Assembly: GCA_028753945.1 (NCBI GenBank)
Contig: JAPNXP010000003.1
Location: 2,604,001-2,668,000 of the forward strand
Length of the DNA: 64,000 nt
Source of the DNA: Hexactinellida sp. DTS-2022
Lineage: Eukaryota; Porifera; Hexactinellida
Reading direction: 5' to 3'
Below, piece after piece: positions 1-64,000 of the stretch (positions within the stretch are counted from its first letter, which is position 1; the number at the start of each line of letters is the position of its first letter). The position numbers and the translations under genes were made by a program. Under the pieces are notes generated by a model, which was given only the letters and a program-made list of their open reading frames with translations, was not told the DNA's origin and ran no database searches.

Positions 1-2925
1 TCATATGGAACGAGACCACTTACCAATACAAAACGATGCCGTTTGGCCTCAACGTCGCTCCTTCAGTGTTTACCAAGATTCTGAAGCGACCGATCGCTAT
101 TCTACGCTCATTTGGTATCCACCTGATTATATATCTAGACGATATACTAATATCAGCCACCAATCCAACACTTCTATCTCGATACGAATCTAACTATCTC
201 ACTGCTTACAAATCTGGGTTTCAGAATAAACCAAGAGAAGTCGATTCTAACTCCTACCCAGGAGATAGAATTCTTGGGTATGATAATCAACTCAAGCGCT
301 ATGACCTTGAGTCTTCCCTCTGCTGCTCTAACGAGCCTAACTTCACAGTGCCGCTACTTGCTACGCAAGAGGACGTGTACAGCACGCCAGCTAGCCGCTC
401 TTATCGGCCGGATGACCTTCGCGAAAACAGCGATTCGACCAGCGCCGATATATTACCGCTCGCTGCAGTTCGACTTAATACAATCCCTTCATTCGGTGAA
501 GGACTACAACAACACACTCACCCTGAGTGCCCAGTCTCTATCGGATCTCGAATGGTGGATATCCAATGCGAGGATATGGAACTCAACCCCCATTCACAAA
601 AGGGAGATAGATTCCCTAATACAAACCGATGCCTCACTGACAGGCTGGGGGATAGTGTATGGCAACAAACAAGCATCAGGTCTATGGTCCCAAGTGGAGA
701 CAACAATGCACATAAACATGCTCGAACTCAAAGCAGTACTCTTTGCAGTGAAAATGTTTGCAGAAACAAACTCACACCTGCTAATACAGACAGACAACAC
801 GACAGTAATACGTTTTGTCAACAAACTAGGGGGTACTCACTCCCGGAGCCTATGTACCCTATCACTAGAGATACACAAACACTGCTTGACGAACAACATC
901 TTGCTCACGGCGGAACATCTACCTGGGAAGCAGAACATAACTGCGGACAAGTTGTCGAGACAACTGAACCGAGACTGGAGCGATTGGAGACTCTCCCCTT
1001 CTGTATTCAATCTGACCATGAGAAACGGGAACCTGTCTCCCTCAATACACCTCTTCGCCTCACGGCTCAACGCCCAGTTACCCAAGTTTATGAGCTGGAA
1101 GCCAGACCCAGAGGCAGTAGCCATAAACGCGTTCACCAGAGTTGGCAACACTTGAGATGTCCCTACATATTCCCCCCTGTGATCCTGATCGGCAGAGTGC
1201 TGACAAAGATCAAGATAGAACGTGTCAAGAAAGCCATACTGATTGTGCCCCAGTGGCCATCCAAACCATGGTGGCCTGCCCTTCTGAAAGCCATGATACA
1301 ACCCCCGTGATTCTGCCACAGATACACAACCTACTAGCAGACCCAGCAGGCAACCATCATCCCTTAGTAGTCAGCAAAAGAATGACTCTACTGGCCTGCG
1401 TTATATCAGGAACTTGCTAATAGCGAGGGGCATCCCTGAACATGCAACTGAGATCATTTGCAAAAGCTGGAGCTCCGCTACCTTGAAATCCTATGGCTCA
1501 GCCTGGACCAAATGGGAACAGTGGTGCTTACAAAATAGTACCGACCAGCTGAACCCAAGCCTTAAGGGTAATGCATGGTAGATGTTCCAGGTAATTGAGT
1601 AGTAAACGTACGTCCCATGTATTAGTATATCGAGGTTTTTTGGGTGCAATATTGTTCATTCCCTTGAGCAGGCGTGATATTAACGTATCTTTGCCTATTT
1701 GTGAACCCTGTGTGACTTCTAGTATTGTTGCAATAGCAGAACGAAAGGTAGAAGTCCAACTAGTGGAATTCTGCGCCTCAAATGAGGTAATAAGAAACGA
1801 TAATAAGTCGTTAAAAACCTATCCCAAAAAACAGTTACACTCCTTTCCCTAACAACAGCTTCCAGATGCTCAGAGCTAACTGCTTTGGACACTTCTCACA
1901 TGGAGATATATGCAGATAAAATTATCTGCCACATATCTCGAACCAAAACATGGAAGCAAAAATCAATGAAACCGGTATACATTCATGCCTTCCCAGACAA
2001 TCCTAGCATTTGTCCCGTTACCACACTTAACTTGTATCTGTCTCGAACAGAAGGATTAAGGAAAAACAGCACCCTTCTAATTGCTGTAGTCAAACCTCAC
2101 AAACCTGTATCCCCAACCACGGTGGGGAGGTGGATAAAGGAGGCCCTCAGTCTTGCAGGAATCGATACTAGCGTATTCAAGGCCCATTCCACGAGATCAG
2201 CCTCCACCTCTAGAGCCGCTATGGTCGGGATACCAACTGACACAATATTGAAAGTGGCCGACTGGTCCAACGCTCAAACCTTCCAAAGATACTACAAGAG
2301 AAGTACAGGGGATGAGGATGCGACGACTCAATCTGATGCAGCTCATGCATTTGCATCAGCTATCCTCACAAATGAACCCCCTAGCGATACTATAGAATAG
2401 TAGTGTCGCAATGTTACTACTTACTAGCTGACTAGTTAAGCTTAATAAGGAATTTCTCCCATTTAGGCAAATTCCACTTTATGTAGAACTAAATGTAGCA
2501 ATTTAGCCAAGACATGAATTTACCCCGTTTCATGCAACAAGTCTTATTTCCGTTAAACGGGCTATTCAAACTATGTTATTGTCTGGTGAAGCCATGAAGT
2601 AGAATTTGGAATTCGACTAGCCCCGTAGGGGCGACGTCGAATTGGAATTCTACAAATGGCGTAACCAGACAATAACATAAGGCGTTCCCACCCTCCCAAC
2701 TCAAAGGAGAAAGTGGGGCGCTTGGAGATGACTCGAAGTAGGCATAACTGGTTATATACTAGCTATACTACCTGGGTGGTATGTTTTACTACTTCATTGT
2801 CAAAACAATGGATTTGTTAAAATTGCGACTTTGGAGAACTATTCAAACTATGTTATTGTCTGGTTACGCCATTTGTAGAATTCCAATTCGACGTCGCCCC
2901 TACGGTGCTAGTCGAATTCCAAATT
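1..2925 (+). mobile_element. DIRS-like tyrosine-recombinase retrotransposon (fossil, left end outside window)
   Basis: Seen in order: the end of a reverse transcriptase with a YLDD box (about 36-310), an RNase H region (about 600-960), the C-terminal half of a tyrosine recombinase with an HSTRSA box (about 1885-2400), then a non-coding end. That end carries two nearly identical inverted blocks of about 77 bp (2603-2679 and 2850-2925). Reverse transcriptase plus tyrosine recombinase without an integrase, with inverted terminal blocks, is the known DIRS arrangement. The copy is broken: the parts do not share one open frame and there are at least two or three breaks. The close match of the inverted blocks suggests a fairly recent insertion. 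Its right border lies inside a THAP-domain gene on the other strand. Confidence 0.85.
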
Positions 2926-3603
2926 GTATTTACTAATTCTGTAAGCAGAGTTTCGATTTGCCTGACATCAGAAATGCAGTCGATCCCTAAGGATATTTTT
3001 TTGGACTGGAAGAAACCTCGTGCTTTCAACGTAGAGTCAATGATCAAAGCTGGTTGTACTCTAATAACTCCCTCTGATTTACATGGATAAATGAAGTTTA
3101 CCATATCTTCTTGTAACCACACAAGCCAAGGATCAGGATAGTTAGAATTATTTTCTCCTTCAGGTCAGAAAAACTATCGACATCAAACAATTTGCCTTCT
3201 GTATCTTTTGTTTCAAGACTAAGATTACGAGCGATAATAAATAATTCTTTTCCTTAGTTTCATGTGAGAAACGAGATGCTCGCGATGTCTGCGTAGAAGA
3301 TAAATAGCTAGGACAGCCAGGAAGAAGTGAAGGTACAGCACCTTTAACTAAAAGAGGTCTGTCTAGTTTGAGGTACTTGATTTCTACTCCGTCATTAATT
3401 CTAAACGTGTAGTCAATGTCTTGTTTGAGGAAATGCTTTATACACACATATAATGTCTTAGGAGGATTAAGATGTTCTCTGTGTAACGCGTTTAGCCAAG
3501 CTTGACGTAATTCTGGGTCTTCGGGAGATTTGAATACGGGTGTATAGGCATCATTCGGATAGTAGTTGCTTTTACATCCAGGAGCCCAGCATTTGTTTGG
3601 CAT
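2926..3603 (-). pseudogene. THAP-domain gene, broken (P-element transposase-like or host THAP protein)
   Basis: Reading leftward from the ATG at 3603, the first ~95 residues form a THAP zinc finger: C5, C10, W36, C54, H57 and the closing AVPSLLP motif at about 89-95. THAP fingers bind DNA and occur in animal transcription factors and in P-element transposases. After residue ~100 the frame is lost. A second frame carries FIIARNLSLETKDTEGKLF, and a third carries PDPWLVWLQEDMVNF and about 50 further residues, so at least two frameshifts are needed. The segment then stops at 2926, where the DIRS fossil begins. The link to P-type transposases is an inference from the THAP domain and the DPWLVW-like continuation. 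It could instead be a decayed host gene. Confidence 0.75.
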
Positions 3604-3987
3604 ACTCTCACTCGATGTAGATATGAACCAAAAATATCTAATATATATTGAAAATGAAGAATAGGTTAGAATGGAGAATAGAACAGGTACAAAAGATTGG
3701 CAAAAGCATACATATATGGAAGAAGAAAATACGTTGTAAGTAAAATATGATGAAAATATTGTGTTAAATGTAGTAACACAATATTCGCAAATACTAATTA
3801 TGGTTGTGGTTTATCCTATAATATTAATAATTGTATACCCATAATAAATTGCAAGAAAGTAGTCTTAGATGGCGCAAAATATGATATGACTTCTAGTCCA
3901 TCCTTGGTTACAATTATTCCTTCAGTTGTTGGGCCATATAGGCTATGACTTACCATATTTTGTATGGCTTCTCACTTTATACTTCCT
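3604..3987. other. AT-rich stretch without recognised gene
   Basis: No coding signal or clear repeat boundary was recognised between the THAP start codon and the next dispersed repeat. Confidence 0.5.
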
Positions 3988-4506
3988 ACTAGCGCGCTTC
4001 GCTTGCTAGGTCGCTTCGCGGCAGAAAACAACCACACACGAACCACTTCGCGGTTGGTGTGTGGTTTATATACTCCTAATATTGATTATAAAGCGTAAAT
4101 AGGCCTAAATAGTCAAATTTAACAATGTGAAATTTTAATGATTACGTCATCATGCGATGAGTAAGCATATTGGTAATCTGGGTTTTACCAACGTGTCCGC
4201 ATCACTAATGTACATGTTCTATTAAATTTTCAGATTTTTATCTCTTAAAGTGCGCGAATTCTGTGCGATTAAGTGAATTTTCAGGGTTCTCGAAATGTGA
4301 CAATGACGTCATAACTTGTCGAGGTGTGAGAAATTTTGAGTGGAAACCTCAACTTGTTGGCGGGTGCCGAAAGTTACCCCTATATGCCAAAAATCACTTT
4401 TGGAAACCGTCCACTTTCTTCAATCAACTCGTAACATACAAACAAATATATATCATATTATACACATATACACATACCCAGCCTTGTGTTTTAATAGTAT
4501 AGATTA
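3988..4506 (+). repeat. Dispersed repeat family B, copy 1
   Basis: Begins with ACTAGCGCGCTTCGCTTGCT and a TCGCTTCGCG hairpin half, runs through GATTATAAAGCG and a block containing AACCTCAACTTGTTGGCGGG, and ends near TTTAATAGTATAG. The same order of blocks recurs at 20811-21795 (plus), 51001-51470 (minus) and, in part, at 16485-16696. It is non-coding. The superfamily is unknown; its co-occurrence with family A suggests related non-autonomous elements. Confidence 0.7.
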
Positions 4507-4864
4507 GCCATTTACATTTATAGGATTCACATCTCAAATTCTGATCATAGGTACTATCATATTTTGTTATTGCATGAACATTGCATTTAATTAATATATT
4601 ATACAGTAGACTCTCGTTAATACGAACCGGATAAGGTAAAATATCGGTTACGGAGTACAAGGTTTAATTCCCATATACAAATGCATGCATGGAAGTGATG
4701 CCATTTCTGATATTACGTACAAATTTCGACGGTCCACAGTCTACTCTCCTAATCAACAATAAATATCGTATTACGTTTAATAATTTCCATAATAGCATGA
4801 ATATTTTGGACACATTTTCAAATTAAGAATTCGAGATGTGAATCCTTATAAGTTGTAGATGTGT

Positions 4865-6615
4865 GGGAGACACTCATTTGCGTACATATCATTTGTGTAC
4901 AGTGTATTTATTTCACAGTTACATATACTACACTTGCGTACAAAAGAGTTATTATCTGAAACACAAGAATACAAGTGATTTTGACAAACTTAGACTTTTT
5001 GCCATGCATAAAATGTACAAAACGACCGAATACTGGTAAGAAAAATAATAAATGGCTACAAATGACTTAACCTTTCGATTAGTGTCTTCATCAAAGGGGA
5101 CAAATAAGTTATCTCATGATGGAAACTTATACATATTCCACCGGGGAATATTTAAGAAGGAATGGAGATGCGAGATCCGAAAGTGCAAAGCAAGAGTCCA
5201 CTCAGTCGATGATTTGATTGTCAAAATGTCTGGAGAACATTTTCATTCAAAAGAAAACGGCATAGAGGAAGTTGCGATTGCGAAAGAGAACTTTTAAGGA
5301 AACGTGCTAGAGAAACTCACGATAATCCACATATAGCTATTGGAGAAGAAACGAGTTCTCTATCAGAGGCAGCAAAATCTCTATTACCATCACAACATGC
5401 TCTAAAGCTGATGTATAAGAGACAACGTACTGCCCCAGCAATTCCACATTCCGTTGAAGATCTAGAATTAAACGCGTCTGATATAAAAACACTATCGAAT
5501 AAGAACTTCCTATTTGATGATTCTGGACCCGAACCAGAGAGAATAGTAATGTTTGCTACAAGAGAAAATTTAGATTTCCTAGCAATGTCAAGTATCTGGC
5601 TGGCTGATGGGACGTTTAAAACAGTGCCTACTCTATTTACCCAGCTCTACACTATTCGTGTCTTGCTGGAGGTCCGAATCCCTTTGCTAATGGACACTTA
5701 CTTCATTGTATTTAAGCATTGCTTCCCAATAAGAAAGCCACTACCTACTAAAATGTGGAAAGTTATTAACGAAGCTTGTCCAAATTCTCAACCTACTTTC
5801 TCTTTGTCAATTTTGAACAAGCGGTTATTAATTCTTTTAAATCAATTTGGCCACTAACCCAAGTAAAAGCGTGCTTCTTTCACCTGTCCCAGGCTGTGTT
5901 TCGAAAGATATAGTCCTTAGGCCTCAAGCAACAATACCAAAACAATCCGGAATTTGCCGTAACGATGAGAATGTTACCAGATCTCTCGTTTGTACCACCT
6001 GAACTTGTTGGATGGTCGTTTGATCATCTTGTTACGATATTTCCCGAAAATGCTTATCCCCTTTGTAAGTATTTCGAGGAAACATACATAGGGCTGATGA
6101 ATCTAAATGGCGGTAGAAATCCTCCTCTATTCCCCGTTGATCTTTGGAATATTTTCCATCTTGTACCTCAAGGATTACCTAGGACTACTAATTTGGTCGA
6201 GGCATGGCACCGTGATATTTGACTACATGTGGTTGTCACCACCCCACAATATGGAAATTCATTAAGGCTTTGAAAACTGAACAAGCTAATGTAGAACTGA
6301 AACATGTGAGATATATTTGTGGAGAAGATCCCAAAAAGACAAAAAAATCCATTCAGATTGAAAAATCGTTAATAAACCGTTAATTCGTTCAAAATCTTAC
6401 TATAAGTTGTGTGTTAGACTGTTATTTTTGTTACCAACTCCATATTTAATTAAATGCATTTTACTAATATACAGTTATATCATTAATTCAAGTTACCAAT
6501 AGTATTATAGTTATGCACAAAATGATAAATTGAATGCTGTACGCAAATGTATTACTCGCAACTGCCAAATTAAAACACTGTACGCAAATGTAATGTACGC
6601 AAAAGTGATAGACCC
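4865..6615 (+). mobile_element. FLYWCH/MULE DNA transposon (Mutator-like), decayed copy 1
   Basis: A 1,751 bp element with imperfect terminal inverted repeats: GGGAGACACTCATTTGCG on the left and the complement of GGGTCTATCACTTTTGCG on the right, continuing into a second block containing TTTGTGTACAGTG. An 8 bp target duplication AGATGTGT lies at 4857-4864 and 6616-6623. It encloses one decayed transposase gene. The flanks (GAGATGTGAATCC on the left, GGTAAGTAAACCGTCATAC on the right) match a repeat at about 28128-28295, so this element jumped into an older repeat. Confidence 0.85.
5052..6222 (+). pseudogene. FLYWCH zinc-finger MULE transposase, broken
   Basis: The ATG at 5052 opens an N-terminal FLYWCH finger of about 80 residues (WRCEIRKCKAR, then a HFH pair), a DNA-binding module. 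A downstream frame (about 5411-5857) carries the MULE catalytic core start WLADGTFKTVPTLFTQLYTI, whose D is the first acid of the DDE triad. A third frame (5965-6222) carries FPVDLWNIFH and GLPRTTNLVEAWHR, conserved near the transposase C-terminus. At least two frameshifts and some loss separate the pieces, so this copy cannot make active enzyme. It lies wholly between the terminal repeats of the enclosing element. Confidence 0.85.
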
Positions 6616-6881
6616 AGATGTGTAGTGGGAAAGATGGTAAGTAAACCGTCATACAACGCACTTTGAGGCCTGAAAATTATACGCAACAAGCCTCATCACC
6701 TCCACCGCCCCTTAGATGACCCACTTTCAGACCATTGCAATGTATAGCAATACCAACCCAGCCCAAACATATACATTGCAGATTAGCACAAAACATAATT
6801 CGATATTATTGATTAAGTAACATATAACTTGGTAATATTAATTAACACTATATCAATAGTTAGTACTAATCAGTCAATAGA
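6616..6881. other. Short intergenic stretch left of the MPP-beta stop codon
   Basis: It starts with the target duplication and the host repeat block containing GTAAGTAAACCGTCATAC. The rest is AT-rich and lies just past the stop codon of the minus-strand peptidase gene, so it should contain that gene's 3' UTR. I saw no clear polyadenylation hexamer on the minus strand here. Confidence 0.4.
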
Positions 6882-7390
6882 CTAGCTCCTTAGCCAGTAC
6901 ATACCAGAACGTATTCGGTTATAATCGGTCAAAGCTTCAATAGGACCAACACCCGCTATAGCAGGACAGCGATCGAATATATATTTAGTCGCAACTCTTC
7001 TAATAACATCTTCATCAATCTGATCAATCCTATGATTCCATTCGGCTAATGGTACTCTACGGCCGTATACAGTTAGCTGTCGTCCTATATCTTCAAATAT
7101 GGGTGTGGAGCCATTCAGTGACATAAATAGGGATGTTTTGAAAATGTTTTTAGAACGTTCTACCTGTGCAGCTGTTACTAATGTACAAATACGCATCAAT
7201 TCTCTTTGTATGTTCCAGACAACATTATCTATCACCATTTTGTTACATACAAAGTATATGCCAAATAGACCGGTCTCAGCATAGCAGGTATTGAATGTGT
7301 TGAATGACCAGACCCAGTCTGTCTCTGAACACATTTGTGCTAGCTTCGATGAGAGATTGTTACCACCACCTACTGATCGATCCCAGCTTC
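6882..7390 (-). CDS. PMPCB: PMPCB exon 3 (C-terminal half)
   Basis: The acceptor is CCCCTTTAG|GAAGC. The exon opens [19 protein letters not shown] and ends MYWLRS with a TAG stop at 6882-6884. Its length keeps the frame set by exon 2. Confidence 0.95.
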
Positions 7391-10300
7391 CTAAAGGGGA
7401 GAATGGAATGTTAATTATTTATCATGTAGATAAGTACAGTATAACTTAGTTAATACGAAATCCTAGTTATAATACAGAGCACATTTAATACATTGTGATA
7501 CTTATTAAAAAATAAGATTTCAGGAAACGCAATTAATGTCGAAGATTTATTGTTACTAGTTACAAAGACGATGGATTACATTGTTTGGAGATAACCACTG
7601 TTATTAGGTACGTCGATTTGCCAAAGTATTGGAGTAGAGTTAGTTTAGGTTAATACTTCCTTTCCACCCTCCAATTGTAAACATTTTGTTTTTGGGGGGC
7701 AAAATATTTTTTAATAACACGAAGCATTGTACTTAATTAAGTAGTATGCACAAAATTATAGCAAGTAGTAAGAACAATTTAATAATTAACGTATTTCCCC
7801 GAATAAGCGCCAAGGTCAATAAAAATGATATTGGTATGATAAAATTTAAACAATTAGTTGATCACTGTAATTTAATTCCATTGATTTTGGCAACTTCGGT
7901 AGGTATACGGTTGGTGGAAACCATTATAAACCTACCTAAATATTATATCCTGGATTTTTCACAAAAATTTCAGGATAATTTTGGCCCACGAAAACAATAA
8001 GCACCAGGGCGCTTATTCGGGGAAATACGGTATTAATAGTGTACAGTTTATATAGACAATAAATAATACAGTATAGTCAACTATACAGTCAGGAACAGTT
8101 ATTCGTTTGCTTAATATGAATAACTTTCTATTGAACAACCAACAAGCCCTATTTTCCCAATTTAACAACTTACATAGGATTGGATAAAGTTTAGTTCGTT
8201 ATTTTGAAGTCTCTCTATTATGAACACAATTGTAGCATGTAGGTTCCTTGAGTGTTCATAATAAAAGAACTTGACGGTATTTATATTAGCAAGGTTACTT
8301 ACGGTCCAATAAAACAATATATTACCCGCACTTCAGTATATTGAGTTCGATCTAATTAGTCTCATTAAGTAAATCAATTCTATATATATATAGTATCTTC
8401 TCCATGAGTGTTAAATATTCGCCCAGGCTCCAAGGCTCATCAGTAACGCTACTACGTTATATCTCTTAATTTAGATGCTTTCGGCTCACCTAGAATCTCT
8501 GTGTCCCGTATCCTTAGGGGTATCACTTACCCATTGTAAAAACACTTTGGTGTAACTAAGGTTACACTGAACTCCAGAGAGCAAAGGGTCCCCAACCCAT
8601 ATTGACACGCGGGGGGCTCCATGGTTGCGGGAAATGAGACTACAGCTGTGCGTACTCGGATTGGATCATAGTCAGGGCCATAATGGGCCGGTGCAGTGGG
8701 TACCATTTAGATGCCATTATGGGTGATTCACTGATCCGGGGGGGGGCCGGTAATAAGGACGATGCCCAGGGATGCCGATCAGCGAAGGTAAACTCCTCAG
8801 CAAAGGGTAACGTGGGTCAAACCTCAGACAAAAGTCCCAGTAGTAAACTTTGGCCTTGGCCCCATTTGATACTCATAAAGGGGAAAAACACTAGTTGGAC
8901 CTCTTGTGAGCCACAGGGTCAGGGTTTCCATTGGGTTGGAGTATCTAGGTGAGCCGAAATCATCTAAATTAAGAGATATAACGTAGTAGCGTTACTGATG
9001 AGCCTTGGAGCCTGGGCGAAATCTCTGTGTCCCGTATCCTTAGGGGTATCACTAACCCACCCATTGCCAATTTATAAATTCAGCCAAACATATTGTGTCA
9101 GTCACTGATTCTAACAAATCCTAACGTATTCTAATAGATATAATATTTAAATTTATTATATGCAGTCGAAATTGGGTTTTTTTGCCGCCGGGTTTTTTTT
9201 GCCTCCCCGGGTTATTTTGCCTCATTGCTTCTCCTTGTTTCTTCATAACACAATTTATATATATGAATTATTGGGTTTTTTTGCTACGTGTACCGTGGTT
9301 TTGCGTTCGGGTTTTATTGCCACCTTTCCATGCAAATATGTGTATTCTTAGTGTGATTTCCATCGGATTATTTTGCCCCCTTTATTAGATTCTCTATAAT
9401 GTCGAATTTGTCGATAGATTATAGCTTTTTGTAGGAACTGATACAAGTTTGGTATATTCCATACATAAAAACTCATCTATAATACATATAGTCTCATTGC
9501 TGTTGATTTAGAGTATATAGCAACCTCACCTCATAGCACTGTCTAATTTCAAATACGGGGGTTTTTTGCGTATCGGGTTTTTTTGCCTCTTTTTCCATGC
9601 ATTTAGGGGGGAAAAACCCCGATTTCGACCAGTGGCGGCGCCAGGGCGCCGCCGCTGGGGGGCACCAGGTGGGAAAACCTGAACCCAGGGGGGCACACCT
9701 TTTTAGAAAAAAACGCAGGAATTGGTAGTTGCCGTCGAGACTCGAGAATCCACATATTTTCCCAGTAGAGTATAAAAAACTAATCCAAATTTGCCCAAAA
9801 CTCCAAGAATCGCAAGCCGTTCGCATTTCAAACTGGTGGATCTTGTTGTTCATGTTCAATATTGTTCATATTTCGCTAAAAATATCTGAGAATATTTCTT
9901 TTCCAAAGAATCTTTCAAAAGTGTGCCCCACCTGGCGGGGGGCACCATTTTCCCGTGGGGGGGGCACGTGCCCCCCCTGGCCCCCCCCCCTGGCGCCGCC
10001 ACTGATTTCGACTGTATCAAATCCATCACATAAGCATATCTCATACGAAAAATCAGAATTATTGATTAAAAATCCTGAAAAATGTAATGGGTCGAAGACT
10101 GTGAAATAAGCCTGAAACATACTATTAATCTATAGAGGTGTTAATCAACTAGAGTTTAGACTCATAGCTAGAGTGCTGGTTTATCAAAATTTGGGAAATA
10201 AAATTGGCCTTCATCTGAGCACGTGGTGTAGACACAGAGTATTGTAAATTATAATTCAGTATTTTTGGTAAATTTGAGTGCGCTAGATAACTCCATTATC

Positions 10301-13078
10301 GGAAATGTGTTGCACATCACGAGGTGTTCCGTAATAGGGATTGGGTTACTATATACATGCATATTGATGTCCCATGATCCAGTCTTTTTGTCCCATTATC
10401 CTAGTGTCCGATTCATAGGCGTCAAGTTTTGGGAAATAAATCAAAAATTAAATTCACCGAAAGGTCCGGGAGGTCGCTCCCAGTGACCCCCCAGCCCCCC
10501 CAATCAGCAATAAGGGGGGAGCGGTCCCCCCCAAACCCCAAACTTGGCGCCTATGGTCCGATTATCCGGGACTTTTGTCCCATTATCCAAAAAAAATTGT
10601 CCGATATATATATATATACGTATATATCTTTTAATCTTTTCAATATAAAAACCTGGCTTCGCCATAGTGAATTTTGATGTTACAAAAAAATTATTACTTG
10701 ATTTGTATCAAATAATAATAATAAACAAGAAATATTTAACATGCATCATAAATTAAACAAATACTCACCTATTAAAGAAGCTATTACCATTAGAGGCACG
10801 TAGTCAGGGTGACTCCATCCAACTCCTTCCACAGCTATAAACAAGACACTATTTTTAAGGTTTGATTACAGTGTCATCTTTGAAATTAGAGTATATTAGA
10901 GTGCAAATTATAGCATAAATTAGTGCAAATTATAGTATAAATTAGAGCATAATTAAAGTACAATTTAAGTGTGAATGTAGAAAACGAGTATATCAATGCC
11001 TAAATTAGAGAGTAATCGAAAGGATTTCAAATAAAGCCCCTATATTTGTTAAATTCTAGCTATTTACATTTGTTAATTTCTCACGGCATAACTTAAGGAT
11101 TGAAATTATTATGCAACAGGCCAATTATCTAGAGATGTGATTAATTAATTATATCATCCCTTTGGGAGAAGCTATTTTAATAGTGAATAATAAGCCATGT
11201 TTGACCAAAACACAGGGCAATTAAATATTTAACAACTTGGGTCACATTGTTCTGATATGTTTAGTCAAATACAAAATTTAAAGTTTCGCCATATTCGCTT
11301 AACTAACAAACTAAACATACTTACTATGTGAAAAAGTAGAACAAAAAGTATACATTCTAATATTTAGCGATCTATTTAAACCTTAAAATACTGTAATTTT
11401 AAACATGGACATCCATAAAAATTGAGGACCATGGATTAACTAGTACAGTAGACCCTCGCTAATCCGAACAACGGTGTTCTGATTCAAATTAAAATAATAC
11501 ATTTTCTATAGGCATCTATAAATGAGAACCTCGATAATCAGAAGTTCCGAACCAAAGTTATCCAAACTTGTTTAATCCGAACAAAATAAAATACTTGTCT
11601 GAGACTTATTAGTTTGTTATACTTCCCATATAATATAGTATATTTAAGATTTTTTCACATTTTACTACAAAAATATTCTGGATCTCACGTTCGGATTAGC
11701 GAAGGTGTACTGTATACGCAAAAATCAAAATGTAATTTACATCGAAATTTTTTTACAGCTTAAAGTGATGTATGATAAGTGGTTCGATGGAGTATTATCA
11801 TAGTTTGGGAGATAGATCATAATATATAAGTATAAGCCATCAACATAAAATTTAATTTTCGGATATCCACAATCTCGAATGCCTGAAATTTTGTATGAAT
11901 TTCTCTTTCCCCTCAAAATATTGCAGCCATTTTAACTCAACAAAGACACAAAAATGCTCTTAAACATGTACTGTTAGCACATTTGTATTCAGCTTACAGC
12001 ATCACTGCATTTATATTAAAATTTCTTCAGCAATATAAATAGATATAGACGAAGTAATATGCAGACAAATTATACTTTATTACTTTAAAGTTTAAACAAA
12101 CATTTGTATTACATTAAATGGGGACATTTCGAACAAATTTTGATTTCCCCTGAGGGTTCAATATAGCGGATGTACTAGTTAATCCCTGGTTTACAATTTA
12201 ATCGAGTGCTATGGCCTTATGTATAGAATAATGTAACTGTCCTTACCTAACACCACGTGAGCTGCTGGCATAGCATCATCCCTAACTCTCACATCAGATC
12301 CAACATAGAAAGCAGGTTCTAACTCTGGGAAAGAATCAACGTCCATAGTCCTACCCAACCGACTGAAATATTTCTCTCCCAACTTAACCAATTGATCGTG
12401 GTCTACCCCCCCAGCCCCTGCTAACACTATACGTGCAGGATGGTAGTGTGTGTCGATATACCGCGTGAGATCATTACGTGTTATAGCCTGAATATTCTTA
12501 GTCGGGCCGAGTATACTGTAGGACAACGGGGTACCCTGGTAAGCTGATTGATGTAGATAGTCAAATATAACTTCTTCAACATTCTTCTCTACCTCTTCCA
12601 TCTCGCGGAGTATCACACCTCTCTCCCGCTCAACAGCTACTTCTGGTAGCAAAGGGTTTGTTAGGATATCAGCAAGGATATCAACACACTGTGGGATGTC
12701 AACACTTAATGACTTAGTAAAATAGACTGTATGCTCACGACTTGTATAAGCATTCAAATGTGCACCGATATTCTCAATCTCCATTTCAAGTTGTTCTTGT
12801 TTTCTGTTTTTAGTTCCCTTGAAAATCATGTGTTCTAGAAAATGTGCCGTACCATTTGTACTTTCGTTCTCCCATCGGCTTCCAGCATCAATGTACAGAC
12901 CAACCGTGGCAGTTTGTAGACCGGTATTTTCCGTAGCAACACGCAAGCCGTTGTCCAGAGTTGTAACACGTGTTTCAGGGTTATTGAGTAGAGCCTGTCT
13001 GAAGCGCTGTGTGGAATTGAATCGCAGTTGTGTGGATATAATTTTGAAACGTGACAGTGATCGTGTGGCCAATGCCAT
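6882..13078 (-). CDS. PMPCB: Mitochondrial processing peptidase beta subunit, complete, three exons
   Basis: Exons 13078-12247, 10834-10769 and 7390-6882 join in phase into 468 residues (human PMPCB is 489). The product is the catalytic subunit of the matrix zinc peptidase that removes targeting presequences from imported proteins. The N-terminus (about 1-28) is rich in Arg and hydroxylated residues with no acidic residue, as expected of a mitochondrial presequence. The M16 zinc motif HFLEH is at residues 79-83, with the distal Glu at about 159 in ILREMEEVE. The C-terminal half matches the family closely: [34 protein letters not shown] and a final MYWLRS. Introns have GTAAGG/AG and GTGAGT/AG borders. 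The start has A at -3 and G at +4. It reads as intact and is probably a housekeeping gene. Gene symbol by family match. Confidence 0.95.
7789..8030 (+). mobile_element. Mariner-type MITE, copy 1 (TA target)
   Basis: Terminal inverted repeats of about 20 bp: ACGTATTTCCCCGAATAAGC on the left, with GCTTATTCGGGGAAATACGG closing the right. TA flanks both ends. It is non-coding, lies in PMPCB intron 2, and is the same family as 16149-16408. Confidence 0.8.
8424..9021. mobile_element. Foldback element with ~75 bp inverted ends
   Basis: The left arm opens CGCCCAGGCTCCAAGGCTCA and runs to CGGCTCACCTAG at about 8500. The right arm from about 8945 is its complement, ending TGAGCCTTGGAGCCTGGGCG. A ~40 bp direct repeat starting ATCTCTGTGTCCCGTATCC lies just inside the left arm (about 8503) and again just outside the right arm (about 9023). 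No convincing target duplication was found. The core is G-rich relative to its surroundings and non-coding. Lies in PMPCB intron 2. Confidence 0.65.
9162..10014 (+). mobile_element. Mariner-type element with TTTTTTGCC-rich core, interrupted by a hAT
   Basis: Ends are CAGTCGAAATTGGG on the left and CCCCGATTTCGACTG on the right, with TA beside both. The core repeats GGGTTTTTTTGCC-like strings. A hAT-type element (9630-10004) sits inside its right terminal repeat. The ends resemble those of 19182-19353. Lies in PMPCB intron 2. Confidence 0.65.
9630..10004. mobile_element. hAT-type MITE nested in a mariner-type element
   Basis: Inverted ends CAGTGGCGGCGCCAG and CTGGCGCCGCCACTG. An exact 8 bp target duplication ATTTCGAC lies at 9622-9629 and 10005-10012. 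It is 375 bp with G/C-run termini and is non-coding. Confidence 0.9.
10414..10555. mobile_element. hAT-type MITE, 142 bp
   Basis: Ends CATAGGCGTCAAGTTTTGGG and CCCCAAACTTGGCGCCTATG form an imperfect inverted repeat. The 8 bp duplication GTCCGATT lies at 10406-10413 and 10556-10563. Lies in PMPCB intron 2. Confidence 0.88.
10769..10834 (-). CDS. PMPCB: PMPCB exon 2 (66 nt micro-exon)
   Basis: Encodes [20 protein letters not shown] plus part of the next codon. The acceptor is TATAG|CTGTGG and the donor is TTAATAG|GTGAGT. Both phases fit exons 1 and 3. Confidence 0.9.
11446..11712. mobile_element. pogo/Tigger-type MITE, 267 bp
   Basis: The left end CAGTAGACCCTCGCTAATCC pairs with the right end GGATTAGCGAAGGTGTACTG. 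TA lies on both sides. Lies in PMPCB intron 1. Solitary, poorly paired ends of similar type occur near 4604 and 13934. Confidence 0.85.
12247..13078 (-). CDS. PMPCB: PMPCB exon 1 (presequence and zinc site)
   Basis: 832 nt, 277 codons plus one base. It contains the presequence, the HFLEH zinc motif and the distal glutamate. The donor is GTTAG|GTAAGG. The next exon supplies CT to complete an Ala codon, giving HVVLAVEGVGW across the junction. Confidence 0.95.
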
Positions 13079-13194
13079 TTCTAAGAGAGCTAAGAAATTA
13101 GTAAATACCTACAAGAAAGCACTTTTCTCCGCCCAAAATACTGCTCTTTCATACCGGTAACCGTACAGGGGTTTTAGTTGGAGCAAACCTAGTA

Positions 13195-13296
13195 CAGTCA
13201 ACTCCGCTTAATAGAGCCACCTCGGGACCAGGTTGTTTTGACCCGATTAAGCGGAGAAACCGATTAACCGGTGGCTCTATTAAGCGGAGTTGACAG
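13195..13296. mobile_element. TA-flanked MITE just upstream of PMPCB
   Basis: The left end CAGTCAACTCCGCTTAATAG mirrors the right end CTATTAAGCGGAGTTGACAG, with TA at 13193-13194 and 13297-13298. It lies 117 bp upstream of the PMPCB start codon, so it may fall in or near the promoter or 5' UTR. Confidence 0.85.
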
Positions 13297-13408
13297 TACT
13301 ACTGTGAAACTAATTATTTTCTTGGTTTGTGCAAATAATTTGTAATTATTTATTTGTTCATGTCCAGGGTTTTCCTGGACATGCAGATTGTTTGGCAGTA
13401 TTAATTAA

Positions 13409-13495
13409 ACTAGCGCGCTTCGCTTGCTAGGTCGCTTCTCGGAATACACAACCACAACACCAAACGCTTCGTGGTTGGTGTGTGGTTAATTAGTA
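13409..13495. repeat. Family B boundary block
   Basis: ACTAGCGCGCTTCGCTTGCT followed by a partial hairpin and GGTTGGTGTGTGGTT, as at 3988 and 17549. No full repeat follows it here. Confidence 0.6.
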
Positions 13496-13592
13496 CTTCT
13501 AAGGTAAAAAATAATAAAATATCCGGACGGGGGGTAAAATTGGGACGGATGGGGATGATAAACAAGTTATTTATTTTCTATGGCCTAACAAT

Positions 13593-13650
13593 CTATTAAC
13601 AATAACAAATAGTTAGCATCCGGATGCTAACTAGTTGTTATAGTTAATAG
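13593..13650. repeat. Imperfect palindrome with ~29 bp arms
   Basis: Centred on AGTTAGCATCCGGATGCTAA, with arms CTATTAACAATAAC and its near complement GTTATAGTTAATAG; about two mismatches in all. It is probably a short palindromic MITE remnant. Confidence 0.7.
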
Positions 13651-15109
13651 TTGGTTTTATGTTAAAAGTCGATTGTTGTTTGTTTGTTTGTGTGTGTGTG
13701 TGTCAGTGCACGACAAAGTGAAATTTTGATGGTGGCTAATTTAGCCACCACCTCACTTTTTATGGTGGCTAAAGAATAAACAACGACCTGTTTAACAAAC
13801 CACTTATGTTTAATAATATATAGATGCATCAATAGTTTCTTAAATCCTTAGCCCCTGAATTAGCTCGCCTAAAATATTTTGGAGCACTTAAAACTGAAAT
13901 AAATTCTAATTAATACAAAAATATAAATATACAGTATAACCTCATTAATACGAACACGGATTAAGCGAATTTCCGCTTACTATGAACACAATTTTGGACT
14001 TCTTCAAATCAATTTGAATCACACCGGCTGATCCAATTTGCTATCATGAACGTGCAAATAGACAAGAAAATAGCCGAAAATAGCCGAAATAGACACGTAA
14101 AGTGATTATTTTATTTATACAGTACTAACTGACCGACGTAACATTATACGTGTGAGATACATATAAATTACAGAATGGTTGAAAGAATTAATACCTACTA
14201 TTATATAAAGCCGAAGTACATACTAACCCAGTTAGGTACTAACCGAGTTATACTAAGTATGTAGTACATATATCTATATATAAAAACCCCTCACAGACGG
14301 GATGGGAGTGTGCTCCTTCTGATTGCACTTCCCCAATGTTTAATTTTAATAACTAGAATTTCAATATTCAAAAAATTACATTTTATCTTAGTGTAATATA
14401 ATTTAATTAATGTTTGAATTGTGAAGACTTAAAATGTTTAAATTAATTAAAGATTAATTATTACAAATAGAATTAGGAATACGTATGTATTTACTATTTA
14501 CGTTACTATTTGAATAATAGAATTTATTATTCACATCATCATCAACTTGTAAAATGTTCCAACTTCCAAGTGTTTTCATTGCACTTGTATGAAACACATA
14601 TTCACTTACAAACCAATAAATAACAGTCATTATCTAGCAGATAGTAGGCTTATGTAATATAGTCTATAGTATTCAGTATACTATAGAGTAATTACAATAT
14701 GGAGAAGATGGCTGATTTACATAAAAAACCGTTTTTAAAACGTAGAATAGATTAGCGACCTAATAATTTTAATTGATAAATATAAAGAACATCCTTAGGA
14801 GAAATACAACCTCTATATTTTCAATAACTAATTCGAATTATTAAAGAGTCACTGGACCAGAATACAAATTTCGATATAACTGACGAACAAAAGCGAAATT
14901 GAGAAATCGGGCTTCGAGGTGATCATCTCCAGGAAATTCTATATCTACTGTCCAAATTAAAAATCTCTATCCCTTATGGTTTAGTCAGACCATCGCGTAC
15001 GGCCGGCCAGCCGGCCGGCCGGAAGTCCGACAGAGGTAAATTCAATAGTGTGCACTTATAGTATCAACTATAGTAGGACCCTACTATAACGTTTTTTACT
15101 AGAAGAAGC
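13651..15109. other. AT-rich gene-free stretch
   Basis: Contains a 21 bp hairpin (13730-13750, TGGTGGCTAA and complement), a GT-rich microsatellite near 13680-13705, a Tigger-like left end near 13934, and a GGCCGGCC-rich patch near 15001. No coding signal was seen on either strand. Confidence 0.45.
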
Positions 15110-15668
15110 ACACTAAAAAGAGGAATTGTTGTGTGTTTGTTTGTTTGTTTGTCCAGAATTAATTGGAAAGACTACGAGTCCCAGAAAGCTGAAAATTTGT
15201 ATACAGGGGTAATTTTATACTGCGACAACGATCTATTGGTTTTTGAAGAGAAATATTCACATTTGAAGGTGACAAAATATGTTAGCCAATTAAATTCGAG
15301 GGTTTGTTAGTATGGATTAGCAGATTTCATCAATTAGTATAAATAGATTGTGCATAATAGAAATATTTTCTGAGGCTCCAATTTGATTGATTGAAAATAA
15401 ATTCATTTAACCAATCAATCATTTGTCTATTCTATTGCCTGTTTTTCTTTTAGTATTATTTTGATTCGAGCTTTCTTATCGTGCAACTAAAATTTATTGA
15501 GCTATTAAAACTCATTATTAATGTGATTGCTTTTTGGGGATTGAAAGGCCGCGAAGCGGCCGTTAATTGTATCGCGTAGTGCCTAACACGAACGAACAAA
15601 AGTCGCGAAGCGACTTTTGTGAGAGAGTGATCCGTCGCGAAGCGACCGAGACCGAAGGGCTCGTGTAT
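15110..15668 (+). repeat. Palindrome-tailed repeat family A, copy 1
   Basis: The head has AATTGTTGTGTGTTTGTTTG, then ATTGGAAAGACTACGAGTCC and CAACGATCTATTGG. The tail carries hairpins GGCCGCGAAGCGGCC and GTCGCGAAGCGAC and ends GAAGGGCTCGTGTATA. The GTTTG-rich head plus hairpin tail is reminiscent of non-autonomous Helentron/Helitron2 elements; this class call is an inference. Confidence 0.7.
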
Positions 15669-15674
15669 ACAAAA

Positions 15675-15975
15675 CGCAATTAACTCTGTCAAATGAAGTA
15701 TAATCAATATTTAATGCTGATATTCGAAACATCATAAGATTTCCAGTCATTATAGGGGTCACATAAACATGTTTGGGAGGGAGGGCATTCCTTGACAACG
15801 CTGGAATGTGACACATTCCATTCTCAAACATTGTTTCTACCCTATCGAGTGACCCCTCTTTCTTCACCGCACAGTCATTTGAGAACTTTATAAAGACTCT
15901 ACGAGGCCATTTAACTAGTATTCGCGAGAGCGGGCTTTTTGTGTTGTAGCTTTTTGGCCGCCATCTTGAAAACAT
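15675..15975 (-). CDS. Unrecognised open frame, doubtful
   Basis: An open frame from the ATG at 15975 runs about 100 codons leftward before entering the tail of repeat copy 1. It includes KWPRRVFIKFSNDC and ALPPKHVYVTPIMTG. I recognise no family, domain or neighbouring exon. It may be a chance frame or a fragment of an unknown element. Confidence 0.15.
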
Positions 15976-16148
15976 TAAAATTTCGTGATGCTTCCATATC
16001 GTATCTTTTCTCTAATATATTTATCTATGTCTGTGCCAATTTTCATGCTTGTATCAAAAATTTAATAATTCATGCCAATATGGGTGTTATACTGCCCCAC
16101 TATTAGCACAAGTTAATTATTAATCATCTAGCTTTTGGTAAGAATATA

Positions 16149-16408
16149 CCGTATTTCCCCGAATAAGCGCCGGGGGCTTGAATAAGCGCCGGGTCAATAA
16201 TAATGACATTTGTATGATAAAATTTAAACACATTAGTAGATCACTGTAATGTAATTCAATTAATTTTGGCAACTTCAGTAGGTATACTGTTGGTGGAAAC
16301 CATTAGAACCCACCTGAATATTATATTCTGGATTTTTAACAAAGATTTCAGGATAATTTTGGCCCACGAAAACAATAACCGCCGGGGCGCTTATTCGGGG
16401 AAATACGG
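16149..16408 (+). mobile_element. Mariner-type MITE, copy 2 (TA target)
   Basis: CCGTATTTCCCCGAATAAGC at the left mirrors GCTTATTCGGGGAAATACGG at the right, with TA flanks. It shares its core (TTTTGGCCCACGAAAACAAT) with 7789-8030. Confidence 0.88.
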
Positions 16409-16484
16409 TATATACACTCAAACCTCCTTTATCTGGGCACTGTCGTCCGGAGGGTGCCCGTAACTTGGAATTTTCCCTGAATTC

Positions 16485-16696
16485 AGAAATACTACGGCTA
16501 GTTTTTTCATTCTTCCCGAAATGTGATAATGACGTCATAACTTGATGAGGTGTGAGAAAATTTTGGAAACCTCAACTTGTTGTCGGGTGCCAAAAGATAC
16601 CCCTATATGCCAAAAATCACATTTGGATACCGTCCAATTTCTTCAATCCATTCGGAACATACAAACAAATATATTCGCAGGTTTGTGTTTTAATAG
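16485..16696 (+). repeat. Family B repeat, truncated copy
   Basis: Contains AACCTCAACTTGTTG, ATGCCAAAAATCACATTTGG and the closing TTTAATAGTACGAG. The left half is missing. It abuts the tail of an inverted family A copy. Confidence 0.65.
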
Positions 16697-17488
16697 TACG
16701 AGCCCTTCGGTCTCGGTCGCTTCGCGACGGATCACTCTCTCACAAAGGTCGCTTCGCGACCTTTGTTCGTTCGTATTAGACACTACGCAAAACAATTAAC
16801 GGCCGCTTCGCGGCCTTACTCTCCTCAAATATAACTCATATTAAATAAGTTAAGCCTGTGACTGGTAAATTACACGTACTCAATTCAGTATGCTGCTATT
16901 TGGGACCCCAGTATGTCAAGTAATTAATTAATTCATTCATGTTATTTACTAACCCAGGATTTTAACAGCATAGTAGTAAATTGTTTGTAAATAGTTGAAT
17001 TACTTTGATAGTAATATTATGCTTATGTGATTGACGTAAGCTAAATACATCACGAATAGAAATAAACTGATGGAAGCCAAACTGGATTAATCAAGTATGC
17101 AATTTCGGAAATAATGTAGGTGAGATTAAATCATCAAACCTCAATATGTGCAATGACGCAGCAATTGTAGGTTACATTTTTGTTATTGCCTGGCTCAGAT
17201 TAAATGCGAAAATTATAAAAATTTCTAGAGACATGCAACACATTCTGTTTTATAAAGTGACAAATTGTTTGACGATTGAATCAAAAATGTAAGAGCTGAA
17301 TCAAAATTAGTTCTTACGTGACGTCACAATCCCATAAATCGGTATACGTGTGTCTCATTTCATGTTGTCTTGCTATCTAAAATTGTGGCCGAATCGGATA
17401 AGAACTGAAAGAGCTATTCCCAAATATGTGCGTTTATGACGTCCTTTCTGGGACTCGTAGTCTTTTCAATTAATTCTGGACAAACACA

Positions 17489-17525
<37 letters not shown>

Positions 17526-17548
17526 CAATTCCGCTTTTAATATACAGA
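16697..17548 (-). repeat. Palindrome-tailed repeat family A, inverted copy 2
   Basis: Read on the minus strand, the head lies at 17548-17455 (GTGT-rich, then ATTGAAAAGACTACGAGTCC) and the tail with the CGCTTCGCG-type hairpins lies at 16815-16697. The middle (about 17300-17450) matches 19685-19820 in reverse. Confidence 0.7.
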
Positions 17549-17612
17549 CTAGCGCGCTTCGCTTGCTAGGCCGCTTCGCGGCTGAACACAATCACACACA
17601 CACCAATCTATA
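17549..17612. repeat. Family B boundary block
   Basis: ACTAGCGCGCTTCGCTTGCT followed by a CGCTTCGCGG hairpin half, wedged between two family A copies. Confidence 0.6.
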
Positions 17613-17618
17613 TCTATC

Positions 17619-18176
17619 TCTATATTAAAAGCGCAATTGTTGTGTGTTTGTTTGTTTGTTTGTCTAGAATTAATTGGAAAGACTACGAGTCCTAGAAAGC
17701 TGAAAATTTGTATACAGGGGTAATTTTGTACTGCGACAACGATCTATTGGTTTTTGAAGAGAAATATTCACGTTTAAAGGTGACAAAATATGTTAGCCAA
17801 TTAAATTTGAGGGTTTGTTAGTATGGATCAGCAGATTTCATTAATTAGTATAAATAGATTGTGCATAATAGAAATATTTTCTGAGGCTCCAATTTGATTG
17901 ATTGAAAATAAATTAATTTAACCAATCAATCATTTGTCTATTCTATTGCCTGTTTTTCTTTTAGTATTATTTTGATTCGAGCTTTCTTATCGTGCAACTG
18001 AAATTTATTGAGCTAATAAACTCATTATTAATGTGATTGCTTTTGGGGAGGGAAAGGCCGCGAAGCGGCCGTTTATTGTATCGCGTAGTGCCTAACACGA
18101 ACGAACAAAAGTCGCGAAGCGACTTTTGTGAGAGAATGATCCGTCGCGAAGCGACCGAGAACGAAGGGCTCGTATT
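17619..18176 (+). repeat. Palindrome-tailed repeat family A, copy 3
   Basis: A full-length copy very like copy 1. The head is TATATTAAAAGCGCAATTG, and the tail hairpins GGCCGCGAAGCGGCC and GTCGCGAAGCGAC are followed by GAAGGGCTCGTATTATTA. The next copy starts at its end. Confidence 0.75.
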
Positions 18177-18352
18177 ATTAAAAGCGAAATTGTTGTTTTG
18201 TGTGTTTGTGTGTTTGTTTGTGTGTGTGTGTGTTTGTCCAGAATTAATTGGAAAGACTACGAGTCCCAGAAAGCTGAAAATTTGCATACAGGGGTAATTT
18301 TGTACTGCGACAACGATCTATTGGTTTTTGAAGAGAAATATTCACATTTGTT
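18174..18352 (+). repeat. Palindrome-tailed repeat family A, copy 4 (head only)
   Basis: Starts directly at the end of copy 3 with TATTAAAAGCGAAATTGTTG and the ATTGGAAAGACTACGAGTCC block, then stops after GAGAAATATTCACATTTG. Confidence 0.7.
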
Positions 18353-19057
18353 CCGTCTGTCTACCCATCCATTTCTAACATTCCATTGTGTCTATTTGAT
18401 TATTACCAATCAATACAATAACTTCTCCACAGTCCAAAGTTAGGGGTCCACAGAGTTGTACAGTTTGTTAGTGATATTAATTTTCTATTTGAAGTTAGTT
18501 TATTAATATATACACGGACATGCGTTATTATCTAGAAAACTGTCAGTTCTAACTAGCATAAATATTCAACAGTACAGGCGCTGATTAGTATTTCCCAATT
18601 TATTTTTCTGTCCTTATACGTATATACCCATGGCTGGGGCCCACGGATATATAGACAGCTTAGGGGGGCACAGCCCTACTCTGAAACAATAGCATTACTG
18701 TTACGTGGGTCACTAGCGGTCACCTAAATATTTCCCATATGATTCCCGTAATATAATCAATTTGTGCTTTTGAATTTAAGTAATGCTCAAGGGGGTTCGT
18801 GTACAACCCGTCCTTTATATTACAAAATGACAAAAAGCGTGATGTAGGGAGGGGATACTATATAATTTTTTCGTCAATTTTTCGTTCCATAATCAAAAGT
18901 TTTTATAGGAGCCTAAATTCAGTTTAAGTCTATTGGAGTATGTAATTAAATACAACCGACATTAAATTTGAAAAGGCATGTGTTTTGAAATACAAGCGAG
19001 GGCCGCAGGCCCGAGTGCAAGTTGTAAGAACGCGCATAGCGCGGACGAGCAGCTTGT
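18353..19057. other. Gene-free stretch with a diverged hairpin-rich patch
   Basis: Mostly AT-rich. At 18995-19055 there are GGGCCGCAGGCCC and GCGCATAGCGC, which look like a diverged family A tail. No gene was recognised. Confidence 0.4.
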
Positions 19058-19548
19058 TAGTATAAATAGATTGTGTATAATAGAAATATTTTCTGAGTCT
19101 GCAATTTGATTGATTGAAAATAAATTCATCTAACAAATCAATCATTTGTCTATTCTATTGCCTGTTTTTCTTTTAGTATTACAGTCGAAATCGGATTATT
19201 TTGTTTTATTGGACTATTTTGTCCTAATATTCGAGGAAAATTATGATATATATACCATTTTACATGGATATCCTACCGGGTTTATTTGTCTATCGGATTA
19301 TTTTGTCCAATTATCCATGAAAAGAATTGGACAAAATAATCCGATTTCGACTGTATTTGGATTGGAATCGAGCTATCCTTATCGTGCACTTGAAATTTAT
19401 TGAGTTATGAGGAATATATTTAATACTCCACGGAGATCTATAATTATAAATGTTTAGTTTCAAGGCGTAGTAAGGCCGCGTAGCGGTCGTCAATTGAGGC
19501 GTGAAGTGCCGAACCGTCGCAAAGCGACCGAGACCGAAGGGCTCGTAT
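19058..19548 (+). repeat. Palindrome-tailed repeat family A, copy 5 (5' truncated, MITE inside)
   Basis: Starts at AGTATAAATAGATTGTGTAT and ends at GAAGGGCTCGTATATTA. It lacks the head and is interrupted at 19182-19353 by a TA-flanked MITE. Confidence 0.7.
19182..19353. mobile_element. Mariner-type MITE, 172 bp
   Basis: CAGTCGAAATCGGATTATTT at the left mirrors AAATAATCCGATTTCGACTG at the right, with TA flanks at 19180-19181 and 19354-19355. Inserted in family A copy 5. Confidence 0.9.
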
Positions 19549-20202
19549 ATTAAAAGCGCAATTGTTGTGTGTTTGTTTGTTTGTCCAGATTTAAGTTAAT
19601 TGGAAAGACTACAAGTTCCAGAGAGCTGAAAATTTGTATACAGGGGTAATTTTGTACTGCGACAACGATCTATTGGTTTTTGAAACAAAATAACGGATTA
19701 TGACGTCATAAAGGCACTTATTTGGGAATAGTTTTTTCAGTTCTTATCCGATTCGCCCACAATTTTAGATGGCAAGACAACATGAAATGAGACACACGTA
19801 TACCGATTTATGGGTTTATGACGTCACGTGGAATTAATAATACAATAATAATAATAATTATTATTATTGCTTTAAATTCATTGCACATATTCACATATTG
19901 AGGTTTGGTGATTACCTGCTGGCTCAACCGCATGATTTCAGTTTAGTTAGTTCTATTAGTAATTTATTAATAGCATCATAAGTTTAGATATTTAGATATG
20001 CATAAGTGTTCATAGAAATTCCTATTTGAACTAGATAAATCTTTTCTCTATTCTGTTTTCTACCTCACGGTGGGTAAAGCCGCGAAGCGGCCGTTATTTG
20101 TACTACGTAGTGTCTCCGCGAACGAACAAAGGTCGCGAAACGGCCTTTGTGAGAGAGTGGTCCGTTGCGAAGCGACCGAGACCGAAGGGCTCGTATTATT
20201 AA
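19545..20202 (+). repeat. Palindrome-tailed repeat family A, copy 6
   Basis: The head TATATTAAAAGCGCAATTG starts where copy 5 ends. The tail is at 20080-20200, ending GAAGGGCTCGTATTATTA. It contains a run of AAT/ATT triplets near 19845-19870. Confidence 0.7.
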
Positions 20203-20810
20203 ATCTCGATTGTTGTTTGAGTGTTTGTCCGGATTGTATTAAAGTGATGGGGGATAAGAAACCGCATATATATAATTTTGATAGAAACTAACTTCCAAAT
20301 GTTATAATAAGTAAACAAGTATGCTCTATGCTGATCACGAATTTCGCATTTACAAATTTCTAATGTGAATATTCATTGTTGTTGTTTACAAAATAGGTAA
20401 ATAAATTATTGAAAATTCTAAATCAACCTAGAAGTTTGCTGTCAACGGGTATTATAGGTAAACAAGTTTGCTGAACACGAATTTCGCATTTATAAAATTA
20501 TAATATGAATATTTGTTGTTGTTGTTTAGACAATATAGGTAAACAAATTAATGAAATTCAAAATCAACCTAAAAGTTTGCTTAGAACGGGTATTATAGGG
20601 AAACAAGTAAGCTGAACACGAATTTCGCACTTATAATTTAGAATATGAAAAACAAGTTAAAACTATGGAAATCTTATAAAGGCATGTATATAACGTCCCT
20701 CTCTACCATTTTACATGGCAGAAAGGGTGAGGAGTAAGGCCGCATAGCGGCTGTTAACTTGAGGTGCGTAGCACCGATCTGTCGCAAAGCGACGAGATCT
20801 AAGGGCTCGT
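20195..20810 (+). repeat. Palindrome-tailed repeat family A, copy 7 (diverged)
   Basis: A short head (CTCGATTGTTGTTTGAGTG) follows copy 6 directly. It includes an internal ~120 bp direct repeat, in which a GTAAACAAG...CACGAATTTCGCA block recurs three times (about 20310-20630). The tail has GGCCGCATAGCGGC and ends TAAGGGCTCGT. Family B copy 2 follows without a gap. Confidence 0.65.
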
Positions 20811-21795
20811 TGATTATAAAGCGTTAATAAGCCTAAATAGTTAAATTTAACATTGTGAAATTTGTGATTACGTCTTCATTCGATAATGAGTAAGCATATT
20901 GGCAATCTGGTGTGACCAACGTGTCCGCATAATTAATGTACATGTTCTATTACATTTTCAGATTTTTATCTCTTAGAGGGCGCGAATTATGTGCGATTAA
21001 GTGAATTTTCCCGGTTCTCGAAACGTGAAAATAACGTCATAACTTGTGGAGGTGTGAGAAATTTTGAATGGAAACCTCAACTTGTTGGCGGGTGCCAAAA
21101 GTTACCGCCAGTGGTTCCCAACCTGGGGTGCATGAACCCCTTGGAGGTGCACGGGACAAGGAGTGGAGTGAATATTGAGCATTTTAAAATAAAGTTGTTA
21201 AAATATAGTTATAACCTACTAGTTAAATTCTGTTTACTCGACTATATTTATTTATTACTATTGTGTTCTGTAAGTTACCCAACGCTTTTTAAAGAGGGCT
21301 TGGTCCGTACTAGTCCATTTACCACAAACTATATTTGGGCCCCCCCCCCCCAATATTGGTGCACCTCATAAAAATATTGCTGTCAGAAATTGTTAGTAAT
21401 ACTCAATGATATTTGAAAATCCTCTTCACCCCAGAAAATTTTTCTCGCTCGCAGTGCTCGCTCGTCTATAAATCCATGTATACTTAGATTAACCTTGTGA
21501 TATTATTACAGACTGACGCTTTCATCCTAATGAGACCATATGATGTTCACCCCCCATCCTGTTTTTATAACCGATGCCCTTGTCAATAGAATCCTTCAGA
21601 CTTAGGTATGTCCTGGGGGTGCACCACCAAATTTTCGGGTATCAGGGGGTTCACAAGTTAAAAAAGGTTGCGAACCATTGAGTTACCCCTATATGCCAAA
21701 AATCTCATTTGGAAACCGTCCACTTTATTCAATCAACTCGGAACATACAAACAAATATACACACACACAAAGGTTTGTGTATTAGTATACTATAG
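20811..21795 (+). repeat. Family B repeat, copy 2 (hAT inside)
   Basis: GATTATAAAGCG through AACCTCAACTTGTTGGCGGG and on to GTTTGTGTATTAGTATAC, matching 4080-4500. It is split at 21108-21680 by a hAT-type element. Confidence 0.75.
21108..21680. mobile_element. hAT-type element, 573 bp
   Basis: The left end CCAGTGGTTCCCAACC mirrors the right end GGTTGCGAACCATTG. The 8 bp duplication is AGTTACCG (21100-21107) and AGTTACCC (21681-21688), with one mismatch. Non-coding as far as I can see. Confidence 0.85.
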
Positions 21796-22871
21796 ATAGA
21801 GAGAGAGAGATAAATAATCTGTAATATAACCATTTAATTTAAATATCACTTCCCGGCCAAAAGTATTTCAAAAACAACAATTAGTATCCATACATTCAAG
21901 CTTCTAGTAGCATAATAACATTTGTAATTTTGTATATGGCTCAACATGGATGTTTACATAAATTAATATATTAGTATACTCAAATGGCAAATTTTTGAAT
22001 TTACTTTTTAATGGAGGTGCTAAACTCATTAACTATATAATTAGATAATTTAATATAAAATTTCTGACCATTATGAGGCAATTAGAATGTACAAATTCTG
22101 ATTTCAGATTTGAATTCCATGTGGTCGAATTACTCTAGGTGCTTAATTTCAAATCACTATGATTCTTTTCTACTAAGTTGCAGCCACATTATCAATTGTG
22201 CCACAAGTGGCACGTAGCAGACACTTATGCCACTTCATGGCTATATGCTAAAATGGTATGAAATCATAATGTTATTTAATTTAGAACTATAGTAAGATAT
22301 GTATAGTGATTTCAGAGTAGTCTAAACGGCAGCTAATAAGTTACCAGACGAATATTGTATCTGCATTAAAATTCCTGTAGCTCAAATACTTTTGCCTGGT
22401 TATTGTAAGTATTTCTGTATAACAGGTTTTGAGCAGATTTCGTCTATCTCTCTTACTTTTTAGATGAGATAATGTGGGGGCCCACTAACTAGGACACTAG
22501 TCCGATATGACGGTTCTCTATTTGACACATCTATGCGATCAAACCAATTATTTGTCCTTGTTTGTCTATATACTGTGTAATCAAGCTGTTTGGTATAATC
22601 ATGACAACCGGAAGATATCTTTCAAAGATTCCCTCCTAATTTCGTGAAGAAGAATTATCAATTCTAATATTGCTAACCACAGTCTATAAGCTTTGAATTT
22701 GTATGCCCAATTATAATCGTCCGAGTACTCTAGCTATTGGTAAAGTAATATAAAATGAGAAGAGAACATAATGAAAAATATAATAAGTGATAAGAGCGCA
22801 CACTTATGACAATTAATCATAATTATTGCTAATTAAGGAGAGAAATCTCAACTTGTGGAAAAGTGTGATTC
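21796..22871. other. AT-rich stretch past the end of the oxidase gene
   Basis: Just past the oxidase stop codon on its strand, so it should hold that gene's 3' UTR. No coding signal or repeat boundary was recognised. Confidence 0.4.
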
Positions 22872-23099
22872 TCAATCAAATCCACCTGCTTTTAGCCTAT
22901 GAATTATCCAATTAGATGCTCTGAGAGCAAGAGCCACAGCTGTTAAAGTAGGATTGCACGCAGTCCCAGTAGGAATAACTCCACAACTTCCGATGAATAG
23001 ATTATTATGTCCGATTACACGCGAATAAGTATCAACAACGCAATCATCAGCTTCTGCGGTAGCATCAGTATTCTCAGGATTACCCATTCGTGTTGTACC
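22872..23099 (-). CDS. Pyranose oxidase-like exon 5 (catalytic Asn, C-terminus)
   Basis: The acceptor is TTTAATAG|GGTACA. The exon opens GTTRMGNPENTD, contains DTYSRVIGHNNLFIGSCG and CNPTLTAVALALRA, and ends KAGGFD with TGA at 22872-22874. Confidence 0.92.
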   Translation of the reverse strand, partial: GTTRMGNPENTDATAEADDCVVDTYSRVIGHNNLFIGSCGVIPTGTACNPTLTAVALALRASNWIIHRLKAGGFD

Positions 23100-26000
23100 C
23101 TATTAAACTCATTGATAATATTAAAGAATATATGTTGATGTGTCTACCTTTTTAAATAAAATAACAAAAACAGCATCTAATTGTTTTTGTCCCGCGATTC
23201 GTTCATCGAAATACTTCAGGATCATAGGCGTCGTGAACCACCCGGGCACCGAACATTTCCGGGCAGCCCAGAGGAGCTACCCGGACTTTACCCGGAATCC
23301 GGGTAACTCCGGATAATAGTACACTTGTATAGAGATGGGTCGATCGAACTACGTCTCTCAGGTAGTTGGCACGGCCCTAGATTTCATTCACCGGGCAGCC
23401 CGAAGGCCCAACCGTCGTATTTACGACGCCTATGCTCACGCTACTGATTAAATGAATTTTATGAAATATAGTGAGATATTGTATCACGGTGTAGAGAAAG
23501 GGCAATTTTGCCATATAATTTCAGAAATCAGGACCAAAAGCATCAACATCCTGCATTAGTGAATTTGTCTAACTTACTGTAATATGTAGTGCAGTTCCTG
23601 GTTTCATGATACTTGGCTCAGAACCAGGTAGGTATTTTCCAAGTTTTGTAGCAACCATACACATTTCTTCCATCATGAGTCTTTGTTCTTCTGAGTCACT
23701 TTTGCTAAGCTGAAAATGAAAAGTAGGCTGAGGCATACCAAATATATCTTTGTATTTGTCATCAAATGTTACACAATTCTCTTTCCTCGGAGTACTACGT
23801 CCGAACCATCGGAAATCCAAGATGAGTCTTTGATCCACATTGGGATCAATTGGACCAAATGTGAACAAATTTCGATGGATTTGACAATGAAATAAATGAT
23901 CTTCACACACAGGCCATAATAACTATAAAATTGTGATCAATAATTGCATTTATTTATGTACCTTTTCTCATCTTATAGTTTCAAGGAATTTTTAACCAAG
24001 GGTTAAATGAGAAGCATATAATCCAGTGATTTAAGCGGAGTCGACTTTATATTGTTTTAGATTATAGATTACTATACAATTGTCTAAAAATCAAACGAGT
24101 CTCGACGACCAGTGTTAATTCTTAGGAATTTTTCGGGGGAACCCCCGAAAAATTCACAATTTTTTCCGTAACCCCCCGAAAAAAATCGTGTTTATCAAGG
24201 TCCCCCGATAATTAGAGGGTATTAAGACCACTAATTTGGTAGATATACTTACTTTACTTCTTCTACTCAAAATCTATATTATTTTGTTCAAATTCAATAA
24301 TTTTCAAGTGCTCTTAGACTGCGATAGATAATTTAAGTGGGCTTGTACTAGCCCTAGTGCGAATGGAATCTAACTTTTAATGGTTTTTAAACTAATGAAC
24401 ATGAACACACTATTAGGGTTTATATTCTACAAAATAGCAACATTTAATTGATTGATTCTCAAACTTATTTACCCCAGCAGAACCTCTAACATTCAATTAC
24501 TTCACGAACAATAAACGCCTCAAATATACAGGTAAACCTCCGAAATGCGACACTTTTGGGAGCAGCGCTTGTGCAGGATATTCGTTGTCGTATTTCGGAG
24601 GTTGCCCCCACATGTATTATTTATATTGGAAAGTCAATCGGGAGAATGGCTTTGTGCCGTATCTCGGAGGTTGTCGTATTTCAGAAGTGCCGCTTTTAGA
24701 GGTTTACCAGTATACATAATACGTCAGATAAATAATCGTCACCCATTAGCATGAATTTAAATTCAATTCGCACTTGGACTAGTACTTGTACCAAAATTGC
24801 ACAAGACTGCAACATGAATATTTGCTATTCTTGTTTACAAAATCAGTAAACAAATTAATGAAATTCAAAAGGAACTTATAAGTTAGCTACCAACGGATAA
24901 AATATGAAATTCAATTTTGGCAATCATAAGTTTATAATATGAATATTTAATGATGTAGTTATAATTGGAAAATCAGACCCTTGTGTGGGGCTAATACCAG
25001 AAATCGAAGAGACACTCTAAAGTCTAAACAGTCCGGAAATTCGTTTTGAAATGTTTGGCGCCGGGATTTTGGCTAAATCCCCTCATGAGTACTGTAACTG
25101 TCCTCCGAAAATTAGAGGGAACACGGTCGACGATTATTCGTTAAGTAACGCACAGACAAACCACCTCGCCCTATTACTCACTTTGTTACACGGCCCCATG
25201 CACTAAAGGTATTAAGTCATAGTAAATATAACTTATTAATTACCTGTGGAGTCGGATCATCTATTGGAATTGGTAGTGTGTCATCTGGGTTTTCTTCAAT
25301 ATGCTTGTTTACTTCAGGTGAATTTGATGATTTAATAAATTCAATTATACTAGTACTCAAATAAACTTGGCAAAATCCCATTGGTTGTTCACAGAGATAT
25401 TTTCCAAGAGCAGGAGGTCGTATATTCGATTCGTACAATAACTGAGGTGTTAATACTGCCCCAGCAGTGACGATAAATACTTTAGCTCTGTATAAGATAA
25501 CTTCACTAGTTTGGAGGTTCCTCACGGATGCAGATTCTATTTTCTTTAAGCCTTGTTCAGTATGTATTGAATTTAACTTCAGACAAATGTGCTGTGACTA
25601 AAATATTCTGTTTATTATATACAATTTCAATATACCTGAAAGTGTATCTTCGTAGGCGTGCAATATCATACTACATTTAAACAAGAAATAAAAAAACTAA
25701 ACTATGGATACTAGTTTTACGGAGCGTTCATATTTTAATATATTCTCTATTTAAAAAGCAATAAATATTCCCAATGGAATTTGTAAATTAATGATCAGCT
25801 TACATGTTTACCAATTCAGGGCCGGCGCCACCGGGGGTGTCCTGGAAGTCCGGACACCCACTGCCTCAAGGAAATGAAGCAATGCTTGGACAGTGACACC
25901 CACTAGACTATACAGTGACACCCACTACACCCACACCTCATAATACGTGGCGCCGGCAATGCAATTATACCTTTTGGGATCCACTTTCTAACTAATATGG

Positions 26001-29000
26001 TTGTTACCTTAAGACAAAATCTGGAACTATCATCTTGCAAAAGCTTAATAATGCTTTCACCAAGGATAATATCTGCTCCTGTCCATTTTACAGAAAATTT
26101 CTTTGATTCAGCTTTTTCCACCCCAAGCGGTATTGGACATATTTTCTCGTAAAAATATTCACCTTTTAAAGCTTCCAAAATAGCCTGCTGTCGTATTGAC
26201 CCATTAAACACATCACTGTGCGTGTTTAAAAGTAGTTCTCCCTCTGTATAAATAGAATCCCAATCCTCATCTCTTAAGAGAGTGCTTCGCTCAGGTCTAG
26301 GCCCCTTACTATTCTGTCTCGGAGTACAGCACGTCCAGTGCGTAAACATTCCACCGATAGCATATGTAGCCGATGCATTGGGAAGATTATAATTGGGATC
26401 TTGATTGGGATTAAATCCTTGTTGAATGTACCTAACATTAGATTAATAGAGATTGTGCACGTATTTATTGGATTTATCGTATTTTAAATAGAATATACGA
26501 CCTGCAATGGAAGAATCAATAATTTCATGTGTTTTTGTGTCATTAATCTGAACAGGCTTGTACCACTAACAAAAATAGTTAGTGGTACAAGAAAATAGGT
26601 ATACCACTCAAATTCTAATTTTACTTTTCATAATTTGAGATTGCATCAACTAGCATTTTATAATTTCCATATTAGCATTTATCGCTGTTTCCGCCCATCG
26701 AGATGGAGTGAGTATATACAACACACTACTCGTTTATCCTAGTAAGCCAATATTTTCAGTTCTATAAGGAGTGTATATGTAAGCTATTTTAAGACTACTA
26801 GTGCTCTAATTTAAGGCTTCTAAGTACAGATTTTTTTTGAAATTCTATATTTAAGCTCCCATATAGAATAATATAGTACTAAAAGCTTACTTTTGAAGAA
26901 TTGATAAAGATTACAAAAATGTGATTCGGTCTAATCCATTCTATCAGATGTCCTTGAGGTCCTCTGGGAAGGTGCTAATATCAAAAAGTCAAATTTTTCA
27001 TCGGAATTGGTCGATTCTAGGAAAAACGTACGGTTTTTCAACATTTGAGCCACATTTTTGCTCCCAAAGGTGTCTAGAATTTAATTAAGTACGAAATCGG
27101 ACAATCGGAACTCAAACAGGTCTTAGTTTACATATTATGGTGCTATATTCCAAATCTCAGCGATATAACTTCAAAAAGTTCCCCAAAACTAAGCTTTGAA
27201 AATAGTGGCATGCTATAATTAGTTACGGTGGTTTTCAAGTGGCAGAGAGGATTTGCGACACGTCTACAGCGAAGAATATTGATTCGGGAAGGAATTAAAA
27301 TCGGCCATCTTGCTGGAATTCAATCACTGATAGTGCCTGAAAGTTAGAACTAAGCTCCAGTTAGCTTTTGAATTTGGATTTTCTCAATTTTGATGATTAC
27401 ATGACACTCCTTATATGGGCATTCGAGATTATTAGCAAGGTAACCATTTGGTTTTGAGTGATTTTTGACTTTGCAATGATTTAGAAATGATATATCAATG
27501 TGATTAGTAATTTAGAGCTAAGCTCTAGAGTCTCCCGTTTAGGAGATACTAATTTGCATGTGTCATCAAAATTGGTCACATTCACACTACCATATAGGGC
27601 AATATCGAAAACGGTGCGTCCTAGGCTCACAAAATGTATTATTCACATATGGGAAACCATGTGTTCTGATCATTTTTCACTTGTCTTACTTGAATCTATC
27701 TCTTTTCCTCTCTGAGTTACAAATTAGTTAAGAATCCGTACCCTGAAGACCGCCGAAAGGCTATAACTTTTGCAATTTCCACTTTTATCTAAAAATTTTT
27801 GTTGAGTTTTGCAAAAATTTTGTCAGACTATCATATGTCTGAATATTGAAACGTTGTAAATACAATAAATAGTTATTTTAACGTGGGCAACACCTCTGGA
27901 GTTATAAAACCGCGTTTTAATATTAAAAGCTACTCTACTAAAACAGTCATAACTCGGGAAATAATGTTCGGATCGATGAAAACCCAAGTCTCCTCGATAG
28001 ATATCATCCTTCCGCAGTGTCTGTAAAAATATCGTAAAAATTTGAACATTTCAAATTACAAAGCGAAAATGGACGGAAACAGCGTTATAGATATTTTGGG
28101 CCATAATGACATTTTCCAACTAGAATTTGAGATGTGAATCCTCATAAGTGCTGGATGTGTAATAGCAAGTATAAAGTGTGTCTCCATAGCAAAGACGGTA
28201 AGTAAACCGTCATGGATTGAAAGTATCCATGGTTAATAATGGTTTAATAGTAATAAAGGTAAGTAAACAATCGTGGTAAGTAAACCGTCATACAACAGTA
28301 CTATGATAACTTAGTATTTTTGGAATATTGCATGAACCACCACTAATTCGAACAGTTTTGCTTAATGGCAGAATTACTGACATGATTGAATTACTACTAC
28401 CTTGTATTACTATGACAATATCAGTTATGACATACTAGCAATAAAAAAATGGTTCTTTGCCCAGTCAGCCCGGTCCGGGAATTTAAGTTATATTATCAGA
28501 CTTTGGCTTGCCCGGGATCAAAACAATATGTTACTAAGTCTATCATTTACTTGAATTTCAAAATATGGTAAATCGTGACCTTCGTTATATAAGGCCTTAC
28601 TACTGAGTAGATTTTGCTGGACCATGGATTACTTAAAGGCCATTGATTATTAGCTGACATTTCTTTATCTCAATAGCTAGTATTGACAGACCTGAGTAAT
28701 GCATTATAATTATATAGGAAGTTAGGAACATGATATCAAGGGATGCATACATAACACCCTTTAGAATTGTGAATGAGTGTATTACCATATAAAGAATTAA
28801 GTGCAAATAATCTCATTATCTCAAAAAATATTGAAGTTAGGCCTAGAAAATGTATTATCAATGAATAGGAAGTTACCTAATGCGGATAGATCAGTACTAC
28901 CATAGTTTACATAATATCGATAGTTTTTGAGTTATGGCTCATTTTAGGAAATATACATTTCCCTGGCAACCGAGGAATGTGTAAACATTCCATTTATAAT

Positions 29001-32000
29001 TTCGATATATTTCATTCAACGAGTTATGGACATCCTCATGTTCAAATTTTGAACATTTATAACGCGTTTAACTATGTTAAAAGCAGGCTATAAAAATCCA
29101 AAATTGCAGCTGTGCCGACGTATTTCCCTTTGGTGGCACTATCTATTGGTGGCTACCGGTTGGGTAATTGATAGTGCCTCCAAGGAAAATACTGTCGGCA
29201 CAGCTGGAATTTTGGATTTTTTTCCGCCATGCCATCATCACTATGAAGGTGTTAAACCATTTCAGAAAGTGAAATAATGAAAAAGATTACAATTATATAA
29301 TTTATATTTTAATTTATACTTCGCTAGAATTAATTTGTACTTTAATAGAATTAGCTAAACTGAAATGATGCAGGTGGAGTCATGCAAGTAATGACTAAAA
29401 CTCAATATGTGCAGTGAATTAAAGACTTCTTACTCTCGACCAATTAAATTACAGCCTCGGTTACGCATTCTATATGCACACTAACAATTGATAGAAATCC
29501 TTTTATACTAGTTGGATGCTAGCTGCTAATCCATACTGGGACAACCCTCGAATTTAATTGGCTAAGCCATAATTGAATTAAATAGGTGTTAAAATTATTT
29601 GATCATAAATCGTAACCCCAGGAGCAAATTAGAAGGGCACTCCGCACCTACATGCCAAGTTTCAGCCCTCAATGTATAAAGGTGTGGCCAGGGCACCGTC
29701 TACGGAGAAAAAAAAATCCAAAATTGCAGCCTGTGCCGACGCATGTTCCTTTGGTGGCACTATATTTTGTTGGTGGTTTATTGATAGTGCCTCCGAAGGA
29801 ACATGCTGTCGGCGCAGGCTGCAATTTTGGATTTTTTTTCGCCAAGTCATCAACGCCCAAGGTGTGAAGAACTATTTGTTAAGATTTAACAAGTGAAATC
29901 AATATAATTATTACAAGTTGAAACAATGGAATTAGATTCAACAGTATTACTGAAATTGAAGTGTGAGAAACAAAGGAAATTTGAAACTCAATTGTGGCAC
30001 AATCTAAGCCCAATTTGAAAATTCGTGGACTGTGAAAAGGTGTAGAATTTAATTCTCTATCCAAATATGTAAATTTTATGAAGCTCACTATTTATTATTT
30101 AATGTTATGAAGTGTAATTAGATTAAATAGGTGTTAAGAAAATTTGAACGGAAATCGTAACCCCAGGTGCAAATTAGACGATCACTTCGAACCTACATGC
30201 CAAGTTTCAGCCCTTAAGGTATAAAGGTGAGGGCAGGGTACCGTCTACGGAGAAATAATAATAATAATAAAAATAATAATAAAAATCCAAAATTGCAGCC
30301 TGTGCCGACGCATGTTCCTTTGGTGGCACTATATTTTGTTGGTGGTTTATTGATAGTGCCTCCAAAGGAACATGCTGTCGGCGCAGGCTGAAATTTTGGA
30401 TTTTTTTTCGCCAAGTCATCAACGCCCAAGGTGTGAAGAACCATTTGTTAAGTGGTCGGAGTCACAAGGAACGATTGTTGAATTTTAAGTTTGTTTCTAT
30501 CATAAACTATCTAGAGTTTAATGCCATTCATTTATTATGTATTGATAATAAATTATATTATTGGTTATATATTTTAGCAATGTTATCCACGGTGATTTGA
30601 GTTTAGTCAACAAATTCATCATATAAATTAATTTAATTTAATCCATTGCATAGTAATATACAATTAAATAGAAGCCAGCTGGAATTTATAAGTTAAATCA
30701 ATATATTTATCGCAAGTTGAAACAATAGAGTAAGATTTAACAAGTTTAATCAATAAAATTATTACAAGTTGAAACAATAGAATTAGAATCAATATAATTA
30801 TTACAAGTTGAAACAATGGAAATTGATTGATAAGTTTTACTGAATCTGAAGTGTGAGGAAACACAGGAGATTGGTACCCCAATTATGGCACAAACCTAGG
30901 CTAAATTGAATATTTGTGAATTGCCAAAAGGTGTAGAATTTAATTTTCTATCCGCACATGTAAATTTTATCAAGCTCAACATTAATTATTTCATGTTATG
31001 AGCAATAATTAGTTTAAATAGGTGTTAAAATTATTTGAGAAAAAATCGTAACCCCAGGTGCAAATTAGACGGTCACTCCGCAACTACATGCCAAGTTTCA
31101 GCCCTCTATGCATATAGGTGTGGCCAGGGCACCTGCTACGGAGAAATAATAATAAAAAATCCAAAATTGCAGCCTGTGCCGACGCATGTTCCTTTGGTGG
31201 CACTCTATTTTTGTGTTGTTTATTGATAGTGCCTCCAAAGGAACATGCTGTCGGCGCAGGCTGCAATTTTGGATTTTTTTTCGCCCAGTCATCAACGCCT
31301 CAAGGTGTCAAAAACCATTTGTTAATTGGTCCGAGTCACAAGGAATTGTAGATAAATTTGAAGTTTGTTTCTACCGTAAACCATCTTTGGTTTACTGCCA
31401 TTCATTCATTATATATTGATAATAAGTTATATTAATAGTTATTTATTTTAGCAATGTTATCCATGGTTGGTTGAGTTGAGTCACCAAATTCATTATATTA
31501 TATTATTATATTTAATCCATTGTATAGTAATACTACAATTAAATAGAAGCCAGCTGGAATTTATAAGTTAAATCAATTTAATTATTGCAAGTTGAAACAA
31601 TAGTGAAAGATTTAACAAGTTAAATCAATATAAATATTACAAGTTGAAACAATGGAATTAGATTTCACAGTTTTACAGTAATTGAAGTGTGAGTAAACAA
31701 AGAAATTTCAACCCCCATTAATGGCAGAAATTAAACCAATTCTAACAAATTTTCTTCTCGCATCAGACGCAGAATTTTAAGATGAATCTAAATATGAAAT
31801 ATAATTTTGGGGTTATTAAAACATATTTTGAGTTATGGACCAGACAAATTTTGAAAGGTGTTAAAGATGTGTCCAAAATTTGTTAATCAAAAATCGTAAC
31901 CCCAGGTGCAAATTAGACGGTCCCATCGCACCTACATGACAAGTTTCAGCCTATCAACTATAAAGCTCTGGCCAGGGCACCGTCTACTGAGAAAAAAAAA

Positions 32001-35000
32001 ATCCAAAATTGCAGACTGTGCCGACGCATGTTCCTTTGGTGGCACTATATTTTGTTGTTTGTTTATTGATAGTGCCTCCAAAGGAACATGCTGTCGGCAC
32101 AGTCTGCAATTTTGGATTTTTTTTCGCCCAGTCATCAACGCCTCAAGGTGTCAAAAACCATTTGTTAATTGGTCCGAGTCACAAGGAATTGTAGATAAAT
32201 TTGAAGTTTGTTTCTACCGTAAACCATCTTTGGTTTACTGCCATTCATTCATTATATATTGATAATAAGTTATATTAATAGTTATTTATTTTAGCAATGT
32301 TATCCATGGTTGGTTGAGTTGAGTCAACAAATTCCTTGTATTATATTATTTAATTTAATACATTGTATAGTAATACTAGAATTAAATTGAAGCCAGCTGG
32401 AATTTATAAGCTAAATCAATATAATTATCGCAAGTTGAATCACTAGAGTAGGATTTAACAAATTAAATCAATATAATTATTACAAGTTGTAACAATGGAA
32501 TTAGATTTCACAGTTTTATTGAAATTGAAGTGTGAGTAAACAAAGAAATTTCAACCCCCATTAATGGCAGAAATTAAACCAATTCTAACAAATTTTCTTC
32601 TCGCATCAGACGCAGAATTTTAAGATGAATCTAAATATGAAATATAATTTTGGGGTTATTAAAACATATTTTGAGTTATGGACCAGACAAATTTTGAAAG
32701 GTGTTAAAGATGTGTCAAAAATTTCTTAATAAAAATTCGTAACCCCATGTGCAAATTAGACGGTCCCTCCGCAACTACATGCCAATTTTCAGGCCTCAAT
32801 GTATACAGGTGTGGCCAGGGCACCTGCTACGGAGAAATAAAAAATCCAAAATTGCAGCTGTGCCGACGCATGTTCCTTCGGTGGCACTATATTTTGTTGG
32901 TGGTTTATTGATAGTGCCTCCAAAGGAACATGCTGTCGGGCGCAGGCTGCAATTTTGGATTTTTTTCGCCAAGTCATCAACGCCCAAGGTGTGAAGAACC
33001 ATTTGTTAAGTGGTCGGAGTCACAAGGAACGATTGTTGAATTTGAAGTTTGTTTCTATCATAAACCATCTAGAGTTTAATGCCATTCATTCATTATGTAT
33101 TGATAATAAATTATATTATTAGTTATATATTTTAGCAATGTTATCCACGGTGATTTGAGTTTAGTCAACAATTTCCTTATATTATTATATTATATTTAAT
33201 CCATTGTATAGTAATACTAGAATTAAATAGAAGCCAGCTGGAATTTATAAGTTGAATCAATTTAAATATCGCAAGTTGAAACAATAGTGAAAGATTTAAC
33301 AAGTTAAATCAATATAATTATTACAAGTTGAAACAATGGAATTAGATTTCACAGTTTTATTGAAATTGAAGTGTTGAGTAAACAAAGGAATTTCAACCCC
33401 AATTTATGGCAGAAATTAAACCAATTTTAACAAATTTTCTTCTCCCATCAGACGCAGAATTTTATGGTGAATCCAAATATGAAATAAAATTTGGGGGTTT
33501 ATTAAAACATATTTTGAGCTATGGGCCAGACAAATTTTGAAAGGTGTCAAAGATGTGTCAAAAATTGGGTAATCAAAAATCGTAACCCCAGGTGCAAATT
33601 AGACGGTCCCTCCGCAACTACATGCCAAGTTTCTGCCCTAAATGTATACAGGTGTGGCCAGGGCACCTGCTACGGAGAAATAAAAATAATAAAAATAAAA
33701 ATAAAGGCAGTAAGATTAGAACTGGGCCACTATACTATAGTATAGTCGGCACAGTAAAAACAAAATTGCAGCCTGTGCCGACGCATGTTCCTTGGGGGGC
33801 ACTATATTTTGGTTGTGGTTTATTGATAGTGCCTCCAAAGGAACATTCTGTCGGCACAAGCTGCAATTTTGGATTTTTTTTCGCTATGTCATCATCACTA
33901 TGAAGGTGTTAAATTATTTCAAAAAGGTGTTACAGAAGGCAACGACCCTTATTGAGATGTAAGTTTCGTTTTTGATCACTTCATTTCAACGATATTCAAG
34001 TTTCAGTAGAATATAATAGCTGATGACTCAGCATTTTTTATGTGAGTGTTGGGTCATCATCCAACATCAACTAACCCATTTTAAATATCGAATTAACAAA
34101 ATTGTAAAAACACATTTTTTTGACGATGTAATAATCACCTCAAGGTGTCAGGACCCTCTTGTATAGGTGGCACGTGCCATAAGGACCAATTGATCAATTG
34201 AAAGTTTGTTTCTATCTTGAATCATCTCTCAAATTAATGAAATTTAGGTAATTAGTATAAATATTTAATTAATTTATAATTATTTAACACCATTATTATA
34301 TACAGCAAAATAAATTAAGTTCAATTATTTGCAATTATTATTAATTTAAATTGAATTTCACTATAAAATTTGAATTCTACGTACTCGATAACCCCAATAA
34401 TCCAATTGGAACCGTCTATAAGTTAAATACAAAAGGAATTAATTATAATTAATTACGTCAGTACATTAATTGTGCAAGAATATTCTCGCCGAAATAGATA
34501 TAATCACTTAATCTGTCGTAGTTGTGGAATGTAAAATCTTAACAGTTCTATCATAAACCATCTTGAGTTTAATGCCATTCATTCATTATGTATTGATAAT
34601 AAGTTATATTATTTGTTATTTATTTTAGCAATGTTATCCATGGTTGGTTGAGTTGAGTCAACAAATTCCTTATATTATATTATTTTATTTTATCCATTGT
34701 ATAGTAATACTACAATTAAATAGAAGCCAGCTGGAATTTATAAGTTATATCAATATAATTATCGCAAGTTGAATCACTAGAGTAGGATTTAACAAGTTAA
34801 ATCAATATAATTATTACAAGTTGAAACAATAGAATTAGATTTAACACTTTACTGAAATTGAAGTGTGAGTAAACAAAGAAATTTTAACCCCCATTTATGG
34901 CAGAAATTGACCCCTTTATTGAAAAATTTCTTCTCCCAACAGACGCAGAATTTTAAGATGAATCCAAATATGAAATAAAATTAGGGGGTTTAGTAAAACA

Positions 35001-38000
35001 TATTTTGAGTTATGGACCAGACAAATTTTGAAAGGTGTTAAAGATGTGTGCAAAATTTCGTAATCAAAAATCGTAACCCCAGGTGCAAATTAAAAGGGCA
35101 CTTCGCATCTACATGGCAAGTTTCAGCCCTCAATGTATAAAGGTGTAGCCAGGGTACCGTCTACGGAGAAAAAATAAAAATAATAATAATATAAATAAAG
35201 GCAGTGATTCCAATACTGGGCCACTATACTATAGTATAGTCGGCACAGTAATAATAATAATAATAAAGGCAGTGATTCCAATACTGGGCCACTATACTAT
35301 AGTATAGTCGGCACAGTAAAAATAAAAAAATCCAAAATTGCACCCTGTGCCGACGCATGTTCCTTTGGTGGCCCTATATTTTATTGGTTGGTTATTGATA
35401 GTGCCTCCAAAGGAGCATGCTGTCAGCACAGGGTGCAATTTTGGATTTTTTTTCGCCCAGTCATCAACGCCCAAGGTGTGAAGAACCATTTATTAATTGG
35501 TCGGAGTTACAAGGAACGGTAGATAATTTTGAAGTTAGTTTCTATCATAAACCATCAAGAGTTTAATGCCATTCATTCATTATGTATTGATAATAAAATA
35601 TATTATCAGGAATTTATTTTAGCAATGTTATCCACGGTTGGTCGAGTTGAGTCAACAAATTCCTTATATTATTATAATTTATTTAATCCATTGTATAGTA
35701 ATACTATAATTAAATAGAAGCCAGCTGGAATTTATTAGTTGAATCAATTTAATTATCGCAAGTTGAAACAATAGTGAAAGATTTAACAAGTTAAATCAAT
35801 ATAATTATTACAAGTTTAAACAATGGAATTAGATTTCACAGTTTTACTGAAATTGAAGTGTAAGTAAACAAAGAAATTTCAACCCCCATTTATGGCAGAA
35901 ATTGACCCCTTTATTGAAAAATTTCTTCTCCCATCAGACGCAGAATTTTATGGCGAATCCAAATGTGAAATAAAATTTTGGGGTTTAGTAAAACATTTTT
36001 TGAGTTATGGACCAGACAAATTTTGAAAGGTGTTAAAGATGTGTCAAAAATTTGTTAATACAAAATCGTAACCCCAGGTGCAAATTAGACGTCGACTCCG
36101 AATCTACATGCCAAGTTTCAGCCCTCTATGTATACAGGTGTGGCCAGGGCACCTGCTACGGAGAAATAATAATATAAATAAAGGCAGTGATTCTAATACT
36201 GGGCCACTATACTATAGTATAGTCGGCACAGTAAAAATAATAAAGGCAGTGATTCCAATACTGGGCCACTATACTATAGTATAGTCGGCACAGTAATAAT
36301 AATAAAAATAATAAAGGCAGTGATTCCAATACTGGGCCACTATACTATAGTATAGTCGGCACAGTAAAAATCCCAAATTGCACCCTGTGCCGACGCATGT
36401 TCCTTTGGTGGCACTATATTTTGTTGGTTGTTTATTGATAGTGCCTCCAATGGAACATGCTGTCGGCGCAGGCTGCAATTTTGGATTTTTTTTCGCCAAG
36501 TCATCAACGCTCAAGGTGTGAAGAAGCATTTGTTAATTGGTCCGAGTCACAAGGAACGGTAGATAAATTTGAAGTTTGTTTCCATCATAAACCATCTAGA
36601 GTTTAATGCCATTTATTCATTACGTATTGATAATAAATTATATTATTAGTTAGGTATTTAGCAATGTTATCCACGGTGATTTGAGTTTAGTCAACAAATT
36701 CCTTATATTATTATATTATATTCAATCCATTGTATAGTAATACTAGAATTAAAGTAGAAGCCAGCTGGAATTTATAAGTTGAATCAATTTAAATATCGCA
36801 AGTTGAAACAATAGTGAAAGATTTAACAAGTTAAATCAATATAATTATTACAAGTTGAAACAATGGAATTAGATTTCACAGTTTTATTGAAATTGAAGTG
36901 TTGAGTAAACAAAGGAATTTCAACCCCCATTTATGACAGAAATTAAACCAATTTTAACAAATTTTCTTATCCCATCAGACGCAGAATATTAAGATGAATC
37001 TAAATATGAAATAAAATTTTGGGGTTTATTAAAACATATTTTGAGTTATGGACCAGACAAATTTTGAAAGGTGTTAAAGGTGTGTCTAAAATTTGTTAAT
37101 CAAAAATCGTAACCCCAGGTGCAATTTAGACGGTCCCATCGCACCCACATGCCAAGTTTCAGCCCATCAACTATAAAGCTAAGTCCAGGGCACCTGCTAC
37201 GGAGAAAAAATATAAAAAAAATAAAAAAAAATCCAAAATTGCAACCTGTGCCGACGCATATTCCTTTGGTGGCACTATATTTTGGTGGTGATTTATTGAT
37301 AGTGCCTCCAAAGGAACATGCTGTCGGCACAAGCTGCAATTTTGGATTTTTTTTCGCCTAGTCATCATCACTATGAAGGTGTTAAATTATTTCAGAAAGG
37401 TGTTTCTGTAGGCAACGACCCTTAGAGTGGTGCAAGTTTCCATTTAGCTCACTTCATTTGAGAGATATTTAAGTTTCAGTGGAATAATATGTGATGACTC
37501 AGCATTTTTAAAGTGCGTATTGGGTATTCACCCAACTCCAACCAACCCATGCCAATTATTTAATTCACAAAATTGTAAAAATACATTTTTTTGACGATGT
37601 CATCATCACCTCAAGGTGTCAAGACTCACTTGTATAGGTGGTACGTGCCATAAGGACCAATTGATAAATTGAAAGTTTGCTTCTATCTTGTATCATCTCT
37701 GAGATTAATGAAATTTAGCTAATTAGTATAAATATTTAATTAATAAATTAATAATTTAACACCATTATTATGGACAGCAAAATAAATAAAGTTCAATTAT
37801 TTGCACTTATTATTAATTTAAATCGAATTTCACTATCATATTTGAATTCAGCGCACTCGATAACCCCAATAATCCAATTGGAACCGTCTATAAGTTAAAT
37901 ACAAAAGGAATTAATTATAATAAATTACGTCAGTACATTAATTGTGCAAGAATATTCTCGCGAAATAAATATAATCACTTAATCTGTCGTTGTTGTCGAA

Positions 38001-39768
38001 TGTAAAATCTTAACGGTTCTATCATAAACCATCTTTAGTTTAATGCCATCCATTACTTATTGATAATAAATTAAATTATTAGTTATTTATTTTAGCAATG
38101 TTATCCACGGTGAGTTGAGTAAAGTCAACAAATTCCTTATATAAATTAATTTAATTTAATCCATTGTATAGTAATGCTACAATTAAATAGAAGCCAGCTG
38201 GAATTTATAAGTTAAATCAATATAATTATCGCAAGTTGAATCACTAGAGTAGGATTTAACAAGTTAAATCAATATAATTATTACAAGTTGAAACAATAGA
38301 ATTAGATTTAACACTTTACTTAAATTGAAGTGTGAGTAAAGAAAGAAATTTCAACCCCCATTTATGGCAGAAATTGACCCCTTTATTGGAAAATTTCTTC
38401 TCCCATCAGACGCAGAATTTTATGGCGAATCCAAATGTGAAATAAAATTTGGGGGTTAGTAAAACAATTTTTGAGTTATGGACCAGACAAAATTTGAAAG
38501 GTGTTAAAGATGTGTCAAAAATTTCTTAATCAAAAATCGTAACCCCAGGTGCAAATTAGACGGTACCATCGCACCTACATGCCAAGTTTAAGCCCATCAA
38601 CTATAAAGCTCTGGCCAGGGCACCGTCTACGGAGAAAAAATAAAAATAAAAATAAAAAATCCAAAATTGCAGCTGTGCCGACGCATGTTCCTTTCGTGGC
38701 ACTATATTTTGTTGGTGGTTTATTGATAGTGCCTCCAAAGGAACATGCTGTCGGCGCAGGCTGCAATTTTGGATTTTTTTTCGCCAAGTCATCAACGCCC
38801 AAGGTGTGAAGAAGCATTTGTTATTTGGTCCGAGTCACAAGGAACAGTAGATAAATTTGAAGTTTGTTTCTATCAAAAACCATCTAGAGTTTAATGCCAT
38901 TCATTCATTATGTATTGATAATAAATTATATTATTAGTTAGTTATTTTAGCAATGTTATCCACGGTGATTTGAGTTTAGTCAACAAATTCCTTATATTAT
39001 TATATTTTATTTAATCCATTGTATAGTAATACTAGAATTAAATAGAAGCCAGCTGGAATTTATTAGTTGAATCAATTTAATTATCGCAAGTTGAAACAAT
39101 AGTGAAAGCTTTAACAAGTTAAATCAATATAATTATTACAAGTTGAAACAATGGAATTAGATTTCACAGTTTTATTGAAATTGAAGTGTTGAGTAAACAA
39201 AGGAATTTCAACCCCCATTTATGGCAGAAATTAAACCAATTTTAACAAATTTTCTTCTCCCATCAGACGCAGAATTTTATGGTGAATCCAAATGTGAAAT
39301 AAAATTTGGGGGTTTAGTAAAACATTTTTCTAGCTATGGACCAGACAAATTTTGAAAGGTGTTAAAGGTGTGTCAAAGATTTGTTAATAAAAAATCGTAA
39401 CCCCAGGTGCAAATTAGACGGTCCATACGCACCTACATGCCAAGTTTCAGCCCATCAACTATAAAGCTCAGGCCAGGGCACCGTCTACGGAGAAAAAATA
39501 AAAATAAAAATAATAAAAATAAAGGCAGTGATTCCAATACTGGGCCACTATACTATAGTATAGTCGGCACAGTAATAATAAAAATAAAAATAAAGGCAGT
39601 AAGATTAGAACTGGGCCACTATACTATAGTATAGTCGGCACAGTAATAATAAAGGAAGTGATTCCAATACTGGGCCACTATACTATAGTATAGTCGGCAC
39701 AGTAAAAATAATAAAGGCAGTGATTCCAATACTGGGCCACTATACTATAGTATAGTCGGCACAGTAAA

Positions 39769-39801
<33 letters not shown>

Positions 39802-42800
39802 GGCAGTGATTCCAATACTGGGCCACTATACTATAGTATAGTCGGCACAGTAATAAAGGCAGTGATTCCAATCCTGGGCCACTATACTATAGTATAGTCG
39901 GCACAGTAAAAATAATAATAAAGGCAGTAAGATTAGAACTGGGCCACTATACTATAGTATAGTTGGCACAGTAAAAATAAAATAAAGGCAGTGATTCCAA
40001 TACTGGGCCACTATACTATAGTATAGTCGGCACAGTAAAAACACGATAATTCCCACGAAAAATAGCGATTACGTAATCAAATCGTATTTTGGAATATTGT
40101 CATTGGTCCGAATCGTATTTTGGAATATTGTCATTTGTCCGAATCGTAACTTGGAATATTGTCATTTGTCCGAATCGTATTTTTGGAATATTGTCATTTG
40201 TCCGAATCGTATTTTGGAATATTGTCATTTGTCCGAATCGTATTTTTGTATTATTGTCATTTGTCCGAAAAGTGATTATTGATAAATAAAAAATCCAAAA
40301 TTGCAGCTGTGCCGACGCATGTTCCTTTGGTGGCACTATATTTTTGTGTTGTTTATTGATAGTGCCTCCAAAGGAACATGCTGTCGGCGCAGGCAGCAAT
40401 TTTGGATTTTTTTTCGCCAAGTCATGAACGCCCAAGGTGTGAAGAAGCATTTGTTAATTGGTCCGAGTCACAAGGAACGGTAGATAAATTTGAAGTTTGT
40501 TTCTATCTTAAACCATCTTGAGTTTGATGCCATCCATTCATTATGTATTGATAATAAATTATATTATTAGTTAGGTATTTAGCAATGTTATCCACGGTGA
40601 TTTGAGTTTAGTCAACAAATTCCTTATATTATTATATTTTATTTAATCCATTGTATGGTAAATTAAACAGAAGCCAGCTGCAATTTATAAGTTAAATCAA
40701 TTTAATTATCGCAAGTTGAATCAATAGAGTAAGATTTAACAAGTTAAATAAATATAATTATTACAAGTTGAAACAATGGAATTAGATTTAACAGTTATAC
40801 TGAAACTGAAGTGTGAGTAAACAAAGAAATTTCAACCCCCATTTATGGCAGAAAAAAAACTCTTTATTGAAAGTTTTCTTCTCCCATCAGACGCAGAATC
40901 TTATGGTGAATCCAAATGTGAAATAAAAATTGGGGGTTTAGTAAAACATATTTTGTGTTATGGACCAGACAAATTTTGAAAGGTGTTAAAGATGTGTCAA
41001 AAATTTGTTAATCAAAAATCGTAACCCCAGGTGCAAATTAGACGGTCCCATCGCACCTACATGCCAAGTTTCAGCCCATCAACTATGAAGCTCAGGCCAG
41101 GGCACCGTCTACGGAGAAAAAAAAATCCAAAATTGCAGACTGTGCCGACGCATGTTCCTTTGGTGGCACTATATTTTGTTGTTACTGTGCCGACTATACT
41201 ATAGTATAGTGGCCCAGTATTGGAATCACTGCCTTTATTATTACTGTGCCGACTATACTATAGTATAGTGGCCCAGTATTGGTCTTAGTGCCTTGGTTAT
41301 TATTATTTTCCTTCCGTATCCTCTCCACAGAACAGAGTTTTATTAACTAAGAGCCCAAATTTTCAGGATATGTGTCTCATGGGTTACAGATGTGCACCTG
41401 GGGTCACGTTTTTTTATCACATTTATTTGGCCACATTTTTGCACCTGTTTAATATTAGAAAAAGAACAATAAATATCCGCGAATATTTAATTTATATGCA
41501 TTCGATAGAGAATTAAATTCTACACCTTTTCACAGTGCACGAATTTTTAAATTGGGCTTCGTTTGTTCCACAATTGAGTTGGAAATTTCCTTTGTTTACT
41601 AACACTTCAGTTCAGTTGAAAGTGTTAAATCTAATTCTATTGTTTCAACTTGTGATTATTATATTGATTCAACTTGTGAGATCGAGTAGGCTTCTATTTT
41701 CCAATTGAAAACTAAGATTATAGATTTCAATAACAACGACAGATTATGTGATTATATTTACTTCTGCAAGAATACTCTTGCACTGTTAATATACTGACGT
41801 AATTAATTATAATTAATTAAGTCAGTATATGACTTATATAGATGCTCCCAATTTGTATATTAGGCGTTATCGAGTGTGCGGAATTGAAATTTGATAGCCA
41901 AATAAATTAATAAATTATTTATGACAAAATAATCAAACTTTATAAATATAAGTTGACACTGAAATTGGTGTTAAATTATAAATAATATTAATAATTATTT
42001 ATACTAATTAATTAAATATCATAAATCTCAGAGACTATAGAAGATAGAAACAAACTTTAGATTTATCAATTGGTCCTTATGGCACGTGCCACCTATACAA
42101 GTGGATCTTGACACCTTGAGGTGATGATGACATCGTTAAAAAAATGTATTTTTACAATTTTGCTAATTCGATATTTAAAATAGGTTAGTTGATGTTGGGT
42201 GATGACCCAACACTCACATAAAAAATGCTGAGTCATCAGCTATTATATTCTACTCAAACTTGAATATCTCAAAAATTAAGTAGGCTAAATGGAAACTTCC
42301 AACACTCTAAGGGTCGTTGCCTTCCGAAACACCTTTTTGAAATAATTTAACACCTTCATAGTGATGATGACATGGCGAAAAAAAAAATCCAAAATTGCGG
42401 CCTGTGCCGACAGCATGTTCCTTTGGAGGCACTATCAATAAACCACCACCAAAATATAGTGCCACCAAAGGAACATGCGTCGGCACAGGCTGCAATTTTG
42501 GATTTTTATTATTATTATTTATATTATTATTTTTTCTCCGTAGACGGTGCCCTGGCCAGAGCTTTATGGTTGATGGGCTGAAACTTGGCATGTAGGTTCG
42601 GAGTCGACGTCTAATTTGCACCTGGGGTTACGATTTTTTATTAACAAATTTTTGACACATCTTTAACACCTTTCAAATTTTGTCTGGTCCATAACTCAAA
42701 AGTTGTTTTACTAAACCCCCAAATTTTATTTCACATTTGGACTCGCCATAGAATTCTGCGTCTGATGGGACAAGAAAGTTTCGCATAAAGGGGTCAATTT

Positions 42801-45800
42801 CTGCCATAAATGGGCGTTGAAATTTCTTTGTTTACTCACACTTCAATTTCAGTAAAACTGTGAAATCTAATTCCATTGTTTCAACTTGTAATAATTATAT
42901 TGATTTAACTTGTTAAATCCTACTCTATTGATTCAACTTGCGATAATTATATTGATTCAACTTATAAATTCCAGCTGGCTTCTATTTAATTGTAGCATTA
43001 CTATACAATGGATTAAATTAAATTAATTTATATAAGGAATTTGTTGACTTTACTCAACTAACCGTGGATAACATTGCTAAAATAAATAACTAATAATTTA
43101 ATTTATTATCATTAAGTAATGAATGAATGGCATTAAACTAAAGATGGTTTATGATAGAACCGTTAAGATTTTACATTCCACAACAACGACAGATTAAGTG
43201 ATTATATTTATTTCGGCGAGAATATTCTTTTTGCACAATTAATGTACTGACGTAATTTATTATAATTAATTCCTTTTGTATTTAACTTATAGAATTTTCC
43301 AATTGGATTATTGGGGTTATCGAGTGCGCTGAATTCAAATATGATAGTGAAATTCGATTTAAATTAATAATAAGTGCAAATAATTGAACTGTATTTATTT
43401 TGCTGTACATAATAATGGTGTTAAATTATTAATTTATTAATTAAATATTTATACTAATTAGGTAAATTTCATTAATCTCAGAGATGATACAAGATAGAAA
43501 CAAACTTTCAATTTATCAATTGGTCCTTATGCCAGGTACCACCTATACAAGTGGGTCTTGACACCTTGAGGTGATGATGACATCGTTAAAAAAATGTATT
43601 TTTACAATTTTGTGAATTAAATAATTCGCATGGGTTGGTTGGAGTTGGGTGAATACCCAACACGCACTTAAAAAATGCTGAGTCATCACAGATTATATTC
43701 TACTGAAACTTGAATATCTCTCAAATGAATTGAGCTAAATGGAAACTTCCACCACTCTAAGGGTCGTTGCCTACTGAAACACCTTTCTGAAATAATTTAA
43801 CACCTTCATAGTGATGATGACTAGGCGAAAAAAAATCCAAAATTGCAGCTAGTGCTGACAGCATGTTCCTTTGGAGGCACTATCAATAAACCACCACCAA
43901 AATATAGTGCCACCAAAGGAACATGCGTCGGCACAGCTGCAATTTTGGATTTTATTATTTGTTTATTGATAGTGCCTCCAATGGAACATGCTGTCGGCAC
44001 AGTCTGCAATTTTGGATTTTTTTTCGCCCAGTCATCAACGCCTCAAGGTGTCAAAAACCATTTGTTATTTGGTCCGAGTCACAAGGAATGGTAGATAAAT
44101 TTGAAGTTTGTTTCGATCATAAACCATCTTGAGTTTAATGCCATTGATTCATTATGTATTGATAATAGATTATATTATTAGTTATTTATTTTAGCAATGT
44201 TATCCACGGTGATTTGAGTTTAGTCAACAAATTCCTTATATTATTATATTTTATTTAATCCATTGTATAGTAATACTACAATTAAATAGAAGCCAACTGG
44301 AATCTATAAGTTGAATCAATTTAATTATCGCAAGTTGAAATAATAGTGAAAGATTTAACAAGTTAAATAAATATAATTATCGCAAGTTGAAACAATGGAA
44401 TTAGATTTAACACTTTCAATGGAACTTAAGTATTAGTAAACAAAGGAAACTTGCAACTCTATTGTGGCACTAACGAAACCCAATTTAAAAATTCGTGCAC
44501 TGTGAAAAGGTGTAGAATTTAATTCTCTATCCGTACATGTAAATTTTATCAAGCTCAATATTAATTATTTCATGTTATGAGCTATAATTAGTTTAAATAG
44601 GTGTTTAAATCATTTGATAAAAAATCGTAACCCCAGGTGCAAATTAGACGGTCACTCCGCAACTACATGCCAAGTTTCAGCCCTCAATGTATACAGGTGT
44701 GGCCAGGGCACCTGCTACGGAGAAATAAAAATAATAATAAAAATAAGGGCAGTGATTCCAATACTGGGCCACTATACTATAGTATAGTCGGCACAGTAAA
44801 AATAAAAATAATAAAGGCAGTGATTCTAATACTGGGCCACTATACTATAGTATAGTCGGCACAGTAATAATATATACAAAAATCCAAAATTGCAGCTGTG
44901 CCGACGCATGTTCCTTTGGTGGCACTATATTTTTGTGTTGTTTATTGATAGTGCCTCCAAAGGAACATGCTGTCGGCGCAGGCAGCAATTTTGGATTTTT
45001 TTTCGCCAAATCATCAACGTCCAAGGTGTGAAGAAGCATTTGTTATTTGTTCCGAGTCACAAGGAACGGTAGATAAATTTGAAGTTTGTTTCTATCATAA
45101 ACCATCTAGAGTTTAATGCCATTCATTCATTATGTTTTGATAATAAATTATATTATTAGTTATTTATTTTAGCAATGTTATCCACGGTTGGTTGAGTTGA
45201 GTCAACAAATTCATTATATTATATTATTATATTTAATCCATTGTATAGTAATACTACAATTAAATAGAAGTCAGCTGGAATTTATAAGTTAAATCAATTT
45301 AATTATTGCAAGTTGAAACAATAGTGAAAGATTTAACAAGTTAAATCAATATAAATATTACAAGTTGAAACAATGGAATTAGATTTCACAGTTTTACAGT
45401 AATTGAAGTGTGAGTAAACAAAGAAATTTCAACCCCTATTTATGGCAGAAATTAAACCCTTTATTGAAAGTTTTCTTCTCCCATCAGACGCAGAATTTTA
45501 TGGCGAATCCAAATGTGAAATAAAATTTGGGGGTTTAGTAAAACAATTTTTAAGTTATGGACCAGACAAAATTTGAAAGGTGTTAAAGATGTGTCAAAAA
45601 TTTGTTAATCAAAAATCGTAACCCCAGGTGCAAATTAGACGATCCCATCGCACCTACATGCCAAGTTTCAGCCCATCAACTATAAAGCTCTGGCCAGCGC
45701 ACCGTCTACAGAGAAAAAATAAAAAAAATAAAAATAATAAAGGCAGTGATTCCAATACTGGGCCACTATACTATAGTATAGTCGGCACAGTAATAAAGGC

Positions 45801-48800
45801 AGTGATTCCAATACTGGGCCACTATACTATAGTATAGTCGGCACAGTAATAAAGGCAGTGAGATTAGAACTGGGCCACTATACTATAGTATAGTCGGCAC
45901 AGTAAAAATAATAAAGGCAGTGATTCCAATACTGAGCCACTATACTATAGTATAGTCGGCACAGTAAAAATATATTTGCAACATGATACTAGTATAGGAA
46001 AACAAACATTGTCTATTTATCACACGTTATGAATCAGTACACACAACTGCAATTTCATAATATTTTGATTTTCGCGAATCGATTACTAGAAATATCCATT
46101 CATCTTATCAGTATAAAAGAATTCCCATAATTAACTTCGAAATCATTTCGCAATATATAGGACATTATGGAATTCAATTCTGAAGAGTATAAACGCTGTA
46201 TAGGAAATATTCTGACATCGACTGACGGACACAAGTATGTTCAGTCAAAAATTACTGAGAAATATATTTACTTAAAGTGCGCAATCTTTAGGAGTGGTTG
46301 TAAGGGAACTGGTAAATAAATCGTGCTAGAAATTTGATAATCCCTATGAAGGAACATAATCATGATGTTGATGCATACAAAGCTGATATTTATAAGCTCA
46401 AAACCAAATGCAAAACGGTTGCCAAGCAGGTGGAAACAACAGGTCTAAGGGAGGTATTCGATGACGTTACTAGGAACGATTTATGTGCACGTGAAATTTC
46501 TTTTGCGGAGTGCGAATCGTCGATGTATCGTGCTAGGAGAAAAACACATCCCAAAATACCATTGACGGGTAGTGAATTTGTAGATATGTTATCTACTACT
46601 AGCCTCGGCGCACATTTCAAATTTTCTGTTAGAAGCGGGGACCAGATTGGAGTGTTTTTTTCTCGGATGAGATGAGGAACACACTTTCAGAGGTTACCAA
46701 TATACAGTTCGATGGGACTTTTTATACGGTTCCAGTCCAATTCTCTCAATTATGGACGATATTCATAGCTGTTGGTATTCATACACTTCCTGCTGTCCAC
46801 TGTTTATTGTCGGGCAAGACGCAAGGATTATACAAAGCAGTTTTAGAAAATATTATTATTGATATCCCTCAATTTAAACCCGTAGCCTCCATGTCTGATT
46901 GGGAACCGGCCGTAGGAACGCTTTCAAAGAAGTATTTCCTCATATCAGCAATTAAGGATGATGGTTTCATTATAGACAACGTATTTGGGCGAAAAACCAA
47001 AAACTAGGTCTTAGTAATGCTTTCAAAAATAATCCTGAAATAACAAGATTTATTCGACAACTGATGGCCATACCCTTTTTGCCTGCATCTCTCTTATACC
47101 CAACATTCACATTAATCCCTACACCAACTCTATAAAATTCAGAAGCAGTACTTTCGACAAAGCTAAAGAATTATGTCAGAAAGCATTGGTTGATTCAAAC
47201 ACCCTCTGAGGAATTATCAATCTATGAGTTGAGTATTACTACAAATAATGGTGCCGAGAGCTATCATTCGAAACTGAAATCCAGAATAAGGACTAGTCAT
47301 CCAAGAATATGGACTTTCATGTCCTACATAAATGAAGTTATCTTGGATGTGGACAATGACATCGGAAGAATACGATCGGGAAGAGAAATTAGTCGGAGCC
47401 GGAAGATAACTAGTGTAAGAAATTAAGAACAAAGGGCGTTTCTTAAACATAAACTTAGTCTTAGAGAGGTTACACCATGGGAGTTCTTGCAAGCGATTAG
47501 TCATACGATTGACACCATTCCAATTCTACACATTCAAATTAGCGATTCGGAAGATTCTGGTGATGACACGGAGGAGCAAAATACCAATACTTCTGAGCGT
47601 TTATGTGTAGTATATGCCTCTCGCCTCGCACAACAACTTGGATCTTCATGCCCTGCAGGCATGCGAACTTTTGCAGCGATGAGGGCCGGATTAACCCATG
47701 GGCAACCGGGGCAACTGCCCCGGGGCCTCCACCACCAAAGTTGTACCTCATTTTTCACTTGACAACTGTAGTTGTTGGCAGAGTGGATCATGGGTCAACA
47801 TTGGTGACCCATGACCCATCGAGTGACCCATTGACCCATCAAGTAACGCATTTACCCAATGTGTTATCAATTGACCTTTTTAAATATCTATTTTTAATAT
47901 CCAAACATTATGTAACACAATATATGTATGATGCTTGTCAATTAATTAATTTTTCCCTGTAATGTTTCTGGGTAAATTTATTCGTACTATAACTGGAATT
48001 CCAAATGGGATCAAAATTCGAAATGGGTCATGGGTCATGGGTCAGAGATCCGTGACCCATGACCCATCAGGGTCAGCGGAAGCTAGTGAGAGGTGGGGCG
48101 ACCTTGTTTATGATGATAATTGTGAGGATTGCAGAGTCAAAAAATACGCCCGAGAAATTTCAGAGTATCAAAAAAATTACAGAAAAAGTGGTGCGGCCCA
48201 GGCCGCCCCTCTTCCGCCAGCCCTGCCCATGACCCATCGACCCATGGTCCACTCTGGTGGAAGGAGTTAGGGGCCTCCGCAACACTGGTTGCCCCAGGGC
48301 CTCCACCTCTGTTAATCCGGCCCTGGCAGCAATTGTAGTCTGCAAGTCATTGAACTCGAGCGAGGATGTCCAATTTGCCGATCCAACATAGACACACGTT
48401 TCGAAATATTAACAGATTAATTGATTGTACTTATATTAATAACTTACTATTATTATTTACTTCTCTTAGCAATATCATATTCATGCATTAAAACTACTAT
48501 TACTTGAATATAGTGAAATCTCGTTTAATCTAATCTAAGTTAGATAGTTAGATATATCGATATATATCGATATATCTAACTATCTAACTTAGATTAGATT
48601 AAACGTTTATATTATAGTATATACTATAATATAAAAGTTTGTTATTCTCATATCCTGGATAAATATATAGATATTCCAAATTACGATTCGGACAAATGAC
48701 AATATTCCAAAATACGATTCGGACAAATGACAATAATCCAAAAATACGATTCGGACAAATGACAATAATCCAAAAATACGATTCGGACAAATGACAATAA

Positions 48801-51800
48801 TCCAAAAATACGATTCGGACAAATGACAATAATCCAAGAATACGATTCGGACAAATGACAATAATCCAAAAATACGATTCGGACAAATGACAATATTCCA
48901 AAATACGATTCGGACAATGACAATATTCCAAGTTACGATTCGGACAAATGACAATAATCCAAAAATACGATTCGGACAAATGACAATATTCCAAAATACG
49001 ATTCGGACAAATGACAATATTCCAAATAACGATTCGGACAAATGACAATATTGCAAATTACGATTCGGACAAATGACAATATTCCAAATAACGATTCGGA
49101 CAAACGCCAGTTAGCGATTTTCGGACAAATGAAAACTTACAAATTCGGACAAATGCAGCTCCCCCATAAAGATATATCAGCTAATAATCAATGGCCTTTA
49201 AGTAATCCATGGTTCGGAGTAGTAGTAAGGCCTTATATAACGAAGGTCACGGGTAAATACATTTTATAGATAATTAGGAATTGAAAACGGATCGATGCAA
49301 ATCGCATTGGTTCCCAAATATTCTGCAATTTGATTTCTAGTTTTAGTACAAGCTCCAGTGCTGAGGTACCAACGTTTAAAGTTAGAGGGGGCTTTTTAAA
49401 TATTATTATGTAAAGTAAATCACTGACTTCCATTGATATATTTCTATTTAATGTGTATTTTCTTATTGAACAGAGAGAAAGTGTTCGAGCGAGGGAAAAT
49501 TTTTAAGAATCTATAAATGTGGTGAACATTCCAAAAATACTCACGTTTTATTGGATTATTGAAACTACATGGTGTTCCAACCACAAATATCTATTAATAT
49601 AGACAGTGGTTCCCAACCAGGGTGACGTTCGGTTCCTCTAGGGTACCACAGACTTACGATTATACGTACTTGTTTACTGATCTTGTGACTTTTGATATCT
49701 AGTAAATGATCTAAAGTTCCCAATAATTAATTAACTGTAGGATGCATTCAATTAGTATTATATTATTATAGTATTATAGTTCTGTCACTGGAAAATTGGT
49801 CCGGGGGACCAATATTCCATGGAAAACTGGTCCTAGTCCAATTTCCATGGAATAATGGTCCCGGATCAATTTTTCGGGGCCCAATTTTCAAGTGATAGGC
49901 TTATTCATAAAAGATTTGGTCCCAATATGGCGAAAAATCGCCTAGGCTACTTCTAGTAAATACGGTAACTAAATTAACACAAACCTCAGAGGGACCAATT
50001 TTCCACAGACGGACCAAATTTCCAGGAAAATCTTGCTCCCCCTGGACAATTTTCAAGGGGACCAAAATTTCCGTGACAGTAATTTTAATTATAATACTAG
50101 CGTTAACCGGTCGGCCTCAATCTCAGATTTGGGATGCCGCTGAAACGAATACGTTGTAAAAGGGTGACGCCCGCACAAAAAGGTTGGGAACCACTGATAT
50201 AGACCATATATAACCTTTCTAAAAACTTGAGTTTATTGAAAAGTTGAGTAGATTTGAATTTCTTGACAAAAACTTGAGCAGATTTTGGAATTATTTTGTA
50301 AAATTTGAGTCGATTCGGAAAGATCTAGATTTGTATTTGAGTGTCAGTAAATAGTTGAGCAGATTTGGAATTTCCCATAAATGTGTCTACGAAAATAAGT
50401 CATATCCAGGAAATTGGCATGCGTACAAGTTGAATAATAAATCTTGAAAAATAGTGAGTAGGAATTTCTTATGAGTTTCTTTGGGGCAGGGAACATTATG
50501 GTTCTTCGCCTTATTGTTGTTACGTAACAATTGGCTACTGTTGTTAAAATTCAAAGTAATAAATTGCTTTTCCTTCTGTACTAAGCAACCTACACTCATT
50601 AACGAAGTCTTCACACTTTTCACAATGGATTTTAAGGAGGGAGTTGCTTGAATCCGATTAAATTTAAAAAAACTTTAAAGTGAACTGGTGAACACTCAAT
50701 TATTGTAAGCACCGCATTTAGCACGTAATTGGATGGCCATTTTAATCCGCCACGATCAAAAAGGCCAATCAAGGCAAGAGTTAAAATCTGGGTCTTCAAT
50801 TCTCATAGTCCATAGAGTCATAGCAGTGGTGTAGCTAGGGTTTCGGGCCCCGGTTCAAAAGTATGTGCCGGGACCCCTGGCCCCACTAGTTCAAATTGGA
50901 GTAGAAATTTTAAGGAGTGATGCATCTGGATATATTTGGGTTTGAAATGGCATTTCCTGCATTTGTCATGACTCTTAGACAAAATGTATATCTATACGTA
51001 CTATTAAAACACAAGGCTGGGTATGTGTGTATATATATTTGTTTGCATGTTCCGAGTTGAATGAAGAAACTGGACGCTTTCCAAATGTGATTTTTGGCAT
51101 ATAGGGGTAACTTTTGGCATCCGCCAACAAGTTGAGGTTTCCACTGAAAATTTCTCACACCTCGACAAGTTATGACGTCATTGTCACATTTCGAGAAGCG
51201 TGAAAATTCACTTTATCGCACATAATTCCCGCCCTCTAAGAGATAAAAATCTGAAAATTTAATAGAACATGTACATTAATGATGCGGACACGTTGGTCAC
51301 ACCAGATTGCCAATATGTATACTCATTATCGCATGATGACGTAATCACAAAAATTTCACAATGTTAATTTGACTATTTTATGCCTATTTACGCTTCATAA
51401 TCAATGTTAAAAGTATATAAACCACACACACCTCAGTGAAGTGGCCTTTATATAGTACTAGTAGGCTATGCTTCAAGTATAGTAAACAAAGGAATTAGCA
51501 CCCAAATTATGGCGGAACAAAGCCCTAATTGAAAATTCGCGAATAACTATGTATTGGGTTCATAAATATATTGTGAATCCAATGAATAATGTGAGTCTTA
51601 GTATAATAGTTTTTGACTTATGATGCAAATAAATTTCTGAAGGTGTTAATTAACATGTGTCGAAAATGTGTCTTTATCGTAAACATCCTCTTATAATTAT
51701 TTATTGTGCATTTATTGTGGTTGTCAAAGTCCCAAACTTTTCGATCTTTCGATCAGCTCCGGATCCCCCTTTTTTGAGGATCGATCCATGGCCTACTATA

Positions 51801-54462
51801 TTATACGGCTAGATAAGTCAAGTATTTGCCATTTTATTTCCAGGCCAGTGTTTACTTTCTAATTGCTCGAAAAATAAATTACATATTGTCATGGAATAAA
51901 TTAAACTTAGGTTTTCAAACACGCTGGAAACATCTAAAATACTTTTGAGAATGATTTCTCATCGGATTTAACCACAATGATGTAATCAAATATACATACC
52001 CATATATGGTAATTAATACTAATTATGAAGTAGAGATTGAAGTAGAGATTTTGTGAACATTAGCCAAATAAGTCCCAAGAACGGTCATTAAACTGACTGG
52101 GCAACATCTACGTCGTCAAACAGCACTTATAAGACTTAGATTAAAATCTAATTATACATTTCAAAAAAATACAAAACATATGGTTTGATAACAATAGCAT
52201 AATTATTTACTTACATTGACGTTGAAAAGAATTTGAGTGAAAGGAATGACATAATTTGTTACTGTAGTTAGTTTTTTTACAAGAAAAATGCATTAGGATA
52301 AAAACGGCAAAGTTAGATTCTCAAATTATTTAAAAATTAACATTTATTTAACATCATTACCATATATGGGTATGTATATTTGATTACGTCACTGTGGTTA
52401 AATCCGATGAGAAATCATTCTCAAAAGTATTTTAGATGTTTCCAGCGTATTTGAAAACCTAAGTTTAGTTTATTCCAAGACAAGAGGTGATTTATTTTAC
52501 GAGCAATTAGAAAGTAAACACTGGCCTGGAAATTTAATGGCAAATACTTGACTTATCTAGCCATATTATATAGTAGGCCATGATCGATCTGATCAAAGTT
52601 TCTCTAGCAAAACATCCCGAACAGATTAACACAGACCAATCTTTGTATAATATCAAAATTAATTTCCAATTAATCAATAATAGGCATTCAATTAAATTTG
52701 TGATTTACAATAATACATTTTGACAATTATTCGAACTAAGACAAGCGATTTTGGCTCGATAAACTTGATATATACAGTCAATATCTGCCTGATTTAATTA
52801 TCAAAGGATCGTAAAAGGATCGTAATCGGATCATAGAGAAACTTTTTTCAGGATCGTCTAATGCCCTAATTAATTAATTAATTAATAGTTAGTTTCAAAT
52901 TAACTTGCGAAAATTCTGCATCTGGGTTGATTGATAATTAACTACACGAGCCCTTCGGTCTCGGTCGCTTCGCGACTTTTGTTCGTTCGTGTTAGACACT
53001 ACGCAATACAATTAACGGCCGCTTCGCGGCCTTTCCCTCCCCAAAGCAATAATATTAATAATGAGCTAACCTGTGGCTTGTAAATTACACACTTTGACTT
53101 AATAACCCGTGCCTAAATTCATTTTGGGTTGTGATTAGTTACTGTGATTTGTTTGGGAAATCATGTTATTTAAGTTATTCTCATTGCTCAATAGTTATTA
53201 ATTATTATTTAATTTATAGCTCAATAATTCTTAAGGGTAGCTCGTTCAGCTATATTAAAACGTTTGCTTGTTTAGTCAAATAAATTGAAACCTGTGGTTG
53301 GTAAATTATACGCAATTAATTATTTCAGCAAATTGTATTCAAAGTAATTAATAACTCTGGGTGTAATCTCTCCATAATAATGGTTTAAAGATGAGATTAA
53401 GACCGCTTCGCGGTCTTATTCTCACCATTAAACCATTATTATGGAGAGGTAAATGCAGGGTTGCAAAATATTTGATTTATAAATAGTAATAAAGTTCTAC
53501 ATCTCAATAAACAATTCTTTTTGCAGGAGCTTGGGTTAGTGAATTATTTAATTTAATTGATAGCAATAATTAACATAATAAATCTCATCGTTAGGCAGAA
53601 CCAAAACCTAGATTACTTAAGTTAATTCATTTCTAGTAGAAATCCTAGGTAGAAATTACGTAATTCCATTGATAGTCTTATTATAGAAGCCAATATAGGT
53701 GTAATAAATAAACAATGCATTAGAGAAATTAACTACTCTAAGCGATTCTTGTTAACCAAACAAATCAGATCACCCACATAGTGTTAAAAATAATAGGACA
53801 CATTTTAACTAATAACTTTCGCTATGTAAGTTCGTAAAATTGATAATTTTCACAAAGGTGTTCCATTATGTGTTGTCGATTTTCATATAAAATTTATACT
53901 AACGGAGTCAAATTTGCAAAAGCTATTAAGGAAAAGGTTACCGTGTCATGTCATGCTCACAATATTTCGCTTAGAAAACCAACAGACCCATGTCGCTATG
54001 ACAAACTACTCCAATATACCAAATCTCAGCTTTCTAGGTAGTATGGTCTTTTCAATTAATTACGGACAAACATCCCCACACACCACACACACACACACAC
54101 ACACAACAATTCCGCTTTTAATATATAGATTAACACAATTTAGATTTTTAGACTCAATAATGTTACCCTGGATATGTTTTAATATCAAAATTAAATCCAT
54201 TTGGATCTAAAGTAAAATCATCAGCATCACTTGAAGCAACTGAAAGAAGTTGTTGATGAGCTTGTACAATCCCTGTGAATCTATTGACATCATTCTTGAA
54301 TAACGCTGAGTTTTTGAGATTCTCACCTGGTCTTTCTGTTAACTTAGTACCTATATCAATAATCAGCACAGAGAAAGGAGTCTCTTCGAGGATTTTCTTC
54401 GCAAATGTAAACCCCAATGGACCTGAACCTATTATTAGAACATCCACATGTTCAACATTCAT
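22872..54462 (-). CDS. Pyranose 2-oxidase-like GMC flavoenzyme, five exons, complete reading frame
   Basis: Exons 54462-54167, 26431-26008, 25597-25244, 23922-23578 and 23099-22872 join in phase (2, 0, 0, 0) into 548 residues. All junctions use GT/AG. Family reaction (known): oxidation of aldopyranoses at C2 with FAD, reducing O2 or quinones. Visible: GSGPLG dinucleotide motif (12-17); THWT at 129-132, whose His130 aligns with the residue that covalently binds FAD in fungal enzymes; a QIHRNLFTFG substrate loop at 372-381; His471 (ALHIT) and Asn522 (CNPTLTA), aligning with the catalytic His/Asn pair. Similarity to fungal P2Ox runs end to end; fungal enzymes are about 620 residues and the gap is mostly at the ends. 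No signal peptide, membrane segment or C-terminal SKL is seen, so a cytosolic protein is inferred. The activity is not proven: the loop has Asn where the Trametes enzyme has Asp, and GTTRMG where fungi have GTHRMG. Confidence 0.9.
23223..23434. mobile_element. hAT-like MITE in oxidase intron 4
   Basis: CATAGGCGTCGT at the left mirrors ACGACGCCTATG at the right, with a CCGGGC-rich core. The ends resemble 10414-10555, but no matching target duplication is visible. Confidence 0.6.
23578..23922 (-). CDS. Pyranose oxidase-like exon 4 (substrate loop, catalytic His)
   Basis: The acceptor is TTATAG|TTATTATGG and the donor is ATTACA|GTAAGT. 115 codons. Contains QIHRNLFTFGPID, LDFRWFGRSTP, MPQPTFHF and PGTALHIT. 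Confidence 0.92.
24127..24154. repeat. Perfect hairpin, 13 bp arms
   Basis: AATTTTTCGGGGG, loop AA, then the exact complement. Diverged partial copies follow (CCCCCCGAAAAAAAT and CCCCCGATAA). In oxidase intron 3; function unknown. Confidence 0.6.
24529..24710. mobile_element. TA-flanked MITE, 182 bp
   Basis: CAGGTAAACCTCCGAAATGC at the left pairs imperfectly with the complement of GAGGTTTACCAG at the right. TA lies on both sides. Contains internal GTATTTCGGAGGTTG repeats. In oxidase intron 3. Confidence 0.8.
25244..25597 (-). CDS. Pyranose oxidase-like exon 3
   Basis: The acceptor is TTTTAG|TCACAG (an in-frame alternative lies 6 bases on). The donor is CCACAG|GTAATT. 118 codons. Contains AKVFIVTAGAVLTPQLL and LPIPIDDPTPQ, both with clear fungal P2Ox counterparts. 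Confidence 0.92.
25817..25961. mobile_element. hAT-like MITE between oxidase exons 2 and 3
   Basis: CAGGGCCGGCGCCAC at the left mirrors GTGGCGCCGGCAATG at the right. The core repeats GTGACACCCACTA. A target duplication is not clear. It lies only 47 bp from the exon 2 donor. Confidence 0.6.
26008..26431 (-). CDS. Pyranose oxidase-like exon 2 (flavinylation motif)
   Basis: The acceptor is ATGTTAG|GTAC and the donor is CTTAAG|GTAACA. The exon opens YIQQGFNPNQDPNYN and contains GGMFTHWTCCTPR, the best-conserved P2Ox segment. One base plus 141 codons. Confidence 0.92.
26432..29094. other. First part of the 27.7 kb intron, no coding signal
   Basis: Contains a perfect 14 bp-arm hairpin at 26557-26591 (CTTGTACCACTAAC and complement). 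A possible old element lies between CGCTGTTTCCGCCCAT (about 26682) and its weak complement ATGGACGGAAACAGCG (about 28069). A repeat block at 28128-28295 with GACGGTAAGTAAACCGTC is the same family that hosts the MULE at 4865. Confidence 0.4.
33709..33764 (+). repeat. 62 bp palindrome-centred repeat, one copy
   Basis: GGCAGTAAGATTAGAACTGG, then CCACTATACTATAGTATAGT and CGGCACAGT. It sits in the A-rich linker between the unit head and hairpin. Confidence 0.8.
35205..35322 (+). repeat. 62 bp palindrome-centred repeat, two copies
   Basis: Two copies of the GGCAGTGATTCCAATACTGG type, separated by AAT-rich linkers, in the same slot beside the hairpin. Confidence 0.85.
36178..36366 (+). repeat. 62 bp palindrome-centred repeat, three copies
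   Basis: Three GGCAGTGATTC-type copies with A/T-rich spacers. The last abuts the hairpin stem directly. Confidence 0.85.
39522..40041 (+). repeat. 62 bp palindrome-centred repeat, eight copies
   Basis: Copies start near 39524, 39594, 39652, 39715, 39800, 39856, 39921 and 39986. Two sequence types alternate irregularly (AGTGATTCCAATACTGG and AGTAAGATTAGAACTGG). All share the 16 bp palindrome CTATACTATAGTATAG and the end GTCGGCACAGT. Spacers are AAT/AAAAT runs. Confidence 0.9.
40085..40272 (-). repeat. 31-33 bp minisatellite, six copies
   Basis: On the minus strand the unit reads ATTCGGACAAATGACAATAT plus TCCAAAATACG. It follows the eight-copy array and precedes the next hairpin. The same unit in the opposite orientation forms the array at 48684-49160. 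Confidence 0.88.
41179..43952 (-). repeat. Minus-orientation block of hairpin units inside the plus array
   Basis: Starts with two minus-strand 62 bp repeats (41179-41295) and contains complete minus hairpins at about 42386-42507 and 43827-43952. It ends exactly at a hairpin's outer edge. To its left is the first half (41126-41178) and to its right the second half (43953-44018) of one plus-strand hairpin. Confidence 0.8.
43953..45967 (+). repeat. Hairpin array resumes, plus orientation
   Basis: A right half-hairpin, a full unit with a hairpin at about 44880-44998, and the head of a further unit whose hairpin is missing. 62 bp repeats lie at 44747-44871 (two copies) and 45738-45967 (four copies). 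It ends where the second MULE region begins. Confidence 0.8.
46167..48420 (+). pseudogene. MULE transposase with FLYWCH-like N-terminus and C-terminal RING finger, broken
   Basis: The ATG at 46167 opens a FLYWCH/WRKY-GCM-like finger: YLKCAIFRSGCKG, then after a frameshift near 46315 NLIIPMKEHNHD. The MULE core follows: IQFDGTFYTVPVQFSQLWTI (first catalytic Asp), then SDWEPA (probable second acid), then TTNNGAESYHSKLKSRIR. An acidic linker (ISDSEDSGDDTEEQ) leads to a C3HC4 RING finger: CSICL, WIFMPCRHANFCS, then after the hAT insertion VIELERGCPICRSNID and a TAA at 48418-48420. At least three frameshifts are present besides the insertion. RING fingers usually mark ubiquitin ligases; its role in a transposase is unknown to me. 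Confidence 0.8.
47681..48325. mobile_element. hAT-type element inserted in the RING finger, 645 bp
   Basis: GAGGGCCGGATTAAC at the left mirrors GTTAATCCGGCCCTG at the right. The 8 bp duplication is GCAGCGAT (47673-47680) and GCAGCAAT (48326-48333), with one mismatch. The interior has clustered GACCCAT/ATGGGTC heptamers in both orientations (about 47785-47850 and 48025-48250). Confidence 0.88.
48522..48605. repeat. 84 bp perfect palindrome
   Basis: Arms start CGTTTAATCTAATCTAAGTT and meet in a GATATATCGATATATATCG-type centre. I found no mismatch and no spacer. Confidence 0.92.
48606..48635. repeat. 30 bp perfect palindrome adjoining the 84 bp one
   Basis: TTTATATTATAGTAT followed by its exact complement. 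It contains the TATAGTATA core also present in the 62 bp repeats. Confidence 0.85.
48684..49160 (+). repeat. 31-33 bp minisatellite, about 14 copies plus two diverged
   Basis: Unit CGATTCGGACAAATGACAAT plus ATTCCAAAATA or AATCCAAAAATA. The right end decays into shorter TTCGGACAAATG units. Open frames on the minus strand here are repeat read-through. Confidence 0.92.
49161..49604. other. AT-rich intron sequence, nothing recognised
   Basis: No coding signal or repeat boundary was recognised. It ends with the ATATAGAC target duplication of the next element. Confidence 0.4.
49605..50196. mobile_element. hAT-type element with a nested MITE
   Basis: AGTGGTTCCCAACC at the left mirrors GGTTGGGAACCACTG at the right. 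An exact 8 bp duplication ATATAGAC lies at 49597-49604 and 50197-50204. Ends are like those of 21108-21680. Confidence 0.88.
49782..50079. mobile_element. Nested MITE rich in GGTCC/GGACC
   Basis: CTGTCACTGGAAAATTGGTC at the left pairs with GACCAAAATTTCCGTGACAG at the right. The interior repeats AATTTTCC and GGTCC in both orientations. The target duplication is unclear. Confidence 0.7.
50197..51000. other. Intron sequence without recognised gene
   Basis: Contains short GAGTAGATTTG-type direct repeats near 50230-50370 and a solitary hAT-like end CAGTGGTGTAGCTAGGG near 50825 with no visible partner. Confidence 0.4.
51001..51470 (-). repeat. Family B repeat, inverted copy
   Basis: Minus-strand copy of the 4080-4506 repeat: CTATTAAAACACAAGGC on the plus strand at its end, with the CCGCCAACAAGTTGAGGTTT block at about 51120. 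It extends to the ACCACACACACC remnant near 51420. Confidence 0.75.
51471..51786. other. Intron sequence, hairpin-unit fragment
   Basis: Starts with AGTAAACAAAGGAATTAGCAC and a CGAATA-type block that resembles the tail of the array units. The GGATCGATC target of the next element lies at its end. Confidence 0.35.
51787..52582. mobile_element. Long-inverted-repeat (foldback) element, 796 bp, copy 1
   Basis: Ends CATGGCCTACTATA and TATAGTAGGCCATG open inverted arms of about 225 bp that run to CCATATATGG near 52010 and 52355. A 7 bp duplication ATCGATC lies at 51780-51786 and 52583-52589. The core is non-coding. An inverted, nearly identical copy lies at 60541-61336. The CA start and 7 bp target fit P-type elements; that class call is an inference. 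Confidence 0.9.
52583..52945. other. AT-rich intron sequence
   Basis: GATCAAAGTTTCTCTA near 52590 pairs with ATAGAGAAACTTTTTT near 52830, so the foldback element may have landed in an older inverted-repeat element. No gene was recognised. Confidence 0.4.
52946..54128 (-). repeat. Palindrome-tailed repeat family A, inverted copy 8
   Basis: The minus-strand tail with CGCTTCGCG hairpins is at 52946-53040. The head (GTGT-rich, then ATTGAAAAGACCATAC) is at 54128-54045. The middle holds a long hairpin at about 53370-53455 (CTCTCCATAATAATGGTTTA arms around GACCGCTTCGCGGTC). It ends about 40 bp past the exon 1 donor. Confidence 0.7.
54167..54462 (-). CDS. Pyranose oxidase-like exon 1 (FAD-binding start)
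   Basis: Starts MNVEHVDVLIIGSGPLGFTF with A at -3 before the ATG. It has 98 codons plus two bases and the donor CCAGG|GTAACA. It ends KTYP plus part of a Gly codon that exon 2 completes. An upstream non-coding exon cannot be excluded (TATAG lies 9 bases before the ATG). Confidence 0.88.
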
Positions 54463-54580
54463 CCTTGTATGCTATATTAGTATCTATAGTAGAACAATAT
54501 TTAACCTATAAAAAATTAAAAACAATGAAACCAGTAATTTAAGACAACCCGACGTTCCCAAAGAATGTCGTAAATGACAC
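54463..54580. other. Candidate 5' region of the oxidase gene
   Basis: Only about 120 bp of non-array sequence separates the ATG from the hairpin array. A TATAAAAAA-type string lies near 54508 on the plus strand. No promoter can be assigned with confidence. Confidence 0.3.
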
Positions 54581-57500
54581 GTTTACTAACACTTCAGAAT
54601 GAAATTGGTGTTAAATTATAAATAATATTAATAATTATTTACACTAATTAATTAAATATCATAAATCTCAGAGATCATAGAAGATAGAAACAAACTTTCA
54701 ATTTATCAATTGGTCCTTATGGCACGTGCCACCTATACAAGTGGGTCTTGACACCTTGAGGTGATGATGACATCGTTAAAAAAATGTGTTTTTACAATTT
54801 TGCTAATTCGATATTTAAAATGGGTTAGTTGATGTTGGGTGATGACCCAACACTCACATAAAAAATGCTGAGTCATCAGCTATTATATTCTACTCAAACT
54901 TGAATATCTCTAAAATTAAGTGAACTAAATGGAAACTTCCACCACTCTAAGGGTCGATGCCTTCTGTAACACCTTTCTGTAATAATTTAACACCTTCATA
55001 GTGATGATGACTAGGCAAAAAAAATCCAAAATTGCAGCTTGTGCCGACAGCATGTTCCTTTGGAGGCACTATCAATAAACCACCACCAAAATATAGTGCC
55101 ACCTAAGGAACATGCGTCGGCACAGGCTGCAATTTTGGATTTTATTATTATTATTATTATTCTTCCGTAGCCACTCCACAGAACAGAGGTTTATCAACTA
55201 AGAGCCCAAATTTTTAGCACAAGTGTCTCATGGGTTACAGATGTGCACCTGGGGTTACGATTTTTGATTAACAAATTTTGGACACATCTTTAACACCTTT
55301 CAAAATTTGTCTGGTCCATAACTCAAAATATCTTTTACTAAACTCCCAAATTTTATTTCATATTTGGATTCATCTTAAAATTTTGTGTTTGATGGGAGAA
55401 GAAAATTTGTTAAAATGGGTTTAATTTCTGCCATAAATGGGGGTTGAAACTTCTTTGTTAACTCACACTTCAATTTCAGTAAAAGTGTTAAATCTAATTC
55501 TATTGTTTCAACTTGTAATAATTATATTGATTTAACTTGTTAAATCCCACTCTAGTGATTCAACTTTCGATAATTATATTGATTTAACTTATAAATTCCA
55601 GCTGGCTTCTATTTAATTGTAGTATTACTATCAATGGATTAAATTAAATTAAATAATATATGGAATTTGTTGACTCTACTCAACTCACCGTGGATAACAT
55701 TGCTAAAATAAATAACTAATAATATAATTTATTATCAATACATAATGAATGAATGGCATTAAACTCAAGATGGTTTATGATAGAAACAAACTTCAAATTT
55801 ATCTACCGTTCATTGTGACTCGATCCAATTAACAAATGGTTCTTGACACCTTGAGGCGTTGATGACTTGGCGGAAAAAAATCCAAAATTGCAGCTTGTGC
55901 CGACAGCATGTTCCTTTGGAGGCACTATCAATAGACAACCAACAAAATATAGTGCCACCAAAGGAACATGCATCGGCACAGGCTGCAATTTTGGATTTTT
56001 TATTATTATCCTTCCGTATCCTCTCCACAGAACAGAGTTTTATTAACTAAGAACTGAAAATTTCAGGATAGGTGTCTCATGGGTTACAGATGTGCACCTG
56101 GGGTCACGATTTATTAATTTCGACTTGGGAAAATTTTTAACGGAACTTTTAGCTTTTTTTGTCCCACAAGAAAATAAATGCAATAACAATAAAACTTTTT
56201 GAATCATTAGTATCAGAAAAGTATTTTGAAACTGATGGCTCTTCAAGATTTTATTAATCCGTCCTCATTTTCCTGATAATTAGGCTCAAAGTTGCTACAA
56301 TTCACCCTTAACTTTCTAAAATCGTAAATTCATTAATGTTCAGTTATGCATTATTTCGTGATTTCGATGAAGATCTACTATTTATGAATAATTCAATTAG
56401 ATTCAGTGTTATTTCGATTCAAGTTATTATTGATATTATAATTACAATAAAGAATTCTAGTATATATGAATAATCAATTTACATTCAATAGCTATTACTA
56501 TACAAATCAATTTCTGATATCATAGTTACAATAATGTATTCTATTTATATGAATAATTCAATTTGATTCAATAGCTGTTGCTACATAAATCGAATTCTAT
56601 TTCACTCAACAGTTATTCAATTTCAGAACGATTTCTGATATTCAAACAATGGATTAATGAGATGGAATATCTATTTGTAGAAATATTTGTCTATGTGTGT
56701 GCTTGGTGCCCGAAATGTATTAGAGTGTAAGGGGGGGTTTTATAACGCATTTATTTCAAGTTGTAATAATTATATTGATTCAACTTGTGAGATCGAGTAG
56801 GATTCGATTTTCTAATTCAAAATTATGATTATATATTCCATAACAACGACAAATTATGTGAATATATTTCCTTCTTCAAGAATCTCTTATACAATATAAT
56901 ATACTGACGTAATTAATTATAATTAACTCAGTCTATAATTGACATAATATTATATAGATGCTTCCAATTTGTTTAATAGGGATCATCGAGTGTGCGGAAT
57001 TGAAATTTGGTTCCAAATTAATTTTACTTAGTAAATTCAAGTTGACATTGCAATTGGTGTTAAATTATTAATAATTTTTATAAATATTTATACTAATTAG
57101 CTAAATATCATTTATCTCAGAGATGATGCAAGATAGAAACAAACTTACAATTTATCAATTGATACCTATGCCACATAATACCTCAACAAATGTGCCTTGA
57201 CACCTTGAGATGATGATGACATCGTAAAAAAAAATTAGTTTTCACAATTTTGTGAAATATATAATTCGAATGGGTTGGTTGGTGGTGGGTGATCACCCAA
57301 CACGCACATAAAAACTGCTCAGTCATCACCTATTATTTTCTACTGAAACTTGAATATCTTTGAAATGAAGTGAGCTAAAATGAAACTTCCAAACCACTAG
57401 GGGTCATTACATTCCGAAAACACCTAGCTTAATTAATTTAACACCTTCATAGTGATAATTACATGTCGAAAAAAAATCCAAAATTGCACCTGTGCAGACA

Positions 57501-57607
57501 GTATGTTCCATTGGAGGCACTATTAATAAACCAACACCAAAATATAGTGCCACCAAAGGAACATGCGTCGGCACAGGCTGCAATTTTGGATTTTTATTTT
57601 ATTTTTT

Positions 57608-58445
57608 ACTGTGCCGACTATACTATAGTATAGTGGCCATTGGCGCCGAAACTCTCCAGCGCCAGGGGGGGTGTAACTTTACATTTAAATGTGAAAGGTC
57701 AAAAAACGATTCCTATGGCGCATTGTCGCAAAGTTTACAAGTATAAGATTAAAGTTGGGGCGCGCGGAGCGAGTGTTGCGAGCGATCTTTGGGGGGTTCT
57801 GGGGGCAAGCCCCCCAGAAAAAAATGGACTGCGAGATAGCCAGATATCAATTTGTTATGAATGAATTATACGTATATTTTATTGTACTAAATTATATTGA
57901 ATATTGTATTTTTTATCCAGAGGGAACGGTAATACCCGCACCAATAATGTTGCCCCCTTCAATTTACGGGGGGGGGGGGAACGCGCCCCCCCTAGCGCAT
58001 CCCCCTGTTTCGCCACTGCTATGGTGGCTGAAAATCATTATGTTGACGGGCATAAATGTATACATATATTAATAATCCAATGTTATTTAGAAGGACTCCT
58101 TATGGAATTATAATTTTTCAATGGGTTTACGTGTATGTTTTCTACTTTAACAATAAAGAATATGTCTAATATACCCTGCCTGACCAACCAGGAGGGGTAT
58201 ACCCTTCCTGACTCTTTCCTCAGCCAGGGGGGGTGAAACCCTCCCTGACAAAAACCAGGGAGGGTGTAACCCCCCCTGACCCCCCCACTTTCGGCGCCTA
58301 TGATAGTGGCCCAGTTCTAATATTACTGCCTTTATTACTGTGCCGACTATACTATAGTATAGTGGCCCAGGATTGGAATCACAGCCTTTATTAATATTAT
58401 TATTACTGTGCCGACTATACTATAGTATAGTGGCCCAGTATTGGT
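57608..58445 (-). repeat. 62 bp repeats, about three copies, split by a hAT
   Basis: TACTGTGCCGACTATACTAT at 57608, then after the inserted hAT the rest of that copy (58303 on), and two more up to 58445. In the usual slot next to a hairpin. Confidence 0.8.
57638..58302. mobile_element. hAT-type element inside a 62 bp repeat, 665 bp
   Basis: CATTGGCGCCGAAACT at the left pairs with CTTTCGGCGCCTATG at the right. An exact 8 bp duplication ATAGTGGC lies at 57630-57637 and 58303-58310. Contains G/C runs and two AGGGGGGGTG-type patches. Confidence 0.88.
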
Positions 58446-60540
58446 CTTAGTGCTTTGGTTAGTTTTCCTTCCGTATCCTCTCCACAGAACAGAGTTTAAT
58501 TAACTAAGAGCCCAAATTTTCAGGATATGTGTCTCATGGGTTACAGATGTGCACCTGGGGCCACGATTTTTTATCACATTTTTGGGACACATTTTTACAC
58601 CTGTTAATTGTTAGAAAAAGAACAATAAATGGTGCGCGAATATTTAATTTAAATGCATTCGAGAGAGAATTAAATTCTACACCTTTTCACAGTGCACGAA
58701 TTTTTAAATTGGGTTTCGTTTGTGCCACAATTGAGTTGCAAGTTTCCTTTGTTTACTAACACTTTAGTTCAATTGAATGTGTTAATCTAATTCTATTGTT
58801 TTAACTCGCTATTATTATATTGATTCAACTTGTGAGATCGAGTAGGCTTCTAATTTCCAATTGAAAACTTAGATTTTACATTCCATAACAACGACAAATT
58901 ATGTGATTATATTTATTTCTGCTTAGAATATTCTTGCACAATGGATACATGACATATTTAATTCTAATTAATTCGCTCTGTGTTTAACTTATAGAGACGG
59001 TTCCAATTAGATTATTGGGGTTATCGAAGTGTGCAGAATTCAAATATGATAGTGAAATTAATTTTAAATTAATAATAATTGCAAATAATTGAACTTAATT
59101 TATTTTGCTGTAATTATAATAATGGTGTTAAATTATTAATAAATAAATTAAATATTTAGACAAATTAGCCAAATTTGATAAATCTCAGAGACTATACAAG
59201 ATGGAGACCAATAGATCAATTGATCCTTATACCACGTACCACCTCTACAAATGGGTCTTGACACCTTGAGGTGTTTATGACATCGTAAAATAAATGTGTT
59301 TTCACAATTTTGTGAATTATAAAATTCAAATGGGTCGGTTGGTTTTGGGTGATCACCCAACACGCATATAAAAAATGCTGACTCATCACTTATTATTTTG
59401 TTCTGAAACTTGAATATCTTTGAAACGAAGTGAGCAAATTGGGAACTTCCACCACTCTAAGGGTCGTTGCCTTCTGAAACACCTTTCTGAAATAATTTAA
59501 CACCTTCATAGTGATGATGACATGGCGAAAAAAATCCAAAATTGCAGCCTGTGGCGACAGCACGTTCCTTTGGAGGCACTATCAATAAACAACCAACAAA
59601 ATATAGTGCCACCAAAGGAACATGCGTCGGCACAGGCTGCAATTTTGGATTTTTTATTATATATATTTCTCCGTAGCAGGTGCCCTGGCCACACCTGTAT
59701 AAATTGAGGGCAGAAACTTGGCATGTAGTTGCGGAGGGACCGTATAATTTGCACCTGGGGTTACGAATTTTTATTAAGAAATTTTTGACACATCTTTAAC
59801 ACCTTTCAAAATTTGTCTGGTCCATAACTCAAAATATGTTTTAATAAACCCCAAAATTTTATTTCATATTTAGATTCATCTTAAAATTCTGCGTCTGATG
59901 GGATAAGAAAATTTGTTAAAATTGGTTTAATTTCTGTCATAAATGGGGGTTGAAATTCCTTTGTTTACTCAACACTTCAATTTCAATAAAACTGTGAAAT
60001 CTAATTCCATTGTTTCAACTTGTAATAATTATATTGATTTAACTTGTTAAATCTTACTCTATTGATTCAATTTGCTTCAAATAAATTGATTTAACATATA
60101 AATTCCAGCTGGTTTCAGTTTAATTCTAGTATTACTATACAATGGATTAAATAAAATAATATAATATAAGGAATTTGCTGACTCTACTCAACTCACCGTG
60201 GATAACATTGCTAAAATAAATAACTGATAATATAATTTATTATCAATACATAATGAATGGATGGCATTATACTCAAGATGGTTTATGATAGAAACAAACT
60301 TCAACTTCAAATTTATGCACCGTTTCTTGTGACTCGGGCCAATTAACAAATGGTTCTTGACAACTTGAGGCGTTGATAACTTGGCAAAAAAAAAATCCAA
60401 AATTGCAGCCTGTGCCGACAGCATGTTCCTTTGGAGGCACTATCAATAAACCACCAACAAAATATAGTGCCACCAAAGGAACTTGCGTCGGCACAGGCTG
60501 CAATTTTGGATTTTTTTTCTCTGTAGCAGGTGCCCTGGCC

Positions 60541-61336
60541 CATGGCCTACTATATAATACGGCTAGATAAGTCATTTATTTGCCATTAAATTTCCAGGCC
60601 AGTGTTTACTTTCTAATTGCTCGTAAAATAAATCACCTCTTGTCTTGGAATAAACTAAACTTAGGTTTTCAAATACGCTGGAAACATCTAAAATACTTTT
60701 GAGAATGATTTCTCATCGGATTTAACCACAGTGACGTAATCAAATATACATACCCATATATGGTAATGATGTTAAATAAATGTTAATTTTTAAATAATTT
60801 GAGAATCTAACTTTGCCGTTTTTATCCTAATGCATTTTTCTTGTAAAAAAACTAACTACAGTAACAAATTATGTCATTCCTTTCACTCAAATTCTTTTCA
60901 ACGTCAATGTAAGTAAATAATTATGCTATTGTTATCAAACCATATGTTTTGTATTTTTTTGAAATGTATAATTAGATTTTAATCTAAGTCTTATAAGTGC
61001 TGTTTGACGACGTAGATGTTGCCCAGTCAGTTTAATGACCGTTCTTGGGACTTATTTGGCTAATGTTCACAAAATCTCTACTTCAATCTCTACTTCATAA
61101 TTAGTATTAATTACCATATATGGGTATGTATATTTGATTACATCATTGTGGTTAAATCCGATGAGAAATCATTCTCAAAAGTATTTTAGATGTTTCCAGC
61201 GTATTTGAAAACCTAAGTTTAATTTATTCCATGACAATATGTAATTTATTTTACTAGCAATTAGAAAGTAAACACTGGCCTGGAAATAAAATGGCAAATA
61301 CTTGACTTATCTAGCCGTATAATATAGTAGGCCATG
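60541..61336. mobile_element. Long-inverted-repeat element, 796 bp, copy 2 (reverse of copy 1)
   Basis: The same length and nearly the same sequence as 51787-52582, but flipped. A 7 bp duplication CCTGGCC lies at 60534-60540 and 61337-61343. Inserted in the unit head at TGCCCTGGCC. Confidence 0.92.
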
Positions 61337-61347
61337 CCTGGCCACAC

Positions 61348-62135
61348 CATGGCCTACTTAATATACGGCTAGATATGTCACCGAGAAGGCCATAAAACGA
61401 GAAGGCCAGTTTCAAATTTTCATTTTAGGATAAACTATGCCTCCTATTGTTGTTATTTGGGTTGTATATGGGGTAATCAACCATTGCGAGTTCATTAGAA
61501 CCACTTTTGAGAATCTCAGATTTGTGGTTAAGCTGTTTAGGCGCCATTTAATGATGACACCACAAATATACAAAAATGTAAAATTCGAGTCTAAAGAACT
61601 GCGAGAAAATGAAAATAATTTGCTAATATACTTAGAATACATTTTCCGAATATATAATGAGAATGAATATATATAAACCAGCAATTATAAACGTTTTATG
61701 TACAAAAATAGTAAGTTTTAATTCGGATACTACTTGTATTTTAGCATGTGGTTGCTTAATAATTTTTAAATTTTTTTAAAATGTCGCCATTTTGTGATTA
61801 GTAGTCTTTGGGGTATGAAATATATCCCTATATTAGTATTCCTATTATAAAATTATTAGAAAATAGGAAGAAACTGAAATTTATGATATTCGAAATTTTT
61901 TTCATTTTACCATAAATTGTTACCGTCATCATTAAATTGCGCCTAAACAGCTTAACCACAAATCTGAGATTCTCAAAAGTGGTTCTAATGAACTCGCAAT
62001 GGTTGATTACCCCATATACAACCCAAATAACAACAATAGGAGGCATAGTTTATCCTAAAATGAAAATTTGAAACTGGCCTTCTCGTTTTATGGCCTTCTC
62101 GGTGACATATCTAGCCGTATATTAAGTAGGCCATG
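61348..62135. mobile_element. Long-inverted-repeat element, 788 bp, related family
   Basis: The ends CATGGCCTACTTAATATACG and CGTATATTAAGTAGGCCATG match the 796 bp elements over about 30 bp, then differ. Arms of about 215 bp include GTTGTTATTTGGGTTGTATA. The 7 bp duplication GCCACAC lies at 61341-61347 and 62136-62142. It landed 11 bp from copy 2 in the same unit. Confidence 0.9.
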
Positions 62136-62599
62136 GCCACACCTGTATACATTGAGGGCTAAACTTGGCATGCAAGTGCGGAGTGACCGTCTAATTTGCA
62201 CCTGGGGTTACGAATTTTGATCAAATTATTTTAACACCTATTTAAACTATTTATGGCTCATAAAATGAAATAATTATTTTTGAGCTTGATAAATTTTACA
62301 TGTACGGATAGAGAATTTAATTCTACACCTTTTCACAGTGCACGAATATTTAAATTGGGTTTCGTTAGTGCCACAATAGAGTTGCAAGTTTCCTTTGTTT
62401 ACTAACACTTCAGTTCCATTGAAAGTGTTAAATCTAATTCTATTGTTTCAACTTGTAATAAATTTATTGATTTAACTTGTTAAATCTTACTCTATTGATT
62501 CAACTTGCGATAATTATATTGATTTAACTAATAAATTCCAGCTGGCTTCTATTTAATTGTAGTATTACTATACAATGGATTAAATAAAATATAATAATA

Positions 62600-62772
62600 C
62601 AGTAGATGTCGGATATAAGCACACCGGTTATAAGAACATATCGGATATAACCACACTATGTTGGGAAACGTTTGCCATATACCCTGTATACTTTATGACG
62701 GTTATAAGAACAGTCGGTTATAAGCACATTTAGTGCTGTTCCCGACTCTGTGCTTATAACCGGCATCCACTG
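62600..62772. mobile_element. TA-flanked MITE, 173 bp, inside an array unit
   Basis: CAGTAGATGTCGGATATAAG at the left pairs with CTTATAACCGGCATCCACTG at the right. TA at 62598-62599 and 62773-62774. The core repeats CGGTTATAAG. Confidence 0.88.
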
Positions 62773-63034
62773 TATAAGGAATTTGTTGACTCAACTCAAA
62801 TCACCGTGGATAACATTGCTAAATTAATTAAACATTATATTATAATTTATTATCAATACATATGGCAATAAACTCAAGATGGTTTATGATAGAAACAATC
62901 TTCAAATTTATCTACCGTTCCTTGTGACTCGGACCAATTAACAAATGGTTCTTGACGCCTTGAGGCGTTGATGACTTGGCGGAAAAAAATCCCAAATTCC
63001 AGCCTGTGCCAACAGCATGTTCCTTTGGAGGCAC

Positions 63035-63219
63035 CAGGCTTTCATCCAGGCAAAATTTCCCGCGCTCCTAGATTAAGTTTGAGCTCGCTCACATGCGTCT
63101 AAAATGCTCAATTTGTATTGCGTCTATGAGAGCATCTCTCGATTTTCGCGCGCCTAGAAAAGTTTTCTTTTGAAATTACGCGCCTAGAGGCGCGTTGCAT
63201 ACGCCTGGATGAAACCCTG
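63035..63219. mobile_element. hAT-type MITE inside a hairpin arm, 185 bp
   Basis: CAGGCTTTCATCCAGGC at the left mirrors GCCTGGATGAAACCCTG at the right. An exact 8 bp duplication GGAGGCAC lies at 63027-63034 and 63220-63227. Inserted in the arm of an array hairpin. Confidence 0.9.
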
Positions 63220-64000
63220 GGAGGCACTATCAATAAACCACATTCAAAATATAGTGCCACCAAAGGAACATGCGTAGGCACAGGCTGCAATTTTGGATTT
63301 TTTTCTTTTTCTCCGTAGACGGTGCCCTGGCCAGAGCTTTATAGTTGATGGCCTGAAACTTGGCATGTAGGTGCGTATGGACCGTATAATTTGCACCTGG
63401 GATTACGATTTTTGATTAATAAATTTTCCACACATCTTTAACACCTCTCAAAATTTGTCTGGTCCATAACTAAAAAAATGTTATACTAAACCCCCAATTT
63501 TTATTACAAATTTGGATTCACCATAAAATTCTGCGTCTAATGGGAGAAGACAAATTAATATAATGGGTTTAATTCATGCCACAAGTGGGGGTTTAAATTT
63601 ATTTGTTCACTAACACTTCAGTTCAATTAAAAGTATTAAATCAAATTCTATTGTTTCAACTCGTTATTACTGTGCCGACTATACTACAGTATAGTGGCCC
63701 AGTTCTAATCTTACTGCCTTGGTTAGTTATTACTGTGCCGACTATACTATAGTATAGTGGCCCAGTTCTAATCTTACTGCCTTGGTTATTAATATTATTA
63801 ATCCGTATCGTCTCCACAGAACAGAGTTATAATTACTAAGAACTAAAATTTTCAGGATATGTGTCTCATGGGTTACAGATGTGCACCTGGGGTCACGATT
63901 TTTTATTACATTTTTTTGGACACATTTTTTCACCTGTTTAATATTGAAACAGGAACAATAAATAGTACCCGAAAATTAAATTTATATGCATTCGATAGAG

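Follow-up and report, generated by a model that had tools for sequence, protein, structure and literature searches.

Gene structure of the locus

The window (the whole stretch of 64,000 nucleotides that was analysed) contains on its minus strand a pyranose 2-oxidase (P2Ox)-like gene with five exons, called POx-like below, a gene for mitochondrial processing peptidase beta (MPP-beta) and an ORF with a THAP domain. The features are listed here with the best single-exon match for each POx-like exon (L and a number mark individual relatives).

54167..54462, minus strand: P2Ox-like exon 1, residues 1-98, with the ATG and an FAD-binding N-terminus of the Rossmann type, GSGPLG (blastp 89.7 bits to L013)
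26432..54166, minus strand: intron 1 of the P2Ox-like gene, 27,735 bases, 69% in repeats recurring within the window, with transposase-like ORFs inside
26008..26431, minus strand: P2Ox-like exon 2, with the GGMFTHWT flavinylation motif (H130, T132), residues 99-240 (119 bits to L003)
25244..25597, minus strand: P2Ox-like exon 3, residues 241-358, in which alternative in-phase acceptors would place the 5' end at 25591 or 25576 (102 bits to L009)
23578..23922, minus strand: P2Ox-like exon 4, residues 359-473, with the substrate-recognition loop QIHRNLFTFG (Q372, N376, F378, F380), R390, R396 and the catalytic H471 (140 bits to L013)
22872..23099, minus strand: P2Ox-like exon 5, residues 474-548, with the catalytic N522, the C-terminus and TGA (67 bits to L023)
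12209..13108, minus strand: MPP-beta 5' coding exon ORF, 278 codons and then a GT donor (Pfam M16 and PDB matches)
6882..7418, minus strand: MPP-beta 3' coding exon ORF (Pfam M16_C)
3163-3810, minus strand: THAP-domain ORF (Pfam)

Once the five minus-strand exons were joined, the POx-like gene had 548 codons followed by TGA and zero internal stops, and its four introns were all of the GT-AG type (4/4), with junctions after 98 2/3, 240, 358, and 473 codons (phases 2, 0, 0, and 0). The three in-phase acceptors of exon 3 give proteins of 541, 546 or 548 aa, and we judged the 548-aa form to be the preferable one, because the extra residues seemed to align with relatives. Each exon by itself matched bacterial POx relatives, with 90, 119, 102, 140, and 67 bits for exons 1 to 5 and E values of 2.7e-20, 4.7e-30, 1.4e-24, 1.7e-38, and 1.3e-12 (database size 2e9). 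In the shuffle control (100 shuffles per exon) the best score was 29.3 bits, and for exons 1 and 4 the shuffled sequences matched nothing up to E 1000. The homology of exon 1 stopped where that of exon 2 started, despite 27.7 kb between them, as expected if the exons form one gene. A tblastn search of the window found no second POx-like copy, and its matches were all at chance level (E 0.69 or worse).

Repeated sequence in the window

Half of the window is sequence repeated within the window, and the repeat content was 69% in intron 1 and 0% in the POx-like exons. At the left edge (1-2400, plus strand) there is a retroelement remnant with a reverse transcriptase (PF00078) and a tyrosine recombinase (PF00589), which we take to be DIRS-like. 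A run of transposase-like ORFs at 46316-47426 (plus strand, inside intron 1) had no Pfam match and is presumably MULE-like. One repeat family occupies about 31000-46000 and 57000-63700; its longest pairs are 1.5-2 kb long, in both orientations and 86-95% identical, and it contains tandem units of 56-71 bases with a palindrome-like core, ACTATACTATAGTATAGT. A minisatellite with a unit of 31-32 bases occurs at 40080-40269 and 48671-49104, about 8 kb apart in opposite orientations, and both arrays are in intron 1. Scans of the window for tRNA genes and Rfam families gave 0 matches, and in 10 further window ORFs Pfam found RVT_1 at the left edge plus a single match below cut-off.

Host of the gene

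The MPP-beta gene (6882-13108, minus strand) lies approximately 10 kb (9.8 kb) downstream of the POx-like gene on the same strand. It is spliced and intron-poor at its 5' end, since the first 278 codons are in one exon. Compared with Protein Data Bank chains, this first exon scored up to 302 bits against cytochrome bc1 core 1 chains, presumably mammalian, and against two MPP-beta chains it scored 282 bits (7jrg, which we take to be from a plant) and 264 bits (1hr6, which we take to be from yeast). THAP domains are mainly metazoan. Judged from the linked MPP-beta gene and the THAP domain, the POx-like gene is resident in a eukaryotic genome, very probably that of an animal. A host that is a non-animal eukaryote, for example a unicellular holozoan, in which a POx would be less surprising, is improbable: the host identity is drawn from one gene and transposon-like sequence, but the MPP-beta exon is closer to the cytochrome bc1 core 1 chains than to 7jrg or 1hr6, and the THAP domain at 3163-3810 also speaks against such a host.

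The GC3 of the POx-like gene was 0.26 versus 0.37 for MPP-beta, and the codon-usage correlation between the two was r 0.78. Six bacterial relatives were measured in the same way. Four of them, with high GC, had GC3 of 0.83-0.90 and r of -0.28 to -0.34 with the POx-like gene, and the two cyanobacterial ones had GC3 of 0.38 and r of 0.68 (L027) and GC3 of 0.34 and r of 0.81 (L033). These two low-GC cyanobacteria match about as well, so that codon usage by itself would still allow some bacteria as the source and is support rather than proof.

Contamination is very unlikely as the source of the POx-like gene, and we rejected it on the introns, the linked MPP-beta gene, the repeat-filled intron 1 and the host-like codon usage. 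A contaminant or a chimeric contig of fungal or bacterial DNA would fit the position of the protein beside fungal POx in the trees described below, but it would have to accommodate five exons, a 27.7-kb intron filled with repeats, linkage at 9.8 kb to an MPP-beta gene of the same strand, a window that contains no N, and one repeat family present in both intron 1 and the right-hand flank, so we give it almost no chance. The first-pass annotation had described an intact, spliced, pyranose-2-oxidase-like nuclear gene, and this core claim stands. Its five minus-strand exons joining in phase into 548 residues were borne out by the GT-AG sites, the open frame and the per-exon matches, and its argument that spliced exons in a repeat-rich locus speak against contamination was upheld by the introns, the MPP-beta linkage, the repeat-filled intron and the codon usage.

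Family assignment

The POx-like protein matched the pyranose oxidase model TIGR02462 with 503.1 bits (E 1.1e-150) over positions 1-547 of 548, which is below the equivalog cut-off of 544.9. We ran eight controls in all against this model. Two of them come from species with a characterised bacterial enzyme, and on matched stretches Oscillatoria L027 (494.4) was also below the cut-off and Kitasatospora L009 (562.8) passed; among the others, 601, 617, and 900 passed, 511 and 449 failed, and a C-glycoside-type row scored 142. Since the Oscillatoria enzyme fails and the Kitasatospora enzyme passes, the cut-off does not divide enzymes from non-enzymes.

Membership of the GMC superfamily was indicated by GSGPLG, by PF05199 at 56.4 bits (cut-off 24.6) and by H471/N522, which aligned with the catalytic pair of the Oscillatoria princeps enzyme OPOx. 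The GMC C-terminal domain (PF05199) is what the protein has in common with choline dehydrogenase and other common GMC enzymes. The competing GMC models gave 40.1 bits (MftG) and at most 29.8 bits (choline dehydrogenase, cholesterol oxidase), and an ordinary GMC dehydrogenase was rejected, because the choline dehydrogenase models, whose cut-offs are 605 and 732, stayed at or below 29.8 bits. A check set beforehand on the assignment was whether the protein would be placed among ordinary GMC groups, and it did not fall there, with 503 bits for TIGR02462 against at most 40.1 for the others.

Among Protein Data Bank chains 9fl2 scored highest, with 373.9 bits, and fungal chains reached up to 327.5. 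The identity to the POx-like protein was 42% for 9fl2, which is bacterial, and 39% for a fungal pyranose oxidase; the larger alignment gave 41% and 37.5%. L027 of O. princeps agrees with 9fl2 at all of the 525 residues printed for the latter, so we took 9fl2 to be the OPOx of PMC11650716. OPOx resembles the window protein end to end (41-42% identity), with the flavinylation His, the Thr, the His/Asn pair and a short head segment; it differs in that its loop has Asp373, Phe375, and Tyr377 and that Glu69 lies close to the flavin His, where the window protein has N376, F378, F380, and H69. Actinobacterial POx had the highest identity among complete rows, from 44.6% (L009, Kitasatospora aureofaciens) to 46.6% (L001), but these are bacterial genes with single uninterrupted frames, a GC3 of 0.83-0.86 (three measured) and an intact loop Asp and Tyr. 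Basidiomycete P2Ox (2f6c, 1tt0, 4mif), which is eukaryotic and sister to the window protein in the tree, was 37.5% identical (2f6c), or 47% over 232 columns (C-terminal half of 4mif); its chains are about 600 residues long and its loop reads HRDAFSYG, whereas that of the window protein reads HRNLFTFG.

The actinobacterial C-glycoside 3-oxidase-type (CGOx) GMC enzymes share the superfamily, the His and Asn pair and a common sequence space with the window protein, but in the rows listed they were 25.5-28% identical to it, and they have no head-like segment and another substrate loop. A segment at residues 325-345 of the window protein had letters in 90-100% of 36 POx rows and was a gap in 13/13 C-glycoside-type rows, a label assigned from tree position, and from the alignment we read this segment as the putative POx head. 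A C-glycoside 3-oxidase was rejected on this identity, on the presence of the head segment and on the separate position in the 55-row tree. Taken from the sequence comparisons, the gene appears to encode a GMC flavoenzyme of the POx type (CAZy AA3_4), whose substrate loop is unusual and whose host is of a new kind.

Active site and substrate loop

The motifs GSGPLG, THWT, and QIHR-NL-F-T-F-G and the residues H471 and N522 were found in the POx-like protein. The first-pass annotation had named GSGPLG, THWT, a QIHR-x-x-F-x-F-G loop and a catalytic His/Asn pair, all of which are in the 548-aa protein, and the end-to-end pyranose oxidase match that it had proposed agrees with TIGR02462 over positions 1-547. 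The N376 and F380 substitutions within the QIHR loop had gone unremarked there.

The POx-type comparison set had 37 rows (35 bacterial and 2 fungal). Q372, R390, R396, H471, and N522 were identical in 37/37 rows, the H, W, and T of the flavinylation motif T129-H130-W131-T132 were found in all of the 36 rows with letters there, and F378 was Phe in 30/37. H130 corresponds to the His to which FAD is covalently bound in relatives, and T132 lies two residues further on. At N376 and F380, all 37 rows had Asp and Tyr instead. The search pattern by which the relatives were collected allowed Asn or Asp at the first of these places, so the conservation of Asp was not forced by the pattern. In Trametes numbering, which was counted along the printed loop, the positions are Asp452, Phe454, and Tyr456, and the window protein (N376, F378, F380) keeps one of the three. 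Passages of PMC3897772 state that in the Trametes enzyme Asp452 contacts the sugar O4 and Tyr456 contacts O6 in the productive C2 mode, and they name both, together with Arg472, as critical for choosing the C2 over the C3 mode. Because the loop Asp and Tyr are replaced, we classed the POx-like protein as a variant and not as a standard glucose 2-oxidase; the defining reaction of pyranose 2-oxidase, EC 1.1.3.10, is to oxidise glucose at C2 using O2.

A very different loop was seen in L058 (1501-2976), a relative from the Chloroflexota draw that branches just outside the 37 POx-type rows, was not counted as POx-type and is 35% identical to the window protein. Its loop reads QIHRLSRQF, with Leu and Phe for Asp/Tyr, its His/Asn pair is kept, and the R396 position is Thr. 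It is possibly a further loop variant among POx relatives, and loops without the Asp and Tyr thus exist among relatives.

The protein may have the same fold and flavin chemistry and yet, through the loop changes, act in practice no longer as a pyranose 2-oxidase but as a C3-oxidase, as a dehydrogenase with another acceptor, or as an oxidase acting on another sugar or glycoside. The residues replaced by N376 and F380 are invariant in 37/37 POx-type rows, the same residues with Arg472 set the C2 versus C3 binding mode in Trametes (passages of PMC3897772), POx and C-glycoside 3-oxidases occupy one sequence space (passages of PMC10807413), and L058, the nearest row outside the 37, has Leu and Phe at the loop sites. 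But the POx head-like segment is present, the score is far from that of C-glycoside oxidases, Asn would still be able to hydrogen-bond O4, and R396 and Q372 are kept, so that we regard such a function as unlikely.

Eleven of the 83 positions that are at least 95% conserved among POx rows differed in the POx-like protein, including W369F and G511S, and relaxed constraint could also be behind these changes. Such changes, together with a first intron that is very long and filled with repeats, would suit a gene that is silent, or that has recently begun to decay while its reading frame is still open. But the 548 codons contain no stop or frameshift, the splice sites are canonical, and the full catalytic set is retained at about 45% identity. 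An intact frame after long divergence indicates selection for most of that time, and a silent or decaying gene is highly improbable.

Proposed enzyme and cellular role

We consider it probable, on the features above, that the locus is a gene resident in the nucleus of a eukaryote, which is most likely an animal, and encodes a POx-type flavoenzyme that would oxidise sugar with release of H2O2. Since the catalytic residues of the relatives are all in place, the chemistry can be carried over from them: a pyranose sugar would bind beneath the mobile loop, H471 would take the hydroxyl proton while the hydride goes to the histidyl-FAD, and O2 would reoxidise the flavin, by which H2O2 would be released. 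As the usual loop Asp and Tyr are Asn and Phe here, N376/F380 would be expected to alter the binding of sugar O4 and O6, and this may give a substrate preference or a C2/C3 regioselectivity unlike that of glucose 2-oxidases. By inspection the enzyme would act inside the cell, because the FAD-binding motif starts at residue 12, too early for a signal peptide to precede it, and the C-terminus, GGFD, is not a peroxisomal tail of the SKL type. Its likely use would be the controlled production of H2O2 or of a keto-sugar. We propose, tentatively and with somewhat less than even confidence, that an animal lineage has its own intracellular sugar oxidase, shared with fungi by descent or captured long ago, whose loop was re-tuned (Asp to Asn, Tyr to Phe) to another sugar or another carbon, and which would serve as a dedicated source of H2O2 or keto-sugar.

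The titles and passages checked in open-licence PubMed Central contained no study of an animal pyranose oxidase. Term counts gave zero occurrences of "metazoa" and "animal" in PMC6581175, PMC6509819, and PMC10807413. In PMC6204003 (beetle transcriptome), PMC9632902, PMC10307781 (Manduca GMC oxidoreductase), and PMC12724367 (isopod gut), the pyranose oxidase term appeared in the reference list only, and a passage of PMC7036934 names pyranose oxidase among lignin-degrading accessory enzymes. If the proposal is true, no working pyranose oxidase would have been described from an animal before this one, as far as the text searches of open-licence PubMed Central show, and an animal cell could make H2O2 directly from free sugar. 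N376/F380 would also provide natural substitutions at two of the positions credited with fixing C2 regioselectivity.

Origin of the gene

In the 55-row tree the window protein paired with the one fungal row (support 94/94), and in the 38-row tree it paired with two fungal rows (97/95), adjoining actinobacterial POx; in both trees long branches meet, a kind of join of which the program warns, and no ascomycete or other animal sequences were included. When the fungal rows were left out, the window protein was in none of the starred sets that contain half of the rows or fewer. The AU tests gave p 0.036 for the window protein with the 31 bacteria and the fungi outside, p 0.020 for the window protein with the 17 actinobacterial-type rows, and p 0.048 for the fungi with those 17. 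Kinship of the window protein with fungal POx is favoured but not shown, and the AU tests are borderline.

Passages of PMC6581175, PMC6509819, and PMC10807413 explain fungal POx by transfer from bacteria, and those of the latter two attribute its patchy presence in fungi to bacterial transfer with massive loss or to repeated transfer. For the window gene, one ancient acquisition shared with fungi, followed by loss in most animals, may be the origin, and the single branch formed with the fungal sequences (94/94 and 97/95) points this way. But long branches meet in both trees, and the AU test rejected neither the window protein outside the fungi and the 31 bacteria (p 0.097) nor the window protein with the cyanobacteria (p 0.070), so we put the chance of an ancient shared acquisition at a little under one half. 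An independent transfer from bacteria may also account for the gene, and so may a transfer from a fungus. Work on pyranose oxidases deals with enzymes of fungi and bacteria. An animal member with introns would extend the puzzle of their patchy distribution to animals and would allow a test of ancient inheritance against repeated transfer.

Relatives in bacteria, viruses, and plasmids

The pattern scan, with one genome per species from 84,980 bacterial and archaeal species, found 56 related loci, and the best was 45% identical in its best segment. Most were from Actinomycetota; the rest were from Cyanobacteriota (2), Chloroflexota (1), Planctomycetota (1), Bacteroidota (3), and Alphaproteobacteria (4, three of which were short, weak matches). 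In draws around known carriers, matches with E 1e-60 or better were found in 2/301, 1/292, 2/39, 1/385, 1/246, and 4/396 genomes, and at least the carrier at the centre of the draw is contained in every one of these counts, which meant that carriers were rare and scattered. Some carriers were possibly missed, since scoring in the larger draws was limited to 3-6 candidates per genome. A viral carrier was rejected, because none of the 21 pattern matches in the IMG/VR scan was a relative. The plasmid search gave 155 records with a match, the best place being 37.9% identical.

L005, from a Dehalococcoidia MAG (Chloroflexota), has a POx that grouped with those of Rubrobacteraceae (L002/L008, support 100/100), and this placement is likely due either to a binning error or to transfer. 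In the relative from Streptomyces huasconensis, L036 (4001-5661), the matched frame is broken by a stop, and this copy is possibly decaying or frameshifted.
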